This document shows, in pieces, positions 1 through 64,000 of a DNA stretch of 64,000 nucleotides (positions within the stretch are counted from its first letter, which is position 1; every line of letters begins with the position of its first letter). The stretch is taken from positions 62,001 to 126,000 of the forward strand of contig NZ_AUJQ01000007.1 of the NCBI RefSeq assembly GCF_000424305.1, read 5' to 3'. The notes under the pieces were generated by a model, which was not told the origin of the DNA, did no database searches, and worked only from the letters and a program-made list of their open reading frames with translations. This DNA comes from Pseudobutyrivibrio ruminis AD2017. GTDB lineage: Bacteria; Bacillota; Clostridia; Lachnospirales; Lachnospiraceae. A program made the translations under genes and the position numbers.

Positions 1-2
1 CT

Positions 3-887
3 TATGCGACCACTTATGCTAAGCCATTCAATGAAATCTCTGGTGTAATCACTGAATTCCAAAATGCCTTAGCTTGTGCAGCCAGACTGTTTGAGATGAT
101 TGATGCTGAGGTGGAGGAAGACACAGGAACAACTCCTATGGAAAACACCAAAGGCGAAATTGAATTTAAGGATGTATTCTTCTCATACGATAAGAGCAAA
201 AAGCTTATTGAGCACCTGAACCTATCTGTTAAGAGCGGTCAGCGTATCGCCATCGTAGGACCAACAGGGGCAGGAAAAAGTACAATCATTAATCTTCTAA
301 TGCGATTTTATGATATTGATGCAGGCCAGATAACAATAGATGGTGTTGATATAAAGGATATTCCTATAGAAGATCTTCGAAAGAATTTTGGAATGGTGCT
401 TCAGGAAACCTGGATTAAGAATGCCACTGTAAAAGAAAATCTGAAAATGGCAAATCCAAATGCCACAGATGAAGAAATAATAGAAGCAGCCAAGGCAACA
501 CATGCCCACAGCTTTATTAAAAGAATGCCTTACGGCTACGACACAATTCTTTCTACAGATAATGGTTCATTATCCCAGGGACAGATGCAGCTTTTATGTA
601 TCACAAGGGTAATGCTTAATATACCGCCAATGTTAATACTAGATGAAGCAACCAGTTCAATTGATACTAGAACAGAACAGAAAATACAATCAGCATTTAA
701 TAAAATGATGAAGGGTAGAACTACCTTTATTGTAGCTCACAGACTCTCTACTATTAGAGAAGCAGATGTAATTTTATTCGTAAAGGACGGAAGCATTGTT
801 GAGCAAGGTAATCACACTCAGTTGTTGCAGAAAAACGGCTTTTATGCTAAATTATATCAGAGTCAGTATAAAGAGGAGTCTGCGTAA
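3..887 (+). CDS. ABC exporter, C-terminal part (partial at window start)
   Basis: The frame is open from the first bases, so this is the 3' part of a longer gene. The first ~30 residues resemble the end of an exporter transmembrane domain (FNEISGVITEFQNALAC). A complete nucleotide-binding domain follows: Walker A GPTGAGKST (about nt 258-284), Q-loop VLQE, signature variant LSQGQ (in place of LSGGQ), Walker B MLILDEATSSID and H-loop IVAHRLS. The arrangement is that of half-size ABC exporters (type IV, MsbA/LmrA-like), which fuse a six-helix membrane domain to the ATPase and usually pair with a second half-transporter. That partner would lie upstream of the window. The substrate cannot be told from sequence. 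Drug or peptide/lipid export is typical for the family. Confidence 0.93.
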   Translation, partial: YATTYAKPFNEISGVITEFQNALACAARLFEMIDAEVEEDTGTTPMENTKGEIEFKDVFFSYDKSKKLIEHLNLSVKSGQRIAIVGPTGAGKSTIINLLMRFYDIDAGQITIDGVDIKDIPIEDLRKNFGMVLQETWIKNATVKENLKMANPNATDEEIIEAAKATHAHSFIKRMPYGYDTILSTDNGSLSQGQMQLLCITRVMLNIPPMLILDEATSSIDTRTEQKIQSAFNKMMKGRTTFIVAHRLSTIREADVILFVKDGSIVEQGNHTQLLQKNGFYAKLYQSQYKEESA

Positions 888-935
888 TTCTTCTTTTACG
901 GCTCGTTTCTTAAGTTAGAGATTATAGGAGACAAG

Positions 936-2231
936 ATGGAACAGTATGTTATAAAAGGTGGCACAGCGCTTACGGGAGAGGTAGAGATAAGCGGTGCCAA
1001 GAATGCAGCGTTAGGTATTTTGGCTGGAGCCATTATGGCAGACGAAACTGTTACAATTGAAAATCTACCAAATGTAAAAGATATTAATGTCTTAATTGGT
1101 GCTATTGAAGATATAGGAGCAAAAATCAATCGTGTGGACGAACACACTGTTGAGATTAATGGTTCATCTATCAATAGACTTTCCGTAGATTATGAATACA
1201 TTAAAAAGATTCGTGCTTCTTATTATTTAATGGGAGCACTACTTGGTAAATATAAAAGTGCAGAGGTGGCACTTCCAGGCGGCTGCCTTATTGGTTCAAG
1301 ACCAATCGATTTACACGTTAAGGGCTTAAAGGCTCTTGGTGCCAATGTTGATGTATCTTACGGACTTTGGTCTGCTAGAGCAGACAAGCTTGTGGGTAAC
1401 CATATTTATCTTGATAAGGTATCTGTTGGTGCAACTATCAATATCATGCTTGCTGCAGTACTTGCAGAAGGTAAGACTACTATCGAAAATGCAGCTAAGG
1501 AGCCACACGTTGTAGATGTAGCTTCATTCCTTAACAGTATGGGAGCTAACATCCGTGGTGCAGGTACAGATGTTATCCGTATCGTTGGTGTATCAAAGCT
1601 TCACGGTACAACTTATGCAGTTATCCCTGATCAGATTGAAGCAGGCACATACATGTGCGCAGCAGCAGCTACACATGGTGATGTTGTTGTTAAGAACGTT
1701 ATCCCTAAGCACTTAGAGGCTACTTCAGCTAAGCTTATTGAAATGGGATGCGTTATCGAAGAATATGATGATGCAGTTAGAGTTATTGCTAAGGGACGTA
1801 AGCTTACACATACACACGTTACTACACTTCCTTACCCAGGTTTCCCTACAGATATGCAGCCTGAAATCACAGCAGTTCTCGCTATTTCAGAGGGAACCAG
1901 CACAGTTACAGAATCTATTTTTGAGACTCGTTTCAAATATGTAGATGAGCTTGCAAGAATGGGTGCTAACATCAAGGTTGAGGGTACAGTAGCTATCGTT
2001 AATGGTGTAGACCATTACACAGGAGCACAGGTATGCGCACCAGACCTTCGTGCAGGTGCAGCTCTTATCATTGCAGGACTTGCAGCTGATGGAATAACCA
2101 CTATCGACGATATCAAATTCGTTCAGCGTGGCTATGAGGACATCGCAGGAAAGCTTACAAAGCTTGGAGCATCCTTCGCAGAAGTCGACAACGAACACGA
2201 CTTACAGAAGTTCAAACTTAAGGTAGGTTAA
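936..2231 (+). CDS. murA: UDP-N-acetylglucosamine 1-carboxyvinyltransferase MurA
   Basis: Catalyses the first committed step of peptidoglycan synthesis, transfer of enolpyruvate from PEP to UDP-GlcNAc, in the cytosol. The 431-aa length is normal. The N-terminus has the family motif SGAKNAALG (residues 19-27). The active-site loop LPGGCLIGSRPIDLH carries the catalytic Cys at residue 117, the position that fosfomycin alkylates, so the enzyme should be of the fosfomycin-sensitive type. The start ATG has an AGGAG site about 6 nt upstream. It lies 48 bp after the ABC exporter gene and is followed within 20 bp by a small Cys-rich protein, probably co-transcribed. No second MurA paralogue lies in the window. 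Confidence 0.97.
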   Translation: MEQYVIKGGTALTGEVEISGAKNAALGILAGAIMADETVTIENLPNVKDINVLIGAIEDIGAKINRVDEHTVEINGSSINRLSVDYEYIKKIRASYYLMGALLGKYKSAEVALPGGCLIGSRPIDLHVKGLKALGANVDVSYGLWSARADKLVGNHIYLDKVSVGATINIMLAAVLAEGKTTIENAAKEPHVVDVASFLNSMGANIRGAGTDVIRIVGVSKLHGTTYAVIPDQIEAGTYMCAAAATHGDVVVKNVIPKHLEATSAKLIEMGCVIEEYDDAVRVIAKGRKLTHTHVTTLPYPGFPTDMQPEITAVLAISEGTSTVTESIFETRFKYVDELARMGANIKVEGTVAIVNGVDHYTGAQVCAPDLRAGAALIIAGLAADGITTIDDIKFVQRGYEDIAGKLTKLGASFAEVDNEHDLQKFKLKVG

Positions 2232-2251
2232 AAATATAGGTGAGTATACAT

Positions 2252-2494
2252 ATGGAACATTACAAGTTCTTTCAAAATAGAGAATGCGAATATTTTCCTT
2301 GCCATGAGACAGATAAACCAGAAGAGTTTAACTGTCTCTTTTGTTATTGTCCACTTTATCATTTGGGCAAAGATTGTGGTGGAAACTTTTATTACACAGA
2401 GAAGGGGATAAAATCTTGTGTAAACTGTTTAAGACCACATAAAAAGGAAAACTATGAAGAAATAGTGAAAAAATTAAGAAATGAATTAAGTTAA
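2252..2494 (+). CDS. Cysteine-rich small-domain protein
   Basis: An 80-aa protein with many cysteines in paired spacing (CEYFPCHE, CLFCYCPLYHLGKDCGG, SCVNCLRPH). This matches the cysteine-rich small domain (Pfam zf-like, PF04071), presumed to bind a metal and sometimes found near corrinoid or anaerobic metabolism genes. No catalytic function is known to me. A longer reading from GTG 2240 is possible, but ATG 2252 is preferred because AGGTGAG sits 7 nt upstream of it while the GTG has no ribosome-binding site. It follows murA by 20 bp and is probably transcribed with it. The link to murA may be only positional. Confidence 0.8.
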   Translation: MEHYKFFQNRECEYFPCHETDKPEEFNCLFCYCPLYHLGKDCGGNFYYTEKGIKSCVNCLRPHKKENYEEIVKKLRNELS

Positions 2495-2578
2495 CAGAAA
2501 TATAACAATTTTAGACTATGATGGACTCAATATAGAGAATATAGACAAGGGGGAGTCTGTATTAATAGGAGGAAGGTC

Positions 2579-4639
2579 ATGGCTAAGAATGTTAATGTCA
2601 AAAACTCTGCTTTGAAGGTAAAGCGAGGAATAGGAAAAACACTGTTAATTTATTTATTGCCTATTATTCTTATTGGTGTAGTATGTATAATTGTGTTTAT
2701 TTCCTACAACGCACGTCAGGTTATCACCGAAGTTTCCCTTATGGATTTAAAGGCTGAGGGGCAAGCCAATGCTAGTGATTTAGGCACAGTATTTGAAATG
2801 CTTACAGCCAAAGATGGACAGTATTGTGATACTTTGGAACGAGTATATTTTGAAGATCACGAAGCAATGCTTAAATATGTAGAGCCATCTGCAGATTATG
2901 ATACAGTTGAAAATACAGGTATATACATTGGTTTTTCTGATGATTCTTATTTCTTTGCTAATCATCAGGTTCAGCCAGCTGACTGGCGCCCAACACAGCG
3001 TGGTTGGTATTCAGAAGGCCAGGGCCAGGAAAACTTTGTATGTACAGAACCATATGTTGATGCTAACAATGGTCAGCTTTGCGTTACATTTGTACGTTCT
3101 GTTAACTGTGCAAATGGCGAAAAGGGTGTTGCTGCCGTTGACGTTTTCTTAACAGACCTTCAGGAAAAGGTTAATGCGCTTACACCAATGAAGACCGGTG
3201 GTTCAATGGTGCTTGATGGTGATTACATCATCTCTTACTTCGATAATGCATACAATGGAACACTTGTATCTGAATCAGGTAGTAAATATCTAGAGCAGGT
3301 TAAGGCTTTAGTTGATAGCGGAAACACAGAAGTAGTTACAATCAACCAGGATTCAACAAATACAGACTATTATGTATGCGTTTCACAAATCCCAGGAACA
3401 ACATGGTCACTTATTTCATCAGTTTCAGTTGATGATGTAATGGCGGAAGCAAACCACTTTATGGTTGTATCTTTTATTGCTATGCTTCTGTTAATAGCTG
3501 TAATTACAGCAGTTATCCTTATTACAATCAACAAGGTTATTACAAAACCAGTATCTGGTCTTTCAAGCAGCATTCTTAAGATTTCCGATGGTGATTTCAC
3601 AACAAGAATGCCAGATGACAGAGGCGATGAGATTGGTCTTATCAGTAAGGAAATGCAGCGTTTCGTACAGATTATGAATGGAGCTATTGGTTCTATTCAG
3701 GGCCGTGCAGAACAGCTGCAGGAGGATTCTGAGAGCTCTAAGAATGCATCTAGCAAGATGAGTACAGAGGCTGGCGACCAGTCAGTATCAATGGGTCAGA
3801 TTCAAGAGACAATGGACGATATTTCAAACGCTGTCGGCGAGCTTGCTGAGAACGCAACAAATCTTGCTCATGCAGTTTCAGATTTGACCGATAATGGAAA
3901 TAGCACAAACGAAACCATGATTGCCTTAGTAGACCAGGCTAAGATTGGTCAGGAAGACATGACAGAGGTTCAACGCAGCATGGACAATATCAACGAGTCT
4001 ATGAGCGAGATGAACGATGTTGTAGTTACTGTAGGCGAATCTGCTAAGCAGATTACAGATATTGTTCAGATGATTGATTCTATTGCAGAGCAGACAAACC
4101 TGTTGTCTCTTAACGCTTCTATCGAGGCTGCCAGAGCAGGTGAGGCAGGCAAGGGCTTCGCAGTTGTTGCCGATGAAATCGGAAAGCTAGCTCAGAACTC
4201 TCAGGATGCGGCAAAGGAAATCGGCGATATTATCAAACAGATTACAGGACTTATCTCTGATTTGGCAGAAAAGTCACAGAATAACATGGATTCAATTAAT
4301 GCCAGCGGTGAGGTAGTAGAAAAGGCTGGTACAAGCTTCAGCAAGATTTACGATGACCTTAACGAAGCTGCAAGCGTAATGAAGAACATGATTAATATGA
4401 TGGGCGAGGTTAATGATATTGCATCGTCCGTAGCGGCTATTTCAGAAGAGCAGTCAGCTAGTTCAGAAGAAATTACAGCTACAATCTATACACTTACAGA
4501 AAGTGCAAATCAAATTGCAACAGAGAGCCAGGGCGTAGAAGATGTTGCTAATTCGGTTTCAGATTCTGCACTTGCTATTAACGATGAGCTTTCTAAATTC
4601 AAAATTGAAAGTGATACCAATCCAAATAGCATGAGTTAG
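2579..4639 (+). CDS. Methyl-accepting chemotaxis protein with dCache sensor
   Basis: A 686-aa transmembrane chemoreceptor. TM1 lies at about residues 20-43, an extracellular double-Cache-like sensor at 44-292, TM2 at 294-318, HAMP at about 319-370, then the long helical signalling domain. The sensor has the RGWY motif (141-144) typical of dCache_1 domains that bind amino acids or other small ligands. The tip hairpin that contacts CheA/CheW is intact ([19 protein letters not shown], about residues 500-520, then [11 protein letters not shown]). The start is supported by AGGAGGA 7 nt upstream. It implies a chemotaxis pathway encoded elsewhere. The ligand is unknown. Confidence 0.95.
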
Positions 4640-4666
4640 GTAGTAGCGCTACATAATCATATAGAG

Positions 4667-4701
4667 GAGGCCGTGTTGAGTTTATAGCCCAGCACGGTCT
4701 C
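4667..4701 (+). terminator. Hairpin after the first chemoreceptor gene
   Basis: Twelve paired positions (4667-4678 with 4690-4701, two of them G-U) close an 11-nt loop just after the chemoreceptor stop. The tail TTCAACTCT is only weakly T-rich, so termination may be partial. It separates the two chemoreceptor genes. Confidence 0.5.
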
Positions 4702-4845
4702 TTCAACTCTAAAATATGTGGTCAGGTGAAAGTTTTGTGAAGATTCTGCAAATTCACATTATTTTCAAAAAAAAGTTGTTATACTTAGTGTAATAACGAA
4801 AGTATCCAGCGGAAAATATGATGAGATATATGGAGGGCCTCAATT

Positions 4846-6336
4846 ATGAATGAAGAAGCTGAGAAAATTGATATCAAAACCAAGCAGATGCTTGAAAAGA
4901 ACCGTTTGGCCAGATATTGCGGTACAATCACATGTATAGCGTTGATATTTTTTGCTGTCAGATCACTTATAATGGACGGCATTAATCCGCTAGATGGAGT
5001 GCGTTTAGTTTTAGCAGTTCTTGATATTATATTATTTCAGGTATGTTATATCAGCTTTGGCGAGCAATATCGTTATAAGTTCTGCATCACGTTATCTATG
5101 GTTGCGATGTTTTTGTTGAATATATATGTACCTAGTGATAACCATATGTACTTGTTTATGTATCCTATTATACTTATCGTTATGATTTATGGAGAGGCTG
5201 GCACGGTAAGGATAGGATGTATAATTGCCAATGTATGTCTTATAACCTCGGGCTTTATAGAGATTCACAGAGGACATATTTCTGGCCGTGATGTAATGAC
5301 AGAATTAGGTTTTAGTATTATAGCCTGCACAATAGCAGTTGTAGTATGTAAACAGCAGAGAAGACAAACTACAGAAGCTCTTGATACAATCAAGGATCAT
5401 GCAGAAGACCTTAAAGAGACATCTGAAACAATTGTTGATTTGGCAGAACAGCTTAACAAGAAGTTTGAGGAAGCCAATGATGTATCTTCTAGATTAAATG
5501 AATCCATGGAGACGGTTCATGATTCGGTAGCTGAAATCGTTGAAGGCACAAAGAATACAGCAGAAGCAGTTGAAAATCAGACTAATAAGACAGCTGTTAT
5601 TCAGGAAAGCATCCAGTCTGTAGGTAATGAGGCCAACAACATTGATGATGTATCTGCAAAAGTTGAGGATTCCGTAAACGAAGGTGTAGACCTTATCAAT
5701 CAGCTTAAGACACAGGCTGAAAAGGTTGAAAATATCAACATCGAGACAAGTAACACAACTAAGGCTCTTAATGATAGTATTCAGGATATCCAGGGTATTA
5801 CAGAAACAATCCTTGGTATTTCCAGCCAGACAAACCTACTTGCTCTTAACGCATCTATCGAGGCAGCCAGAGCAGGTGAAGCTGGTAAGGGCTTCGCAGT
5901 TGTTGCTGATGAAATCAGAGCTCTTTCTGAAAGCACAAGAGAGGCTACAGAAGAGATTGCAAAGATTATCGAGCGTCTTACATCTGAGGCACGTACTGCA
6001 GCAGATGCAATGTCAAAATCAGCTGAATATGCAAGCAGACAAAATGATCTGATTACAGAAACGGGTTCTAAGCTTGATACCATCAAGGAAGGTACAGACG
6101 AGCTTAGAGAGGGCGTTGTTCAGGTTAAATCATCTGTTGAAGAGGTTATTCGCGCTAATACACAGATTATGGATAACATCACAAATCTATCTGCTACATC
6201 ACAGCAGGTTGCAGCAGCTACAGATACTGTTGGTTCTGTAAGTGATGAGGCAATGGATGCTCTTACAAACATGAATAATACACTTGAGGTTATCAATAAA
6301 ATCGCAAGAGAAATGGAAGAGATGGCGCTCAAGTAA
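4846..6336 (+). CDS. Methyl-accepting chemotaxis protein with integral-membrane sensor region
   Basis: A 496-aa chemoreceptor of unusual layout. After about 22 hydrophilic residues come roughly five to six hydrophobic segments (residues ~23-170), with only short connecting loops, then directly the cytoplasmic helical signalling domain. There is no sizeable extracellular ligand domain and no obvious HAMP domain. The signalling hairpin is complete ([20 protein letters not shown], then [16 protein letters not shown]). Receptors of this form are thought to sense membrane, energy or redox state, or to take input from a partner protein. That is inference here. The start has GGAGG (4832-4836) 9 nt upstream. 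It is separated from the upstream chemoreceptor by a hairpin and 206 bp, so it probably has its own promoter. Confidence 0.93.
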
Positions 6337-6364
6337 AAAAACGTGTACAATAGAAAAAGGTAGC

Positions 6365-6395
6365 AGGGGGTGTAGCAAATGCTGCACCCCTTTTT
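6365..6395 (+). terminator. Rho-independent terminator after second chemoreceptor
   Basis: GGGGTGTAGC (6367-6376) pairs with GCTGCACCCC (6381-6390), with one G-U and a 4-nt loop, followed by TTTTTAT. A strong intrinsic terminator ending the chemoreceptor transcript. Confidence 0.9.
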
Positions 6396-6424
6396 ATCGG
6401 ATTTTATTGTTAAGGAGTTTTGTA

Positions 6425-6646
6425 ATGGATATTTCAGAAAAAATCGATTTACACGACTGCCCAATCTGCGGAGGGGCAGGTATTTTAGAGGAAGAGGACA
6501 TGGGCTTTTATGTTGCATGTTTAGATTGCGGTAGCTACACAGGTACAGTTGGCTACAAGAGTGAAGATGGAAAGCTTACAGCAGCAGAGAAATCTGCTAT
6601 GCTTTGGAATACAGGTAAAGTTATCAATAGCGCTCCAGGAGAGTAA
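6425..6646 (+). CDS. Small zinc-ribbon protein (Lar-like)
   Basis: A 73-aa protein with CPICGG at the N-terminus and CLDCGS about 20 residues later, a typical two-knuckle zinc ribbon, ending with an AMLWN motif. This pattern resembles the Lar / restriction-alleviation-like family (PF14354), common in phages and in Firmicute chromosomes, though the role of chromosomal copies is unknown. ATG 6425 is chosen because TAAGGAG precedes it by 7 nt and a terminator lies just upstream. A longer frame reading back into the chemoreceptor gene is ignored. It sits 15 bp before pncB and is probably co-transcribed with it. Confidence 0.75.
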   Translation: MDISEKIDLHDCPICGGAGILEEEDMGFYVACLDCGSYTGTVGYKSEDGKLTAAEKSAMLWNTGKVINSAPGE

Positions 6647-6661
6647 GAAAGAAGGCTAATT

Positions 6662-8164
6662 ATGAAGCAAACTCAGGATAAGGCTAGAAACCTAACAATG
6701 ATGATGGATGAGTATGAGCTTACAATGGCTAATGCTTATTTTAACGACCCTACTATCGACAATAATGCAAGGGTCAGCTTTGATGTGTTTTATAGAGTAA
6801 ATCCAGATGGAGGCGGCTTTGCTATTTTTGCGGGCTTGCAGCAGGTTAAGGATTATCTTTTGAATATGCATTTTACTGAGGAGGATATTGAATATCTCAG
6901 AAGTGTAGGGCATTTCACAGATGACTTCCTTGATTACCTTAAGGATTTTAAATTTACAGGTGATGTGGATGCATTCCCAGAGGGAACTATCATGTATCCA
7001 AACGAACCAATCATCACAGTTACAGCACCTATCATTGAGGCTCAGCTTGTAGAAACTGAAATATTGGCACAGGTTAACCATCAGTCTCTTATCGCTACAA
7101 AGGCCAGCAGAATAGTTAGAGCTGCAGCAGGACGTGCAGTATCAGATTTCGGTGCCAGACGTGCACACAATAACGATGCAGCAATATACGGTGCAAGAGC
7201 GGCCTATATCGGCGGCGCAAGTGGAACAGCAACAGTTTCTGCAGGTCAGTATTTCAACATCCCTATTGGCGGTACTATGGCCCACAGCTACGTTATGTAT
7301 TTCACATCAGATGATAACGATTATCGTGCATCAGAGCTTACAGCATTTAGAAGCTTTGCAAAGAGCTATCCTAACAACTGTATTCTTCTGGTTGATACTT
7401 ACAACGTACTTAAATCCGGCGTTCCTAACGCTATAAAGGTATTTAAGGAGATGAAGGAAGCAGGTATCGAATCTAAGAGCTTCGGTATCCGTATCGATTC
7501 AGGCGACCTTGCTTATCTTACAAAGAAGGCTAGAAAGATGTTAGATGATGCAGGCTTCGAAAAGGCTAAAATCATCGTTAGTAATTCCCTTGACGAATAC
7601 ACTATCACATCTATCCTTCAGCAGGGTGGAAAGGTAGATTCCTTCGGTGTAGGTGAAAGATTAATTACAGCTAAGTCTGAGCCTGTTTTCGGCGCAGTAT
7701 ACAAGCTTTGCGCTGTTACGAACCCTAAGACTGGCGAAATCATCCCTAAGATTAAGATATCTGAAACTGTAGAAAAGATTACAAACCCAGGCCTTAAGGA
7801 TGTATATCGTATCAAGGATGAAAGCGGACGTGCAGTAGCAGATTTGCTTGCTATCAAAGGCGAAAAGATAGATATGACTGCCGAGGGCGGCTACAAATTT
7901 GTTGACCCAGAGCAGCCATGGAAGAGCACTCATATCTTTGAAAATTGTACAGCAGAATTGCTTCAGCAGCCACTTATCGTAGGCGGTAAGGCAGCATCTG
8001 AGGACGAGGATATGCAGACAATCCGTGCAAGAGTACAGAAACAGCTTGAGACCAGCGTATGGCCTGAGGAACAGCGTTTTGAGAACCCGCACAAGCATTA
8101 TCTGGATATGACTCCTGCTTATTACAACATGAAGATGGACCTTCTTCGTAAAGAGGATAAATAG
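6662..8164 (+). CDS. pncB: Nicotinate phosphoribosyltransferase
   Basis: Salvages nicotinate to nicotinate mononucleotide using PRPP and ATP, the entry to NAD synthesis by the Preiss-Handler route. The 500-aa length fits the longer bacterial class. Recognisable blocks are the N-terminal DEYELTMANAYF, the central DFGARRAH (about residues 161-168) and the phosphate-binding region FGIRIDSGDLAYLTKKAR followed by IIVSNSLDEY. The gene lies in a short operon with the zinc-ribbon gene upstream and rsmJ 2 bp downstream. The larB gene 8 kb away makes a cofactor precursor from nicotinate adenine dinucleotide, so the two share a metabolite, but they are not in one operon. Confidence 0.96.
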   Translation: MKQTQDKARNLTMMMDEYELTMANAYFNDPTIDNNARVSFDVFYRVNPDGGGFAIFAGLQQVKDYLLNMHFTEEDIEYLRSVGHFTDDFLDYLKDFKFTGDVDAFPEGTIMYPNEPIITVTAPIIEAQLVETEILAQVNHQSLIATKASRIVRAAAGRAVSDFGARRAHNNDAAIYGARAAYIGGASGTATVSAGQYFNIPIGGTMAHSYVMYFTSDDNDYRASELTAFRSFAKSYPNNCILLVDTYNVLKSGVPNAIKVFKEMKEAGIESKSFGIRIDSGDLAYLTKKARKMLDDAGFEKAKIIVSNSLDEYTITSILQQGGKVDSFGVGERLITAKSEPVFGAVYKLCAVTNPKTGEIIPKIKISETVEKITNPGLKDVYRIKDESGRAVADLLAIKGEKIDMTAEGGYKFVDPEQPWKSTHIFENCTAELLQQPLIVGGKAASEDEDMQTIRARVQKQLETSVWPEEQRFENPHKHYLDMTPAYYNMKMDLLRKEDK

Positions 8165-8166
8165 AA

Positions 8167-8856
8167 TTGATATCAAAAGAACTGATAGAAAACTATAATT
8201 TAAAGCTCGCAGATAAGGGGCTGGCTCTGATTCAAACAGATGAAGGGCTCAGCCTTAGCTCTGGCGAGCTTTCTATAATGGCGGATTTTAGAGAAATGCT
8301 GCCAAGGCTTAAAAAGAGTAATCTAGAGCGAGAAATGTTAGTGAAGGCCGCTAGAATCAAGGGGCAGCCTATGCCACAGACTCTAATCGATGCAACAGCA
8401 GGCTTTGGGGAGGATTCCCTGATTCTTGCAGCAGCAGGCTTTCAGGTGCGCCTGTACGAAATGGATGAGATTATCGCTGTATTACTACAGGATTGCATGG
8501 AAAGAGCCCTAGAAATACCTGAATTGAAGGATGCAGTGGGCAGGATGACATTAGTGTGCGGGGATAGCGTAAAGGCCATGAAAGAGCTGGATTATAAGCC
8601 AGATATAGTGCTTCTGGATCCAATGTTCCCTGAACGACAGAAGAGCGCTCTGATTAAGAAAAAATTCCAACTACTGCAGAAGTTAGAAAGCCCTTGTTCT
8701 ATGGAGGAGGAGCTTTTAGAGGCTGCAGAGGCAGCTCAGTCCAAGAGAATAGTGATCAAACGTCCATTAAAGGGCCCATATCTTGCAGGCAGAAAGCCTA
8801 GCTATAGCCTAGAGGGCAAGGCAATCAGGTACGACTGTATGGTTTACGCAAGATAG
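8167..8856 (+). CDS. rsmJ: 16S rRNA (guanine1516-N2)-methyltransferase RsmJ
   Basis: A 229-aa class I SAM-dependent methyltransferase. The SAM-binding motif is DATAGFGEDS (about 77-86), an acidic residue follows in LYEMDE, and the catalytic region reads LLDPMFPERQKSALIKK, which is diagnostic for RsmJ. The C-terminal KRIVIKRP also matches the family. RsmJ makes m2G1516 of 16S rRNA in E. coli. The start is TTG 8167, 2 nt after the pncB stop, with AGAGGA 9 nt upstream inside pncB. The next ATG would delete the conserved N-terminus. The family is best known in Proteobacteria, but Firmicute homologues exist. Confidence 0.88.
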   Translation: MISKELIENYNLKLADKGLALIQTDEGLSLSSGELSIMADFREMLPRLKKSNLEREMLVKAARIKGQPMPQTLIDATAGFGEDSLILAAAGFQVRLYEMDEIIAVLLQDCMERALEIPELKDAVGRMTLVCGDSVKAMKELDYKPDIVLLDPMFPERQKSALIKKKFQLLQKLESPCSMEEELLEAAEAAQSKRIVIKRPLKGPYLAGRKPSYSLEGKAIRYDCMVYAR

Positions 8857-8976
8857 TAGTCTTTTGTGTATAATTCATCAAATGGCAATCTTTTTTCACG
8901 GAAAACCCTTATTTATATAATATGATAAATGATATATAACACATGTAGTGTGTCTTTATCTGAAAGAGGGGAAAAC

Positions 8977-10350
8977 ATGAAGAAGACCAAGCGTACTACT
9001 GTAAAAAGCAGAATTACAAAGCATGTGGTATTTGCCATAATTTTGACAGTTGGCTTTATTACAGTAGTTAATCTGATTTACCTATCCAGACGAATTATAG
9101 AGGAGCAGGAAATGAAGCTTGAATTGGCCACTCAGATAAGTGCCAATGAAGTAGACAATTGGGTTCATGGTATGGCCACTATTACCGAGGATACGGCTAG
9201 TACACTTGCTGCTTTGGGTGATTTGAATCAGAATACAGTAAGGTCTGTAATTGATAACGTGGCAAATAGTCATCCGGAATTGTATTACGTATATTTCTCA
9301 GATACAGATGGAAATATGACAATGGCTCGTGGCGTGAAGTTCGCAGAAGGTGTGGACCCTAGAGACCGCGGATGGTATAAAAAGGCTTCATCAGCAGGAC
9401 ACACAGTTGTAATTGACCCTTATGCCAGTGCAACCAGGCCAGATGTTATGATGGCTACAGTTGCAACTCCTGTATATCAGGGAACGCTGATGATTGGTGT
9501 AGTGGGTGTAGATGCTGATATAGAATCTATTCAAAATTTTATGAGTACAGTTAATTTTGAAGAAGGTTCTTATGGATTTCTTTTAGATAGTCAGAATAAT
9601 ATAATTGTTCATCCAAATTCCAAATACAATCCAACCTCAGAAAAAATAACACCTGCATTCGAGGTAATGCCAGAGCTTGAAGAGGTTGTAGCTGGTAAAG
9701 ATGATGGCTATGTTACAGCCAAGGATTACACGGGTACAAGCATGGTTTATTCGGCAGTAAAGCTTGAAGATAGTCGATGGACAGTGGCAGTGGCATATCC
9801 AGAATCTAATTTCCTTTCACATGTAGATAGAGGCATTAGAATTAGTATATTTGTTGCTATTATCTGTATTATATTTGCACTGGGTGATATAACCTACACA
9901 GTTAGAAAGGTGTTAAAGCCTTTAGATAAGATGAATCCTGCAATGGATAGAATTATGCTAGGCGATTTTACCACTAAGCTTAATTTTGCAACCGCAAACG
10001 ATGAAATAGGGGATATGCAAAATAAGCTGGCAGCTTCATTAGAGGAGCTTTCAAAGGTTATCCAGAAGCAGAAATACGTATTATCAGAGATGGAAAAGGG
10101 AAATCTTGTTGTAGAGGATATTGAGAACTTCCCAGGCGAATTAAATGAGATTGCAAGGTCGGTTAACTCAATTAAAGCCTCTTTTAATGATATAATCAGC
10201 GATATCCAGTTCTCAGCAATTAATCTACAAAGCTTTGCAATGGGTATCAATGAATCTAGCAATTTAGAGGAGATGCGCTCAGTATTTGAGGAGCTTTCTG
10301 CAGAAGCTAATATACTGATGGAAAAGACATCTCACTTTAAGACAATGTAA
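8977..10350 (+). CDS. dCache-HAMP membrane protein lacking a chemoreceptor signalling tip
   Basis: A 457-aa protein starting at ATG 8977, which has AGAGGGG 5 nt upstream; an ATG 48 nt earlier has no ribosome-binding site. It has TM1 (about residues 17-37), an extracellular dCache domain with the RGWY motif, TM2 (about 287-310) and a HAMP-like region followed by ~110 residues of helix. It ends there: there is no MCP hairpin, no histidine kinase, no GGDEF and no phosphatase domain. The N-terminal two thirds look exactly like a chemoreceptor. It may signal through another partner or modulate receptor arrays. A terminator follows directly, so the gene is not simply cut by an obvious frameshift, as far as I can read. 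Confidence 0.85.
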   Translation: MKKTKRTTVKSRITKHVVFAIILTVGFITVVNLIYLSRRIIEEQEMKLELATQISANEVDNWVHGMATITEDTASTLAALGDLNQNTVRSVIDNVANSHPELYYVYFSDTDGNMTMARGVKFAEGVDPRDRGWYKKASSAGHTVVIDPYASATRPDVMMATVATPVYQGTLMIGVVGVDADIESIQNFMSTVNFEEGSYGFLLDSQNNIIVHPNSKYNPTSEKITPAFEVMPELEEVVAGKDDGYVTAKDYTGTSMVYSAVKLEDSRWTVAVAYPESNFLSHVDRGIRISIFVAIICIIFALGDITYTVRKVLKPLDKMNPAMDRIMLGDFTTKLNFATANDEIGDMQNKLAASLEELSKVIQKQKYVLSEMEKGNLVVEDIENFPGELNEIARSVNSIKASFNDIISDIQFSAINLQSFAMGINESSNLEEMRSVFEELSAEANILMEKTSHFKTM

Positions 10351-10363
10351 AATAATAGCATAG

Positions 10364-10396
10364 AAAGTCTTCACAAGATGTGAAGACTTTTTTTGT
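10364..10396 (+). terminator. Rho-independent terminator
   Basis: AAAGTCTTCAC (10364-10374) pairs perfectly with its complement at 10380-10390 around a 5-nt loop, followed by TTTTTTG. Ends the dCache gene. Confidence 0.92.
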
Positions 10397-10416
10397 TTCT
10401 TTTTTACGAAATGTGC

Positions 10417-10428
10417 GCAACCGATTGC
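10417..10428. promoter_or_regulatory. LacI-family operator upstream of the regulator gene
   Basis: GCAACCGATTGC is a 12-bp palindrome with one mismatch at its centre and fits LacI-family operators (central CG, outer TTGC/GCAA). It lies 56 bp before the regulator start and shares nearly all its bases with the perfect CAACCGGTTG site upstream of the binding-protein gene. Autoregulation is the likely meaning. Confidence 0.7.
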
Positions 10429-10483
10429 ATTTGTATATTTAATGTGATAACTTAAGAAATTAGGAAAAGAAAAGAGGATGATT

Positions 10484-11473
10484 ATGGGTCATACATTAGA
10501 TTCAATAGCAAAAGAATTAGGGCTTAGCAAGACAACTGTAAGCCGCGCAATATCAGGAAAAGGCCGTATTTCTGAGGAAACCAGAAAGAAGGTAAATGAA
10601 TACATCAAGGAAATTAACTACAGACCAAGTGCTGTAGCACGTTCTCTTGCAGCGAATCGCACATATAACGTGGGACTAGTAGTGCCTGCGGATTCTGCAT
10701 TAGGAGAAATGCCATATTTCCAGACACTCATGACTGGAGTTTGCGATAGAGCAATGGATTTCGAGTATGATGTGTTAATTATTCTTGCAGATAATGACGG
10801 TATTGCAGCGCTGCGCCATGCTGTTTTAAACAGAAAGATTGATGCAGTTATTGTAAGCCGTTGTGAAAGAGATTCTAAGGTTATCAATTTCTTAAAGGAA
10901 TCTGATATTCCATACATAGTTGTAGGAAATCCTATGGATGAAAGTGTTCCTTATGTGGATCACGACAACGAAGGGGCAGCTACCAGAATGATAGAAACCC
11001 TTATAGATTCAGGCATTAAGAGAATGGCACTAATCGGTGGTGGTGAAAACATTAACGTTACCCACAGTAGATTAGCAGGCTTTAGACAGGGCTTTATTAA
11101 CAAGGGTCTAAAGGCTGACGAATCTCTTATTTTCTTAAATATGCATAAAAGTGCCAGAATGGATTCTGTTTTAAAGGAATCTATTTCTGAAGGAGCAGAG
11201 TGTATCGTATGTATGGATGATATGCTTTGTAATTCTGTCCTCAATTGTTTGCATAATGACGGAATTGCAGTGCCTGAGGATATCAAACTATGTTCATTTT
11301 ATGATTCTAACTTGCTTTCTACATCAAAACCATCTATCACAAGCCTTTATTTCGATGCAAAGAAGCTGGGCGGTCAGTGTCTAGAGATTCTTATGCGTGG
11401 CCTTGATGGGGAAAGTATCACAAATGAAATTCTCACAGATTTTAATATTCAGATGCGCGACAGCACAAAATAA
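10484..11473 (+). CDS. LacI-family transcriptional regulator
   Basis: A 329-aa regulator. The N-terminal helix-turn-helix reads DSIAKELGLSKTTVSRAISGKGRISEETRKKV, with the hinge helix region YRPSAVARSLA, then a periplasmic-binding-protein-like sugar-sensing domain beginning TYNVGLVVP. ATG 10484 is preferred over ATG 10478 because AGAGG lies 6 nt before the former and abuts the latter. Near-identical palindromes precede both this gene and the sugar-binding protein gene, so it most likely controls itself and the downstream importer, releasing DNA when an oligosaccharide is present. The exact ligand is unknown; a maltodextrin-type sugar is suggested only by the transporter class. Confidence 0.93.
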   Translation: MGHTLDSIAKELGLSKTTVSRAISGKGRISEETRKKVNEYIKEINYRPSAVARSLAANRTYNVGLVVPADSALGEMPYFQTLMTGVCDRAMDFEYDVLIILADNDGIAALRHAVLNRKIDAVIVSRCERDSKVINFLKESDIPYIVVGNPMDESVPYVDHDNEGAATRMIETLIDSGIKRMALIGGGENINVTHSRLAGFRQGFINKGLKADESLIFLNMHKSARMDSVLKESISEGAECIVCMDDMLCNSVLNCLHNDGIAVPEDIKLCSFYDSNLLSTSKPSITSLYFDAKKLGGQCLEILMRGLDGESITNEILTDFNIQMRDSTK

Positions 11474-11507
11474 TTGCGCAAATAGATATTGTCCTATTGC
11501 GTAATTA
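11471..11507 (+). other. Long hairpin overlapping the regulator stop codon
   Basis: TAATTGCGCAA (11471-11481) and TAG (11483-11485) pair with 11494-11507, giving 14 pairs with one bulged A and an 8-nt loop. It begins at the stop codon of the LacI-type gene. No T-run follows, so it may act as an RNA-stabilising or processing hairpin rather than a classical terminator. Confidence 0.45.
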
Positions 11508-11566
11508 GGTGGGGCATGCGTAAAAATAGCCAAAATTTAACGAAAATACTTGTGTATTTTGCTATG

Positions 11567-11618
11567 TTGACGAAAAACAGTTATAGAGATAGGATAATTT
11601 ATGTAGAACAACCGGTTG
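11567..11618 (+). promoter_or_regulatory. Promoter and LacI-type operator of the sugar importer
   Basis: A -35 TTGACG (11567-11572) is followed after 17 bp by TAGGAT (11590-11595), a fair sigma-A promoter. The perfect palindrome CAACCGGTTG (11609-11618) starts about 13 bp after the -10, where a bound LacI-family protein would block initiation or early elongation. The promoter match is moderate; the operator is clear. Confidence 0.65.
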
Positions 11619-11679
11619 CACATTTTGCGGCCTGGTAGTATAAAAAATTAATGATTATGGAGAAAATGGAGGAGTAAAA

Positions 11680-12960
11680 ATGAAGAGAAAGTTAGTTTCA
11701 GCACTTCTTGTTTCTACTATGGTGGCTACAGCATTCGTAGGATGCGGTTCTACAGCAGAAGAGACAACTGACAGTGCAGCAACAGAAACAACAGAAGAAG
11801 AAGGCGCATCTAGCGATGACGCTATTGCAAACCTTATCGCATCAACAGAAGGCACAGTTAACATTGACCTTTGGTGCTCAGAAACAGAAGAATACCAGAC
11901 AGTTATGAAGAAGCTTTGCGATGATTTCGAAGCACAGTATCCAGACGTTGATTTCAACATCACACTTGGTGCTGTTTCAGAAGCTGACATGAAGGATAGA
12001 GTTTTAGAGGACGTTGAGGCAGCAGCTGATGTATTTGTATTCCCAGATGATCAGCTTGAGGCACTTGTTAAGGCAGGCGCTCTTAACGAAGTAGCAGCTC
12101 AGTATACATACGACATGAACGAGACAGATACAGCAGCTACAGTTGAGGCTGGACAGTACGATGGTAAGCAGTATGCATACCCATTCACAGCTTCAAACGG
12201 ATATTTCTTGTACTATGATAAGAATCAGCTTTCAGACGAAGATGTAGCTTCTTGGGAAGCACTTACAGCTAAGGCTGAGGAGCTTGGTAAGGAAGTTGGT
12301 TGTGAGACAGCAAACGGCTGGTACTTATATGGATTCTTCAAGGGCGCTGGTTGCAACCTTACAGAGAACGAAGATCAGTCAAACAACTGCGATTGGAACA
12401 ATGAGACAGGTCTTGCAGCAGCTGAATCACTTCAGGAAATCGCTTCTTCTAAGGCATACAAGAGCTACGGAAACGATGACCTTCTTGCAAACCTTAACGA
12501 TGGTAAGGTTGTAGCTTATGTATCAGGTACATGGAATGTAAACGCATTCTCAGAGGCTTATGGTGATGGATATGCAGCTACAAAGCTTCCTACATTCAAG
12601 GTAAATGGTGAAGACAAGCAGATGGCTTCTTACTCAGGATACAAGTTCGTAGGTGTTAACGCATATGCAGAGAACACAGGTTGGTCAATGCTTCTTGCTG
12701 AGTACCTTACAAATGCAACATCTCAGGAAGCTGTTTACGAAGCAACAGGTGAGGGTCCTTCAAACACAGAGGCACTTTCAAAGGCATCTTCTCCAGCACT
12801 TGATGCTCTTGCAGCACAGTCTGAGTTCGCAGACCTTCAGAGAGTTGGTGGTAACTACTGGACACCAGCAGAGTCACTTGGAAAGAACATTCTTGAAGGC
12901 AAGGTAAGCCAGCAGGTACTTGATGATGCAGTAGCAGGTATTACACAGCCAGTTGAGTAA
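11680..12960 (+). CDS. Sugar ABC transporter substrate-binding lipoprotein (maltodextrin type)
   Basis: A 426-aa extracellular solute-binding protein. The N-terminus is a lipoprotein signal (MKRKLVSALLV...) with lipobox FVGC, so Cys22 is lipidated and the protein is anchored outside the membrane. An acidic Thr/Glu/Ser linker follows (about 24-50), then a family 1 (MalE-like) binding fold with DLWCSETEEYQTVMKKLCDDFEAQYPDVDF. GGAGGAG lies 6 nt before the start. Codon use is strongly biased, as in highly expressed genes. It is the first gene of the importer operon under the LacI-type operator and is followed by a hairpin that probably keeps its expression above that of the permeases. The specificity (maltose, maltodextrin or another oligosaccharide) is not readable. 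Confidence 0.93.
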   Translation: MKRKLVSALLVSTMVATAFVGCGSTAEETTDSAATETTEEEGASSDDAIANLIASTEGTVNIDLWCSETEEYQTVMKKLCDDFEAQYPDVDFNITLGAVSEADMKDRVLEDVEAAADVFVFPDDQLEALVKAGALNEVAAQYTYDMNETDTAATVEAGQYDGKQYAYPFTASNGYFLYYDKNQLSDEDVASWEALTAKAEELGKEVGCETANGWYLYGFFKGAGCNLTENEDQSNNCDWNNETGLAAAESLQEIASSKAYKSYGNDDLLANLNDGKVVAYVSGTWNVNAFSEAYGDGYAATKLPTFKVNGEDKQMASYSGYKFVGVNAYAENTGWSMLLAEYLTNATSQEAVYEATGEGPSNTEALSKASSPALDALAAQSEFADLQRVGGNYWTPAESLGKNILEGKVSQQVLDDAVAGITQPVE

Positions 12961-12994
12961 TGAATAAGCCTTCCCCCTTTGGGAAAAGGTTATA

Positions 12995-13022
12995 GCTTCC
13001 CCCCAGAGGGGGGAAGCCTTTT
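12995..13022 (+). terminator. Intercistronic hairpin between binding protein and permease genes
   Basis: GCTTCCCCCC (12995-13004) pairs perfectly with GGGGGGAAGC (13008-13017) around AGA, followed by CTTTTG. A second C/G-rich stretch just upstream can form a competing structure. It is probably a partial terminator or mRNA-stabilising hairpin that sets a high binding-protein to permease ratio. Confidence 0.7.
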
Positions 13023-13039
13023 GTTTGAAGAGGATAAAT

Positions 13040-14452
13040 ATGAAGAAAATAGGCAACTACTTTAAAGACTTTGGTCTTGCAATAGCTCACGGCGACATCT
13101 GGGTGAAGCTATCATTAATCATAATGGGCGCAGGCTACTTTGGTAGAAAGCAGATCATGCGCGGTATTTTAATGACATTACTTCAGGTTGGAGTATTGGC
13201 ATCAATTTTCGGTGTATTCGCACCTTATATGTCAAAGTTAAACACTCTTGGAACTGTTCAGCGTGAAGAGGTGTTTGACATCGTAACTATGAAAAAAACT
13301 GTAAATGATTACGATAATTCCCTTTTGATTCTTCTTTATGGAATCATTGGAATCCTTGTAATTATTGCATTTATCGCATTATATATTGGTAACATTAAAG
13401 CAACTTATCGTATCCAGAAGATGCAGGAGAATGGTGAAAAGCTAAATACATTTATGGATGACCTTACATCCTTCAAAAATGAAAGATTTCACATTACACT
13501 CCTTACACTTCCAAGCTTAGGTGTAATTCTTATTAACATCATACCTATTTTATTCATGGTATGTATCGCATTTACGAACTATGATGAAAACCATCAGCCA
13601 CCAACATACCTGTTTACATGGGTTGGTATTAAAAACTTCGTAAATCTATTTACAACAAGCCAGACAATCACATTTGGTTATGCATTTGTTAGAGTATTAA
13701 TTTGGACATTGATTTGGGCTGTTCTTGCAACAGCAACAACATTCCTTGGTGGTATCCTTCTTGCTCAGTTTATCAACCATGAGGACACTAAATTCAAGGG
13801 AATGTGGAGAACACTTTTTGTAATCACAATCGGTATTCCACAGTTCGTTACACTTCTTCTTATCAGTAAGATGTTTGGTGATAATGGTATCGTAAATACG
13901 TTTTGTTCAAATGTAGGAATCCTTGATTTCTTCAAGAACATTGGATTGCTTAATGCAGGCGATGCATGCATCCCATTTTTATCGCGTCCAGGTTGGGCAC
14001 ACATAACAATTATTCTTGTAAATATCTGGGTTGGTATTCCGTATCAGATGCTTGTTGCTACAGGTATTCTTATGAATATTCCATCAGACCAGATTGAATC
14101 TGCAAAGATTGATGGTGCAAACAAGTTCCAGATTTTCTGGAAGATAACAATGCCTTATGTAATGTTCATTACTGGCCCATCACTTATTCAGTCAGTCATT
14201 GGTAACATCAATAACTTTAATGTTATTTATTTACTTACATACAATTACCAGACAACAAATATGGCTATGGCTAATTCACATGCCAACGAGGTTGACTTGC
14301 TTATCACCTGGTTATTCAGACTTACAAATGAGTACAGTAACTTCAAGATGGCATCAGTAATTGGTATCGTAACATTCGTAGTTTGTGCAGCCCTTTCACT
14401 TCTTACTTTCTCAAGAATGATAGGTGGAGATAAAGAGGGGGTATACAGATAA
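13040..14452 (+). CDS. Sugar ABC transporter permease, MalF/MdxF type
   Basis: A 470-aa membrane permease. Besides the usual binding-protein-dependent transport domain it has an extended N-terminal region with extra hydrophobic segments (about residues 25-60 and 95-120), as in MalF-class permeases. The coupling-helix EAA motif is present (IESAKIDGANKFQIFWKITMP). ATG 13040 is chosen because AAGAGG precedes it by 6 nt; a TTG 15 nt upstream is less likely. It forms the channel with the next gene's product. Their genes overlap by 1 nt (TAATG), implying translational coupling. Confidence 0.93.
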   Translation: MKKIGNYFKDFGLAIAHGDIWVKLSLIIMGAGYFGRKQIMRGILMTLLQVGVLASIFGVFAPYMSKLNTLGTVQREEVFDIVTMKKTVNDYDNSLLILLYGIIGILVIIAFIALYIGNIKATYRIQKMQENGEKLNTFMDDLTSFKNERFHITLLTLPSLGVILINIIPILFMVCIAFTNYDENHQPPTYLFTWVGIKNFVNLFTTSQTITFGYAFVRVLIWTLIWAVLATATTFLGGILLAQFINHEDTKFKGMWRTLFVITIGIPQFVTLLLISKMFGDNGIVNTFCSNVGILDFFKNIGLLNAGDACIPFLSRPGWAHITIILVNIWVGIPYQMLVATGILMNIPSDQIESAKIDGANKFQIFWKITMPYVMFITGPSLIQSVIGNINNFNVIYLLTYNYQTTNMAMANSHANEVDLLITWLFRLTNEYSNFKMASVIGIVTFVVCAALSLLTFSRMIGGDKEGVYR

Positions 14453-15294
14453 TGAAAAAAACATGGAAAATAGTTGGAAGACATATTGTTCTTGCAGTAC
14501 TTGCATTTATTTGGTTGATACCAGTATTTTGGTTGGTTGTTACAACATTTGGTGTAGAAAAGGGAATTAATACAAATCATTTCTTCCCAGAACATTGGAC
14601 ACTTGCAAACTACCATCAGCTTTTCTTTGAGCCAGATGCAGCAGCAAACTTCCCTGCATGGTTTAAGAATTCAATGATTATTGGTGTATTCAGCTGTCTT
14701 GTTTCATCAATATTTGTAATCATGACAGCTTATGCATTTTCGTTTATTGAATTTAAGGGTAGAAAGAAGCTTATGAGCTTTTCTCTTATCCTTGGTATGT
14801 TCCCAGGCGTACTTTCAATGATTGCTATGTACTTCATTTTGAAGATGCTTGGACTTACTGATAGTGTAGTAGGACTTATTATTCTTTATTCAGGTGCATC
14901 AGGCCTTGGTTACCTGATTTTGAAGGGATTCTTCGATACAATTCCTACTTCACTTCACGAGGCAGCAAAGCTTGAGGGTGCATCAGAGGCAACAATATTT
15001 GCTAAGATTGTTGTGCCACTTTCAAAGCCAATGATTGTTTATACAGTCATCAACTCCTTCCTTAATCCTTGGATGGACTTCGTAATGGTAAGACTTATGA
15101 TTAAGTCAAAGAATGCAGCTGACTGGACAATGGCTTTAGGACTTTTCAACTTGCTTCAGAGAGCGCTTGTTAACCAGTACTTCGCATACTTCTGTTGCGG
15201 TGGTTTGATGATTGCGGTACCTATTTCAATCCTATTCATCATCATGCAGAAGTTCTACGTTGAAGGTGTTACAGGTGGTGCTGTTAAGGGCTAA
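14452..15294 (+). CDS. Sugar ABC transporter permease, MalG type
   Basis: A 280-aa inner-membrane permease with about six hydrophobic segments and the EAA loop EAAKLEGASEATIFAKIVVPLSKP that docks the ATPase. It overlaps the upstream permease stop by one base. No ATPase gene follows: the next gene is unrelated. Firmicute oligosaccharide importers often share one MsmK/MalK-type ATPase encoded elsewhere, and I infer the same here. Confidence 0.94.
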   Translation: MKKTWKIVGRHIVLAVLAFIWLIPVFWLVVTTFGVEKGINTNHFFPEHWTLANYHQLFFEPDAAANFPAWFKNSMIIGVFSCLVSSIFVIMTAYAFSFIEFKGRKKLMSFSLILGMFPGVLSMIAMYFILKMLGLTDSVVGLIILYSGASGLGYLILKGFFDTIPTSLHEAAKLEGASEATIFAKIVVPLSKPMIVYTVINSFLNPWMDFVMVRLMIKSKNAADWTMALGLFNLLQRALVNQYFAYFCCGGLMIAVPISILFIIMQKFYVEGVTGGAVKG

Positions 15295-15445
15295 TAGTCG
15301 CTATTTATGAATCATATGTGAATTGTACCTCACGTAAATAGGTGATTTACTAATATTTCATAGATTATGCTTACTATATACACAATTATGATGTAATATA
15401 ATGCCATATAACGGGAGAGCTATGAATCCTAAAAGGAGGATCCCT

Positions 15446-15706
15446 ATGGGCAATGAATTTAAAGAGTATATTACATTTGTGGTTAGCACCAGAGATGGCG
15501 ACGAAGTAGAAATGGCGGTCATAGATCAATTTGAATTCGAAAATAAAGCATATGTTGCAGCAGCATTAGTTGAAGGCGATACGGTTAGCGATGAAGGGTG
15601 TTTTATTTATCGAATAAAGGTTGGCGAGGATGACTTTAAGGTTGAGAAAATCACCAATCAGATTGACTATAATAGAGTCGCAGAAGCATATATGGAGATG
15701 ATATGA
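15446..15706 (+). CDS. DUF1292 family protein
   Basis: An 86-aa acidic soluble protein matching the DUF1292 pattern: a strand ITFVVSTRDGDEVEMAVIDQFEFENKAYVAA, then a FIYRIKVGEDDFKVEKI strand and a final NRVAEAYMEMI helix. Function is unknown; Firmicute members often sit beside ruvX-like or alaS-region genes, which is not the case here. Start ATG 15446 has AAAGGAGG 6 nt upstream. The earlier ATG at 15401 lies inside a TATAAT (15397-15402), a likely -10 element, which argues against it. Confidence 0.85.
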   Translation: MGNEFKEYITFVVSTRDGDEVEMAVIDQFEFENKAYVAAALVEGDTVSDEGCFIYRIKVGEDDFKVEKITNQIDYNRVAEAYMEMI

Positions 15707-15712
15707 TAATCA

Positions 15713-15742
15713 AGGGACTGGTTTATGCCGGTCCCTTTTTTT
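15713..15742 (+). terminator. Rho-independent terminator
   Basis: AGGGACTGG (15713-15721) pairs with CCGGTCCCT (15728-15736), one G-U, followed by a T7 run. A TATAAT at 15745-15750, directly after the run, may be the -10 of the larB promoter. Confidence 0.9.
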
Positions 15743-15774
15743 GATATAATAATCTCACCTAGGAGGAGGCTTAC

Positions 15775-16449
15775 ATGGATTTTGCAAATTTGGATTTTGA
15801 CAGAAAAAATCGTACAGGATTTCCAGAGGTAATCTTCTGTGAGAGAAAGCCTGACGAGTTTTTAGTAGACATATATAAAAAGATGTATGAACGAGATGGT
15901 CAGGTTTTTGGCACAAGGGCAACTGAGCATCAGTATGATATTGTAAAAGCGGCTATTCCAGAGGTGACCTATGATAAGGTCAGCAGGATTTTGAAGGCGG
16001 TATCACCAGATATTAAGTTGCCCGAGCTTGTTGGAGAAATTGCTGTGGTTACAGCAGGAACAGCTGATATCCCTGTTGCGGAGGAAGCTGCGCAGACGGC
16101 AGAATACTTTGGTACTAAGGTTAACCGCGTGTATGATGTTGGAGTGAGTGGAATACATCGTCTACTTGAAAATGTGGATACATTGAATCGTACTAACTGC
16201 GTGGTGGCAGTGGCAGGAATGGAAGGTGCATTGGCATCAGTTGTTGGAGGCCTTGTAAAGGTTCCTGTAATCGCAGTTCCTACCAGTGTAGGGTATGGAG
16301 CGAATTTGGGTGGAATATCAGCACTTTTAACAATGATAAATTCTTGTGCAAATGGTATTTCTGTTGTGAATATTGATAATGGATACGGGGCAGGCTATAC
16401 AGCAACACAGATAAATAGATTGGCGGTAGGAAACAGAAATGAAGAATAA
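15775..16449 (+). CDS. larB: Nickel-pincer cofactor biosynthesis protein LarB
   Basis: A 224-aa protein with a PurE-like C-terminal half. LarB carboxylates the pyridine ring of nicotinate adenine dinucleotide and hydrolyses its phosphoanhydride bond, the first step towards the nickel-pincer nucleotide of lactate racemase and related enzymes. The motifs GTRAT near the N-terminus, AVVTAGTADIPVAEEAA, VYDVGVSGIHRLL and VAVAGMEGALASVVGGL with PTSVGYGA are those of the LarB family. AGGAGG precedes the ATG by about 8 nt. The expected partners larC and larE are not adjacent or in the window. The downstream hydrolase gene overlaps its end by 11 nt. Confidence 0.92.
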   Translation: MDFANLDFDRKNRTGFPEVIFCERKPDEFLVDIYKKMYERDGQVFGTRATEHQYDIVKAAIPEVTYDKVSRILKAVSPDIKLPELVGEIAVVTAGTADIPVAEEAAQTAEYFGTKVNRVYDVGVSGIHRLLENVDTLNRTNCVVAVAGMEGALASVVGGLVKVPVIAVPTSVGYGANLGGISALLTMINSCANGISVVNIDNGYGAGYTATQINRLAVGNRNEE

Positions 16450-17179
16450 GAAAACCCGAAAGATAATTATAGGCGCGATAATCGCTGTCATAGTGGTTGC
16501 CATTGTGTGTAAATGCTTTAGCTTTGTGAATAACTACTACATGGCAACGGATGAAGCGTGGACATTTATGAATGAGCCAGCTGAGGGTGTAAAGGTTGAA
16601 CGTGTAGATAACACCATTTTGTTTGAGCCTGAAAATCCAGTTGCCGGATTTATCTTTTATCCAGGCGGATTGGTAGAGACAGAGGCTTATGCACCACTTA
16701 TGGAGCAGCTTGCAGAACAGGGAATCTTTGGTGTGATTGTCGAAATGCCACATTACCTGGCCATGTTTGATGCTAATGGCGCCAGAGGAATTCAGGCAAA
16801 ATATCCTGAGATTGATAAATGGTACATCGGCGGACACAGCCTTGGTGGAGCAATGGCATCTTTGTATGCAGACAGACACCAAAGCGAATACGAAGGATTG
16901 ATTCTTCTTGCAGCTTATTCTACAAAGGATTTAACAGATGAGCCTGCAGTGCATACTCTTTCTATCAGGGGATCGGAGGATGGTGTCCTGAACATGGAGA
17001 AGTATGAGGAGTGCAAAAAGAATCTTCCATCAGATTTTGAGGAAGTAGTAATAGATGGCGGATGCCATGCATTTTTTGGTGATTACGGTGCACAGTCAGG
17101 TGATGGCACACCTACAATCAGCGTGCAGGAACAGACTACAGATACAGTTGAAGCCATAATGGAATTTGTTGAGAAATAA
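16439..17179 (+). CDS. Membrane-anchored alpha/beta hydrolase
   Basis: A 246-aa protein with one N-terminal membrane segment (about residues 8-30) and a hydrolase domain probably outside the membrane. The nucleophile elbow is GHSLGG with Ser134, a likely acid is Asp181 in RGSEDGV, and the likely catalytic His is 210 in GGCHAFFGDYG. This fits the Abhydrolase_5 group, to which several uncharacterised Firmicute esterases or carboxypeptidase-like enzymes belong. The substrate is unknown. It overlaps larB by 11 nt, so the two are translated from one message, but no functional link is known. Confidence 0.87.
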   Translation: MKNKKTRKIIIGAIIAVIVVAIVCKCFSFVNNYYMATDEAWTFMNEPAEGVKVERVDNTILFEPENPVAGFIFYPGGLVETEAYAPLMEQLAEQGIFGVIVEMPHYLAMFDANGARGIQAKYPEIDKWYIGGHSLGGAMASLYADRHQSEYEGLILLAAYSTKDLTDEPAVHTLSIRGSEDGVLNMEKYEECKKNLPSDFEEVVIDGGCHAFFGDYGAQSGDGTPTISVQEQTTDTVEAIMEFVEK

Positions 17180-17183
17180 TAGA

Positions 17184-17813
17184 TTAATTGTCTTGACCCG
17201 TGCCTTGGGTCATCATTCCAGACAATGAAACAAAGCATTGCAGGAAATACCAGCCCCATGCAGGGAATACTGGTAGTAAACTAATATGGATAGGTCCATT
17301 TGTAAGGAACAGCTGTAGATAATGAACAGCTGCAAATCCACCTATCCAGGCCATGACTATGATAACAATTGAATATTCGTGTTTTATTGCAAGTAAAGCT
17401 GGAATAAGAGCTATTATAAAAGCAAATAGCACGGAAAAGTATGGATATATCTGAGGTGATATATCCATTTTTTTTGCGATAAATTCAATAACGATAGATG
17501 AAAGATATATGTAAACAAAGTCAAATATTACGATAAACAGGCCGAGCTTTCTGATGAACCATGAAAGCAGCATAAGAGCAGCACCAAAAAGGATTTGCAA
17601 AAACAACATCTGCTTATCGTTTAAGTTTAAATCAAAGAATTCGATAAGCTTATGGACATTGGTGAATCCAACCCAAAAGCCTAAAACTCCAAGCACAAAC
17701 TTATAAACTGTATATCCGTTAAAACAGATGTATACAGCCAATAAGAAGAGTACAACGTAAATAATGTTATTGTTGATTTGTAGGTTAGCAACCTTGCTTA
17801 AAATGTTTTCCAT
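17184..17813 (-). CDS. Multi-pass membrane protein (DUF4203/TMEM198-like)
   Basis: A 209-aa very hydrophobic protein with about seven predicted transmembrane segments, Gly-rich inside the helices (KFVLGVLGFWVGF, IVMAWIGGFAAVHYL). The pattern resembles DUF4203/TMEM198-like proteins; no function can be assigned. It is the only gene I call on the minus strand and is convergent with the hydrolase gene, the stops being 4 bp apart. No strong Shine-Dalgarno is visible before its ATG. Confidence 0.75.
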   Translation of the reverse strand: MENILSKVANLQINNNIIYVVLFLLAVYICFNGYTVYKFVLGVLGFWVGFTNVHKLIEFFDLNLNDKQMLFLQILFGAALMLLSWFIRKLGLFIVIFDFVYIYLSSIVIEFIAKKMDISPQIYPYFSVLFAFIIALIPALLAIKHEYSIVIIVMAWIGGFAAVHYLQLFLTNGPIHISLLPVFPAWGWYFLQCFVSLSGMMTQGTGQDN

Positions 17814-17967
17814 GAGTGTAATATAGCATGCTTCTATGAATTAGCTGTGAAAAGCAATTTGTAAAGAAAATTCGCAACATTCTGTGAATAAAAGTGTATT
17901 TTGGGACAGAAAGGGTTAAAATAAAATCGTATAAGTGTAGGGTTGCCACACTGGGAGGTTCAGGGAT

Positions 17968-20511
17968 ATGAGAAAGTATAGGTTCAAACAGGTAGAAAAC
18001 TATATTGCATTGTTTAGAAAGCTAAATGAAGGTATATATCAAGCCCTTTCAAAGAATGGAGCTGGTATAGACAAGGCGTTGGAATATCTGGAAATCTGTC
18101 AGCAGAAGGCAATCGATTTGGGAGAATACATAGAGGCAGATGAAGGAGAGGGGCATGCCACAGTAAAGACTTTAGAGGAGTTTTGCGAGGTACTCTTTCA
18201 GGTCCACGAGGAGCTGCAAAGTGAAAGAGGCCTGTCTGCCGATTCGGCTAAGGGGAGAGTTGACCATAGTATCAACTTAATCGAAAAGAGTGCAAAATCT
18301 GATATTAAGATAGAGAGGCTATGGGTATTTTTGCCATACAAGGCAGCCATGTGGGATAGCATGGAAAGCATTTGGATGGCTGCTAATGCCGACGAAACAT
18401 GCAGAGCTCTTGTAATTCCAATCCCTTATTACGACAAAAATCCTGATGGTTCTTTTGCAAGGGAGCATTATGAAGCTGACCTGTTTCCAGAGGGAATCCC
18501 TATCACAAAATATGATGAGTTCGATTTTGGTCAGGAGCATCCTGATGTAATCTTTTTCCATAATCCATACGATAAGTACAACTATGTAACTAGCGTTCAT
18601 CCATTTTTCTATTCAGAAAAGCTTAAGACTGTAACAGATTGTCTGGTTTACGTGCCTTATTTTGCAACAGCAGGAGGCATGGGAGAGGGCCAGGCTTATT
18701 TGCCTAGCTACGATAACGCAGATTATCTGGTGGTTCAATCTAAGGCCATCATTGATTTTTATAAAAGAGTGCCTAGGGAGAAGTTTCTTCCACTGGGCTC
18801 TCCTAAATTTGATGCGGTAATAAAGAAATGTGAAAATCCTCCACAGGCTCCGGCTGAATGGAAGGATAAGATGGCTGGCAAGCGCGTGTTTTTCTATAAT
18901 ACTAGCCTTAGTGGCATGCTTGACAATCCAAAGAATTTCATGGAGAAGATGAGCTATGTATTCAATACATTCAGGGAAAGAAAGGACGTGTGTTTAATCT
19001 GGCGTCCACATCCTCTGTTTGAATCTACCCTTGAATCCATGGAGCCAGGTTTTTTGCCAATCTATCACGATATCAGGGATAGGTATATCAGGGAAGGCTG
19101 GGGTATTTATGATACAACGCCAAGTATCGAAAATACGATAGCCTTATCTGATGTGTATATTGGCGATTCGGGAACCAGCGTAACATCACTGTTTGGCGTG
19201 GCTGGAAAGCCTATGTTCATCCTTAACAATAGCCTTAATGAGTTACCAGAGGAGGACGATTGGAAGGCGTCATTCTATCAAGGGCACATGGTTACATTTG
19301 ATGGAGAGAGGCACAACAAATATTTTGTAAGTCCATATAACGAGCTGTATGTATCGCCAAATGATGATATGCATTTTGAGTTTTTCTGCAAGCTATCGGA
19401 CTACAGCAGTGGCGGTTACTATCAACGTGCTATTGAATATAAGGACAATATCTATGTGGTGCCTTATGTGGCGCAGGATATATTAATCATTGATAAGAAA
19501 AAGAATATTAGAAAGATTGAGCTTGAAAAGCGAGTAGCCCAGGGTGCTGCCTTTTCAGGATTCTACTTGGAAAAGAATTACATCTATCTGTGCCCAGACA
19601 GATACGGCAGCATGATTAGGCTGAACATGGATAACAATGAGATTGCAGAGCTTAGCAATGTGGCTGATTTTAACATCCTGCAGACCATGGAAGGGGAGCG
19701 GATAATATCTGCCAGATGGTCAAATAGAGATTCAATCTATATCCTGTCAGTGGACGGTAGTCAGCTGCTTAAAATAGATAAGCAGACAATGGCTACGGAG
19801 GTGACAGATACAGGATTTACAGGGCTATACACGGCTGGCGGCATGGAAAGTGTAGACACAGATGAAGTGTGGCTATTTCCTTATGAAGGCACTGTATTTA
19901 GGCTGTTTAATTTTAAAAATGGTGGCTTTAGGGATTATGATTTGGCGGTACCAGGCATTAATGGATACGATAGAATCAATAAATGCCAGGCTGCTATAAG
20001 ATTGTTTGCTAGCATGGCCTTTAACGGAGATGAAATTATATTTGCTCCATATTGGGGCAATGTGTTTGTAAGCTTAAATAGGGTAACTGGTGAAGTGAAG
20101 CCATGGGATAGCCCATTTGCGGTTACATTTGAGGATAAAGATAGATATGTTCAAAACTATGGTGCAGGCTATTTTATCCGTAGATGGGATTTGGGAGATG
20201 ATGTTTACAGCTATTTTGACGCAATCAACAGAAAGCAATATCACATCGATATAAATACCAAAGAAATCTCCTTAGAGGAGCAGTATTTTGACAAGGATGA
20301 GATTTATAGCCATGCAAAGGGCTTTGCCAATTCATCACATCTGCAAAGATATTGCTGTAACGAGGATTTGTTCAATACGTTAGTTGATCTGATTGATAAC
20401 AACATCCACGGCCATCAGTTTGACAAGGAAGAGCAACTAATGGAGTACACACAGGTGAATGCATCGCCTGCTGGTGACTGCGGTGAGAAGGTGTATGAAT
20501 ACTTGAAGTAA
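17968..20511 (+). CDS. Large protein: TagB/TagF-like transferase fold plus C-terminal propeller-like region
   Basis: An 847-aa soluble protein. Residues 1-90 are helical. Residues ~100-440 resemble the CDP-glycerol glycerophosphotransferase / GT-B superfamily: LGSPKFDAV, ICLIWRPHP-like WRPHPLFEST, and GDSGTSVTSLFGVAGKPMFIL (about 398) where TagF enzymes have TDYSSxxF. Residues ~480-800 form a series of short strands with recurring Y.V.PY / I.I.K patterns (NIYVVPY, SIYILSVDGSQLLKID, EVWLFPYEG, EIIFAPYWG), suggesting a beta-propeller. Probably a polyol- or sugar-phosphate transferase with a glycan-binding or scaffolding tail. The start has GGGAGG 10 nt upstream. First of a three-gene operon with a cytidylyltransferase fusion and an oxidoreductase. 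Confidence 0.72.
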   Translation: MRKYRFKQVENYIALFRKLNEGIYQALSKNGAGIDKALEYLEICQQKAIDLGEYIEADEGEGHATVKTLEEFCEVLFQVHEELQSERGLSADSAKGRVDHSINLIEKSAKSDIKIERLWVFLPYKAAMWDSMESIWMAANADETCRALVIPIPYYDKNPDGSFAREHYEADLFPEGIPITKYDEFDFGQEHPDVIFFHNPYDKYNYVTSVHPFFYSEKLKTVTDCLVYVPYFATAGGMGEGQAYLPSYDNADYLVVQSKAIIDFYKRVPREKFLPLGSPKFDAVIKKCENPPQAPAEWKDKMAGKRVFFYNTSLSGMLDNPKNFMEKMSYVFNTFRERKDVCLIWRPHPLFESTLESMEPGFLPIYHDIRDRYIREGWGIYDTTPSIENTIALSDVYIGDSGTSVTSLFGVAGKPMFILNNSLNELPEEDDWKASFYQGHMVTFDGERHNKYFVSPYNELYVSPNDDMHFEFFCKLSDYSSGGYYQRAIEYKDNIYVVPYVAQDILIIDKKKNIRKIELEKRVAQGAAFSGFYLEKNYIYLCPDRYGSMIRLNMDNNEIAELSNVADFNILQTMEGERIISARWSNRDSIYILSVDGSQLLKIDKQTMATEVTDTGFTGLYTAGGMESVDTDEVWLFPYEGTVFRLFNFKNGGFRDYDLAVPGINGYDRINKCQAAIRLFASMAFNGDEIIFAPYWGNVFVSLNRVTGEVKPWDSPFAVTFEDKDRYVQNYGAGYFIRRWDLGDDVYSYFDAINRKQYHIDINTKEISLEEQYFDKDEIYSHAKGFANSSHLQRYCCNEDLFNTLVDLIDNNIHGHQFDKEEQLMEYTQVNASPAGDCGEKVYEYLK

Positions 20512-20536
20512 TAGCGCAAAGGGGACAGGTGAGTTC

Positions 20537-21886
20537 ATGAAAAAAGTTATTACATACGGTTCTTTCGATTTGTTCCATGAGGGACATTACAAGCTATTGA
20601 AGCGTGCTAAGGCTCTGGGGGATTATTTAATCGTTGGAGTTACAACTGAACATTTTGATACTATGCGTGGCAAGCTTAATCTGGTGGATCCAATCATGAC
20701 ACGTATCGAGAATGTGCGCTCCACCGGGTTTGCAGATGAAATCATTGTAGAGGATCACGATGGCCAAAAAATAGAGGATATCCAAAAGTATGGTGTGGAT
20801 ATCTTTACAGTGGGTTCAGATTGGACAGGCAAATTTGACTATCTGAATGCATATTGCAAGGTTATTTATTTAGAGCGTACACCTGATATTTCATCTTCTA
20901 TCATCAGGGAAGGCAGGGGCACTTTAATTAGAATCGGTATCATTGGAACTGGTCGTGTGGCTCCTAGATTTTTCGAGGAATCAAGCTACGTATCAGGCGC
21001 TGAAGTAGTGGCAGCGTACAATCCGGATGTGGAATCGGCAATGGATTTCAATCAGAAATATCAATTGCCGACATATGTGGAAAAATTCGACGAGTTTTTG
21101 GATAAGGTGGATGCAATCTATGTGGCATCTCCAAATGAAACCCATGCGGACTACGTGCGAAGGGGATTAGAGGCTGGAAAGCACGTGCTGTGCGAAAAGC
21201 CAATGACGTTTACTTTTGCAGAGTCCCAGAAACTATATAACATGGCAAAGTCCAAGGGACTAAAGCTGATGGAAGGAATCAGGGCCGCATATCTGCCTGC
21301 CTTCCAGCAGATAATCGCTACTGCAAAGTCGGGAACGATTGGCAGGATTTGCAACGTGGAGGCTTGCTTTTCACGTCTTCCTGATATTGGTTCAAGAGAG
21401 GAGTGCGACTATAAATATAGTGGCGCATTCTTAGAGTATGGTAGCTATGGAATGTTACCTATTTTTAAGCTGCTGGGTGTGGACTACGAATCGGTGGAAT
21501 TGGAATCAATATTGGGCGAGAATGGAATCGACATCTACACGGAAGCCCATTTTAAATATGATGGATGCCTTGCTACAGCAAAGGCTGGAGCAGGTGTGAA
21601 ATCCGAAGGTCAGCTTATTATTGCGGGCACTTTAGGATATATTTTGGTGCAGTCGCCATGGTGGCTGGCCGACAGCTTTGAGGTTCGCTACGAGGACCCT
21701 TCGCGAATTGAGCGCCACAAGGCGGAATTCCAAGGAGGAGGCTTTAGATACGAGATTTCGGAATTCATTAACAAAATCAGGGACCCAGAAAGTGTGGATT
21801 ACAAGCTGACAGCTGGGGAATCCAGAGCAATGGCTAAGGTAGTAGAAAAGTTCATGGAACAGAGAAAGAAAGTCCAAGGAGATTAG
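20537..21886 (+). CDS. Fusion of cytidylyltransferase and Gfo/Idh/MocA oxidoreductase
   Basis: A 449-aa two-domain enzyme. Residues 1-128 are a TagD/GCT-type cytidylyltransferase: nucleotide-binding HEGH (14-17) and the C-terminal signature RTPDISSSIIR. Residues 131-449 are a Gfo/Idh/MocA NAD(P)-dependent oxidoreductase with Rossmann motif GIIGTGR (134-140) and EKP motif CEKPMTF (about 219). Such a pair could reduce or oxidise a sugar or polyol and activate its phosphate with CTP, making a CDP-polyol for the neighbouring transferase. The substrate is unknown. The spacing to the previous gene is 25 bp, and to the next oxidoreductase 4 bp. The fusion is in frame with no sign of sequence error. 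Confidence 0.9.
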   Translation: MKKVITYGSFDLFHEGHYKLLKRAKALGDYLIVGVTTEHFDTMRGKLNLVDPIMTRIENVRSTGFADEIIVEDHDGQKIEDIQKYGVDIFTVGSDWTGKFDYLNAYCKVIYLERTPDISSSIIREGRGTLIRIGIIGTGRVAPRFFEESSYVSGAEVVAAYNPDVESAMDFNQKYQLPTYVEKFDEFLDKVDAIYVASPNETHADYVRRGLEAGKHVLCEKPMTFTFAESQKLYNMAKSKGLKLMEGIRAAYLPAFQQIIATAKSGTIGRICNVEACFSRLPDIGSREECDYKYSGAFLEYGSYGMLPIFKLLGVDYESVELESILGENGIDIYTEAHFKYDGCLATAKAGAGVKSEGQLIIAGTLGYILVQSPWWLADSFEVRYEDPSRIERHKAEFQGGGFRYEISEFINKIRDPESVDYKLTAGESRAMAKVVEKFMEQRKKVQGD

Positions 21887-21890
21887 AGTT

Positions 21891-22877
21891 GTGATTAGAT
21901 TTGGGATTATTGGAACAGGTAGAATTGCTAGAAGATTTTTGAAGGAAATGGAGCATGTGGATGGAACGTCAATAGCAGTTGTTTTCAATCCACATGGTGG
22001 AAGTGCAATGGAATTTGTATCAAGGCTGCAGGATGATATCGTAGGTCTGGTGCCATCAGCAGTTAACGGCCTTAGCAGATATTCATTGCCAGAGCCTGTA
22101 AATAAAATAGAGGATATGTGGAACAAGGTGGATGCCATTTACATCGCCAGCCCTCATGGTACACATACTGACTACGCCAAGGAGGCTTTGGAGCATGGCA
22201 AGCATGTACTGTGCGAAAAGCCGATGTGCCTGACAGAGGGGGACGCTAAAAAGATATACAAGCTGGCTCACAAGAAGGGGTTGGTTCTGATGGAAGGCTT
22301 GAAGACTGCCTATTGTCCAGGCTTTTTAAAGCTAATGGAAGTGGTGGATAGCGGAGTAATTGGCGACGTGAAGTATGTAGAGGCTACCTTTACCAAGCTA
22401 GTGCCTGAGGATAGCAGGGAGCTGCAGGATAAGGATGTGGCTGGAAGTTTCATTGAACTTGGCACCTATGGCATGTTGGCTGCCTTTACTTTCCTTGGGT
22501 TAGATTACAAGGAAGTTAAGTTTGATAAATTGCTAAACGGTGACGGAGTGGATGTTTTCACTACAGCCAATTTTACATACGCCGACGGTATTGCTCGTGT
22601 TAACGCAGGGCTTGGTGTTAAGAGCGACGGAAGCTTGGTAGTGGCCGGAACAAAGGGATATATCAGTGTGCCTGCACCATGGTGGCTTACTAGGCATTTT
22701 GAAATTCGCTTCGAGGACCCTAACGATATTATTTCCTACGACAGAGACTTCGCCGGCGACGGCCTGCGCTACGAGATTAGGGAGTTTGTTGATAGGATAA
22801 ATGGCGCAGAGGCTACAGTAGATTTAGAGGATATGTCTGTGGCTATGGCGAAGGTTATGGAGAAGGCCAGGGGGTGA
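21891..22877 (+). CDS. Gfo/Idh/MocA family oxidoreductase
   Basis: A 328-aa NAD(P)-dependent oxidoreductase with N-terminal GIIGTGRIA (residues 5-13) and catalytic-lysine motif CEKPM (about 108). It starts at GTG 21891 with AAGGAG about 9 nt upstream, 4 bp after the preceding gene. It is clearly homologous to the C-terminal half of that gene (LVEASF-like strand, GVKSDGSLVVAGTKGYI against GVKSEGQLIIAGTLGYI), so the two probably arose by duplication and act on related sugar or polyol substrates. Confidence 0.9.
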   Translation: MIRFGIIGTGRIARRFLKEMEHVDGTSIAVVFNPHGGSAMEFVSRLQDDIVGLVPSAVNGLSRYSLPEPVNKIEDMWNKVDAIYIASPHGTHTDYAKEALEHGKHVLCEKPMCLTEGDAKKIYKLAHKKGLVLMEGLKTAYCPGFLKLMEVVDSGVIGDVKYVEATFTKLVPEDSRELQDKDVAGSFIELGTYGMLAAFTFLGLDYKEVKFDKLLNGDGVDVFTTANFTYADGIARVNAGLGVKSDGSLVVAGTKGYISVPAPWWLTRHFEIRFEDPNDIISYDRDFAGDGLRYEIREFVDRINGAEATVDLEDMSVAMAKVMEKARG

Positions 22878-22890
22878 TAGCCCTGGCCTT
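22863..22890 (+). terminator. Hairpin overlapping the oxidoreductase stop codon
   Basis: AAGGCCAGGG (22863-22872) pairs perfectly with CCCTGGCCTT (22881-22890), with the TGA stop in the 8-nt loop. The tail GTGTTGGGTT is poor in T, so termination efficiency is uncertain, but the position fits an operon end. Confidence 0.65.
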
Positions 22891-22959
22891 GTGTTGGGTT
22901 CCTGGGGGCTGAGCTGTGTGGCCTGGGTTTTGGATTGGTAGCTTGGACTGGGGTTAAAT

Positions 22960-23028
22960 CCGAATTTACTAAAATAAAAGTGCCGAAATTACTAAAATGA
23001 AAATGCCGAAAATACTAAAATGAAAGAG
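22960..23028. repeat. Three tandem 23-bp repeats
   Basis: Three head-to-tail 23-bp units (22960-22982, 22983-23005, 23006-23028), each beginning CCGAA, with core TACTAAAAT(A/G)AAA. They have no spacers. No gene follows closely: the nearest start is at 23452. The rest of 22878-23172 holds nothing I can recognise. Compare the tandem repeats before the AAA ATPase gene at 51.3 kb. Confidence 0.9.
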
Positions 23029-23172
23029 TCTAAAATATGGGAGTTATTAGAAAAGTTGGTTATGGAACCTTGTAGAAAAATATATCAGTACATAAATCAT
23101 TTATAGTACAATAAAGATTAGAAAACAAAAAGAACTACCAAATTTCGATAGAGGATATATGCTAATAATTGT

Positions 23173-23384
23173 GAGCAACTATGTTTTATTAGAGAATTCG
23201 TTGCGGTATTATGCATCAAGGTCAAACAACAGAGAGCACAGCATTAGTGCTTGTTGGCGGTAGCCGAGAATATAGGCTTGAGTTTTTGCGGCAATTTTAG
23301 AGATGTTGAGTTTATGAAAGTTGTAGATTCTATGTTATAATCGTATATACGAAATAATGGAGAAATGAAGAACTGGATTAAATA
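23173..23384 (+). repeat. Leader repeat, copy 1
   Basis: A 212-bp stretch that recurs at 25319-25533 with over 90 percent identity by eye. It contains the 3' end of an eroded reading frame (ending QFSTOP at about 23300), a TATAAT -10-like element (23336-23341), the perfect palindrome TCGTATATACGA (23341-23352), a GGAGA site and the beginning of what is the DUF3791 gene in copy 2. Here the start ATG is replaced by ACT, so that gene cannot start. The DUF4869 gene follows 67 bp later. Confidence 0.92.
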
Positions 23385-23451
23385 GAAAAATATCGATAAT
23401 GAGCTTCGATTTAAGTAATAATGGTTGATTATATATTATAAAGGAGACAGA

Positions 23452-23889
23452 ATGCTTTCAATATATTTTGGAGAAAAAGATAATGTAATGCACGGTCCAT
23501 CATGGTTTAAGTTTAATTACAATCCGGAATGGTTTAAAGATGAGTTAGTTCAGCAAATGATTGAAGATATTGATAAATCAAAGGTTGTAAGTGATCAATT
23601 GATACAAAGTGAAGTTCTTGGGCCTATCCCTCCTGAAAGATTGTCAGGTGGCGTTCAGACATTGATTAGTGCTTATGGTAGACCGGATTTAGTTTTTAAT
23701 GCAACAAGCTGTGGTGAAAATTGTGCAAAATGGTTGCTGAAGATAGGAGAAGTAAAAGATATTACTGTAAATCTGAGATATTTTATGCCATTCAATGATA
23801 TGGAACCTTTTAAAATTAAAATATTGAATAATGATGTTATCGTTACGAATATGGATGAGTATACAGACGTAGCATTAGATTATATTTAA
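23452..23889 (+). CDS. DUF4869 family protein
   Basis: A 145-aa soluble acidic protein beginning MLSIYFGEKDNVMHGPSWF, a start typical of DUF4869 proteins of Firmicutes. It ends with strands LRYFMPFNDMEPFKIKILN and IVTNMDEY. No catalytic motif is visible. ATG 23452 is chosen over an ATG 27 nt upstream because AAGGAGACAGA precedes it directly. It sits 9 bp before the P-loop NTPase gene and the pair shares one terminator, so they are probably one functional module. A role in defence or stress response is inference from context only. Confidence 0.75.
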   Translation: MLSIYFGEKDNVMHGPSWFKFNYNPEWFKDELVQQMIEDIDKSKVVSDQLIQSEVLGPIPPERLSGGVQTLISAYGRPDLVFNATSCGENCAKWLLKIGEVKDITVNLRYFMPFNDMEPFKIKILNNDVIVTNMDEYTDVALDYI

Positions 23890-23898
23890 GGTGAACGT

Positions 23899-24873
23899 AT
23901 GAAGGGAAAACATAAAGTAATAATAGAAGCCGAAAGACTTAAATATGAGTTTACAATAAAAAGAAATATCACAGTAATCCAAGGCAATAGTGCTACGGGC
24001 AAGACTACATTAATTGATTTGTTGCAGACCTATGGAAGATTCAGGGAAGAGTCAGGGATAAGAATAACCTCAGATGTTCCTTGTGTTGCTTTTACTGGTG
24101 ATTCTAGTATATGGGATGTGCTAATAAAATCTTATGAAAATACAATAGTGTTTATCGATGAAGACTATTCGTTTGTTTTCACAGAAGAATTTGCCAGTGT
24201 AATTAAAAATACATCAAATTACTATGTTTTGATAACTAGACAGCCATTATATAATTTGCCATATAGTGTAAATGAGATATATGGAATAAGGACAACGGGG
24301 AAATACCATTTCCCTGAAAAAATATATAATGAGTTATATCCAATTTATTCACCACTGAAAGTTAATAAAAAGAAATATGTTATTTTAGTTGAGGACGAAA
24401 AATCAGGTTTTCAGTTTTTTGCCAAGATATTAAATGAAAATAAGTGTGTTAGCGCAGGTGGAAATTCTAATATAATTCCGAAATTGAAGGAATTATCAAG
24501 TGATAATCCAGTTATTGTTATAGCTGATGGCGCAGCTTTTGGTGCCTATGTTGCACAAGTGGTAGCTCATTCAAATATGAGTGGAAATGTAGGTATGTAT
24601 TTTCCTGAGTCTTTTGAATGGCTGATTTTAAAGTCCGGTATTATTGATATCAAAGGAATAGATGATATTTTAGAGCACACTGAAGAATATGTTGAAAGTA
24701 GCGATTTCTTTAGTTGGGAGCGATACTATACAAAACTATTAGAGGATGCTACTAAGGATGATTCTGTTAAAAGATATCAGAAAGCACATTTAGGTGAATA
24801 TTATCTAGAGGGAAAGAATAAGGACAGTATACTACGAGTTCTTCCGAAGGATGTGTCTGGGGTATTGAAGTAG
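23899..24873 (+). CDS. P-loop NTPase with possible TOPRIM-like C-terminal half
   Basis: A 324-aa protein. The N-terminal half is a small ATPase core: Walker A GNSATGKTT (29-37), Walker B NTIVFIDED (81-89), but no ABC signature or long coiled coil between them. The C-terminal half has two strand-acid motifs, VILVEDEKSG (Glu165) and VIVIADGAAFG (Asp210), spaced as in a TOPRIM nuclease/primase fold, although the second Asp of the DxD is not evident. An OLD-like ATPase-nuclease of minimal size is one reading; a non-catalytic relic is another. Partner of the DUF4869 gene 9 bp upstream. Its 48-bp trailer is identical to the trailer of the next module. Confidence 0.7.
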   Translation: MKGKHKVIIEAERLKYEFTIKRNITVIQGNSATGKTTLIDLLQTYGRFREESGIRITSDVPCVAFTGDSSIWDVLIKSYENTIVFIDEDYSFVFTEEFASVIKNTSNYYVLITRQPLYNLPYSVNEIYGIRTTGKYHFPEKIYNELYPIYSPLKVNKKKYVILVEDEKSGFQFFAKILNENKCVSAGGNSNIIPKLKELSSDNPVIVIADGAAFGAYVAQVVAHSNMSGNVGMYFPESFEWLILKSGIIDIKGIDDILEHTEEYVESSDFFSWERYYTKLLEDATKDDSVKRYQKAHLGEYYLEGKNKDSILRVLPKDVSGVLK

Positions 24874-24921
24874 AGATGAAAATGGCTTCGCGGCTGATGC
24901 TGCGAAGCCATTTGTTTCTTA
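24874..24921 (+). terminator. Shared terminator, copy 1
   Basis: ATGGCTTCGC (24882-24891) pairs perfectly with GCGAAGCCAT (24902-24911), followed by TTGTTTCTT. The full 48 bp from 24874 are identical to 26555-26602, although the genes upstream of the two copies are unrelated. Confidence 0.93.
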
Positions 24922-24999
24922 TGCTATAATCTAGGATAAGTTGGAAAAGTTGCAAAATGCAGGTGAAAGAGGTTGGGAAAGCCTGAGGGGAGAGCAGAT

Positions 25000-25230
25000 G
25001 TGGAAGTAAATGTAATACTAGCAAACTACATAGAAATAATAAAGCAGATTTATGGTTCAAATCTAGAGAAAATTATTTTGTTTGGCTCATACGCAAGAGG
25101 TGACAATAAAACATTTTTTAAAAGCAGACTTGAAACTGATGAGGCTGTGGATATATTAAAGGATTTTCAAAAAGCAGTTTTGGAAAATGATAGTATGTCT
25201 ACAGAGAAAATCTTAAATCTGATAAAATAG
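25000..25230 (+). pseudogene. Internally deleted MNT-type nucleotidyltransferase gene
   Basis: The first ~36 codons from GTG 25000 (GGGAGAG upstream) encode the start of a minimal nucleotidyltransferase with the KIILFGSYARGD motif. In this family the motif is normally followed by an SDIDxxV metal-binding stretch. Here it runs straight into an unrelated tail (TDEAVDILKDFQKAVLEN) and stops at 25230, so the catalytic Asp residues are gone. An internal deletion joining the head of the gene to the tail of itself or of a partner is the simplest explanation. Intact MNT proteins pair with HEPN proteins as toxin-antitoxin systems. The same frame stays open after the TAG to 25449, covering the eroded frame of leader copy 2. 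Confidence 0.65.
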
Positions 25231-25318
25231 AATACAAAGCTAAGAATAAAGGAAAACTATATAAATCCTGCGATAAACAGACTAATGTCGTCGCAAGATG
25301 AAGACATAATAGATGAGC

Positions 25319-25533
25319 GAGCAACTATATTTTATTATGGAATTCGTTGCGGTAATATGAATCAAGGTCAAACAACAGAGAGCACAGCATTAGTGCTTGA
25401 TGTTGGCGGTAGCCGAGAATATAGGATTGATTTTTTGCGGCAATTTTAGAGATGTTGAGTTTATGAAAGTTGTAGATTCTATGTTATAATCGTATAAACG
25501 AAATAATGGAGAAATGAAGAATGGGATTAAATA
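25319..25533 (+). repeat. Leader repeat, copy 2
   Basis: Second copy of the ~212-bp leader. It holds the tail of an eroded frame (MNQGQTTESTALVLDVGG... ending at TAG 25447-25449), TATAAT (25485-25490), the near palindrome TCGTATAAACGA, GGAGA and the intact ATG of the DUF3791 gene at 25521. Relative to copy 1 it has an extra in-frame GAT codon, and most differences in the frame are conservative, as if it was once translated. Confidence 0.92.
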
Positions 25534-25745
25534 AAAGAGACGATATCTTTATGCTTCAAGTGAGATTGTTTAGATTAGCGCAATTAAAGTGGAATAAATC
25601 TGCTGAGGAGTGTGAGCAGATTTTTAAAAAATATGGATTAAATGAGTATATTGAAACTTGTTATGAGGAATATCATGTTCAGGGGGATGAGGCGAATCTA
25701 GCAGATTTGGAACATTATCTTAAAGTGAAGGGATTATCAATATGA
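25521..25745 (+). CDS. DUF3791 family small protein
   Basis: A 74-aa helical protein matching DUF3791: FKKYGLNEYIETCYEEYHVQGDEANLADLEHYLK resembles the family core (FKKYG...YI...Y..LH.QG...L.DI..YL). Such proteins are commonly encoded directly before DUF3990 genes and are the likely cognate partner, perhaps an antitoxin. The ATG lies 8 nt after GGAGA inside leader copy 2, and the 3' end overlaps the DUF3990 start by 4 nt (ATGA), so the two are translationally coupled. Confidence 0.75.
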   Translation: MGLNKRDDIFMLQVRLFRLAQLKWNKSAEECEQIFKKYGLNEYIETCYEEYHVQGDEANLADLEHYLKVKGLSI

Positions 25746-26314
25746 TTCTTGAAGAAGGTAAGAATTGGTATCATGGAAGTTATGCTATAGTTGAGAAGCC
25801 TGATTTGGCATTATGTATGCCAGGAAAGGATTTTGGACTCGGATTTTACGTTACTACTGAGGCGAAACAGGCAGAAAGATTTATAAAGTCTTCAATAGGT
25901 AAAGCTAAGAAAAATGGGTATTTGGTAGGCGATGCATCAAATGGTTATTTAAATATATATACGATGACTGATTTTAAGGATTTAGAGGTATACGAGTTTG
26001 CTACAGCAGATCGAGAGTGGCTTCACTGTGTGGCAGCTCATAGACGGAGTCAGTTGTTTAAAGATGAAATAAAAAAATGGGAGAAATACGACATAATAGC
26101 CGGGAAAATAGCAGATGACACTACCAATCAGGTGATTACTGCTTACATGGAAGGCCTATATGGAGAAGTTGGTTCTGAAAGAGCGGATGAGATAGCAATT
26201 GGATTATTATTACCTGACAAGTTGACTAATCAAATATGCATTAGGACAGAGAAGGCGATGAATAAATTATCCTTTATTGATTATAAGGAACAGATTATAA
26301 ATGAAAGAAGGTGA
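25742..26314 (+). CDS. DUF3990 protein, putative ADP-ribosyltransferase-fold toxin
   Basis: A 190-aa protein. It has WYHGSY near the N-terminus (His11), GKDFGLGFYVTTEAKQAERF (28-47, Tyr36), a later EWLHCVAAHRR and YDIIAGKIADDTTNQVI. This order is characteristic of DUF3990, which is placed with the ADP-ribosyltransferase fold (H/R...Y...E-type active site). The exact glutamate is not certain by eye. With the small proteins on either side it looks like a toxin-antitoxin or effector module. It shares the cassette layout (leader, genes, terminator) with the DUF4869 module. Confidence 0.75.
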   Translation: MILEEGKNWYHGSYAIVEKPDLALCMPGKDFGLGFYVTTEAKQAERFIKSSIGKAKKNGYLVGDASNGYLNIYTMTDFKDLEVYEFATADREWLHCVAAHRRSQLFKDEIKKWEKYDIIAGKIADDTTNQVITAYMEGLYGEVGSERADEIAIGLLLPDKLTNQICIRTEKAMNKLSFIDYKEQIINERR

Positions 26315-26321
26315 CAAGCTA

Positions 26322-26552
26322 ATGAAGGTTAGCAAATACGAATATACAATGCAACTTTTGGCAGCTATGGCATCAATTAATATAGCTAGGGAACAAAAAA
26401 TATCTAGAACAAAAGCTTTTTTTCGATTTATGAAGTCTCAAACGGCGGCCATGCTATTTGATGAAAGCACAGATATGTGGATGAATGGACCTGATTATAT
26501 TGCTGATGAATATAGAAGAGAACGTTTGGCAAAAACAGTTGGACAAGGATAG
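26322..26552 (+). CDS. Small hypothetical protein of the DUF3990 module
   Basis: A 76-aa basic helical protein (KYEYTMQLLAAMASINIAREQKISRTKAFFRFMKSQTAAML). I do not recognise a specific family, but small proteins of this type are often the third gene of DUF3791/DUF3990 sets. ATG 26322 is preferred because AAGGTGA lies about 8 nt upstream; the frame is open from an ATG at 26301, which overlaps the previous gene. It ends 2 bp before the shared 48-bp terminator. Confidence 0.65.
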   Translation: MKVSKYEYTMQLLAAMASINIAREQKISRTKAFFRFMKSQTAAMLFDESTDMWMNGPDYIADEYRRERLAKTVGQG

Positions 26553-26554
26553 AA

Positions 26555-26602
26555 AGATGAAAATGGCTTCGCGGCTGATGCTGCGAAGCCATTTGTTTCT
26601 TA
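26555..26602 (+). terminator. Shared terminator, copy 2
   Basis: Identical over 48 bp to 24874-24921: a 10-bp perfect stem (26563-26572 with 26583-26592) and a TTGTTTCTT tail. Confidence 0.93.
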
Positions 26603-26703
26603 AGAATAATGATATAGGAATATCTATGGCTTTATGTAAATATAGGTTGAATGTTGTGTATAAAAGATATTTTGTGACAATTCTGTGTTTCTACGCGAAT
26701 TGA

Positions 26704-26732
26704 TTGAACAAAAGCCCCATATTCACTATAAT
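26704..26732 (+). promoter_or_regulatory. Promoter of the glycan locus
   Basis: TTGAAC (26704-26709), a 17-bp spacer and a perfect TATAAT (26727-26732): a strong sigma-A promoter. It points towards the cytidylyltransferase gene at 26911 and leaves a ~170-nt untranslated leader that contains a terminator. Confidence 0.75.
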
Positions 26733-26836
26733 TAAACCATAGAAAAACTAAGTTGTGGAAGTGTCTACATTTGGTTTTTCAGCTTGGGGTTTAATTGCAT
26801 GAATGGTGGGGAGTATAGGAATAGTAGGAGTTTTAT

Positions 26837-26870
26837 AGGGCTTCGCACCTGAGGGTGCGGAGCCCTTTGT
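26837..26870 (+). terminator. Terminator hairpin in the leader of the glycan operon
   Basis: Thirteen pairs (26837-26849 with 26854-26866, one G-U) around TGAG, followed by TTTGT. It lies between the promoter at 26704-26732 and the first glycan gene, so it could attenuate the operon or make a short leader RNA. A 17-codon frame (26799-26852) ends exactly in the hairpin loop but lacks a convincing ribosome-binding site. Confidence 0.8.
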
Positions 26871-26910
26871 AATAGTGGAAATTGGTCGATATAAACAATA
26901 GGTAGATAGC

Positions 26911-27333
26911 ATGTATAAAATTGGGTATACGCAGGGCGTTTTTGACATGTTCCATGTTGGGCATCTTAATTTAATAAACAACGCTAAAGCACAGTGCGAG
27001 AGGCTTATTGTGGGGGTCAATTCTGATGAGCTTGTGCAGCAGTATAAACATAAGACGACAGTAATTAACGAGAATGACCGAGCTGAGATAGTCAGAAACC
27101 TGCGTGCGGTGGATGATGTAATAATTGTAGATACCCTGGATAAGGTGGAAATCTATAAGGCTCATAGATTTGATGCAGTGTTCATAGGCGACGATTGGAA
27201 AGGTAATGAACGCTGGCAACAAACAGAGGAAGATTTGGCAAAGCTGGGTGCTGACGTAGTGTATCTGCCACATACACCTAGCGTTTCATCAACGGGACTG
27301 AGAGTTGAGATACCGAAAGCATGTGAGGAGTAA
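26911..27333 (+). CDS. Glycerol-3-phosphate cytidylyltransferase-like enzyme
   Basis: A 140-aa single-domain nucleotidyltransferase of the TagD/ECT group with HVGH (15-18), GDDWKG and the C-terminal signature PSVSSTGLR (in place of RTxGISTT). It activates a phospho-alcohol or polyol phosphate with CTP, giving a CDP-linked donor for the TagB/TagF-like transferase at 28370. It is close to the C-terminal domain of the 784-aa protein at 52513 (GVFDMFHVGHLNL against GVFDMFHIGHLNL). First gene of the main glycan operon, 4 bp before the next. Confidence 0.9.
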   Translation: MYKIGYTQGVFDMFHVGHLNLINNAKAQCERLIVGVNSDELVQQYKHKTTVINENDRAEIVRNLRAVDDVIIVDTLDKVEIYKAHRFDAVFIGDDWKGNERWQQTEEDLAKLGADVVYLPHTPSVSSTGLRVEIPKACEE

Positions 27334-27336
27334 GGA

Positions 27337-28377
27337 ATGATGGAAGATAAAAAGTACTGTATGGATTCATATTTAACAGTGAGATATGTATATGATGAAA
27401 ACAAATGCTTCAAGGAAGGAATCATTCCAAAAAAGCATCCAGATGTTCCACTAGATAAAAAGGTTCCTTGTAAAACTGCAGAAGATATAGATAGAGGTAT
27501 CAGAAATCAGCTAGAAAAGGTCGATTTATCAAGAGCAGGAGTGCTGCTTAGTGGTGGTATGGATTCAGCTATTCTTGCTTCATATATGCCTAAAGGAACT
27601 AAGTGCTATACAGCAAGATGTATTGGAGAAAATGCTGTTGATGAAACTGAACAGGCAAGAAAGTATTGTGATATCTACGGGTTGGAGCATGTGATTGTAG
27701 ATGTTACATGGGATGATTATGTAAACGAAATGGATGAACTAATGCTTCATGATGGTTCTCCTATTATTCCAAACGAGCCACAGGCCTATAAAGCAGCATT
27801 AAGAGCGAAAAATGATGGGTGCATTCTGATAGTCTATGGAGATTGCGCTGACACAGAATTTGGTGGCATGGATAGACTGTTATCTAGGGATTGGAAGTAT
27901 GATGAATGGATTAATAGATTTACTTTCTTAGATGCTTCTAAAGTTATAAAAGATGGCAGTATAGCAATGGATACTTATGAAAAATATAGAAAACCTAATG
28001 GGGATATTGATTTTATAGGTTATATTCAGGGACCTTATGCTGTATCAGCAGCTGGAGCATTAACAAATGCATTTGATTGTGCTGGATTAAATTTTATAGA
28101 TCCATTTGAACATTTGAAGATGGCAGAGCCTTTAGATTTAGAGCGAGTGAGAAATGGAGAGAGTAAATACTTGATTCGTCAGCTCTTTAAAATGAGATAT
28201 CCAATGCTTGAGATACCAGAAAAGAAACCTATGTCGAGACCAGCGGAGGCTTGGATGAAAAACTGGGGCGGGCCTAAACGAAAAGAGTTTAAAGATAATT
28301 GCATTAATGAATTAACTGGTGAACAAAGATTGTTACTGTATAGTTTAGAAAGATTCTTGGATTTAATAGATGCATAG
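27337..28377 (+). CDS. Asparagine-synthase-like ATP-dependent amidotransferase (synthetase domain only)
   Basis: A 346-aa protein with the PP-loop VLLSGGMDSAILAS (about residues 69-82), which binds ATP in the asparagine synthase C-terminal domain, but with no N-terminal glutaminase domain. Later blocks (GDCADTEFGGMDR) follow the family. Stand-alone synthetase domains act in glycan and natural-product pathways to amidate carboxyl groups, with ammonia from elsewhere. An amidated sugar acid is one possibility here. It starts 4 bp after the cytidylyltransferase and overlaps the next gene by 8 bp. Confidence 0.85.
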   Translation: MMEDKKYCMDSYLTVRYVYDENKCFKEGIIPKKHPDVPLDKKVPCKTAEDIDRGIRNQLEKVDLSRAGVLLSGGMDSAILASYMPKGTKCYTARCIGENAVDETEQARKYCDIYGLEHVIVDVTWDDYVNEMDELMLHDGSPIIPNEPQAYKAALRAKNDGCILIVYGDCADTEFGGMDRLLSRDWKYDEWINRFTFLDASKVIKDGSIAMDTYEKYRKPNGDIDFIGYIQGPYAVSAAGALTNAFDCAGLNFIDPFEHLKMAEPLDLERVRNGESKYLIRQLFKMRYPMLEIPEKKPMSRPAEAWMKNWGGPKRKEFKDNCINELTGEQRLLLYSLERFLDLIDA

Positions 28378-29608
28378 AAAAATGGCAAGAGGCAACGCTG
28401 AAGAAAAATATATAAAAAAAAGGAAGATAAAGGCATTATTTTATAGCCTACCCTTCTATATTTGTAGAGTTTTTCCTATTCAAAGGAACAAGATAGTACT
28501 TTGGACACTGGAAGGAAATGGAGGCTATAGTTGCAATCCAAGATATATTGCGGAGGAAATACTTAAAAGAAATGCAAAAGGCGAAACAGATTACGAGCTA
28601 GTTTGGATTACTAAGAAAGATGGTCATAGATTCCCAAGTGATATAAAGGTTGTTAAAGATACTATTTGGAATAGGGCATTTCATATGTCAACAGCAAGAG
28701 TCTGGATTGGAAATACAAGAACATTTTTAGGAACGAGAAAAAGAAAAGGAACAACATATATTCAAACGTGGCATGGTTCTATTAGCCTTAAATCAATAGG
28801 AAAATACAGAGGGGATAAGTTTTGTAAGATAGCCTATTTAGTAAGCAAAGCAGATTCTGATTTAATTGATATTGCCGTTTCAGGGAGTAGATGGTGTACC
28901 AATATGTGGCCTGATGGCTTGATTTATGATGGCGAAATAAAAGAGATTGGAACACCTAGATTTGATGTATTAATAAATGGTGTTAAGGAAAAGCATCAAT
29001 TAATTAGAGAACGATATGAGGTTCCAAATAATGCAAAGATAGCAATATACGCGCCAACATTTAGAGGCGGTAGCCAGACGCTAAATAGAAGTGTAAATGA
29101 GAAAAAAGCTTATTTAGATTTTGATAGAGTTATTGATGCATTCGAGAAAAAATTTGGCGGAGAGTGGTATCTGTTTCTTCGATTACATCCGCAACTTGCA
29201 GACTCAGTTAGAAAGATGAATATCGTAAATACGAATTCAAAGATTATAGATGTTACGCAAGCTGATGATATGAATGAGCTTATGGCTGCTACAGATGCAA
29301 TAATAACGGATTATTCTACAGTGATTTTCGAAGGCTTTTTGACAGGACAACCAGGTTTTATATTTGCTGATGATATAGAAGAGTACGTAGCTGACAGAGG
29401 AAATCTGATGTTTTCATTGGATGAGATACCTTTTTCATGTGCAAGAACTACAGATGAATTGGTGGCAAACATCCTAGACTTTGATAAAGAGAAATATCGA
29501 GAAGAGGCGGCAAGATTTATTGATAGATGCGGAATAATTGCAGATGGGGAAGCGACAAAACGTGTTGTAGATTTGATTAATGAGCTTATAAATCAAAATA
29601 TCAAGTAG
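28370..29608 (+). CDS. CDP-glycerol:polyol-phosphate transferase (TagB/TagF-like)
   Basis: A 412-aa GT-B-type transferase. Family marks are TYIQTWHGSISLKSIG, APTFRGG, FLRLHPQL and the donor-site ITDYSTVIFEGFLTGQPGFIF. TagB/TagF enzymes transfer glycerol- or ribitol-phosphate from a CDP donor to a teichoic-acid-like acceptor at the inner membrane face. It probably uses the product of the cytidylyltransferase at 26911. The start overlaps the upstream gene by 8 bp. A short basic N-terminus could mediate membrane contact. Confidence 0.92.
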   Translation: MHRKMARGNAEEKYIKKRKIKALFYSLPFYICRVFPIQRNKIVLWTLEGNGGYSCNPRYIAEEILKRNAKGETDYELVWITKKDGHRFPSDIKVVKDTIWNRAFHMSTARVWIGNTRTFLGTRKRKGTTYIQTWHGSISLKSIGKYRGDKFCKIAYLVSKADSDLIDIAVSGSRWCTNMWPDGLIYDGEIKEIGTPRFDVLINGVKEKHQLIRERYEVPNNAKIAIYAPTFRGGSQTLNRSVNEKKAYLDFDRVIDAFEKKFGGEWYLFLRLHPQLADSVRKMNIVNTNSKIIDVTQADDMNELMAATDAIITDYSTVIFEGFLTGQPGFIFADDIEEYVADRGNLMFSLDEIPFSCARTTDELVANILDFDKEKYREEAARFIDRCGIIADGEATKRVVDLINELINQNIK

Positions 29609-29621
29609 GTGGTGTTTATAT

Positions 29622-30629
29622 ATGGCTGAATATAAGCAGTGGAGAAATGAAAATAGAACATGTTTAAAAGACGTTATACCGTTAGAACAGCCATATAACG
29701 TGTGCATAGAGACATCAACACTATGTAATTTGAATTGCGTGTATTGCGGTCATTCAAAGCATATATATCCGGAACGGAATATGAGCATGGAATTATTTGA
29801 AAAGATTGTAGAAGAACTTAAAGAATTCCATGAACCTTTAAAAAAGGTAGAATTATATTTTTTTGGTGAACCTTTATGTAATCCAAATTTGCCGCAGATG
29901 ATAAAGTTTTTAAGAGAAAGTGGTGTAACTAAAACAATTGACTTTACAACAAACGGTCTGTTATTTACTAAAGACAAAGTTGATGAATTGGTAGCTAATG
30001 GAATGCCAGATACCATAAGAATATCTTTACAAGGTTTGGATGCAGAGGCATATAAAAACTATGCAGGCACAAAAGTAGACTTCTCAAAAATGCTAGATAA
30101 TTTTAAATATCTTTATGACCATAAAGATAAATGCAAAATTTCAATGAAAATTGCAGATATTGCTATAAAAAATATTAAAGATGGGGAAAAGGTATTCAGA
30201 GAAATGTTTTCTTCACTTGCAGATACAATTTTCATTGAATCCATAATACCTATATATGGTGATGTTGAATATAACACTATTGATAAAGGAATAATTGATA
30301 ATGCAATAAATGGAAGGGAAAATGTATGCCAAACAAAAATAAATAAAGTATGTCATAGACCGTTCTATAGATTAGCAGTCCGAGAAAATGGAGATGTTAC
30401 AGCAGCTTGTTGTGATCAACTCCATGATATTAAGTTCGGGAATATAAATGAAGAATCACTTATCACTATATGGAATGGAAAAAGACGTAATGAGTTTTTG
30501 AAAATGCAATTAAGAGGTGAAAGATTTAAGCATCCATATTGTAAAGATTGCATTATGCCAAATGATATTACGACAGAGGCTGATTTATTGGATCCATGGG
30601 CAGAAAAAATATTAGGAAGATTTGAATAA
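29622..30629 (+). CDS. Radical SAM/SPASM protein
   Basis: A 335-aa iron-sulfur enzyme. The radical SAM motif is CNLNCVYC (Cys-x3-Cys-x2-Cys, about residues 31-38), followed by FFGEPLCNP. The C-terminal region has CHRPFYRL, AACCDQ and CKDCIMP, a SPASM-like auxiliary cluster region with IWNGKRRNEFL. In glycan loci such enzymes perform dehydrogenation, dehydration or epimerisation of sugar or polyol intermediates. The substrate is unknown. The gene is 14 bp after the TagB/TagF-like gene. Confidence 0.9.
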   Translation: MAEYKQWRNENRTCLKDVIPLEQPYNVCIETSTLCNLNCVYCGHSKHIYPERNMSMELFEKIVEELKEFHEPLKKVELYFFGEPLCNPNLPQMIKFLRESGVTKTIDFTTNGLLFTKDKVDELVANGMPDTIRISLQGLDAEAYKNYAGTKVDFSKMLDNFKYLYDHKDKCKISMKIADIAIKNIKDGEKVFREMFSSLADTIFIESIIPIYGDVEYNTIDKGIIDNAINGRENVCQTKINKVCHRPFYRLAVRENGDVTAACCDQLHDIKFGNINEESLITIWNGKRRNEFLKMQLRGERFKHPYCKDCIMPNDITTEADLLDPWAEKILGRFE

Positions 30630-30649
30630 ATGTGCATTGGAGAATAACT

Positions 30650-31939
30650 ATGAAGGTTTTTTTATGGGGGGCTGGAGCATTTGGAAAAAGATTTTTAAAG
30701 CATATTCCAAATGATTTAGTTATAGGATTCATAGATAATGACGAAAGTAAGCATGGAACATTGATAGAGGGAAAGAAAGTTATTTCGTTTCAGGAATATT
30801 TAACAAATCATACGAATGAGTACATTGTAATAACTCACTTAATGAGTGAAGAAGCTGTTTATCTTTTGCAACAAAACAATATTACACGTTATTTCTTTTG
30901 CAATGATTGTCCGGCTGAATGGATTGAAGAATCTTTGCGTGAAGAATACGAGGAATATTTAAAAAAAACATTAGCATCAAATACCAGCTATTCAATTTTA
31001 GGACTTAATTTTTTTAGTATAGTAACAGCAGAAAGATTGCATAAAGAAAACAATGCGCAGATAAAAATTTATTATGAATCAGAAAACAAAAGGTTAGTTG
31101 AGGACTTATCAGATGAATTTGCTTACATGAAATTTGTCCCTGCTGAAAATATGAATAATGATATTGAACTTATTTACAACGCGACAAAGACGGAAATTGA
31201 AAAAAATAATATTGTAAATATCAATAATTGTTATAAAAATATCCCTGAGTATCGAAATGAAAAATTAAAAGAATTAAAGGATAAACATAAAGGCAAGCGA
31301 ATGTTTATTATAGGCCTTGGGCCAAGTTTAAATACTGAAGATTTAGAAGTGCTTAGAATGCATAATGAAATTTCTATAAGCATGAATGCTATATATCGAA
31401 TATTTGAAAATACTGAGTGGAGACCTGATTATTATGTGATTAGTGATACCAATTTTATACTAGAGAAATTTGATTATTATACAAAAGTTGATGTAGACAA
31501 TTTTATAATTGGTGATACATGTGGAAATTATATTGCTAATAAGTTAGAGAACGAACTAGGAGACAGGTACTATAAATTGCACGAATACAGAGACTGGAGT
31601 CGTGATAAACTACCAGATTATTCAGAAAATCTAGTTAATGGAGCTGTAGCTTGTGGTTCTGTAACATATACATGCATTCAGCTTGCGACATATTTGGGAG
31701 CTAAAGAAATATTTTTATTGGGAATGGATAATTCTGTGAAAAATAATAAAGGTGACAAGTATGCTCATTTTTTTAAAGAGGATAAATTGGAATCTAAATT
31801 CTTTGGAAGCTATGTATATAATGCATATGAAAGAGCAAAAATATATGCATTAGAGAAAGGAATAAAAATATACAATGCATCTCGAGGAGGAGAACTTGAG
31901 AGTTTTGAAAGAATAAAATTTGAAGATTTATTTGATTAG
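30650..31939 (+). CDS. DUF115 protein with N-terminal Rossmann module (Maf-like)
   Basis: A 429-aa protein. Residues 1-100 are a small Rossmann-like module (FLWGAGAFGKRFLKHI, VIGFIDNDESKHG). Residues ~205-400 are a DUF115 / MptE-like domain: FIIGLGPSLNTEDLEVL, SMNAIYR, PDYYVISD and IFLLGMDNS. DUF115 proteins include the motility accessory factors that transfer nonulosonic acids to flagellin. The nonulosonate genes directly downstream make a similar role attractive, but that is inference. ATG 30650 is chosen over a GTG 18 nt upstream because GGAG lies 8 nt before it. Confidence 0.82.
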   Translation: MKVFLWGAGAFGKRFLKHIPNDLVIGFIDNDESKHGTLIEGKKVISFQEYLTNHTNEYIVITHLMSEEAVYLLQQNNITRYFFCNDCPAEWIEESLREEYEEYLKKTLASNTSYSILGLNFFSIVTAERLHKENNAQIKIYYESENKRLVEDLSDEFAYMKFVPAENMNNDIELIYNATKTEIEKNNIVNINNCYKNIPEYRNEKLKELKDKHKGKRMFIIGLGPSLNTEDLEVLRMHNEISISMNAIYRIFENTEWRPDYYVISDTNFILEKFDYYTKVDVDNFIIGDTCGNYIANKLENELGDRYYKLHEYRDWSRDKLPDYSENLVNGAVACGSVTYTCIQLATYLGAKEIFLLGMDNSVKNNKGDKYAHFFKEDKLESKFFGSYVYNAYERAKIYALEKGIKIYNASRGGELESFERIKFEDLFD

Positions 31940-31974
31940 TTAAAAATTATTTGTATTGTGGAGACTTATTTTAG

Positions 31975-33558
31975 ATGAAAGTAATAGCTATTATTCCGGC
32001 TCGAGCTGGTTCAAAAGGTATTCCGAATAAAAACATTCGAATACTTAACGGAAAACCATTAATAGCATATTGTATCGAGAATGCAAAAAAAAGTAAGTTT
32101 ATAAATGACGTAATCGTTAGTACAGATTCTGAAGAAGTAAAATTGATTTCAAATTACTACGAGGTTAATTGTAAGGAACGAAATGAAGAACTCTGTGCAG
32201 ATGATGTCACGTTGGATGCTGTTATTTATGATGCTTGTAAAGATATAGATTGCGATTATGTTATTACAATGCAACCGACTTCACCAACGTTAAAATGGAA
32301 AACATTAGATAATGCTATTGAATATGCAATAAAGAATGATTTGGACACTCTCATATCTGTAGTAAATAAACCTCATCTAGCTTGGATGGAAAAAGATGGG
32401 AAGATTATTCCTGATTATGTAGAGAGATTAAATAGACAATATTTACCAAAAAGATATGAAGAGACAGGAGCTTTTGTAATATCAAAAAAGAGAGTTGTTA
32501 GTGAAAGTTCACGAATAGGGGAAAAAGTAAGTGTATTTGAAGTCTCTGAAAGCGAAGCGATTGATATAGATACTTTTCATGATATGTTAGTCGCTGAAAA
32601 TATTCTTCGTGAACAGAGAATAGCTATAGCTGTTGATGGGAATAATGAGATAGGTTTGGGACATATAGGCAGAATGCTCGAATTGGCGGATATGTTCTAT
32701 ACAAAACCAATATTCTTTTTTGATAGAAACAAAACGAAAATAGAATCATTTGGCGATACTACATATTCGCTTGTTGGGTATGATTCTATGGATGAACTAT
32801 TAGAAAAATTAGAAGAATACAGTTTTACAATTTTGATAAATGATAAATTGGATACTGAAAAAGATTATGTAATCAGATTAAAAAATCTTGGATTAAAAGT
32901 TGTTAATTTTGAGGATGTAGGTAGTGGAGCTGATTATGCTGATACAGTAATAAATTCTCTATATGATGATAAAACTAGTAATAGATATATAGGTCCAGAT
33001 TATTATTTAATACCGAAATTGTTTCTATTATACAAACCAATAACCATTAATAGAAATATAAAGAATGTGTTTATTTGTTTTGGTGGTGCGGACCCTCAAA
33101 ATTATACAGATGTAATTTTAGAAGAAATAAAAAAGGAAGAATATAAAAAATACGATTTTACTGTTGTATTGGGCAGGGCAAAAGAAAATTATGAATCGTT
33201 ATTAAAATTAGAGACGGATAATGTTTCGATAAAATATGATGTAAAAAATATGCCTGAATTAATGTCTAATGCAGATATGGCAATTACCTCTCAGGGCAGG
33301 ACATGTTTTGAGCTTGCTTTTCTTGGAATACCAACTATGTCATTTGCACAAAACATAAGAGAGGAAATGCATTCATTTGTTTCCGAAGAAAATGGGTTTA
33401 TCAGAAACGGTATTTCGAATACAAATGAAATAATAGAAGCGCTTCGGAAGTTTATTCAATTAGATTACGAGAGCAGAATTCAAATGCACAAAAAAATGCT
33501 TAAGACAAATTTATCTCATGGAAGAGAAAGAATAAAGGCTTTAGTTGATGCATTGTGA
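31975..33558 (+). CDS. CMP-nonulosonate cytidylyltransferase fused to SpsG/PseG-like domain
   Basis: A 527-aa fusion. Residues 1-215 are an acylneuraminate cytidylyltransferase (IIPARAGSKGIPNKNI; MQPTSPT), which makes CMP-activated nonulosonic acid. Residues ~217-525 are a PseG/SpsG-like GT-B domain (GNNEIGLGHIGRMLELA; CFGGADPQNYT; SQGRTCFELAFLGIP), the fold of the UDP-sugar hydrolase of pseudaminic or legionaminic acid synthesis. The fusion joins a late activation step to an earlier hydrolysis step. Its 3' end overlaps the longer reading of neuB. Confidence 0.9.
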   Translation: MKVIAIIPARAGSKGIPNKNIRILNGKPLIAYCIENAKKSKFINDVIVSTDSEEVKLISNYYEVNCKERNEELCADDVTLDAVIYDACKDIDCDYVITMQPTSPTLKWKTLDNAIEYAIKNDLDTLISVVNKPHLAWMEKDGKIIPDYVERLNRQYLPKRYEETGAFVISKKRVVSESSRIGEKVSVFEVSESEAIDIDTFHDMLVAENILREQRIAIAVDGNNEIGLGHIGRMLELADMFYTKPIFFFDRNKTKIESFGDTTYSLVGYDSMDELLEKLEEYSFTILINDKLDTEKDYVIRLKNLGLKVVNFEDVGSGADYADTVINSLYDDKTSNRYIGPDYYLIPKLFLLYKPITINRNIKNVFICFGGADPQNYTDVILEEIKKEEYKKYDFTVVLGRAKENYESLLKLETDNVSIKYDVKNMPELMSNADMAITSQGRTCFELAFLGIPTMSFAQNIREEMHSFVSEENGFIRNGISNTNEIIEALRKFIQLDYESRIQMHKKMLKTNLSHGRERIKALVDAL

Positions 33559-33568
33559 GGGGAGAATA

Positions 33569-34642
33569 ATGATTGATATCATAAATAAGAGAATTAATGA
33601 CAACAAATTTATTTTGATTGCTGAGATAGGGGTTAACTATTATGATATCGCAGCCAAAGAAAATATAACTCCAATGGAAGCAGCAAAATTGATGATTAAA
33701 GAAGCAGCAGAAGCAGGAGTACATGCAGTTAAATTTCAAACATACAAAGCCGAAACATTGGCATCAAAAGATTCTCCACATTATTGGGATATCAATGAAG
33801 AACCAACAGATTCACAATATAAGCTTTTTAAAAAATTTGATTCCTTTGGTTATGATGAATATAAAGAATTAGCTGATTATTGCGAAACGTACAATGTTGA
33901 ATTCTTATCTACACCTTTTGACGTAGCATCAGCAGATTATTTAAACGAGCTGATGAATGTATATAAGATATCATCTTCGGATTTAAATAACATTAAGTTT
34001 GTAGAATATATTGCTAAAAAAAATAAGCCTATACTACTTTCGGTTGGTGCCTCTAATGAAGATGAAATCTCTAGAAGTGTAGAGCTTATAAAAAAATACA
34101 ATGATAAAAAGATAACACTTTTGCATTGTGTTTTAGAATATCCAACACCATATGAGCATGCTAATCTTAATAAAATACAAACTATAAAATCTACATTCGA
34201 AGACTGTAATATCGGATATTCAGACCATACAAAACCAGAATGTAATTACGAAGTCTTGAAAACGGCATATATATTAGGCGCAAATATTATAGAAAAACAT
34301 TTCACCCTAGACAAAACATTGAAAGGAAATGATCATTACCATGCTATGGACCCAAATGATGTAAGAAAAATTATAAAAGAGATATCTTACATTAGGACAT
34401 TGCTGGGAAATGGGACATTAGAATGCTTGGAAAGTGAGAAAAAAGCAAGACTAAATGCGAGACGGTCACTAGTGGCAGCAAAAGAAATTCAAAAGGGCGA
34501 TATTATAACAGAGGACATGCTGACATTTAAGAGACCTGGTAATGGAATATCAGCAGATAGGTTTGAAGATATTGTAGGAAAGAAGGCTAATACTACTATT
34601 AAGATTGATACAGTGTTGAAGGATGAAATGGTGGATGAGTGA
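33569..34642 (+). CDS. neuB: N-acetylneuraminate synthase-family enzyme
   Basis: A 357-aa NeuB-type synthase that condenses PEP with a six-carbon amino sugar to give a nine-carbon nonulosonic acid (sialic, legionaminic or pseudaminic type; not resolved). The barrel domain has AEIGVNY, AVKFQTYKAE, STPFD, YKISSSDL and IIEKHFTLDK; the C-terminal ~60 residues are a SAF domain (RRSLVAAKEIQKGDIIT). ATG 33569 has GAGGGGAG 6 nt upstream and is preferred over an ATG inside the preceding gene. The epimerase, dehydratase and aminotransferase steps expected for the pathway are not in this locus. Confidence 0.92.
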   Translation: MIDIINKRINDNKFILIAEIGVNYYDIAAKENITPMEAAKLMIKEAAEAGVHAVKFQTYKAETLASKDSPHYWDINEEPTDSQYKLFKKFDSFGYDEYKELADYCETYNVEFLSTPFDVASADYLNELMNVYKISSSDLNNIKFVEYIAKKNKPILLSVGASNEDEISRSVELIKKYNDKKITLLHCVLEYPTPYEHANLNKIQTIKSTFEDCNIGYSDHTKPECNYEVLKTAYILGANIIEKHFTLDKTLKGNDHYHAMDPNDVRKIIKEISYIRTLLGNGTLECLESEKKARLNARRSLVAAKEIQKGDIITEDMLTFKRPGNGISADRFEDIVGKKANTTIKIDTVLKDEMVDE

Positions 34643-34725
34643 AGAAGAAAAATACGTAAATCTGTATTGAGGTAATTCAGGAATAGAAGTTAGTTGCATT
34701 ATTGAATAGTAAAGGGATATTTTTT

Positions 34726-35895
34726 ATGAAAATACTATCTGTTGCCTGGAATGTATATGAGAAGTGCAATAATGAATATAGGGTGTTGAAAAATGGTGGC
34801 TCTATTATGATTGCTGATATATGTGAGTTCATAGGCAAAAAGGAGGAAAGTTATTTATACGTAGGAAATATTGCAGTTCACGAGGATGTGCAAATAGGAG
34901 ATATAAAACTTTTAAAAAATACCAGCTATCTCCCAGAAGTAAGAAATGAAGAAACAATAGATGAATGGCAAGAAGGGCTGATTAAAGAGCTTAATGAAAT
35001 TATTGATTATTTAAAACCAGACATGGTTTTTGTACAGGGTGGAGGAGAGTTCACTTATAATGCATTAAATTTATGTATGAAGAAAAAACAAAAGAGTGCA
35101 TTTGTTTGTCATTTGTATATAGGAGATAAACGAAAAATAATAGAGGGATATAAAGATAATGTTTGGGAAAAAAGAGTGTTAAGCATACCCGACCTTCAGA
35201 TTATAACAGTTGGCAATGCGATGAAAAGTCGTATAAATAGAGAGCTGAAAATTGAATCTAGAAATATACATGTAATCGTTAATGGCACAAAAATAAAGAA
35301 TGATAAGAATAACTATTTGGAGGATATACGTTTAAGAAAAGATAATAAAAAAATACTTCTTTGTTCAGGATCATTACAAGCACGAAAAAATCAGATACAA
35401 ATAGTCAAAGCATTACAGTATGTAAGGAAAGATGTTTTAGAAAACATTTCTATTATATTTGTAGGAAAAGCACTAAAAAATGACGTTTATAGAAACCGTA
35501 TAGAAGATGAAATAAGAAAGAATAATTATGAAGATATCGTAAGAATAATAGGTGCAATTGAGTCTGAAGAAATGAATAAGGTCTATTCAGAAACAGATGG
35601 ATTAATAATGACTGCGTTGGCTGAAGGGGTGAGTTTAGTAGCATTAGAAGCAATTACATTTGGCAAGCCAGTAATAATGTTTAGCGATAACGAAACAGCA
35701 GCGGATGTGAATGATGAGCAAGCAGTGATACTAATAAAAGATCATTCAGATGAAAGCGTTGCTAGGGCTATTGAACAATGGTACGAGAAAGAATGGGATT
35801 ATAAGCATATCATAGACTATTCTAAGAAATTTAAAATGGAACGTGTAGCAGATGAGTATATAACATACATTAATAATAAAGGTATCAAAAAATGA
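34726..35895 (+). CDS. GT4-type glycosyltransferase
   Basis: A 389-aa retaining GT-B glycosyltransferase with INGTKI..., ILLCSGSLQARKNQ, and the nucleotide-sugar site EGVSLVALEAITFGKPVIM. No membrane segment. ATG 34726 is taken because AAAGGGA lies ~7 nt upstream; a TTG 24 nt earlier is less likely. The sequence is very AT-rich. It overlaps the next gene by 4 bp (ATGA). Confidence 0.88.
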   Translation: MKILSVAWNVYEKCNNEYRVLKNGGSIMIADICEFIGKKEESYLYVGNIAVHEDVQIGDIKLLKNTSYLPEVRNEETIDEWQEGLIKELNEIIDYLKPDMVFVQGGGEFTYNALNLCMKKKQKSAFVCHLYIGDKRKIIEGYKDNVWEKRVLSIPDLQIITVGNAMKSRINRELKIESRNIHVIVNGTKIKNDKNNYLEDIRLRKDNKKILLCSGSLQARKNQIQIVKALQYVRKDVLENISIIFVGKALKNDVYRNRIEDEIRKNNYEDIVRIIGAIESEEMNKVYSETDGLIMTALAEGVSLVALEAITFGKPVIMFSDNETAADVNDEQAVILIKDHSDESVARAIEQWYEKEWDYKHIIDYSKKFKMERVADEYITYINNKGIKK

Positions 35896-37007
35896 TAGTT
35901 GTTTCTGAAAAAGAAGATTTTATTAAAAAAGCAAATGAATTTCCTGACGGAGTAATATGTATTGGCGCTGGGAAAAATGCGCATACATTGGAGAAAGTTT
36001 TTGGATTAGAATTTTTAGAAAAAATAGTCGTTTTTGTTGATAGGGACATCAGGATACAAGAAGAAGGAATAATAATTGGTGGTAAGAAAAAAAAGGTCAT
36101 ATCATATCGGGGGGCAAATGAATATGTTAAAGGTAGGAATGTAATTTTACTAATCACGGCAGTTGATTATATCGGGATTAATGAAGAATTAAAAAAATTT
36201 ACTAATTTAGCTTTAAAAGAAACACATTGTCTTATATTTATTAATGGTTATGAACAAGAGAAAGAAGATTTACTTCAAAAGATTCCGGATAATTTAAGTA
36301 TTTATTCTACACGACAAATACCAAAGATAATACATTACTGTTGGTTTGGTGGTTCACCTATTCCAGAGAAGAATTTAATTTGGATGCAGTCATGGAGGAA
36401 GTATTGTCCTGATTACGAGATTATACGATGGGATGAATCTAATTATGATATTAGAAAAGCAAAATATGTTTCAGAAGCGTATGATTCAAAGAAATGGGCA
36501 TTTGTTTCAGATTATGTACGTTTGGATGTAGTCTACAATAATGGAGGGTTATATTTCGATGTTGATGTTGAAATAGTAAAGAATTTTGATGATATGCTTT
36601 TTCAAGATGCATTTGTTGCATTTGAGACACCTTATAGAGTTGCTACAGGTTTGGGATTTGGAGGGAAAAAAGGAAATAAAGTTATAGGAGAAATGTTAGA
36701 CTATTATAATAACATTTCTTTTATTAATGATTCAGGAGTTATGGATTTAACGCCTTGTCCTATTCATCAAACCAGAGTACTTGAAAAAAGAGGGTTGATA
36801 AAAAACGGGGCATATCAGATACTCGACGGTATAACAGTGTTTCCGGAAAAAATGCTTACTGGCAAAAGTGCTAGTACTAAAAGAATAATGTTAACGGACT
36901 ATACAAAAGCAATTCATCATTATGATGCTTCATGGCAGACTGAAGTGTATAAAAATAGTAGTAAATTACTAGAGTTAGATTTTGAGAGAAAAAATTGTAA
37001 TTATTAA
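35892..37007 (+). CDS. GT32-type glycosyltransferase with N-terminal Rossmann module
   Basis: A 371-aa protein. Residues ~1-125 form a degenerate Rossmann-like module (GVICIGAGKNAHTLEKVF, IVVFVDRD). From ~140 it is a GT32 / Gly_transf_sug-type transferase: IPKIIHYCWFGGSPIP, WAFVSDYVRLDVVYNNGGLYFDVDVEIVKNFD with the DVD metal-binding motif. These enzymes add a sugar from a nucleotide donor to a glycan acceptor. The start codon overlaps the upstream stop (ATGA). Confidence 0.88.
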   Translation: MIVVSEKEDFIKKANEFPDGVICIGAGKNAHTLEKVFGLEFLEKIVVFVDRDIRIQEEGIIIGGKKKKVISYRGANEYVKGRNVILLITAVDYIGINEELKKFTNLALKETHCLIFINGYEQEKEDLLQKIPDNLSIYSTRQIPKIIHYCWFGGSPIPEKNLIWMQSWRKYCPDYEIIRWDESNYDIRKAKYVSEAYDSKKWAFVSDYVRLDVVYNNGGLYFDVDVEIVKNFDDMLFQDAFVAFETPYRVATGLGFGGKKGNKVIGEMLDYYNNISFINDSGVMDLTPCPIHQTRVLEKRGLIKNGAYQILDGITVFPEKMLTGKSASTKRIMLTDYTKAIHHYDASWQTEVYKNSSKLLELDFERKNCNY

Positions 37008-37024
37008 GCAAAGCGGGGGATTTT

Positions 37025-38158
37025 GTGGTTTGTAAAGAATGTGTGATATTGCTTACTGGAACGATTAATACATCTAGTAAAGTACCTTTTTTATCTTTAA
37101 GTAATGCTGATGAGAGAAGGACTCAGTATATAGATGCAATTAGATTTTATATAACCAAGAGTAAAGTGAAAAAAATAGTTTTTTGTGAGAACTCAGGAGA
37201 AGAATGTCCACCGAGCATTAAGCAGTTGGCTAAAAATCATAGAGTCGATTTTGAGTGGATTACTTTTAATGGCAATATCAAAAAAACAATTGAATATGGA
37301 AAATCATACGGAGAATCAGAAATATTAGATTATGCATTTGAAACCAGTTATTTGTTAAAGACAGCAAATTATTTTATAAAAATTACGGGTCGGTTATTAG
37401 TAAAAAATATTAATGTGTTGTTAGCAATGATTGGGGCTGATCGTAACTATTTTGATGCATATGGGGATAGAAATGTAGAAATAATAGATTCGAGATTATT
37501 TGCTATGAAAGTGGATGTCTTTCGTTTATTCTTTCAAAAACAATATATAACAAAAATTAATTATCAATGTAATTCGATTGAACAACTATATCCAAGTATT
37601 ATAAAGGAATCAAATATTTCAATAGTGTCATTACCAATAAAGATTTGGTTTGAAGGTATGTCGGGAGGATATGGTGTTCCTTATTCGTCGACAACTAGGG
37701 AAATAATAATAAAATCCATAAGAAAATATATCAATTCATATAGAGGGCACAGACTGGTACTTGATAACACAAGAAATTGGCAAGGAGATATGCAACTTAC
37801 GGAAGAGATATGGAATCGATATTTCATTCTGTTTTCAGGGAAAAGAGTAGCTATTTGTGGAATGGGAAAGATAGGGCGAAGAATTTATTCTATAGCAAGA
37901 AGAAAGTGCAAAAAGTTGTATTTATGTGATTCAGATTATAAACAAATTGGCAAATATGGAGGGCATCGGGTGTATTCATATGCCTATGTTTGTAATAAAA
38001 ATGAAAACATAGATTATTACTTGATATGTGTAAAAGATGAAAAAAAATGTGAAACAATCAAGAAGCAACTTTTTCAAGAACTAAAAAATAGTGAAAAAGT
38101 TCATTGGATAATGGACTATATTGATGAATGTGAAACAATAGCAAGGTTTATCAATTAA
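37025..38158 (+). CDS. Uncharacterised glycan-locus protein with C-terminal Rossmann module
   Basis: A 377-aa protein starting at GTG 37025 (GGGGG 6 nt upstream). The N-terminal ~270 residues have a strand-helix pattern like a glycosyltransferase (VILLTGTINTSS, YIDAIRFYITKSKVKKIVFCENSG, YFIKITGRLLVKN), and I know no family name with certainty. The C-terminal ~105 residues contain the recurring module RVAICGMGKIGRRIYSIA with DSDYKQIGKYGG. Probably a glycosyltransferase-like enzyme. Confidence 0.65.
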   Translation: MVCKECVILLTGTINTSSKVPFLSLSNADERRTQYIDAIRFYITKSKVKKIVFCENSGEECPPSIKQLAKNHRVDFEWITFNGNIKKTIEYGKSYGESEILDYAFETSYLLKTANYFIKITGRLLVKNINVLLAMIGADRNYFDAYGDRNVEIIDSRLFAMKVDVFRLFFQKQYITKINYQCNSIEQLYPSIIKESNISIVSLPIKIWFEGMSGGYGVPYSSTTREIIIKSIRKYINSYRGHRLVLDNTRNWQGDMQLTEEIWNRYFILFSGKRVAICGMGKIGRRIYSIARRKCKKLYLCDSDYKQIGKYGGHRVYSYAYVCNKNENIDYYLICVKDEKKCETIKKQLFQELKNSEKVHWIMDYIDECETIARFIN

Positions 38159-38179
38159 TAATATAAGTCTGAGGGGACA

Positions 38180-39556
38180 ATGAAATTAGTTATATTCGGT
38201 ATTGGAAATTTTTATAAAAAAAAGATAAAAGAATTATATGATATTTGTCCATCTGCAGAAATAGTTGCATTTATAGATAATAAGGCATATGGGATGAAAA
38301 TGGATGAAATAGATATTTTAAATCCATTATGCATTAAAGAACTTACTTTCGATTATATTCTATTAATGAGCATAAGCGAAAATGCGATGGAAAAACAACT
38401 TGTTGAAATGGGGATATGTCTAAATAAGATTTTAACTTGGCAAAAATTTTTAAAGCTTAATGGTTATGGGAAAGCACAAATTGTAGGCAAAAAAGACCTA
38501 AAGAAGACAAAACAAGTTGGAATTATTACATGCCCAATGGGCTATAATGGCGGAAGTATAGCAGCTATGAGTTTAGCACTTGCATTAAAGAAAATCGGTT
38601 ATGGAGTAAGCATAATCACAGAAGAAATAGATAATAAGCTTGTAGAAGAAATAAGTTTAAGTATTGAGGTAATAATTTATCCCAACATTTCGATTCTAGG
38701 AAGCGAGGAAATAGAATTTTTAAAAGATTACAATTACATTTGGATTAATACTGCTCAAATGGCAAATTATGCATATAAAATTGGAGCAATCAAGCCGACT
38801 ATTTGGTGGATTCACGAAGGGGAAAAGGATTTTATTGAAAAGGGATATAGACAAATTGATTGGAGAGTAAATAAGGATAAATTAAAAGTAAAGGTATTTG
38901 CGGTAAGCAATATAGCAAAGGAAGAATATAATAAAGTATATAATAAGCAAAGTGTATCGATATTGCCTGTTGGCATTCCAAACACAATGAAAGAGGGGAA
39001 TTTCTCAAAGAATAAAAAGATTGTGTTTGCAGTTATTGGCTCTATAGTAAAAATTAAAGCACAAGATGTTTTCCTTAATGCAGCGGACTTGATAAATAAT
39101 AATGGTTACGATGTCGAATATTGGTTAATTGGGAAAAAATTTACAGATAATGAGTATAATTGTGTTGTAGAAAAGTTAATTAATAATGTGCGAGGAGTTC
39201 GATTATTAGGGGAATTATCAAGAAGTGAATTGAATTTAATGTATAAAGATATAGATGTTTTAGTATGCCCTTCTTTTGTGGAGTCATTAAGTTTAACAAC
39301 TATCGAGGCTATGATGAATAATATACCAGTTATTGTTTCAGATGCGACTGGTATAAGTGAGTACATAAAAAGTGGTAAAGAAGGATTTGTTTTTAAAAAT
39401 GGTGATACGAAGGATTTGGCAGAAAAAATGCAATGGTTAATAGATAATCCTTCGGAAAGAGGTGAAATGGGGACTAGGGCAAGAAAATTATATGAGAACC
39501 AATTCTCATTAGATGTTTTTGCTAATAATGTTGCCCATATTATGGAAGGAATGTAA
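38180..39556 (+). CDS. GT4 glycosyltransferase with N-terminal Rossmann module
   Basis: A 458-aa protein. Residues 1-95 are the Rossmann-like module (LVIFGIGNFYKKKIKEL, IVAFIDNKAYG). From ~110 it is a GT4-type transferase: MGYNGGSIAAMSLALAL, WWIHEGE, FAVIGSIVKIKAQDVFLNA, CPSFVESLSLTTIEAMMNNIPVIVSD. Soluble, 22 bp after the preceding gene. Confidence 0.9.
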   Translation: MKLVIFGIGNFYKKKIKELYDICPSAEIVAFIDNKAYGMKMDEIDILNPLCIKELTFDYILLMSISENAMEKQLVEMGICLNKILTWQKFLKLNGYGKAQIVGKKDLKKTKQVGIITCPMGYNGGSIAAMSLALALKKIGYGVSIITEEIDNKLVEEISLSIEVIIYPNISILGSEEIEFLKDYNYIWINTAQMANYAYKIGAIKPTIWWIHEGEKDFIEKGYRQIDWRVNKDKLKVKVFAVSNIAKEEYNKVYNKQSVSILPVGIPNTMKEGNFSKNKKIVFAVIGSIVKIKAQDVFLNAADLINNNGYDVEYWLIGKKFTDNEYNCVVEKLINNVRGVRLLGELSRSELNLMYKDIDVLVCPSFVESLSLTTIEAMMNNIPVIVSDATGISEYIKSGKEGFVFKNGDTKDLAEKMQWLIDNPSERGEMGTRARKLYENQFSLDVFANNVAHIMEGM

Positions 39557-39561
39557 TTTAA

Positions 39562-41970
39562 ATGAACAATCCCTTAATTTCAATTGTTACACCTGTATAT
39601 AACAATAGAAAGTATCTTCCTTTAGCGGTAGAGAGTGTTATTAATCAACGCTTTAAAGATTGGGAAATGATTATTGTTGATGATGGTTCAACAGATGATA
39701 CAGGTGATATAGCAGATCTAATGATGAAGCGTGACAGTAGAATTCGTGTAATTCATCAAGATAATCAATGGATATACGCAAGTTTGAATAATGGAGTTTC
39801 AATTTCACGTGGAGAATATATTTATTTTCTTAATTCAGATGATCGAATTATTGAAAATGCATTAGAAATAATGGCAGAAGCTATAAGCAAATATAATTGG
39901 CCAGATTTGATATGGACAGATGTGATTGTCAATATTCTTAATGACAGTGATGAATTGATTAGTCAATATGTTTTGTCGGGAGGAGTAGAAGATTTATATT
40001 GTGATACAAAGTATGAAGTACGTAGGAATTCAATTTTATTTCAGAGAAAGAAATTGTCTTTAAATCAGGCGAACTTATATAAAAGAAACATAATAAAAAA
40101 TGTATCGTTTAGAAATGATGTTTATGGTGCTGATACACTATTTAATATTGAGTTATTGCCATCTATAGAATCGTGCGTCGTGTTAAAAAAGCCTCTATAT
40201 TTATATTATGAGCATCAAAACAATAAAGGTAATGCTTCTGCAAAAATATATGGATACGAGAATAGTATGTTTAATGAGTTTTTTATTAATATGAAAAACG
40301 TATTAATAGATTTTAGTATGTTAACAGAGGAAGCATTATATGAATTATCAAATGAAAGAGTAAACAATTTCAAAGCAATAGAAGTAAAAAAAATAATAGA
40401 GTCAGATATTAGTTGCTCGAAAAAAATAGAGTGCTTGTTTTCAACCAATATAACTAAACCATTAATGGATGCAGTCATAAATATTAATGGTAAAGAAGAT
40501 TTTGACCGCTATGTGTTAAGAAAGGCAGATTCAGTATTAAAGAACTATGCTCTTAATGATAAAGATAGAATGTATTTTGTAAGGGAGCTTTTAGATGCGA
40601 TAACTAGTAGCACTATTACAGACGAAATATTATTGAAAGCGAAAAAAGCTGTTTATAACCCATTGAATGCTTTTAGAATAGGCGAGGAATACTATAAAAG
40701 ACTCTTGATTAGAAGGAGAATAGAGGAAAACGTTAAAAAAGAAAAAGCAAAAAAAGTTCTTTGGTTAGGTAATATCGTTCTTCCCGAGTTAGCTGATATT
40801 TTATTGATTAAGCAAACAAATTTTGGAGGGTGGATGAGCGCCATTTGGCGATTGGTCAACAATAATAAGGATTATAGTTTCGCTATTTGCGTTCCAATCC
40901 AAAAAGCGGAAAACTGTAAAGATGGAGAGTTAGCTAGTAATAAATATTATTCTTTTTTAGAATGCGGGAAAGAAAATATTGACCAAATGGTTAATAGGTT
41001 CGAAGAAATCATTGATAATTACCAACCTGACATAGTACACATATGGGGAACCGAATATGTCCATACATATGCAATGATGTTAGCATGTGAAAATAAAGGC
41101 ATTTTGGATAAAACAGTAATTCACATTCAAGGATTAATATCGCAATGTGGCGAGTCGTTGTTTAATGGATTGACAAGTGAAATGCGACATGATGATAAGC
41201 TTATGAAAAGTATAATTGATTACCAAAATAGTTTCAGAGAATCCGGAATATGTGAAAAAAAAGCGCTCAAAATGGCAAGGCATATTATTGGCCGAACACA
41301 ATGGGATAAGGAGTGGAGTACGAAGCTGGCACCTTATGCACAATATCATGTTGGCAAAGAAATAATGAGAAATGAAATATATGCTGCTCAAGGAAGATGG
41401 AGAGTGGACGAGTGCAAACCACATACTATTTTTATGAGTCAAGCATCTTATCCATTAAAAGGCTTACATCTTGTATTGAAAGTATTTGCCAAGTTGAAAG
41501 AAATATATCCAGATTTAATGGTTAGAATTGCTGGAGTAAACCCACTTGATGCAAACAAAGAATATGGAGAATATATATTTGAGCAAATTCAATGTTTACA
41601 ATTATATGAAAACATTGAATTCATCGGAAATTGTGATGTGTACGGAATGATTGAGGAGTATGAAAAAGCAAATGTTTATTTGCTGGCATCGACAATTGAG
41701 AATTCATCAAATTCTGTACAAGAGGCAATGATTATAGGAATACCAATTGTTGCTAGTAATGTTGGTGGCATACCATCACTAATTGAACATGGGCAAACAG
41801 GGTTCTTATATGATTTGGACAATTCAGAGATTTTGATATCACAAATAATAAAGATTTTTGAAGATAGTGAGATGGCAAAAGAGGTTTCAATAAATGAGAT
41901 AGCGAAAGCAAGTTTAATTTCGGAAGAAGATATTAAAGAAAAAACTTTAAAACTATACAGTGAATTATAA
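39562..41970 (+). CDS. Bifunctional GT2-GT4 glycosyltransferase
   Basis: An 802-aa protein with two transferase domains. Residues 1-230 are a GT2 (SIVTPVYNNRKYLPLAVES, IIVDDGSTDDT, YFLNSDDR). Residues ~390-800 are a GT4 (WLGNIVLPELADILL, IVHIWGTEYVHTYA, MSQASYPLKGLHLVLKVFA, SSNSVQEAMIIGIPIVASNVGG). Two sequential sugar additions by one chain is the likely role. It starts 5 bp after the previous gene. Confidence 0.9.
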   Translation: MNNPLISIVTPVYNNRKYLPLAVESVINQRFKDWEMIIVDDGSTDDTGDIADLMMKRDSRIRVIHQDNQWIYASLNNGVSISRGEYIYFLNSDDRIIENALEIMAEAISKYNWPDLIWTDVIVNILNDSDELISQYVLSGGVEDLYCDTKYEVRRNSILFQRKKLSLNQANLYKRNIIKNVSFRNDVYGADTLFNIELLPSIESCVVLKKPLYLYYEHQNNKGNASAKIYGYENSMFNEFFINMKNVLIDFSMLTEEALYELSNERVNNFKAIEVKKIIESDISCSKKIECLFSTNITKPLMDAVININGKEDFDRYVLRKADSVLKNYALNDKDRMYFVRELLDAITSSTITDEILLKAKKAVYNPLNAFRIGEEYYKRLLIRRRIEENVKKEKAKKVLWLGNIVLPELADILLIKQTNFGGWMSAIWRLVNNNKDYSFAICVPIQKAENCKDGELASNKYYSFLECGKENIDQMVNRFEEIIDNYQPDIVHIWGTEYVHTYAMMLACENKGILDKTVIHIQGLISQCGESLFNGLTSEMRHDDKLMKSIIDYQNSFRESGICEKKALKMARHIIGRTQWDKEWSTKLAPYAQYHVGKEIMRNEIYAAQGRWRVDECKPHTIFMSQASYPLKGLHLVLKVFAKLKEIYPDLMVRIAGVNPLDANKEYGEYIFEQIQCLQLYENIEFIGNCDVYGMIEEYEKANVYLLASTIENSSNSVQEAMIIGIPIVASNVGGIPSLIEHGQTGFLYDLDNSEILISQIIKIFEDSEMAKEVSINEIAKASLISEEDIKEKTLKLYSEL

Positions 41971-41985
41971 AAAAATGGGGGATTT

Positions 41986-42945
41986 ATGTATATTAGTAAT
42001 GAAATAGATTGGATTAACTTCTTAAAGCTAAAAAATGTATATATTTGGGGATTTTGTGAAAAAGGTAAACAACTAGCTCAGAAATTTGATTATGAAAAAA
42101 TAAAAGTTAAAGGATTTATTGATAATAATAAGGATAAGTATGGAGAGCACGAGGGATGGAATGTTTTCTCTTTTGAAAGTTATTTGAAAACTATAGATAA
42201 AGAAAATAGCATGATAGTAATTTGCAGTAATAAAGAAAGAGAAATAAAAATGCAATGTCTCCAGGTTGGGATAACTAATTTTATATCGGTTAATCAAGTT
42301 GATTTTGGTGGAGGTGTAGAGCATTATGATGAGCGTTATTTTGAATGGCAAAAACCGATGGGAGTATTTGGTGCAAAAGTTAGCTATAGAAGATTCAAAC
42401 CTTACGTAAAGGATACTGATACGTTGGTTGAATTTGGTTGTGCAGGTGGATATCTGTTACAAGAATTTGAAAACAATAATAAAGTAGGTATAGAAGTTAA
42501 TGATTTTGCAAGAGCATATTGCAGTAAGCAAGGGATAAAAAGCGTTAAGTATACAAACGAAATAAGTGATAATTATGCTGATATCATTATTTCAACACAT
42601 GTACTTGAACATGTAGAACGACCTTTAGATGAACTGCGACAATTATATAGAGTGTTAAAAACAGGTGGCAAAATTGTGTTTTATGTGCCAAATGAATCAT
42701 GCGATGTCGATTATAAAAGAAGTGATATAGATAATCATTTGTATACGTGGAATTGTTTGACATTAGGAAATCTTTTTAAAGCAGCCGGTTTTTTTGTTTA
42801 TTCTGTGCAGAATATAAAGGAGGTATGGCCTAATGACTGGGAGGCTGTTGAGAGAGACTTAGGAAGTGATGTATTTGATGAACTATCAGTTATTAAGGGA
42901 ACAGCATCAAATATAAATAATTGTTTGATAGTTGCCTACAAATAG
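41986..42945 (+). CDS. SAM-dependent methyltransferase with N-terminal Rossmann module
   Basis: A 319-aa protein. Residues ~15-105 carry the locus-wide module (VYIWGFCEKGKQLAQKF, KGFIDNNKDKYGEHEG). Residues ~130-319 are a class I methyltransferase: LVEFGCAGGYLLQEF (SAM site), STHVLEHVERPLDELRQLYRVLKTGG, FYVPNES. Probably O- or N-methylates a sugar or the glycan end. GGGGG precedes the start by about 7 nt. Confidence 0.9.
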   Translation: MYISNEIDWINFLKLKNVYIWGFCEKGKQLAQKFDYEKIKVKGFIDNNKDKYGEHEGWNVFSFESYLKTIDKENSMIVICSNKEREIKMQCLQVGITNFISVNQVDFGGGVEHYDERYFEWQKPMGVFGAKVSYRRFKPYVKDTDTLVEFGCAGGYLLQEFENNNKVGIEVNDFARAYCSKQGIKSVKYTNEISDNYADIIISTHVLEHVERPLDELRQLYRVLKTGGKIVFYVPNESCDVDYKRSDIDNHLYTWNCLTLGNLFKAAGFFVYSVQNIKEVWPNDWEAVERDLGSDVFDELSVIKGTASNINNCLIVAYK

Positions 42946-42969
42946 TTAATCGAAGGGACGCTAATTGAT

Positions 42970-43881
42970 ATGCAAAGAAAAGTAATCGTACTATGCTACC
43001 ATCGAATTAATACTCTAGATTTGGACAAAAATCTATTAGCTGTTTCAGAAGAAAATTTTAGAGAACATTTGCGATGGTTAAAAGGGAACTATGATATATT
43101 GAGTGCTGAAGACGATTGGGAGTCTGAAGGCCGTGATGCAGTTGTAATTACTTTTGATGATGGCTATGAGGATTTTTATATAAAGGCGCTTCCTATCATA
43201 GAGGAAATGAAAATCCCAGCTACAGTTTTTATTACTAATGGAAAAGATGTTTCAAATAGAATGATGTGGTGGGATGAACTTGAGTATTTAATTTATGATA
43301 GATACACACCTCCATATCTTCATTTAAAGGATGAAATATTTGATTATGAATGGTCATTGGATTGTAATGAAAATAAAGATGAATGTTACAAACAAATCCA
43401 TTTTTTAATGAAAAATCTCATAAGTAGTGAGAAGCGGGAAGAATGGCTCAATCAGATGTGGCTATGGAAGAGGGAAAAACGCAGGCTGATTGATAGATAT
43501 AAGATGCTTTCTGATGAAGAAATAATAGAATTATCAGAGAATCCTTATATAACATTAGGTGCCCATACACTAAACCATAGTGCATTAAAAAATAGATCTA
43601 TAGATGAACAACAAATAGAAATTAAGGATTCAATTCGTAAGTTGGAAAATACTATAAGAAGAAAGACTACAGTATTTTCATATCCTTTTGGAGTATATGG
43701 TAAAGATTATGATGAGATAGCCAATGGGTATTGCGAGGAGAATGGAATAGAAAAAACATTTGCAACAAACTTTGGAGCTTGGAATCCAAAAGATGGATTA
43801 TTAAATATAAAAAGAAACGGAATAAATAATAAAAACATAGAAGAATTTAAAGCCTATTTAAAGTGGATTGAGGAAGCATAG
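42970..43881 (+). CDS. Polysaccharide deacetylase family protein
   Basis: A 303-aa NodB-type carbohydrate esterase (CE4-like). Motif 1 is TFDDGYED with the catalytic and metal Asp pair, motif 2 is LGAHTLNHSAL (His pair), motif 3 is FSYPFGVYG. It begins VIVLCYHRI and has no signal peptide or membrane segment, so it would act in the cytosol on an intermediate, unlike most CE4 enzymes, which are extracytoplasmic. The start is ATG 42970 with AAGGGA ~10 nt upstream. Confidence 0.9.
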   Translation: MQRKVIVLCYHRINTLDLDKNLLAVSEENFREHLRWLKGNYDILSAEDDWESEGRDAVVITFDDGYEDFYIKALPIIEEMKIPATVFITNGKDVSNRMMWWDELEYLIYDRYTPPYLHLKDEIFDYEWSLDCNENKDECYKQIHFLMKNLISSEKREEWLNQMWLWKREKRRLIDRYKMLSDEEIIELSENPYITLGAHTLNHSALKNRSIDEQQIEIKDSIRKLENTIRRKTTVFSYPFGVYGKDYDEIANGYCEENGIEKTFATNFGAWNPKDGLLNIKRNGINNKNIEEFKAYLKWIEEA

Positions 43882-43885
43882 ATAA

Positions 43886-45271
43886 ATGGAAAAAATTTAT
43901 GTTTTTGGTGGTGGAAGATTTTATAAGAATAAAGAAAAAGAACTAAAGCGAAAGTACGATGTACTCAATGTCTTTGATAATAATGCCAATGGTAATGAAG
44001 GAATTGTACAGCCAACGAAGGACTTGATTGACACAAGTATAGGGGTACTTTTAATGGTTAAAAATGCCTGGGACATTCTGTGCCAGTTGGAAGATTTGGG
44101 TTTTCCGAAAGATAAAATTTTTCTAGGTGAAAATGAAATTTGGGAGGATGATACAGAAAGTGAAAGAATTATAAAAGAGAATTCTTTCATTTTTTATAAA
44201 TCAGGAAAAAAGTATCTAAAAGAGAGTATATCGAATACTGAATGGGAAATAACAGACAGCACTGATTACATAGATGCGAAAAATAAAATCTTAAGAATAA
44301 TCTATTCATCTAGTGTAAAGATGATACAAAAGTTGAGCATTTATCCAGTTACTAGGGATTTTGGCACCAACCGAGGAAAAGCAATAGATAGGTTATTTAT
44401 TGAAAAGTTTTTAAATGAGAATAAAAATCATATCCATGGCGATGTGTTGGAGATTGGTGATAACTATTATACCAGGACATATGGGACGAACTATGTTTCT
44501 CATATAATGCATGTAGAGGGGTGGGGCGATAACGCTTTTAAAGGAAATTTAGAGACAGGAGAAGGATTAACAGCTAATACTTACGACTGCTTGATACTCA
44601 CTCAAGTACTCATGTTTATTTTTAATATAGGCAAGGTTGTCAAAAACATCTATGAAGTTTTACGAGATGATGGAGTTGCATTAATAACTGTTGCGGGAAT
44701 ATCACAAATATCGAGATATGATGCAGATAGATGGGGGAGTTATTGGAGATTTGATTATAACGCTTTAGAAAAAATGTTTATTCCATATTTTGGGGAAGAG
44801 AATGTTTCGATTCAAACGTACGGAAATGTAAAACTTGCGACAGCTATGATGTACGGTCTTTGCTGTGAGGAGCTAGAAGCAGATGATTTTTCATTAATTG
44901 ATCGAGACTATCCACTTATATACACGATAAAAGTGAGAAAAAGCAGTAAACGCCAAGTCTTGAAATATATTGGAGAAGCAGAAGCCGATAAATATTTAAA
45001 TGAAAAAAGCAATATTATTATATGCGGGGCAGGAAAACGTGGGAAAAAGGTATATGACCATTTAAAGCGAAGAGGGCTCAACGTAAAACTATTTACAGAT
45101 ATAAATAACCAAAACAGTGGGTCATTTGATGGAATAGTAATAATTAATACAGAAGACGCTGTTAAAGAATTCCCCGACTATGATTATATAGTAAGTGGTA
45201 ATTATACAGAAGAAATCGCAGATGAAATAATACGATTAGGTGCGAAAAATGTGCATATTTGGCTAGATTAA
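43886..45271 (+). CDS. Methyltransferase flanked by two Rossmann modules
   Basis: A 461-aa protein. Residues 1-85 are one small Rossmann-like module (IYVFGGGRFYKNKEKELKR, VFDNNANG). The middle (~165-350) is a methyltransferase-like domain (GDVLEIGDNYYTRTYG, TYDCLILTQVLMFI, YEVLRDDGVALITVAG). Residues ~370-461 are a second module (IIICGAGKRGKKVYDHL, LFTDINNQNSGSFDG). It is the only protein here with the module at both ends. It starts 4 bp after the deacetylase gene. Confidence 0.82.
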   Translation: MEKIYVFGGGRFYKNKEKELKRKYDVLNVFDNNANGNEGIVQPTKDLIDTSIGVLLMVKNAWDILCQLEDLGFPKDKIFLGENEIWEDDTESERIIKENSFIFYKSGKKYLKESISNTEWEITDSTDYIDAKNKILRIIYSSSVKMIQKLSIYPVTRDFGTNRGKAIDRLFIEKFLNENKNHIHGDVLEIGDNYYTRTYGTNYVSHIMHVEGWGDNAFKGNLETGEGLTANTYDCLILTQVLMFIFNIGKVVKNIYEVLRDDGVALITVAGISQISRYDADRWGSYWRFDYNALEKMFIPYFGEENVSIQTYGNVKLATAMMYGLCCEELEADDFSLIDRDYPLIYTIKVRKSSKRQVLKYIGEAEADKYLNEKSNIIICGAGKRGKKVYDHLKRRGLNVKLFTDINNQNSGSFDGIVIINTEDAVKEFPDYDYIVSGNYTEEIADEIIRLGAKNVHIWLD

Positions 45272-45296
45272 ATATCATCTTTCTAAGGAGAAGTGT

Positions 45297-47624
45297 ATGA
45301 CAGACTTCAAGCTTCACACCCCGGTTGTATTTATTATTTTCAACAGACCAGATTGTGTTAAAGAAAGTTTTGAAAGTATAAGAGCAGCCAAACCTGAAAA
45401 ATTATATATAGTAGCAGATGGACCTAGATTTGACCATCCCGATGATAAAACATTATGCAAAGAGTGTAGAGATATTGTTAGTAATATTGATTGGGAGTGT
45501 CAAGTAAAAAGGATTTATTCTGATGTAAATATGGGTTGTGGAAAACGCCCAGCGACTGGGATAACAGAAGTATTTTGCCATGAGGACTCAGCAATTATAA
45601 TTGAAGACGATTGTGTTCCAACTAATGATTTCTACATTTTTTGCCAGGAAATGTTAGAAAGATATAAGGATGATGAGCGCATTTTTTCTGTTTCAGGGAT
45701 GAGTTTTGGGCTTAAGGATAATAGTGCGGATTATTATTTTACTTATTTAAATAACACTTGGGGATGGGCAACTTGGAAGCGAGCCTGGGAAGATTATGAT
45801 TATGAATTGCAAGAGTATCCTAAGGTAGTTGAAACAGATTATTTATATAAACTATATAACGATAGAATGATAGCTAACTTTTGGTATAGATGGTTTGATG
45901 AATGTTATTCGGGGAAAATTACATCTTCATGGGACCATCAGTTTCTATTTAGCTCTTTTTTGAAAAAGCGGTTACATATATATCCAAGTTATAATCTGGT
46001 CAGGTATACAGGTTTTAATAGTGCAGCAACTCATTGCAATACTGTTGACGAAGATAGTAGATTAGCAATTGAAACGAATAAGACAGATAGAATGTGTTTT
46101 CCAATCAAGCATCCACAAAATATAGCAAGAAACAAAGATTTAGAAATGATTCAGTTGAAAGATTTGTTCTTTATAAAAGAAGAACCAAATCTTTTCAATA
46201 TATTTTTAGGTGATTATATAAATCGTATAAGAGAATCAAAAAGAGTAATTATTTATGGAGCTGGAAATTGGGGTAAGCAATTTGGCCTAGAATTATTAGA
46301 GGCTGGAATTTCTTATTTTGAGTATGTAGTATCAAATAAGGAACAAATCACATCGGTTCTGGGTAGGCCATTGTATGACTTGGAAGGTTATACTAAGAGG
46401 ACTGGCGATGTATTAATTGTTGCAGTAGCTGGAAAGAATCGTGACGATATAAAAAATGAACTATATAAAAGGGATATAAAAGAGTATTTGCTACTGAAAA
46501 GTGATGCTGAATATTATAAAGAAAAGTATGAATCAAAACCCTTAGATAAAAAGCGTGTATTACTAATAACATCTGTTGATTATGCAGGTCATGGTAAAAA
46601 TATAGTTAAGAACATAATCAATCAGAGAAATGATATTGAAATTGGTTGGTATATAAAATCGGATACAGATATAAAGTTACTTGGTGTAGAAACAGTATCT
46701 GATAAAGATATTGATAGATATTATAAATACTTTTATGGAGCACAATATATTGTATCAGATACGGGGTGCACGAATTCAAGGCCTGGACAAATCTTAATCC
46801 AACTAAAACATTGGTCTAGTATTACCCTAAAAATGTTTGGCTATGATGAATTAAGATATCGTGGCGAAACAGATATTGATAAGTATGGAGTACATGGTTG
46901 GGATAATATTGATTATCTGCTAGTTGGTAGTGAATTTGACGAAAAAACGTGTCGAAGTGGGTTCAAGTATGATGGTCCTGCTATTTATGTTGGCTCACCT
47001 AGATCAGACATATTATTTGATGATGAATATGATTATTATGAAGTAATAAACAAGTATTCATTGGATAAGAATAAAAAATATATTTTATATGCTCCAACTT
47101 TTAGAATAAAAGAGCCAGGTTCGATTGATGGAATATTTGAAAATGAATTGGATTTTTCAGTACTTAAAGCTGCTCTAGATAAAAAGTTCGGTGGAGATTG
47201 GAATATATTGCTACGCTTGCATCCATTTGTAGCTAAACAAAGTAAACTGATTCCTAAACCAGATTATGTTATTGATTTAAGTGATTATTATGATGGGGAA
47301 GAGCTTGTAGGTATATCAGATGCATTGATTACAGATTATTCAAGTATCATGTTTGAACCGGCCTATATTAATAGACCAGTGTTTCTATTTGCACCTGATA
47401 AGGAAAAGTATTTATCTGAAGAACGTGGCTTTTATATAAATTATGAAGAGTTGCCATTTGCTTCTGCGGATACAAATGAAAAGCTTTGCAAAAATATCAT
47501 GGAATTTAATAATGAACAATATTGTATCGGTTTGCGGAAATTCTTTGATAAATATGGGGTTCATGAGGATGGAAAAGCTGCAAAAAGAGCAGCAGATTTT
47601 ATTTTGAATTTAATAGAAAAATAG
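45297..47624 (+). CDS. Three-part protein: GT2-like domain, Rossmann module, TagF-like transferase
   Basis: A 775-aa protein. Residues 1-270 are a GT2-like transferase (PVVFIIFNRPDCVKESF, IIIEDDCVPTNDFY, NNTWGWATWKRAW). Residues ~310-400 are the recurring module (RVIIYGAGNWGKQFGLELL). Residues ~415-775 are a CDP-polyol phosphotransferase of the TagF type (LYAPTFRIKEPG, LRLHPFV, ALITDYSSIMFEPAYINRPVFLF). It could add a sugar and then a polyol phosphate. AAGGAG lies 8 nt before the ATG. Confidence 0.9.
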   Translation: MTDFKLHTPVVFIIFNRPDCVKESFESIRAAKPEKLYIVADGPRFDHPDDKTLCKECRDIVSNIDWECQVKRIYSDVNMGCGKRPATGITEVFCHEDSAIIIEDDCVPTNDFYIFCQEMLERYKDDERIFSVSGMSFGLKDNSADYYFTYLNNTWGWATWKRAWEDYDYELQEYPKVVETDYLYKLYNDRMIANFWYRWFDECYSGKITSSWDHQFLFSSFLKKRLHIYPSYNLVRYTGFNSAATHCNTVDEDSRLAIETNKTDRMCFPIKHPQNIARNKDLEMIQLKDLFFIKEEPNLFNIFLGDYINRIRESKRVIIYGAGNWGKQFGLELLEAGISYFEYVVSNKEQITSVLGRPLYDLEGYTKRTGDVLIVAVAGKNRDDIKNELYKRDIKEYLLLKSDAEYYKEKYESKPLDKKRVLLITSVDYAGHGKNIVKNIINQRNDIEIGWYIKSDTDIKLLGVETVSDKDIDRYYKYFYGAQYIVSDTGCTNSRPGQILIQLKHWSSITLKMFGYDELRYRGETDIDKYGVHGWDNIDYLLVGSEFDEKTCRSGFKYDGPAIYVGSPRSDILFDDEYDYYEVINKYSLDKNKKYILYAPTFRIKEPGSIDGIFENELDFSVLKAALDKKFGGDWNILLRLHPFVAKQSKLIPKPDYVIDLSDYYDGEELVGISDALITDYSSIMFEPAYINRPVFLFAPDKEKYLSEERGFYINYEELPFASADTNEKLCKNIMEFNNEQYCIGLRKFFDKYGVHEDGKAAKRAADFILNLIEK

Positions 47625-47636
47625 ACGGGGTTGTAT

Positions 47637-48656
47637 ATGAAAAATGAGTTTGATGTTATTAGAAAAATATATTCTAGATTATCTGATGACAAATCAAAAC
47701 GGATATTTTGCAATAGACTAAATTACAATTTGAGTAATTCAAAAGAAGATTTATTTAAGTTAGTTAGTGAAGCAGAGGGGTTAGAGAAATTTCCGAAGCA
47801 AATATGCAAAAGTAATAATATTTTATTTGGTGCAGGGGCTCGAGCGCAGTCATTATTGGCATTTTATAGTGATGAGATTATAGCGCTAGTTGACAGTGAT
47901 ACATCTAAACAAGGGAGCTATATCTGCCAAAAACCTATACTATCTCCTGATGTATTAAAGGAGAAATATCTAGAGTCGAATATTATTGTTGCTAATACTT
48001 TTAACTCAGAAGAAATAGTGAATCAACTTTATGAACTTGGAGTTCAAAAGGAAAGAATCATAAATATCGGTGAGAGTTTGAATGAACTAAATCGTACTCA
48101 GTATTTCGGGTTAAGAGAATTGTCATGCGAAAAGGAAGAGGAAGTATTTATAGATGCTGGTTGTTATGATGGTGTAACAGTTCAGTACTTTTTGAAATGG
48201 TGCTCTAGTAAAGATTACAAGATATATTCTTTTGAACCAGATGACGAAAACTATAAAAAAATATGTGATAAGCAATGTGAAAAATGGGAAATAATAAATA
48301 AGGGATTATGGGGGAGTACACGACAACTGAGTTTTAATTCAAATAGCAATAGTAGTCGAGTGAGTACAAATGGAACTGGCGATACAGCAGTTGAAGTTAT
48401 ATCACTAGATGATTTTATAAGAGACAAAAAAGTAACATTTATAAAAATGGATATTGAAGGGGCGGAATATGAGGCTTTGTTGGGAGCAAAAAGAATAATA
48501 ATTGAACAAAAGCCTAAATTGGCAATTTGTGTATATCATAAGCCAGAAGACATTATAGATATTCCTCAGATAATATTAAGCTTTAATCAAGAATACAAAT
48601 TGTATCTAAGACATTATTGGGCTACTCCTTATGAAACAGTATTATATGCAATATAA
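47637..48656 (+). CDS. FkbM-family methyltransferase with N-terminal Rossmann module
   Basis: A 339-aa protein. Residues ~60-150 form the module (NILFGAGARAQSLLAFY, ALVDSDTSKQGSYICQKPIL). Residues ~165-339 are an FkbM-type SAM methyltransferase: VFIDAGCYDGVTVQYFL, YSFEPDDENYKKI, and FIKMDIEGAEYEALLGA. These usually O-methylate sugars. ATG 47637 has GGGG 6 nt upstream and is preferred over TTG 47631. Confidence 0.9.
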   Translation: MKNEFDVIRKIYSRLSDDKSKRIFCNRLNYNLSNSKEDLFKLVSEAEGLEKFPKQICKSNNILFGAGARAQSLLAFYSDEIIALVDSDTSKQGSYICQKPILSPDVLKEKYLESNIIVANTFNSEEIVNQLYELGVQKERIINIGESLNELNRTQYFGLRELSCEKEEEVFIDAGCYDGVTVQYFLKWCSSKDYKIYSFEPDDENYKKICDKQCEKWEIINKGLWGSTRQLSFNSNSNSSRVSTNGTGDTAVEVISLDDFIRDKKVTFIKMDIEGAEYEALLGAKRIIIEQKPKLAICVYHKPEDIIDIPQIILSFNQEYKLYLRHYWATPYETVLYAI

Positions 48657-48700
48657 ATCTATTACGTTATATTAAATCGTATGAGTAAATAGGTGACACA

Positions 48701-49888
48701 ATGACAAAATTAGTAAGCATAGTTGTACCAGTTTTCAATACCGAAAAATACATAAATAGATGTATTGATAGCCTATTAAATCAATCATATTCAAGCACGG
48801 AAATAGTGCTTGTGGATGATGAGTCTAGTGATAGGTCTGGGGTTATATGCGATGAATATGCGTCTGATAATAGAAATGTTGTTGTCTATCATAAAACAAA
48901 TCAAGGGGCTTTTTCAGCTAGAAGGTATGGAGTAGAAAAAGCAAATGGTGAATATGTAGTTTTTGTAGATTCTGATGATTATGTTGAAAAGGATTATGTA
49001 CTGAATCTAGTAAATAATATTGGTGAATGCGATGTGTGTACCAGTGGCTGTATTTGGGTAAACATAGATGAATCTAAACATATTGAAACAGATAATTTCA
49101 AGGAAAAGATCTATAAGGATGAGTCTCTCAAGGATGTTTATAAACATATGATATTCAATTATGGTAGACCAGAGGATTATTATAGAGGGATTCTTACTTA
49201 TATGGTATGTAAGCTGTATAAGAAAGAGTTGGCATTGAGCATTTTCAGTAAACTAGATGAAAAAATGCAGTTTTGTGAAGATGGGCAATTCGTATTTACG
49301 TATTTATTAAATAGCAAATCTATCAGCATAACACATGGGGCTTTCTATAATTATTGCCATAGAGCTGATTCGATTACACATCAGAAAATGAATCATTATT
49401 TGGATAGTCTTGAGCGGCTATATAATAGCATTTTAAAACAAGCTCATGATAATGAATATGAAAGTGAAATCAAAATACAAATAGAGGAATACATTAATTA
49501 TAGATTAAAGCTTGCACCTCATTACATGCAGTTTTCCTGTGTAAAAAATAGGCCAACTTATGAATTTCCTTACTGGGGAGATTTTGAAGGAAAAAGAGTT
49601 GTTTTATATGGAGCAGGAAATATCGGAAAAGATTACTATAGGGAAATAATAAGTGTTGATGAATTCAAATTAGTGGCATGGGTGGATAAAAACTATGAGC
49701 AAATAAGATATCCCGCTGTTCCAGAAATAATGGAACCAGAAATTATTAAATCGTTGAATTATGATGCAGTGATTGTAGCAGTTGGGGAAAGCCAGTATGA
49801 ATCATCGATTGAAGATTTGATAAATATGGGTATTCCAAGGGATAAGATTTATTGGAGAAAACCAAATAGAATAAGATACTATGATTAA
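48701..49888 (+). CDS. GT2 glycosyltransferase with C-terminal Rossmann module
   Basis: A 395-aa protein. Residues 1-220 are a GT2 domain (SIVVPVFNTEKYINRCIDS, VLVDDESSD, VFVDSDDYVEKDY with the DxD-like motif). The C-terminal ~100 residues are the module (RVVLYGAGNIGKDYYREI, VAWVDKNYEQI, YDAVIVAVG). No membrane segment is present, unlike many polysaccharide GT2 enzymes. AGGTGA precedes the start. Confidence 0.92.
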   Translation: MTKLVSIVVPVFNTEKYINRCIDSLLNQSYSSTEIVLVDDESSDRSGVICDEYASDNRNVVVYHKTNQGAFSARRYGVEKANGEYVVFVDSDDYVEKDYVLNLVNNIGECDVCTSGCIWVNIDESKHIETDNFKEKIYKDESLKDVYKHMIFNYGRPEDYYRGILTYMVCKLYKKELALSIFSKLDEKMQFCEDGQFVFTYLLNSKSISITHGAFYNYCHRADSITHQKMNHYLDSLERLYNSILKQAHDNEYESEIKIQIEEYINYRLKLAPHYMQFSCVKNRPTYEFPYWGDFEGKRVVLYGAGNIGKDYYREIISVDEFKLVAWVDKNYEQIRYPAVPEIMEPEIIKSLNYDAVIVAVGESQYESSIEDLINMGIPRDKIYWRKPNRIRYYD

Positions 49889-49913
49889 TATGGTAGGTTA
49901 GTAAGGGGAGTGT

Positions 49914-51254
49914 ATGAAACTATCAATTTTAGTGCCAATATACAATGTATCAAAATATTTACCGGAGTGCTTGGATTCTCTGCTGGCGCAGACGGTGTCT
50001 GATATGGAGATAATCTGTATTAATGATGGTTCTACTGATAATTGTAAATCTATTATTGAATCATATGTTAGCAGAGATTCTAGATTTAAGCTGATAGATA
50101 AAGAAAACACAGGGTATGGAAACTCATTAAATATGGGACTTGCAGCAGCGCAGGGTGAATATATTGGTATTGTTGAAAGTGATGATTACATTGATGCTGG
50201 CATGATGCATGACCTTTTATCTGTAATAGAAAAGACACAGGCAGATGTTGTGAAGTCTGACTATAAATATTCTAGTTTCGATGATTCTTTGGACAACAAG
50301 AAAAGCAATAATTTAAGGAATCTTCCTGTTGATATGGTGTTTAATCCGTTAAAAGAACAGGGGATATTTTTGGTTGGGCAGTCTCTTTGGAGTGCGCTGT
50401 ATAGAAGAGATTTCTTGAGTGATAACAATATAACCTTCCATGAAACCCCAGGTGCATCTTTTCAAGATGTATCTTTTGCATTTAAAGTAATGACAAATGC
50501 TAAGAAAATATATTTAATCGATAGAGCATATTATCATTATCGTGTTTCAAATCCTAATGCTTCTATGAAGATGGATAATAAACTAGATAAATTGTGCTCT
50601 GAGATTAATTACATAGAGGAGTTTATAGGTCAAAGAAAAGATAGGAAAGCGTTAGAACCAATTCTGTCAAGATTGGCATTTAGGATTTTATATGAAAATT
50701 ATCAATGGGCAGTACCGGCCTACCAATTTGTCATGCTAAACGAACTTGCCAGTCGTCTTCGTATATACGAATCGCGAGGAGATTTTGCTGCAGATATATG
50801 GGATGATGAATCGGTAGCCACTGCAAAAGAAATAATAGTTGATAAAGATGCATTTTACAAAAAAACAGGGAAAAAGATTTTTGATAGCAGACTGTGGCAA
50901 GGAACTATGAATGCAAGCGTGTATAAAGATGCGATACTATCAAAAGCTATCCCATATGAGAATATAGTTTTATATGGAGCTGGCGTTGTAGGAAGCAAGA
51001 TTAAAGATGAATTGCTGAATAGGGGAGTTCAAAAATCGCAACTCACATTTGCAGTAACATCAAAATCCGATAATCAAGATGAAAAAGATGGTATACCGGT
51101 TAAACAAATTGATGAGTTTAAAGGTAGTGGTGAAAATACTATTTTTATTATCACTGTAAAAGAGGAAAAACAGTATGAAATGCTTCAAAATATGCAGAGA
51201 CTGGGAATAGAAAATGTTTTATTTTTAAGTGACGAGGTGAGGTATAGCCTATGA
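49914..51254 (+). CDS. GT2 glycosyltransferase with C-terminal Rossmann module
   Basis: A 446-aa protein. Residues 1-230 are GT2 (SILVPIYNVSKYLPECLDSLL, CINDGSTDN, VESDDYID). The C-terminal ~100 residues are the module (NIVLYGAGVVGSKIKDELL, ENTIFIITVKEEKQYEMLQNM). AGGGGAG precedes the ATG. It is the last gene of the AT-rich core. The sequence just upstream (TATGATTAATATGGTA, 49881-49896) recurs before the gene at 52513. Confidence 0.92.
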   Translation: MKLSILVPIYNVSKYLPECLDSLLAQTVSDMEIICINDGSTDNCKSIIESYVSRDSRFKLIDKENTGYGNSLNMGLAAAQGEYIGIVESDDYIDAGMMHDLLSVIEKTQADVVKSDYKYSSFDDSLDNKKSNNLRNLPVDMVFNPLKEQGIFLVGQSLWSALYRRDFLSDNNITFHETPGASFQDVSFAFKVMTNAKKIYLIDRAYYHYRVSNPNASMKMDNKLDKLCSEINYIEEFIGQRKDRKALEPILSRLAFRILYENYQWAVPAYQFVMLNELASRLRIYESRGDFAADIWDDESVATAKEIIVDKDAFYKKTGKKIFDSRLWQGTMNASVYKDAILSKAIPYENIVLYGAGVVGSKIKDELLNRGVQKSQLTFAVTSKSDNQDEKDGIPVKQIDEFKGSGENTIFIITVKEEKQYEMLQNMQRLGIENVLFLSDEVRYSL

Positions 51255-51278
51255 GAATCATTGACATCCTCGAAAGGC

Positions 51279-51360
51279 TTTTATAAAATAAAAACAAAAT
51301 TATAAACCATTATAAAAGAAAGTGAACAAATGGTGGCAATTATAAACCGTAATAAAAGAA
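51279..51360. repeat. Tandem AT-rich repeats before the AAA ATPase gene
   Basis: Two 23-bp units with consensus AATTATAAACC(A/G)T(A/T)ATAAAAG (51298-51320 and 51338-51360), 40 bp apart. Degenerate partial copies lie at 51279-51297 and 51365-51378. Their core ATAAAAGAAA resembles the ACTAAAATGAAA core of the tandem repeats at 22960-23028. They may bind a regulator of the ATPase gene. Confidence 0.75.
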
Positions 51361-51412
51361 ATCTATAATTATAAAATAGATATTGTATTGAGTATCGCTA
51401 AAGGGAGGATGT

Positions 51413-52474
51413 ATGCAGAACCCATTTACAACCACGTTTTCAAAGATACCTGAAACATATATTTCTACTGAACAAGAACGTGAAATTATAGATAATTTTT
51501 CATATGAAAGACCCTCTGAGTCTGTATATAAAATTACAGGGGTTAGAGGATCTGGTAAAACAGTACTTCTTGCAAAGGTTGAGGAAGAGTTTAAAAAAGA
51601 TTTTAGAAAAAAAGAAGGATGGTACGTGTTTAGAATATCTCCAGGAAGAGATATGTTAAGCCAGCTGGCTACTTATATGATAGAAGAGAAGCTTATGCAG
51701 GTTAAGGCGTTGAAAGCCAGTGCAAGTGTATCTGTACCATCTATTCCAGTTGGAATAAATATTACTAAGGCAGATGAACAGTATTCTGATATTGGAATAA
51801 AAATAGAAAAAGCTCTAGAATCTGCTACGCAAAAAGGGAAGAAAATTCTTATTGGAATAGATGAGGTTTCTAAAACTGATGAGATGCTAGTATTTGCACT
51901 GGAATTCTCCAAATGGTTACGTGCAGGCTATAGCATTTATTTGGTTTGCACAGGTCTCTATGAAAACATAGAACAATTATACAACGTGAAAAATCTTACC
52001 TTCTTCAGACGTGCAACAACTATAAAAACAGAACCATTAAATGCCGTTAAGATGGTAGAAACCTATAGGCGTGAATTAAAAATAGACTTAGATACTGCCA
52101 AAGAACTTGTAAGATTAACAAAAGGATATCCATATGCCTTTCAAGAACTGGGAGTTCTATATTTTAAGAATAGTAAGCTAGAGAAATTAGACAGGATTAT
52201 TTCAGATTTAAAAGAAGAATTGTTTGCATATTCTTATGAAAAGATTTGGGAAGAGATGTCTGAAGGTGATCGAATCTTTTGCAAATGTCTTATTGATAAA
52301 GATGAAAATACTAGGGAAGATATAATAGAAAAATTAGATAAGCCAACTAATTATTCAGTATATCGTTCCCGTTTGTTAAAAAAAGGAATTATCAAGAGTA
52401 AGACAAGAGCAGTATCGTTGGCATTGCCATTTTTTGCTGAATATATAATAGATTATGGGGATTTTGAATTATAA
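51413..52474 (+). CDS. AAA ATPase with C-terminal winged-helix region
   Basis: A 353-aa protein. Walker A GVRGSGKTV (43-51), Walker B KILIGIDEV (144-152), sensor-like VCTGLYENI and a C-terminal region (~270-353) resembling a winged helix (EDIIEKLDKPTNYSVYRSRLLKKGII). This is the general build of archaeal-type/STAND-like ATPases, common accessory genes in gut Clostridia; the function is unknown. It sits between glycan genes but has no glycan link and has its own repeat-containing upstream region. GGGAGG lies 5 nt before the start. Confidence 0.82.
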   Translation: MQNPFTTTFSKIPETYISTEQEREIIDNFSYERPSESVYKITGVRGSGKTVLLAKVEEEFKKDFRKKEGWYVFRISPGRDMLSQLATYMIEEKLMQVKALKASASVSVPSIPVGINITKADEQYSDIGIKIEKALESATQKGKKILIGIDEVSKTDEMLVFALEFSKWLRAGYSIYLVCTGLYENIEQLYNVKNLTFFRRATTIKTEPLNAVKMVETYRRELKIDLDTAKELVRLTKGYPYAFQELGVLYFKNSKLEKLDRIISDLKEELFAYSYEKIWEEMSEGDRIFCKCLIDKDENTREDIIEKLDKPTNYSVYRSRLLKKGIIKSKTRAVSLALPFFAEYIIDYGDFEL

Positions 52475-52512
52475 AAGAGTTTATGATTAATATGGTATAG
52501 GCGGGAGCGAGT

Positions 52513-54867
52513 ATGAACACAACAGATTCTGTGCGCGATTTGGCCCGTGGCCTAATCAGCTGGTATAACTTTAAAAAGAATGGAAAAGCACTTCTAATCA
52601 CAGGGAACTTCCCTGCCTTTGAGGTGCTTTTTTCTGTATTTGAGGATGTGGGAATAAAGGCGGATGTTGTGGATATCCCACGTCTATCACAGGTTAGTGG
52701 TGGATATGATTATGTGGTGATTGCAGCAGGCTTGGAAAGTACTGTAGAGCCAAGCAAGCTGATGGCTGCTGCGGCGGCCAATCTGAAGGATGATGGTACG
52801 CTTTTCCTAGCCACTTTTAACCGCTTCAACCTGGGGCAGTTCCTTGGGGATAAGGATGTAACAACAGGTCATGTGTTAGATGGCATTGATAACTATGCGC
52901 AGGTAAGTGAAAAGAGAATGAAGGAAATTGGCGGCCATAGCTATTCTAAGGTGGAGATTGACGAGATGGTTGCAGCAGTGGGGATGACAGCACCTCAGGT
53001 ATTTAGCGTATTCCCAAGTCTTTTCAGGCCTCAGATTATGGTGCGATACGGCGAAAAGCCGAACGAGCGATTCGACGCAAGAATCCAGGGAATGTACAAT
53101 TCTCCTGAGACCCTATATCTTAATAAAAACAATCTGTATGATGATTTTATGAAAAATGATTTGCTACATCAGATGGCAGATGGATATTTGTATATTTGCA
53201 GCAAATCACAGGCAGGGGGCAAAACAGAACAAACAAATAATTTAGACGATATCCATGAAATCACTGTACAGACAGGCCGCATTCCACAATCTGCCATGGC
53301 AACTATCGTATATACGAATAAAGTAATAAAGAAAAATATGTATCCAGCGGGAGCTACTGCTCTTCAAAAAATCGATGATAATGCCAAATATCTTAGAGCT
53401 CATGGAGTACATGTTGTGGAAGGCCAGCTTACAGAATCAGGTTACGAAACCTCATTTATAAAGGGACAGATTCTAACAGAATACCTACGTGACATTCTTA
53501 TAAATGCAGGTCGTGAAGCCTTCTTAGCCGAGCTGTCAAAGTTTAAAAATATATTTGAAAACTCATCACGCCACCTATCCTACGACGAGGTAGACTGGAC
53601 CAAGTTTGATCCATATTGGGAGAAGCGAAAGTTAGACGATCCAGAGCTATACAAATGGCGGGATTTAGCAAACGGCACAGCTGAGGACAAGGCAGCCATA
53701 GGCATCATCCTGGAGCGAGGCTACCTGGATTTGGCGCCAATCAACTGCTTCATGACAGATGATGGCCCGGTATTTTTCGACCAGGAATTCTATGTGCCAC
53801 AGATTCCAGCAAACGCCATATTCCTAAGGCTGATAGAGGTGGTATATGCATACTGGACAGAGGGCTATCGGCTACTTCCAATGGATGAGGTGCTGGATTA
53901 TTTTAATCTAAAAACCAACGCTGAAATATTCAGGCTGCAGGTTAGCAAAAATCTTATCGATTTCATAAATGACCAGGAGCTGGTTGCCTACAATAGAAAG
54001 GTCAGAGCGGATTACAATACTATCGTTAACAATCGTTTTAGGATGGACTATACACAGGACCAGTATGAAAAGTTATTCACTGATATTTTCAAGGATGTAG
54101 AGGGCAAGAAAATCTATCTTTTCGGCTCTGGTGATTATGCGAAAAAGTTTATAGAAAAATTTAGAAACGAATACAAAATCGCCGCCTGCATCGACAACAA
54201 TAGGAGCAAATGGGGCACTGATGTAGAGGGCATTCCAATCTGCTCGCCAGAGACTTTGGTAAATGAAACTGAAGGCTACAAGGTTTTCATTTGCATTAAG
54301 TTTTATGATGATGTGCTTGCCCAGCTTAAAGATATGGCCATTCCTAATATCGCCGTATTTGACCCAAGGCTGGATTATCCAAGGCCGCTTAAGCATGTGG
54401 CAGAGGCCACCGAGGGAAAGGCAGCGAAAAAATACCACATCGGCTATGTGGCAGGGGTGTTTGATATGTTCCACATTGGTCATCTAAATCTGCTGCGCCG
54501 TGCCAAGGAGCAGTGTGATTATCTGATTGTTGGAGTGGTTACGGATCAGCAGATTATGCATAACAAAAAGACCAGGCCCGTGATTCCTTTTGAACAGCGC
54601 TACGCCATAGTGCAAGGCTGCAGATATGTGGATGAGGCGGTGACGATTCCTGCCGACAACGCCAGCACGGAATATGCTTATCGCACCTACAGATTTGATG
54701 CCCAGTTTTCCGGCAGTGATTATGCGGATGACCCAAATTGGCTGGCAGTGAAGGAGTGGTTGCATCAGCAGGGCAGCGACCTGGTATTCTTCCCATACAC
54801 AGAAGAAATCAGCTCCACCATGCTAAAAGGCCAGCTTAGAGATTCATCACAGGAAGAGGAAAAATAA
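52513..54867 (+). CDS. Four-part glycan enzyme ending in a cytidylyltransferase
   Basis: A 784-aa protein. Residues ~1-215 are methyltransferase-like (ALLITGNFPAFEVLFSVF, YDYVVIAAGLES), possibly without activity. Residues ~255-530 resemble a kinase-fold phosphotransferase (LDLAPINCFMTDDGPVFFDQEF, about 404-423, recalling the catalytic loop and DFG-like site of aminoglycoside phosphotransferases). Residues ~533-625 are the recurring Rossmann module (IYLFGSGDYAKKFIEKF, ACIDNNRSKWG). Residues ~640-784 are a cytidylyltransferase (GVFDMFHIGHLNLL, EEISSTMLK). A kinase plus cytidylyltransferase would phosphorylate an alcohol and activate it as a CDP derivative. Base composition is richer in GC than the 27-51 kb core. 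Confidence 0.78.
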   Translation: MNTTDSVRDLARGLISWYNFKKNGKALLITGNFPAFEVLFSVFEDVGIKADVVDIPRLSQVSGGYDYVVIAAGLESTVEPSKLMAAAAANLKDDGTLFLATFNRFNLGQFLGDKDVTTGHVLDGIDNYAQVSEKRMKEIGGHSYSKVEIDEMVAAVGMTAPQVFSVFPSLFRPQIMVRYGEKPNERFDARIQGMYNSPETLYLNKNNLYDDFMKNDLLHQMADGYLYICSKSQAGGKTEQTNNLDDIHEITVQTGRIPQSAMATIVYTNKVIKKNMYPAGATALQKIDDNAKYLRAHGVHVVEGQLTESGYETSFIKGQILTEYLRDILINAGREAFLAELSKFKNIFENSSRHLSYDEVDWTKFDPYWEKRKLDDPELYKWRDLANGTAEDKAAIGIILERGYLDLAPINCFMTDDGPVFFDQEFYVPQIPANAIFLRLIEVVYAYWTEGYRLLPMDEVLDYFNLKTNAEIFRLQVSKNLIDFINDQELVAYNRKVRADYNTIVNNRFRMDYTQDQYEKLFTDIFKDVEGKKIYLFGSGDYAKKFIEKFRNEYKIAACIDNNRSKWGTDVEGIPICSPETLVNETEGYKVFICIKFYDDVLAQLKDMAIPNIAVFDPRLDYPRPLKHVAEATEGKAAKKYHIGYVAGVFDMFHIGHLNLLRRAKEQCDYLIVGVVTDQQIMHNKKTRPVIPFEQRYAIVQGCRYVDEAVTIPADNASTEYAYRTYRFDAQFSGSDYADDPNWLAVKEWLHQQGSDLVFFPYTEEISSTMLKGQLRDSSQEEEK

Positions 54868-55976
54868 TGAGAACGATTTCTACAGGCACATGTTTTACAG
54901 AAAAAATATCAAACTCATATAAGGAACGCAGGCAGGCTGGGTTTAACAACTTCATGCTGGATTTCGACGCTTTTAAGACCGAGGAAGTCCTTGAAGGTGA
55001 AGAGGATATACGTTATCTTTGCGAAGGATTTGTTAATCAATGCAAGGCCGATGGCATAACTGTGGAGGTGGCAAAGGCACCATCATTTGCATATGAGCTA
55101 AAGCTTTATCCAAGAGCAAGGCTTGAGGAATTGTTTTTCCAGTCATTTGATGTGGCTAAGGCATTGGGGTGCAAAGCTATTATAGTGAATCCTTACTTCG
55201 TGGATGTTAAAAATCCAATGACTGATGAAGAGGCAAAGCTATTTTATGACTCATTGATTCCGTATGCTCTTAAATCGGATGTTAAGATTTTAATTCCAAA
55301 CCAGCCAACTCTTTATAATGGCAACATTTATAGAGGCATTCTTTCAGATAAATACCAATTTGTGGAATTTATTGATTCACTAAATGAAAAGGCTGGCGGT
55401 GAGCATTTTGGAATGGTTCTTAATACAGAAGTCGTGAATGATTTGGGACAGCGATTATCTGAGTTAATTGACCAGTGGGCTGCCTTGATTGATATAGTGG
55501 ACATGAGCGAGCAAGATAATCTGAAGTATTTGATATTGTCACTTCGTAAATGCGAATTTGACGGCGGCGTGATGATTGACAGAGATAGAATATATTGGAA
55601 AGTACCAAGCCCGCTTAAGCCTGCCTATGTGAATTACACAAAGACATTAACGGATTATATAGATTGGCAAATCAACCTTGAGAGGACAATTCGTAAATAC
55701 GATAGTAGAGTGTTATTTGGTGCAGGAAATATGTGCCGAATTTATATGGAAAAATTCGGAGAGAATTATCCACCTGCATTTACCTGCGACAATAATAGTG
55801 GAATATGGGGAAGTGAAGCTTTTGGACTTCAGATTAAATCGCCAGAAGCTTTGAAGGAATTACCAGCTGACACTGCAATCTTCATCTGTAACACCTTTTA
55901 TGATGAAATCACTGCCCAGCTTAAAGCTATGAACATACCTAATCCAATAGAGAGATTTAACGACGAGATATTGTAA
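54867..55976 (+). CDS. TIM-barrel isomerase-like protein with C-terminal Rossmann module
   Basis: A 369-aa protein. Residues 1-265 look like a diverged xylose-isomerase-like / AP-endonuclease-2 barrel (FNNFMLDFDAF, KALGCKAIIVNPYF, KILIPNQP, FGMVLNTEVVN). The usual metal-binding His and Glu are not obvious, so activity is uncertain. The C-terminal ~95 residues are the module (RVLFGAGNMCRIYMEKFG, FTCDNNSGIWG). It overlaps the stop of the previous gene by one base and precedes a canonical isomerase-like gene. Confidence 0.78.
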   Translation: MRTISTGTCFTEKISNSYKERRQAGFNNFMLDFDAFKTEEVLEGEEDIRYLCEGFVNQCKADGITVEVAKAPSFAYELKLYPRARLEELFFQSFDVAKALGCKAIIVNPYFVDVKNPMTDEEAKLFYDSLIPYALKSDVKILIPNQPTLYNGNIYRGILSDKYQFVEFIDSLNEKAGGEHFGMVLNTEVVNDLGQRLSELIDQWAALIDIVDMSEQDNLKYLILSLRKCEFDGGVMIDRDRIYWKVPSPLKPAYVNYTKTLTDYIDWQINLERTIRKYDSRVLFGAGNMCRIYMEKFGENYPPAFTCDNNSGIWGSEAFGLQIKSPEALKELPADTAIFICNTFYDEITAQLKAMNIPNPIERFNDEIL

Positions 55977-55985
55977 GGAGTGCCT

Positions 55986-56948
55986 ATGTTTGACATTGGA
56001 GTACAGACAAAAAATGTAGTGAGGGATGACAATCCACTAGAGGGCTTTATGATGCTACGGGATGCAGGTTTTACCTGTTGCGATTTCAGCCTAAACGCCT
56101 ATCTATATAACAAAAATATTTACGCCGGTGATATCAATCCCTTCTTCGACAAATCTGTGGAGGAGCTTAAGGAATTTTTCACGCCCCACAAAGAGGCTGC
56201 AAAGCAGGCTGGCATCTGCATCAACCAGATGCACATGCCATACCCAATCCTTGTGCCGGACGGCGATGTGGGCATGAACAAATATCTTTGGGAGCAGGTT
56301 GCACCAAAGAGCATGGAAATCTGTAAATTTCTAGAGTGCCCAAACATCGTTATACACGGCGTAAAGCTGATTCAGAAGCTAGGCAGCGAAGAGGCGGAAT
56401 GGGAAAAGACTGCGGAGTTTATTGATTCTATAGCAGGCTTTGCAGCAGAAAATCACATCACAATCTGCATCGAAAATCTATACAACAGTGTCAACGACGG
56501 CAAATCTACCCATCTAGTGGAGGGGCCATGCTGTGACGCCAGAAAAGCCGCTGCCCGTATCGATGAGTTCAATGAGAAATACGGTTCAGAGGTCCTTGGC
56601 TTCTGCTTTGATATCGGCCATGCCAACATCGTAAAGTTGGATTTCTATGATTTCCTCAGAACACTTGGTCCACGCTTAAAGGTTCTACATCTTCATGATA
56701 ACGATGGAATTGCAGACCTACATCAGCTCCCATTCACCTTTACAAAGACTAGGGAGAACACTAGCTCTACCAACTGGCCAGCCTTTATCCAGGCACTGAA
56801 GGACATAGGCTTTGAGGGAGTGCTCAGCTTTGAAACAGCCCCAGTGCTTACATCTTTCCCTGAGGCCATGAAGCCTACAGTGCTTAGATTTATCAGGGAT
56901 ATTGGGGAATACATATCGGACGAGCTGGAAAAATCAATGTTTTTCTAA
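55986..56948 (+). CDS. Sugar phosphate isomerase/epimerase (xylose isomerase-like TIM barrel)
   Basis: A 320-aa protein of the AP-endonuclease-2 / sugar-isomerase family. Metal-ligand stretches are visible: INQMHMPYP, NIVIHG, ICIENLYN, FCFDIGHANI, LHLHDNDG and LSFETAP. ATG 55986 has AAGGAG 5 nt upstream; a GTG at 55980 overlaps that site. It may interconvert sugars or polyols for CDP activation. A decayed copy of its 3' end lies at 59.66-59.74 kb. Confidence 0.9.
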   Translation: MFDIGVQTKNVVRDDNPLEGFMMLRDAGFTCCDFSLNAYLYNKNIYAGDINPFFDKSVEELKEFFTPHKEAAKQAGICINQMHMPYPILVPDGDVGMNKYLWEQVAPKSMEICKFLECPNIVIHGVKLIQKLGSEEAEWEKTAEFIDSIAGFAAENHITICIENLYNSVNDGKSTHLVEGPCCDARKAAARIDEFNEKYGSEVLGFCFDIGHANIVKLDFYDFLRTLGPRLKVLHLHDNDGIADLHQLPFTFTKTRENTSSTNWPAFIQALKDIGFEGVLSFETAPVLTSFPEAMKPTVLRFIRDIGEYISDELEKSMFF

Positions 56949-57070
56949 AATAAAGTGATTTTTTATTTAATTTAATCTAAAATTACACTAAAACAGTGAT
57001 GAATTATCATGTGTCAACCATAAATCTATCTAGATTGATTTTAAGATGTTGCAATAAGGAAGGAATTAAA

Positions 57071-57325
57071 ATGCTAGATACCACAGAAAAACAAGTTGAA
57101 ACTCTGAAAAAACTCAGAGCTAAACTAGGATTAAATAGAACAGAATTTTCTAAGTTAGTAGGTATACCGCTAAGAACCCTAGAAGAGTGGGAAGCAGGTA
57201 ACAGAAAGATGCCAGAGTATGTACTCAGATTTCTTGTATATTATGTTCTTGGCAGAAATGTGTTATTTAAAGACAAGGATGCTGAGTATATAGATATGAC
57301 AGAAATAGAAGATTTGTATAGATAA
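57071..57325 (+). CDS. XRE-family helix-turn-helix protein
   Basis: An 84-aa DNA-binding protein. The helix-turn-helix is LRAKLGLNRTEFSKLVGIPLRTLEEWEAGNRKMPEYVLRFLV, close to small XRE proteins often encoded next to toxin or effector genes. ATG 57071 has AAGGAAGGA 6 nt upstream; an ATG 75 nt earlier is rejected. It is 75 bp before the large P-loop gene and probably regulates it. 56949-57070 carries only weak AT-rich inverted repeats. Confidence 0.85.
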   Translation: MLDTTEKQVETLKKLRAKLGLNRTEFSKLVGIPLRTLEEWEAGNRKMPEYVLRFLVYYVLGRNVLFKDKDAEYIDMTEIEDLYR

Positions 57326-57340
57326 AGACTTGCATTTTGT

Positions 57341-57397
57341 ACCTCCATGTAATATCATAAACCACGCAATGAGTGGCTATCGATGTTACATGGAGGT
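57341..57397 (+). promoter_or_regulatory. Hairpin that buries the ribosome-binding site of the P-loop gene
   Basis: ACCTCCATGTAATATC (57341-57356) pairs over 16 bp (one G-U) with 57382-57397; an inner CCAC/GTGG stem lies in the loop (57362-57365, 57373-57376). The right arm contains the GGAGG Shine-Dalgarno (57392-57396) of the ATG at 57401, so the folded RNA should block translation. No T-run follows, which argues against a terminator. Confidence 0.8.
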
Positions 57398-57400
57398 TTT

Positions 57401-59239
57401 ATGTTGCAAGATTATTTTGACGAAAGATATTTAGATTGTATATATTTTACGAACAAGAATCTCTGTGGCCCTAGAAAATCAGGGAAAACGAGTTGGTTAA
57501 GGGCCATAATGAATTATTATTCAAAGGAACATCCAATACTTTTTCTTGATTTCTCTGACTGTATGGTCACAAGCTATGATGATTTTATCCGTTACCTGGC
57601 TCGGAAAATGGCTAGCTTGTATATCGAGATAATAATTCCAAAGATAAATGAGTTAACTAATATTTGTGAATTAGAGAATTGTCTAGATATTGTTGAAGGA
57701 AATCCAGGGGAATTTTTATTAAAAAGTAGTTTATTTGATCTAATAGGATTACTGGATTTTAGGATAGGAAAAAAAGAAGATAGACCAATGATATTTGTAG
57801 ATGATATCGCTAATCCAGTTATGTGTTCAGTCAAGTATGGCTTTTATAATCAAGTTAATACATTTTTTGAGGAATTCTTGGATATTGATCACTACGAACT
57901 TACTGGTGGAATATATACCACATCATTTGCACCTCCTAATGTGGATGTTGATTATACATATAAATATATCAGTAACAAGGCAGTGAATGGTGTAGAGGTC
58001 TTATTTAAATATTGTAACGATAACAATATATATTTAGAACCAATCAATCCAGATATTGTTAGTTGGAGAGGTGAATTTCCCAATAAGATTAGCTTAGTTG
58101 AATGTTGTGATGAATACTTTAGATGTATTGATTTGAAAATAACAGAGCCAAATCCGGAAGTATGTTTTGACGAGGCTCTTAGCCAAATAATATCGGAAAA
58201 AAGAATATGGATAAAGGCTGAAAAAGAAAGGATAGAAAAAGCAAAAAAGGAGTTCGAAGAAAAAGAGAAAATTGAGTACGCGGCTTCATTTAAAGGATTT
58301 GAGCAGGTACCATCAGATTTTGCAGGTGTTAGAGGGCTACCTGAATTAGAAATTGATGATGACAAAGTTGACAAATTAAACAGTTATCTCAGAACGCTAT
58401 ATGATAGCAATAAATCTACTTATGACTGGTCGATAATCTATGATAAAATTCAGAATTTGAAACGTGAAGAAAGGTTGCAGTTCGATTCAACAGAAATGTT
58501 GGTCAGGCTAAAAGAAATCGCAGATTCTATTACAAACATCAGGTACTGCAAAATCAATGTGGATGATAGTTATTGGGCGCGATTTGAAGCACAATATAAA
58601 GAATGCCCTGAGGATTGTGCTGATATTTCATTGGTTAAGGCATATTTGACAGTAGTTAGAATTGAACAGCTAGGGGTGGTATTTACAGATATCGTTACAT
58701 ATTTATTAAATTGTTGCCATACAATGTTTTATGCAAAAGTTTCAAAAGTAAAGCGAGATGACCAAATCTGTTTGTGGGTTAATCGTGAGGATTTTCTATT
58801 GCTTGAGCAATATGTTTGCAAGAATGATGATATGTTTTGCACCCCACTTCCTTTTGTAGGCTATCGTGGGAAAATTGGCATTAGTAGAGAGTTTTATGAT
58901 TGGACGAGTCATAATGCTGTACAATCCAAATTGATAAGCAATTATTTTAATGTTATAGATACAAGAGAGAGCATAAATATAATGGATATGTATTCGCTCT
59001 ATATAGCAGCATGGAATGGAGATTTACCAGAAGGTCATCTTTTTTCAAAAGAATATAAGAAAAGTAATGCTCAAGAACTGATAATATTGCTAGAAACTTT
59101 TAGCATATTAACCGGTAATGCGTGTATAGATAATAATCATATTCTTATGAATGGAGATAAAAGTCTATGGTGTGCTCTCGGAAGAGCAGAAAATTGGTGT
59201 CAGTTAGATAAATATTTAGCTTGGTATAGGCAGAGATAA
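57401..59239 (+). CDS. Large P-loop NTPase of unknown family
   Basis: A 612-aa soluble protein. Walker A GPRKSGKTS (23-31) and a Walker B-like RPMIFVDDIA (about 128-137) define an N-terminal ATPase domain of the AAA/STAND general type (GKTSWLRAIMNYYS, ILFLDFSDCMVTSYDDF). A short charged helix (about 270-295) follows, then ~300 residues without a recognisable motif, rich in Cys, Trp and Tyr. ATG 57401 is chosen: GGAGG is 4 nt upstream; the ATG at 57383 lies inside the hairpin stem. With the XRE gene it may form a two-gene defence or TA-like system. That is inference. Confidence 0.72.
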   Translation: MLQDYFDERYLDCIYFTNKNLCGPRKSGKTSWLRAIMNYYSKEHPILFLDFSDCMVTSYDDFIRYLARKMASLYIEIIIPKINELTNICELENCLDIVEGNPGEFLLKSSLFDLIGLLDFRIGKKEDRPMIFVDDIANPVMCSVKYGFYNQVNTFFEEFLDIDHYELTGGIYTTSFAPPNVDVDYTYKYISNKAVNGVEVLFKYCNDNNIYLEPINPDIVSWRGEFPNKISLVECCDEYFRCIDLKITEPNPEVCFDEALSQIISEKRIWIKAEKERIEKAKKEFEEKEKIEYAASFKGFEQVPSDFAGVRGLPELEIDDDKVDKLNSYLRTLYDSNKSTYDWSIIYDKIQNLKREERLQFDSTEMLVRLKEIADSITNIRYCKINVDDSYWARFEAQYKECPEDCADISLVKAYLTVVRIEQLGVVFTDIVTYLLNCCHTMFYAKVSKVKRDDQICLWVNREDFLLLEQYVCKNDDMFCTPLPFVGYRGKIGISREFYDWTSHNAVQSKLISNYFNVIDTRESINIMDMYSLYIAAWNGDLPEGHLFSKEYKKSNAQELIILLETFSILTGNACIDNNHILMNGDKSLWCALGRAENWCQLDKYLAWYRQR

Positions 59240-59243
59240 TGGA

Positions 59244-59656
59244 ATGGGATTGTTTAAACACGCCATTTGCTTCGGAATACGAAAGGAGGATGCGCTCGTT
59301 ATGGCAGAAGTTAGATTAATTAACAATCTAAAGGGCATACTTTACTTTCTAGATACCCCCTTTTAGATTTTGAAATAAAGGATAGAGAACTTATAAAGGC
59401 AGATGATTTAAGTGGCCATCAGTTATATCCATATGAGCTTGCGATGCTTGGTGTTTCGTATGGTAGCTTTGTTAGATTTTTTCAGCGCCGCACCATAAGG
59501 GAAGGCTGTATGTTTTATCGTGAGCATCTAAGGGCGCTTGGCATGGATAAGATGGATTTTGACTTATACATCAGGAAAAACAATGGTAACAACCATCTGG
59601 ATAACTATTGGGTGAAGTTTGAGGATTTTGGCGCAACTAAATTTGCAGAATTGTAA
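59244..59656 (+). pseudogene. Frameshifted gene, break at a C5 run
   Basis: Reading from 59244 (or ATG 59301, with AAGGAGG at 59283-59289) gives ...LINNLKGILYFLDTPF and a stop at 59364-59366. A second frame entered at the CCCCC run (59356-59360) continues as LLDFEIKDRELIKADDLSG... to the stop at 59654-59656. Adding one C restores a single ~135-residue frame. I do not recognise the family (motifs YGSFVRFFQRRTIREGCMF, NNGNNHLDNYWVKFEDFG). It could be a dead gene or a phase-variable one. It begins 5 bp after the P-loop gene. Confidence 0.7.
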
Positions 59657-59665
59657 TGATGCAGG

Positions 59666-59740
59666 CTTTACATCAGCTTCCATTCACCTTCACAAAGACC
59701 AAGGAAATTTGGGCATATATCGGACGAGCTGGAAAATCAC
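59666..59740 (+). pseudogene. Remnant of a second isomerase gene
   Basis: Two short blocks match the 3' part of the isomerase gene at 55986-56948: CATCAGCTTCCATTCACC (near 59671) against the stretch near 56720, and TATCGGACGAGCTGGAAAA (near 59717) against the stretch near 56913. The ~150 bp that separate them in the intact gene are missing here. It is therefore a deleted, non-coding fragment. Confidence 0.75.
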
Positions 59741-59761
59741 TGCCTGAGAATAACTAGTCTC

Positions 59762-59790
59762 TTGTTATTATAACGGTTAACCGATATAAT
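59762..59790 (+). promoter_or_regulatory. Promoter with palindromic operator of the HTH/nucleotidyltransferase pair
   Basis: TTGTTA (59762-59767), 17-bp spacer, TATAAT (59785-59790). The perfect palindrome CGGTTAACCG (59774-59783) fills the spacer and extends, with one mismatch, to 20 bp. Placement between -35 and -10 is what an autorepressing antitoxin would use. Confidence 0.8.
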
Positions 59791-59809
59791 TAATGGAGGA
59801 GGTTGCATT

Positions 59810-60331
59810 ATGAATATTAAAAGATATTTAAAAGAAAATGACATATCCCTTAAAACAATGTCTGAAATCACAACAATTCCTTATACAACACTTTCAGATA
59901 TAGTTAATGAGAAGGTTGATTTATATGAGTGCAAATACAAGACTTTAAAGAAACTTTCTTTATTTTTGAAGATATCTATAGATGATTTAGTTTATGAGAA
60001 AGAGGACTTTCAAACTTTTAGGAATAATCTTCATCATGAAATAAAAAATAGTGGCCTTCTAGAAGTTGCGGCAGATGTTTTACAGCGAAAACGTATTGAT
60101 TACTATTATCAGAATGATGATATTGTAAAGGCTTTGTATCTTTTGAGCTTGGTTGACTATGTCTGCAGAATAAATGAAATAGCCCTTTGTGAGGATTATG
60201 CCAATTTGCGAAATAAGAAACTTAAGGAACCTTTTTATGTAGGAGATTTAGTTGAAGCTAGTAATCCCAAGTATATTATGGAATTTAAAAATCATAATAT
60301 CTACGAAGGAGAGTTGACAGATGCAGTATAA
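59810..60331 (+). CDS. Helix-turn-helix protein, putative antitoxin
   Basis: A 173-aa protein. The N-terminal ~65 residues are an XRE-like DNA-binding domain (SLKTMSEITTIPYTTLSDIVNEK, LKKLSLFLKISIDDLVYE). The rest is helical (LEVAADVLQRKRIDYYYQNDDIVKALYLLSLVDYVCRI), probably the partner-binding part. GGAGGAGG lies ~10 nt upstream. It overlaps the nucleotidyltransferase gene by 11 bp and has a palindromic operator in its promoter, the usual layout of an autoregulated antitoxin. Confidence 0.82.
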   Translation: MNIKRYLKENDISLKTMSEITTIPYTTLSDIVNEKVDLYECKYKTLKKLSLFLKISIDDLVYEKEDFQTFRNNLHHEIKNSGLLEVAADVLQRKRIDYYYQNDDIVKALYLLSLVDYVCRINEIALCEDYANLRNKKLKEPFYVGDLVEASNPKYIMEFKNHNIYEGELTDAV

Positions 60332-61055
60332 TTCAGACAAAACCTTAATCACTAATGAAAATGCGTATGGGATATTAAAAGCTTTTGCTAACGAATATAA
60401 AAGGCAAAATGGTGAAGCTCCTGCTGAGATAATTATCGTAGGTGGTGGAAGTATAATGCTTAATTATGGCTTTAGAAAATCTACCCAGGATTTTGACATA
60501 ATGATAAGTGGCGGCGGGGCAGACATAAAAAATATTATTCATTATGTTGCAGATAAATATAATCTACCTAATGATTGGATGAATACAGATTTTAAACGCA
60601 CGATTTCTTATTCTAGCAAGCTAAGGCAGGTATCTTCACATATGTTTTCGTTTAATCATAATTCGCTGGAAATAAGAACTGTTAAAGATGAATACCTAAT
60701 TGCTATGAAAATGATATCGGCAAGGCAATATAGAAATGATTTGTCTGATATTGTGGGAATTTTGTTATTTGCAATGCAGAATAATAACCCTATAGCCTAT
60801 AGAACTATTGAAAATGCAATAATAGAGCTTTATGATTCTACAAAGAATATTAAGAGTGAGGTTATAGAAAGAGTAAAAAAATATTCATCAATGAATGAAA
60901 GTGAACTTAGTGATGAATATTCAAAGATAAAAGAAGATGAGAATAAAACCTTAGAAGATCTTCAGGACATAGATAATAAGTATAAAGGTGTAGTGAATGA
61001 AGCAAGTGTGGATACTGTAATAGCTGCTTTAAGAAGAAAGGAAAACAAATCTTAA
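60321..61055 (+). CDS. Nucleotidyltransferase-fold protein (DUF6036/AbiEii-like), putative toxin
   Basis: A 244-aa protein. The nucleotidyltransferase core is visible: IIIVGGGSIMLNYGFRKSTQDFDIMI (37-62) with Asp57 and Asp59 as metal ligands, and a later LEIRTVKDEYLIAMKMISARQYRNDLSDIVGIL stretch common in DUF6036 / AbiEii-type proteins. The C-terminus is a charged helical region (about 175-235). Such enzymes transfer nucleotides to tRNA or proteins as toxins, or act in phage abortive infection. Translationally coupled to the HTH gene. Confidence 0.82.
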   Translation: MQYNSDKTLITNENAYGILKAFANEYKRQNGEAPAEIIIVGGGSIMLNYGFRKSTQDFDIMISGGGADIKNIIHYVADKYNLPNDWMNTDFKRTISYSSKLRQVSSHMFSFNHNSLEIRTVKDEYLIAMKMISARQYRNDLSDIVGILLFAMQNNNPIAYRTIENAIIELYDSTKNIKSEVIERVKKYSSMNESELSDEYSKIKEDENKTLEDLQDIDNKYKGVVNEASVDTVIAALRRKENKS

Positions 61056-61102
61056 AAGGAATTGGACAATGGAAAAATAATGTGAAAAAGCAGCCCTATT
61101 TC

Positions 61103-61131
61103 TTGAAATCAAGACTCTTTTATTATAAAAT
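61103..61131 (+). promoter_or_regulatory. Promoter of pgi
   Basis: TTGAAA (61103-61108), 17-bp spacer, TAAAAT (61126-61131), with AT-rich surroundings: a strong sigma-A match 52 bp before the start codon. Confidence 0.75.
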
Positions 61132-61183
61132 TTTCTCTGAAATCGATTAAGTTAAACGCATAACATATAAAGGAGTGATCAAA

Positions 61184-62767
61184 ATGATAGAATGGAAGAA
61201 TTTTGATAAGCTCGAGTCTTACAAGACTCTCCAGGGGCTTAAGAATCAAGTAGAATTAAAGTCTGCAATGGCAGGAGCAAACGGTGCTAAGCGTGTAGCT
61301 GAGTATTCAGTTCCAATGTCTAACGGAATGGTTTACAACTTTGCTTCAAAGCAGGTGGATGACACTGTTCTTGATGCACTTGCAAAGCTCGCTGATGAGG
61401 CACAGCTTGTTGACAAGTATGCAGCCCTTTACAACGGAGAGGTTATCAATACAGGTGAAAAGAGATTAGTTCTTCATCAGCTCACACGTGGTCAGCTTGG
61501 CGATGATGTTATAGCTGATGGTGTTAACAAGAGAGAATTTTACGTAAAGCAGCAGGAGCGTATCGCTGATTTCGCTAACAAGGTTCACGCAGGTGAAATC
61601 GTTAACGAAAAGGGTGAGAAGTTCACATCAGTAGTTCAGATTGGTATCGGTGGTTCTGACCTTGGCCCTCGCGCTATGTATCTTGCACTTGAGAACTGGG
61701 CAAAGGTTACAGGCACATTCAAGATGGAGGCTCACTTCATTTCAAATGTAGACCCTGACGATGCAGCAGCTGTACTTGCTGGCGTTGATGTTGCTCACTC
61801 AATCTTCATCCTTGTATCTAAGTCAGGTACAACACTTGAGACTCTTACAAACGAGTCATTTGTTAAGGATGCCCTTGCAAAGGCTGGTCTTGACGCTTCT
61901 AAGCACATGATCGCTGTTACATCTGAGACATCACCACTTGCTAAGTCTGCTGATTACTTAGATGCATTCTTCATGGATGATTACATCGGTGGCCGTTACT
62001 CATCTACATCTTCAGTAGGTGGCGCAGTACTTTCACTTGCATTTGGTCCAGATGTATTTGCTAGATTCTTAAATGGTGCAGCAGCAGAAGATGCTCTTGC
62101 AAAGAACGCTGATATTCGCAAGAACCCAGCACTTCTTGATGCACTTATTGGTGTTTATGAAAGAAACGTACTCGGTTACGAGTCTACAGCAGTTCTTCCA
62201 TACTCACAGGCACTTAGCCGTTTCCCTGCTCACTTACAGCAGCTCGACATGGAGTCAAACGGTAAGAGCGTTAACAGATTTGGCGAAAAAGTTGATTACG
62301 TTACAGGCCCAGTTATCTTTGGTGAGCCTGGTACAAACGGTCAGCACAGCTTCTACCAGTTATTACATCAGGGAACAAACATCATTCCACTTCAGTTCGT
62401 AGGCTTCAAGAAGAGCCAGATGGCAACAGACGTTGTTATCGAGGGAAGCACATCACAGCAGAAGCTTAAGGCTAACGTTGCAGCTCAGATCATGGCTTTC
62501 GCTTGCGGTAAGGATGATGACAACAGAAATAAATACTTCGAAGGTAACAGACCTTCTTCAATCATCGTTGGCGAGCAGCTTACACCAGAGACACTTGGTG
62601 CACTTCTTGCTCACTTCGAGAACAAGGTTATGTTCCAGGGCTTCGTATGGAATCTTAACTCATTCGATCAGGAAGGTGTTCAGCTTGGAAAGGTACTTGC
62701 AAAGAAGGTACTTGCTGGCGATACATCAGATGCTCTTGCAGCTTACGCAAAGCTTCTTGATATCTAA
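61184..62767 (+). CDS. pgi: Glucose-6-phosphate isomerase
   Basis: A 527-aa enzyme that interconverts glucose 6-phosphate and fructose 6-phosphate in glycolysis. It has both family signatures: the GIGGSDLGPRAMYLAL and SKSGTTLETLTNE phosphate-binding stretches, and GEPGTNGQHSFYQLLHQG in the C-terminal half. Codon use is highly biased, as for a highly expressed gene. ATG 61184 follows AAAGGAG by 8 nt; a GTG at 61175 overlaps that site. Own promoter upstream and strong terminator downstream: monocistronic. Confidence 0.97.
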   Translation: MIEWKNFDKLESYKTLQGLKNQVELKSAMAGANGAKRVAEYSVPMSNGMVYNFASKQVDDTVLDALAKLADEAQLVDKYAALYNGEVINTGEKRLVLHQLTRGQLGDDVIADGVNKREFYVKQQERIADFANKVHAGEIVNEKGEKFTSVVQIGIGGSDLGPRAMYLALENWAKVTGTFKMEAHFISNVDPDDAAAVLAGVDVAHSIFILVSKSGTTLETLTNESFVKDALAKAGLDASKHMIAVTSETSPLAKSADYLDAFFMDDYIGGRYSSTSSVGGAVLSLAFGPDVFARFLNGAAAEDALAKNADIRKNPALLDALIGVYERNVLGYESTAVLPYSQALSRFPAHLQQLDMESNGKSVNRFGEKVDYVTGPVIFGEPGTNGQHSFYQLLHQGTNIIPLQFVGFKKSQMATDVVIEGSTSQQKLKANVAAQIMAFACGKDDDNRNKYFEGNRPSSIIVGEQLTPETLGALLAHFENKVMFQGFVWNLNSFDQEGVQLGKVLAKKVLAGDTSDALAAYAKLLDI

Positions 62768-62778
62768 AAAGTTTCTTA

Positions 62779-62814
62779 AAAATGGCTACCGTGTATTGCG
62801 GTAGCCATTTTTTT
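62779..62814 (+). terminator. Rho-independent terminator of pgi
   Basis: AAAATGGCTACCG pairs perfectly with CGGTAGCCATTTT (13 bp, to 62811) around a 7-nt loop, within a T-rich tail. Confidence 0.95.
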
Positions 62815-62850
62815 ACGCTAGGATATGGTTTAGACGTAAATTGGAAGTAG

Positions 62851-62930
62851 CCAGTAGGTAACAAGCTATTTATTTACTAAAGTGAAACATGGGTTGAACG
62901 TAGTAAATAAATGCTTGTTTCCGTAACTGG
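62851..62930. repeat. Long imperfect inverted repeat
   Basis: 62851-62878 (CCAGTAGGTAACAAGC then ATTTATTTACT) is the imperfect reverse complement of 62902-62930 (AGTAAATAAATGCTTGT then CGTAACTGG). The arms are ~28 bp with a 23-bp centre. It ends 13 bp before the next gene. Either an mRNA leader hairpin or a very small mobile remnant. Confidence 0.75.
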
Positions 62931-62943
62931 CGAGTGAGGAATT

Positions 62944-63636
62944 ATGGCATATACAGATACAGAACAAGAAGCAGTTAAGAAAACTTGGGCGGGGGAAAAG
63001 GCAAAGCTCAGTCAAATGAGCTTCGACGAAAAGCTCGAATACATATGGGCTTACTACAAGTTACACATCCTTGTAATTCTACTAATACTAGGAGCCATCA
63101 CCTGGGGTGTGCATCACGCCATGACCTATGTAGAATATCGTATATACGGTATGGTAATTAACTCAAGCCAGTTTAACGAAGAGCTAAATGATACTCTCCA
63201 CGACACTCTTAAGATGGCAAAGCACGACGGAGTTAACATAACAGCGGATCTTTACACAGACGAAAGTGCCAACATGGGAGGATACGGCAATCGTCTTGAT
63301 ATCTATGTTATGTCAGGTCAGCTGGACTTCGCATTTACGGACCAGGCCGGCGTTGATTATTTAGTCAACATGGGCGCTATCAGAGACCTTAAGGAAACAG
63401 TGCCGGATTACCTGTTATCCCAGTGGGGCGATGACAGATTATACGAAGCATCCGTTGTTGGGGACGATGGCAAAACCTATTCAGGATATGTTGCGGTAGA
63501 TATTTCTGATAGTAAAATCCATGAATATTTTGGCTTAGCGGATAACATTAATTATCTTGTAATTGCTGATTTAAGCGGCAGCGAAGAATACATGGATAAT
63601 TTTTATAAGCTCTTATATGAGATAGAAGGAGAATAG
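62944..63636 (+). CDS. Single-pass membrane protein of unknown function
   Basis: A 230-aa protein with a cytoplasmic N-terminus (about 38 residues, SFDEKLEYIWAYYKLH), one membrane helix (about 39-60, ILVILLILGAITWGV) and an outer domain of ~170 residues (INSSQFNEELNDTLHDTLKMA, DIYVMSGQLDFAFTDQAGVDYL) that vaguely recalls a solute-binding-protein lobe. It is 2 bp before the YesL-like gene, a pairing common in Firmicutes near sugar-uptake systems. No catalytic motif is seen. Confidence 0.8.
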   Translation: MAYTDTEQEAVKKTWAGEKAKLSQMSFDEKLEYIWAYYKLHILVILLILGAITWGVHHAMTYVEYRIYGMVINSSQFNEELNDTLHDTLKMAKHDGVNITADLYTDESANMGGYGNRLDIYVMSGQLDFAFTDQAGVDYLVNMGAIRDLKETVPDYLLSQWGDDRLYEASVVGDDGKTYSGYVAVDISDSKIHEYFGLADNINYLVIADLSGSEEYMDNFYKLLYEIEGE

Positions 63637-63638
63637 TT

Positions 63639-64000
63639 TTGGGAAGATTTTTTAACAGTAAGATTTTTGACGGAATAACAAAGGTAACTGATGTCATGCT
63701 AATCGGTTTTTACTTTATAGTATGCTCTTTACCAATTTTTACAATCGGCGCTAGCTCAACAGCTTTGTACTACGCAATCCACAAATCTGTGTTCAGAGGA
63801 CGTGGCTACACCACAGAGTTCTTCCGTTCATTCAAGGATAACTTCAAGCAGTCAACATTGTCATGGTTGATTTTCATGGTATTATTTGGAGTTCTTTCAG
63901 CAGACATTTACGTCACTAGAAATTTCATCCAGGCCAACAGCCCAATGGCTGCAGCATCAGTATTTTTCCTAGTATTACTGATTTTCACTATCGTTTGGTC
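63639..64000 (+). CDS. YesL/DUF624 family membrane protein (partial at window end)
   Basis: Starts at TTG 63639 with AAGGAG 7 nt upstream and runs off the window after ~120 codons. The start MGRFFNSKIFDG, the first hydrophobic stretch with SLPIFTIGASSTALYYAIHK and the following FFRSFKDNFKQSTLSW are diagnostic of the DUF624/YesL family. These are four- to five-helix membrane proteins linked to carbohydrate uptake operons; the function is not established. Confidence 0.88.
   Translation, partial: MGRFFNSKIFDGITKVTDVMLIGFYFIVCSLPIFTIGASSTALYYAIHKSVFRGRGYTTEFFRSFKDNFKQSTLSWLIFMVLFGVLSADIYVTRNFIQANSPMAAASVFFLVLLIFTIVW

Follow-up and report, generated by a model that had tools for sequence, protein, structure and literature searches.

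In the 64,000-nucleotide stretch of the Pseudobutyrivibrio ruminis AD2017 genome that we analysed (the window), one locus encodes 13 copies of a Rossmann-like module of about 95 residues, spread over 12 glycan proteins; judged from sequence comparisons, these copies are of common ancestry. We read them, with a probability of roughly 0.55 for the reading as a whole, as a ligand-tuned Rossmann module on the enzymes of a soluble glycosylation that does without a lipid carrier, most likely the O-glycosylation of flagellin. The features of the locus are as follows; proteins are named below by the first position of their ORF.

28370-29608, + strand: TagF-like transferase without the module (PF04464, 1e-64)
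29622-30629, + strand: radical-SAM/SPASM protein without the module (PF04055, 1.1e-20)
30650..30967, + strand: module, N-terminal, MptE-like/DUF115 host (ORF 30632-31939); 40.6 bits; PF01973 2.6e-18
31975-33558, + strand: NeuA-type cytidylyltransferase fused to a GT28/DUF354-like part, without the module (CTP_transf_3 2.9e-27; Glyco_tran_28_C 3.5e-4, below cut-off)
33545-34642, + strand: NeuB without the module (NeuB 1.2e-79)
35946..36260, + strand: divergent module, N-terminal, GT32-type (Gly_transf_sug) host (ORF 35892-37007); 5.9 bits
37838..38155, + strand: module, C-terminal (ORF 37025-38158); 32.9 bits; 2-Hacid_dh_C 7e-4, below cut-off
38180..38470, + strand: module, N-terminal, GT4 host (ORF 38180-39556); 35.8 bits; Glycos_transf_1 1.1e-30
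42028..42318, + strand: module, N-terminal, SAM methyltransferase (ORF 41986-42945); 34.1 bits; Methyltransf_23 6.3e-16; CoA_binding 0.0057
43886..44164, + strand: module, N-terminal copy (ORF 43886-45271); 23.0 bits
45005..45268, + strand: module, C-terminal copy (ORF 43886-45271); 47.8 bits; PglD_N 1.1e-3
46236..46520, + strand: module, internal, V-type, ahead of a TagF domain (ORF 45297-47624); 27.2 bits; Glyphos_transf 1.4e-63
47808..48104, + strand: module, N-terminal, FkbM methyltransferase (ORF 47631-48656); 43.8 bits; TIGR01444 2.2e-21
49589..49885, + strand: module, C-terminal, GT2 host (ORF 48701-49888); 44.1 bits; PglD_N 22.4 bits (cut-off 23.4)
50955..51251, + strand: module, C-terminal, V-type, GT2 host (ORF 49914-51254); 27.7 bits
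54103..54381, + strand: module, internal, between an N-terminal part and a cytidylyltransferase (CTP_transf_like; ORF 52513-54867); 64.0 bits
55701..55973, + strand: module, C-terminal, weakly TIM-barrel-like host (ORF 54867-55976); 41.3 bits

The initial annotation had proposed about 13 recurrences in 12 glycan proteins, and its segment positions are correct once ORF starts are told apart from module starts. With leave-one-out HMM profiles, 12 of the 13 modules scored 23.0-64.0 bits, and for each of them none of 500 shuffles reached the score. The 35892 copy (5.9 bits) was equalled by 11 of 500 shuffles and is non-significant alone; it is backed by its orthologue in a relative (L055:17789-18901; 45% identity in a near whole-length alignment), in which the iterated profile finds the module in the same place at 46 bits. 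Chance or convergent resemblance among Rossmann domains, for which the widespread occurrence of GxGxxG and the weak 35892 copy might speak, is extremely improbable as an explanation, for it is largely refuted by the leave-one-out scores and by a single iterated profile that regained 12 of the 13 window modules. The profile search of the window's own genome, described below, likewise speaks for homology. Because the 52513 and 54867 copies are the sole pair sharing a DNA repeat of 40 nt or longer (63 nt, 76%), the copies are old and diverged, and recent duplication of modules could be ruled out.

In the genome from which the window is taken, all 13 strong profile matches (E<=1.5e-15) lie in the window locus, on contig G000:C6. 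The next match was Rex at 1e-4, and the weaker matches include Rex and a CapD-type dehydratase adjoining a PGT, the enzyme of lipid-carrier initiation. Pfam matches agree with most of the host domains that had been named at the outset, namely GT2, GT4, GT32, TagF, methyltransferases, DUF115 and cytidylyltransferase, but not with the proposed isomerase of 54867, for which AP_endonuc_2 reached just 0.018, nor with the kinase part of 52513, which matches no kinase family. Pfam gave no match at all to the N-terminal half of 37025 or of 45297, and the middle of 43886 matched methyltransferase models, all below their cut-offs (best 1.1e-4).

The presence of a Rossmann-like add-on common to unrelated enzymes is agreed upon by AlphaFold, Foldseek and profile comparisons. 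The 96-residue AlphaFold model of the 54103-54381 module, which spans the module core only, is a Rossmann domain predicted with a pLDDT of 94.2 and a pTM of 0.85. Its nearest structures are the N-domain of a UDP-sugar dehydratase (3nkl), the Rex NADH domain, and PglD/VioB-type domains: the Foldseek TMq was highest for 3nkl (0.78), followed by succinyl-CoA synthetase (0.70), VioB (0.68) and Rex (0.62-0.68), and the module profile matched the PDB entries of 3nkl (7.5e-12), Rex (1.6e-10), 2g6t (6.8e-8), VioB (1.7e-5) and WbaP (1e-4). The recurring pattern of the initial annotation stands, and its FIDN corresponds to strand 2 ending in Asp, but what had been given as G-G-G is really aromatic-G-x-G-x-x-(G/A). 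The module combines a nucleotide-binding-type Rossmann fold with GxGxxG and an acidic end of strand 2.

Of 246 copies, 209 retain GxG, 197 the Asp of strand 2 and 167 both. Alignment A1 shows one invariant glycine, with a second glycine and the Asp each present in at least 90%. A common kind of ligand is therefore favoured on the basis of this conservation of GxG and Asp. Against such a reading stand the 37 copies in which one of the first two glycines is missing or unaligned, and the roughly 30 of 246 in which Val replaces Asp. The window copies of 45297 and 49914 carry V-S/V-T instead of D-N. This V subclass has a nearest neighbour that is also V in 13 of 30 cases (3.7 expected), near-duplicates in part accounting for this.

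Pfam and NCBIfam scans of the window proteins yielded no match over the module that reached any cut-off. The module nevertheless belongs with the PglD_N, CoA-binding, Rex and WbaP-DUF domains, a kinship that goes beyond the initial annotation. The commonest Pfam match is PglD_N (PF17836), the N-domain of the PglD/NeuD/VioB N-acetyltransferases, found at E<=0.01 in 30 of the 90 modules scanned, with a best value of 8.4e-9. Some relatives exceed its cut-off, such as the free-standing copy L072 at 36.2 bits, whereas all 12 window proteins stay below it (48701 comes nearest), and the window hosts contain no hexapeptide acetyltransferase (Hexapep, E<=1). Against the NeuD/PglB/VioB model TIGR03570 (cut-off 160.8 bits), 43886 scored best among ten of the 12 proteins with 26 bits, and the model is absent from the best 25 matches listed for 48701 and 49914. 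For CoA_binding (PF02629, cut-off 22.3 bits) whole proteins reached at most 17.8 bits, and the module 54103-54390 alone 21.6. At the same E<=0.01, C2185-like_N (PF22674) matched 14 of the 90, but its best window score, 17.5 bits, falls far short of the required 27. The module profile also matches 2g6t from Clostridium acetobutylicum (locus tag CAC2185), an entry titled as uncharacterized, in its N-terminal part, and a relative that joins the module to DUF1919 (L064:2767-3711) matches the later part of 2g6t. One relative, L064:9247-10206, gave a Hexapep score of 24.1 bits (cut-off 27).

Rex resembles the module in its NAD(H)-binding domain, but none of the 12 hosts has the PF06971 DNA-binding N-domain (E<=1), which the true Rex of the same genome (L022) shows at 5.8e-23 as a positive control. 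The WbaP DUF and the N-domain of FlaA1/CapD-type dehydratases (CoA_binding_3, PF13727) resemble the module by the 3nkl superposition and the WbaP profile match. In contrast to these, the module sits on soluble hosts with 13 copies in a single locus, and PF13727 matched neither the 12 module proteins (E<=1) nor 90 modules (E<=0.01), with the genome's own CapD-type protein (L023) detected at 1.6e-10 as a positive control. The WbaP DUF is, like the module, an accessory domain on a glycan enzyme. According to PMC10942596 the WbaP domain responds to uridine nucleotides: it is stabilised by UMP, UDP and UTP, and UMP inhibits WbaP, although the authors consider that UMP could act at the active site as well.

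Genome searches, which covered the phylum of the window, returned the same pattern on other hosts together with free-standing copies of 85 aa (L120), 100 aa (L072), 119 aa (L119), 125 aa (L112) and 147 aa (L074). Two small module proteins of 168 aa (L066) and 161 aa (L109) have, by eye, an N-terminal hydrophobic stretch. The L120 copy, used as query, found matches in 18 of 146 genomes; apart from L120 itself, the smallest matching frame measured 122 aa (G493), and gene contexts were inspected for part of these matches. The domain order of 52513 is kept across families (L055, L056, L059, L060, L114).

Nearest-neighbour comparisons of 134 modules revealed neither concerted evolution nor locus-specific pairing: the nearest neighbour came from the same locus in five cases (permutation mean 7.3) and, with homologous hosts excluded, in 11 (versus 7.4). 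Nearest neighbours were alike in position class in 98 of 134 cases (57 when permuted, maximum 77) and sat on a homologous host in 62; with homologous hosts excluded, agreement in position class (71 versus 57, maximum 79) falls within the permutations. This last result, and the mutual identity below 45% in a set of 114 copies, could be expected of a passenger domain that was shuffled between glycan genes and has no function common to them. We consider such a passenger improbable in view of the preserved glycines and Asp, the shared position class and often homologous hosts of nearest neighbours, the constant order of 52513 and the existence of free-standing modules.

The main lead, which goes beyond the initial annotation, is the linkage of module sites to flagellin genes, and it suggests a shared control or assembly element for glycosylating the flagellum. 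Among 34 module genomes, which are interrelated, hand-picked and had their positions entered by hand, the main module site, counted without an isolated side module in G112, has a flagellin gene within 25 kb in at least 17 and within 45 kb in at least 21. By chance at most 3.5 and 5.5 would be expected, and the maxima in 200,000 simulated draws were 14 and 17. At least one flagellin-linked genome occurs in 10 of 12 families. The main site is near a PGT in none of the 34 genomes at either 25 or 45 kb; part of this zero reflects short contigs, because only nine of these genomes have a PGT on the contig that bears the main site. In the L120 locus the gene row reads flagellin-family protein, 85-aa module, FliW, CsrA, flagellin, Maf-type protein (L120:3661-5724 is presumably FlgL), and in the L111 locus CsrA, flagellin, module cluster, NeuB. 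Within the family of the window, flagellin is present in 18 of 18 module genomes versus 7 of 20 without a module match (p 1.6e-5, taking genomes as independent; the 20 are the listed part of a set of 36 match-free genomes, and some of them are incomplete). Since flagellin is common at the phylum level anyway (244 of 299 genomes), we use linkage and not mere presence as evidence.

The flagellin genes of the window's own genome sit on contigs other than this one, and a wide distance separates flagellin from the module locus in those genomes of the genus that are complete or nearly so; for the window, the flagellin reading is therefore by analogy. Together with the TagF-like genes of the locus and the 13 of 34 main-site contigs without flagellin among those listed, this leaves some room for the locus making a different glycan, soluble or on the cell surface (teichoic-like or capsular), with the flagellin link true of relatives only; we rate this as doubtful. 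Against it, the locus holds nonulosonic-acid-type genes (NeuA-type, NeuB) and MptE-like/DUF115 (PF01973), main sites keep away from PGTs, no PGT was found on the contig of the window (those of the genome are on C2 and C3 only), and the proteins tested between 17968 and 56948 have at most one TM-like segment each. The soluble pathway that had been proposed initially is borne out, by appearance, through the last two of these points. Nonulosonic-acid/Maf-type genes without lipid-carrier initiation, as in a flagellin island, are what the window locus presents, the Maf N-domain itself being found in L120 only and absent from the window. The GT28-like parts are presumably PseG.

A comparable system is formed by the flagellar glycosylation islands of Clostridium described in PMC13317340, with variable glycan and nonulosonic-acid clusters in the flagellar locus, whereas the window locus lies outside any flagellar region; the main text of that paper contains neither the word Rossmann nor the phrase 'domain of unknown'. 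In the open-licence literature we found no description of an accessory domain common to flagellin-glycosylation enzymes.

The likely role of the module is that of an accessory domain by which the soluble enzymes of flagellin glycosylation respond to a nucleotide or nucleotide-sugar. In this proposal, most members of one soluble pathway of protein glycosylation without lipid carrier, most likely that of flagellin O-glycosylation, would bear a minimal Rossmann module, probably joined to them by a flexible tether. Each copy may bind a nucleotide or nucleotide-sugar at the GxGxxG/Asp pocket, and the bound ligand would tune the attached enzyme or its association, much as the WbaP accessory domain might, which is reported in PMC10942596 to be stabilised by UMP/UDP/UTP. 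Many enzymes of one pathway could thereby read one nucleotide pool, either the donor or the NMP/NDP by-product.

Docking of enzymes into a complex via the module is possible, although we think it unlikely as the chief role. Here the modules would bind to one another, or to a free-standing module that is in some cases anchored in the membrane, and so hold together a soluble flagellin-glycosylation complex, with a nucleotide site that is structural or gates assembly. A role of this kind, in trans, would suit the free-standing copies of several genomes, two of them with the hydrophobic stretch, the poorly predicted linker between GT2 and module in 48701 (residues 275-288, pLDDT<50), and the occurrence of the module at N-terminal, middle and C-terminal positions (64, 11 and 59 of 134). 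It is disfavoured by 90 modules in which conservation outside the P-loop edge concerns mainly hydrophobic core and turns, the Asp before strand 4 (59 of 90) being the exception, and by same-locus copies that are not homogenised. Moreover, the WbaP dimer is built largely by a beta-hairpin, according to PMC10942596, and the 96-residue model covers the core only.

Flagellin glycosylation can be needed for motility, as PMC4441256 reports for C. difficile type A. If the module marks enzymes of flagellin glycans and not those of lipid-linked polysaccharides, it would offer a handle to find and sort their genes; if it senses nucleotides or gathers enzymes, it would help to account for the action of a dozen soluble enzymes on a single protein with no lipid carrier. 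Flagellin glycans of the Clostridia are variable, and many of their enzymes have no function assigned as yet. More speculatively, and with rather long odds, one interchangeable nucleotide-gated Rossmann module might serve in Clostridia as the common plug of a machine that glycosylates flagellin in the cytosol. By acquiring it, any transferase, methyltransferase or radical-SAM enzyme would become swappable into the island, with free-standing or membrane-anchored modules acting as a hub or switch that couples glycan assembly to nucleotide supply.

Two assignments among the relatives were rejected: L106 (640 aa) is a GT56-type protein and not a dehydratase, and L111:18773-19750, considered as NeuA, matches Glyco_tran_28_C instead.

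The initial annotation proposed that one Rossmann-like module recurs about 13 times in 12 glycan proteins of the window, and leave-one-out profiles bear this out: the 13 segments of about 95 residues each, spread over 12 proteins from 30650 to 55973, form a single family. Twelve of them scored 23.0-64.0 bits, each above all of 500 shuffles. The match in 35892, at 5.9 bits, is a weak one that 11 of the 500 shuffles attained; an orthologue of its host in one of the loci compared (L055:17789-18901) bears a module at 46 bits. The motif originally described needs correction: the signature is an aromatic-GxGxxG in place of G-G-G, a helix, a second strand with a terminal Asp and, further on, L-x-x-x-G-(I/V). 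GxG is kept in 209 of 246 copies, the Asp in 197 and both in 167, in a set that includes near-duplicates and partial matches. Judged from the sequences, these conserved features match a nucleotide pocket. Two window copies (46236-46520 and 50955-51251) carry V-S or V-T in place of the Asp. Val occupies this position in 30 of the 246 copies; these 30 are borne by unrelated hosts and perhaps represent another ligand class.

The Rossmann-like fold claimed for the module is upheld by structure prediction. An AlphaFold2 model (pLDDT 94.2, pTM 0.85) was derived from an alignment of 90 of 114 copies, mutually less than 45% identical, the N-terminal copies of 35892 and 43886 lying outside the 90. Every one of its 19 Foldseek matches at E<=0.001 was either Rex or UDP-D-quinovosamine 4-dehydrogenase (N-domain; 3nkl, TMq 0.78), followed by 2g6t, VioB, biliverdin reductase, PerB and succinyl-CoA synthetase. 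Searches of structures with the module profile gave 3nkl (7.5e-12), Rex (1.6e-10), 2g6t (6.8e-8), VioB (1.7e-5) and WbaP (1e-4); the crystal structure 2g6t combines a module-related N-domain with a DUF1919-like part. PglD_N is the nearest Pfam family, matched by 30 of the 90 modules at E<=0.01, while C2185-like_N and CoA_binding are matched by 14 each. In the 12 window proteins scanned, no module match reached the Pfam cut-off, nor did any in the window proteins reach that of the NCBIfam families listed. The fold of the module and its relatives are already known; in open-licence papers, we found no description of one accessory domain common to flagellin-glycosylation enzymes.

As the shared function of the modules, we favor a response to a nucleotide or nucleotide sugar; the main rival is docking, a role that the initial annotation had raised. 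The related domain of WbaP reportedly stabilises the dimer, UMP, UDP and UTP stabilise the domain, and UMP inhibits WbaP, perhaps also via the active site (PMC10942596). The full-length model of the GT2 protein 48701 (pTM 0.76) has two folded domains, and the stretch joining them (residues 275-288, pLDDT<50) fits a tether between GT2 and module.

Pfam confirms most of the host labels (MptE-like/DUF115, GT32-type, GT4, methyltransferase, FkbM, TagF, two GT2 and cytidylyltransferase), those of 'isomerase' and 'kinase' being weakly or not supported. Module-free genes of the locus encode, by Pfam, a NeuA-type protein that also has a GT28-like part, as well as NeuB, another TagF, a radical SAM/SPASM protein, GT4, GT2-GT4 and a deacetylase. 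Further genes in and around the locus are:

17968-22877: 847-aa protein (no Pfam match at 1e-5), followed by a cytidylyltransferase-GFO_IDH fusion and a GFO_IDH protein
25742-26314: DUF3990 protein (6.4e-35), adjoining the locus
51413-52474: module-free ATPase (ATPase_2), inside the locus
57383-61055: 618-aa protein (no Pfam match at 1e-5), small protein that looks HTH-like by eye, and DUF6036 nucleotidyltransferase, downstream of the locus

The ATPase and the 57383-61055 genes look like insertions. A conserved core at 52513-56948 consists of an unassigned part joined to a module and a cytidylyltransferase, a TIM-module protein and a TIM protein. Similar orders occur in loci L114-L117 and L119 (36% identity to L114), and a scan with ORF 52513 matched three named loci, all from Pseudobutyrivibrio (92%, 66% and one partial match). 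This core may supply the TagF-like transferases with a CDP-activated group.

In the 2.9-Mb genome of the window (G000:C6:62001-126000), a profile built from the same 13 window copies gave 13 matches at 1.5e-15 or better, all in 12 proteins at C6:92650-117964. Five matches were weaker: Rex (1e-4, identified by Pfam); at 0.003, a CapD-type dehydratase, which contains CoA_binding_3 and is encoded about 3 kb from a lipid-carrier initiation gene (PGT); and three more with values of 0.006-0.09. Contigs C2-C5 have 24 sites with a GT2 domain like that of 48701, and C2 and C3 have five sites with PGT genes; these weak matches excepted, no module match was found at either. Sixteen of 18 same-genus genomes gave 4-14 matches and two gave one, counts that take in Rex-length frames. 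An iterated search recovered 135 copies, 12 of them in the window and the others in 23 loci, and 108 in another 21 loci, most of which come from other genera and families. In genome G009 (locus L073), stops fall within two module matches, so that the locus looks partly decayed.

Nearest neighbors among the modules shared the same position class in 98 of 134 cases (permutation mean 57, maximum 77), or in 71 of 134 with homologous hosts left out (permutation maximum 79). They lay within the same locus in only 5 of 134 cases, and in 11 of 134 without homologous hosts. Modules hence track their hosts rather than their locus, so that the islands seem to have recruited enzymes already equipped with modules, and this speaks for a requirement of the pathway.

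Linkage to flagellin was assessed in 34 related, hand-picked module genomes (15 of 21 others with at least four matches in one search, 8 of 13 and 11 of 18 from two more), the linkage in G023 being known beforehand. Most have module clusters; a single free-standing copy occurs in G023, and those of G090 and G106 are spread over separate short contigs. Flagellin is present in all 34 genomes. Among the genes listed, it lies within 15 kb of the main module site in 14, within 25 kb in 17 and within 45 kb in 21; no PGT was found near this site in any of the 34 at 15, 25 or 45 kb. The contig of the main site has no flagellin among those listed in 13 of the 34, and no PGT in 25. The chance model expects at most 3.5 (25 kb) and 5.5 (45 kb) linked genomes, with maxima of 14 and 17 in 200,000 draws, and 10 of 12 families contain at least one genome linked at 25 kb. 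Outside the main sites, a lone match in G146 lies about 1 kb and one in G134 about 31 kb from a PGT, while the PGT-adjoining matches in G090 and G117 correspond in length to a dehydratase and an acetyltransferase. Locus L111 holds CsrA, flagellin, a module cluster, NeuB and a GT28-like protein. In L120, a flagellin-family protein, which we take to be FlgL, is followed by an 85-aa module (L120:5947-6204), FliW, CsrA and flagellin and, beyond these, by an MptE-like protein that bears a Maf N-domain.

Module loci of the window's own genus are mostly not near flagellin, an exception being G002 with a flagellin-family gene about 13 kb from a module site. We therefore infer the role of the window locus from its NeuA-type, NeuB and DUF115 genes, from its relatives, and from the fact that neither a PGT (on its contig) nor multi-TM proteins (among the proteins tested for TM) were found.

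Sixty-four module proteins lack a match to the host domains of the window. Pfam assigns them to radical SAM (8), GT9 (6), RgpF (4), TylF (3), WbsX, DUF4422, DUF1919 and LicD (2 each), and to GT8, TupA, FucT and others (25 of 42 Pfam families listed). Free-standing modules, noted by eye, include those of L120 (85 aa), L072 (100 aa), L119 (119 aa), L112 (125 aa) and L074 (147 aa). In L066:15039-15545 (168 aa) and L109:11341-11826 (161 aa), a hydrophobic N-terminal stretch, likewise noted by eye, precedes the module; these proteins, from two families, may be free modules anchored in the membrane.
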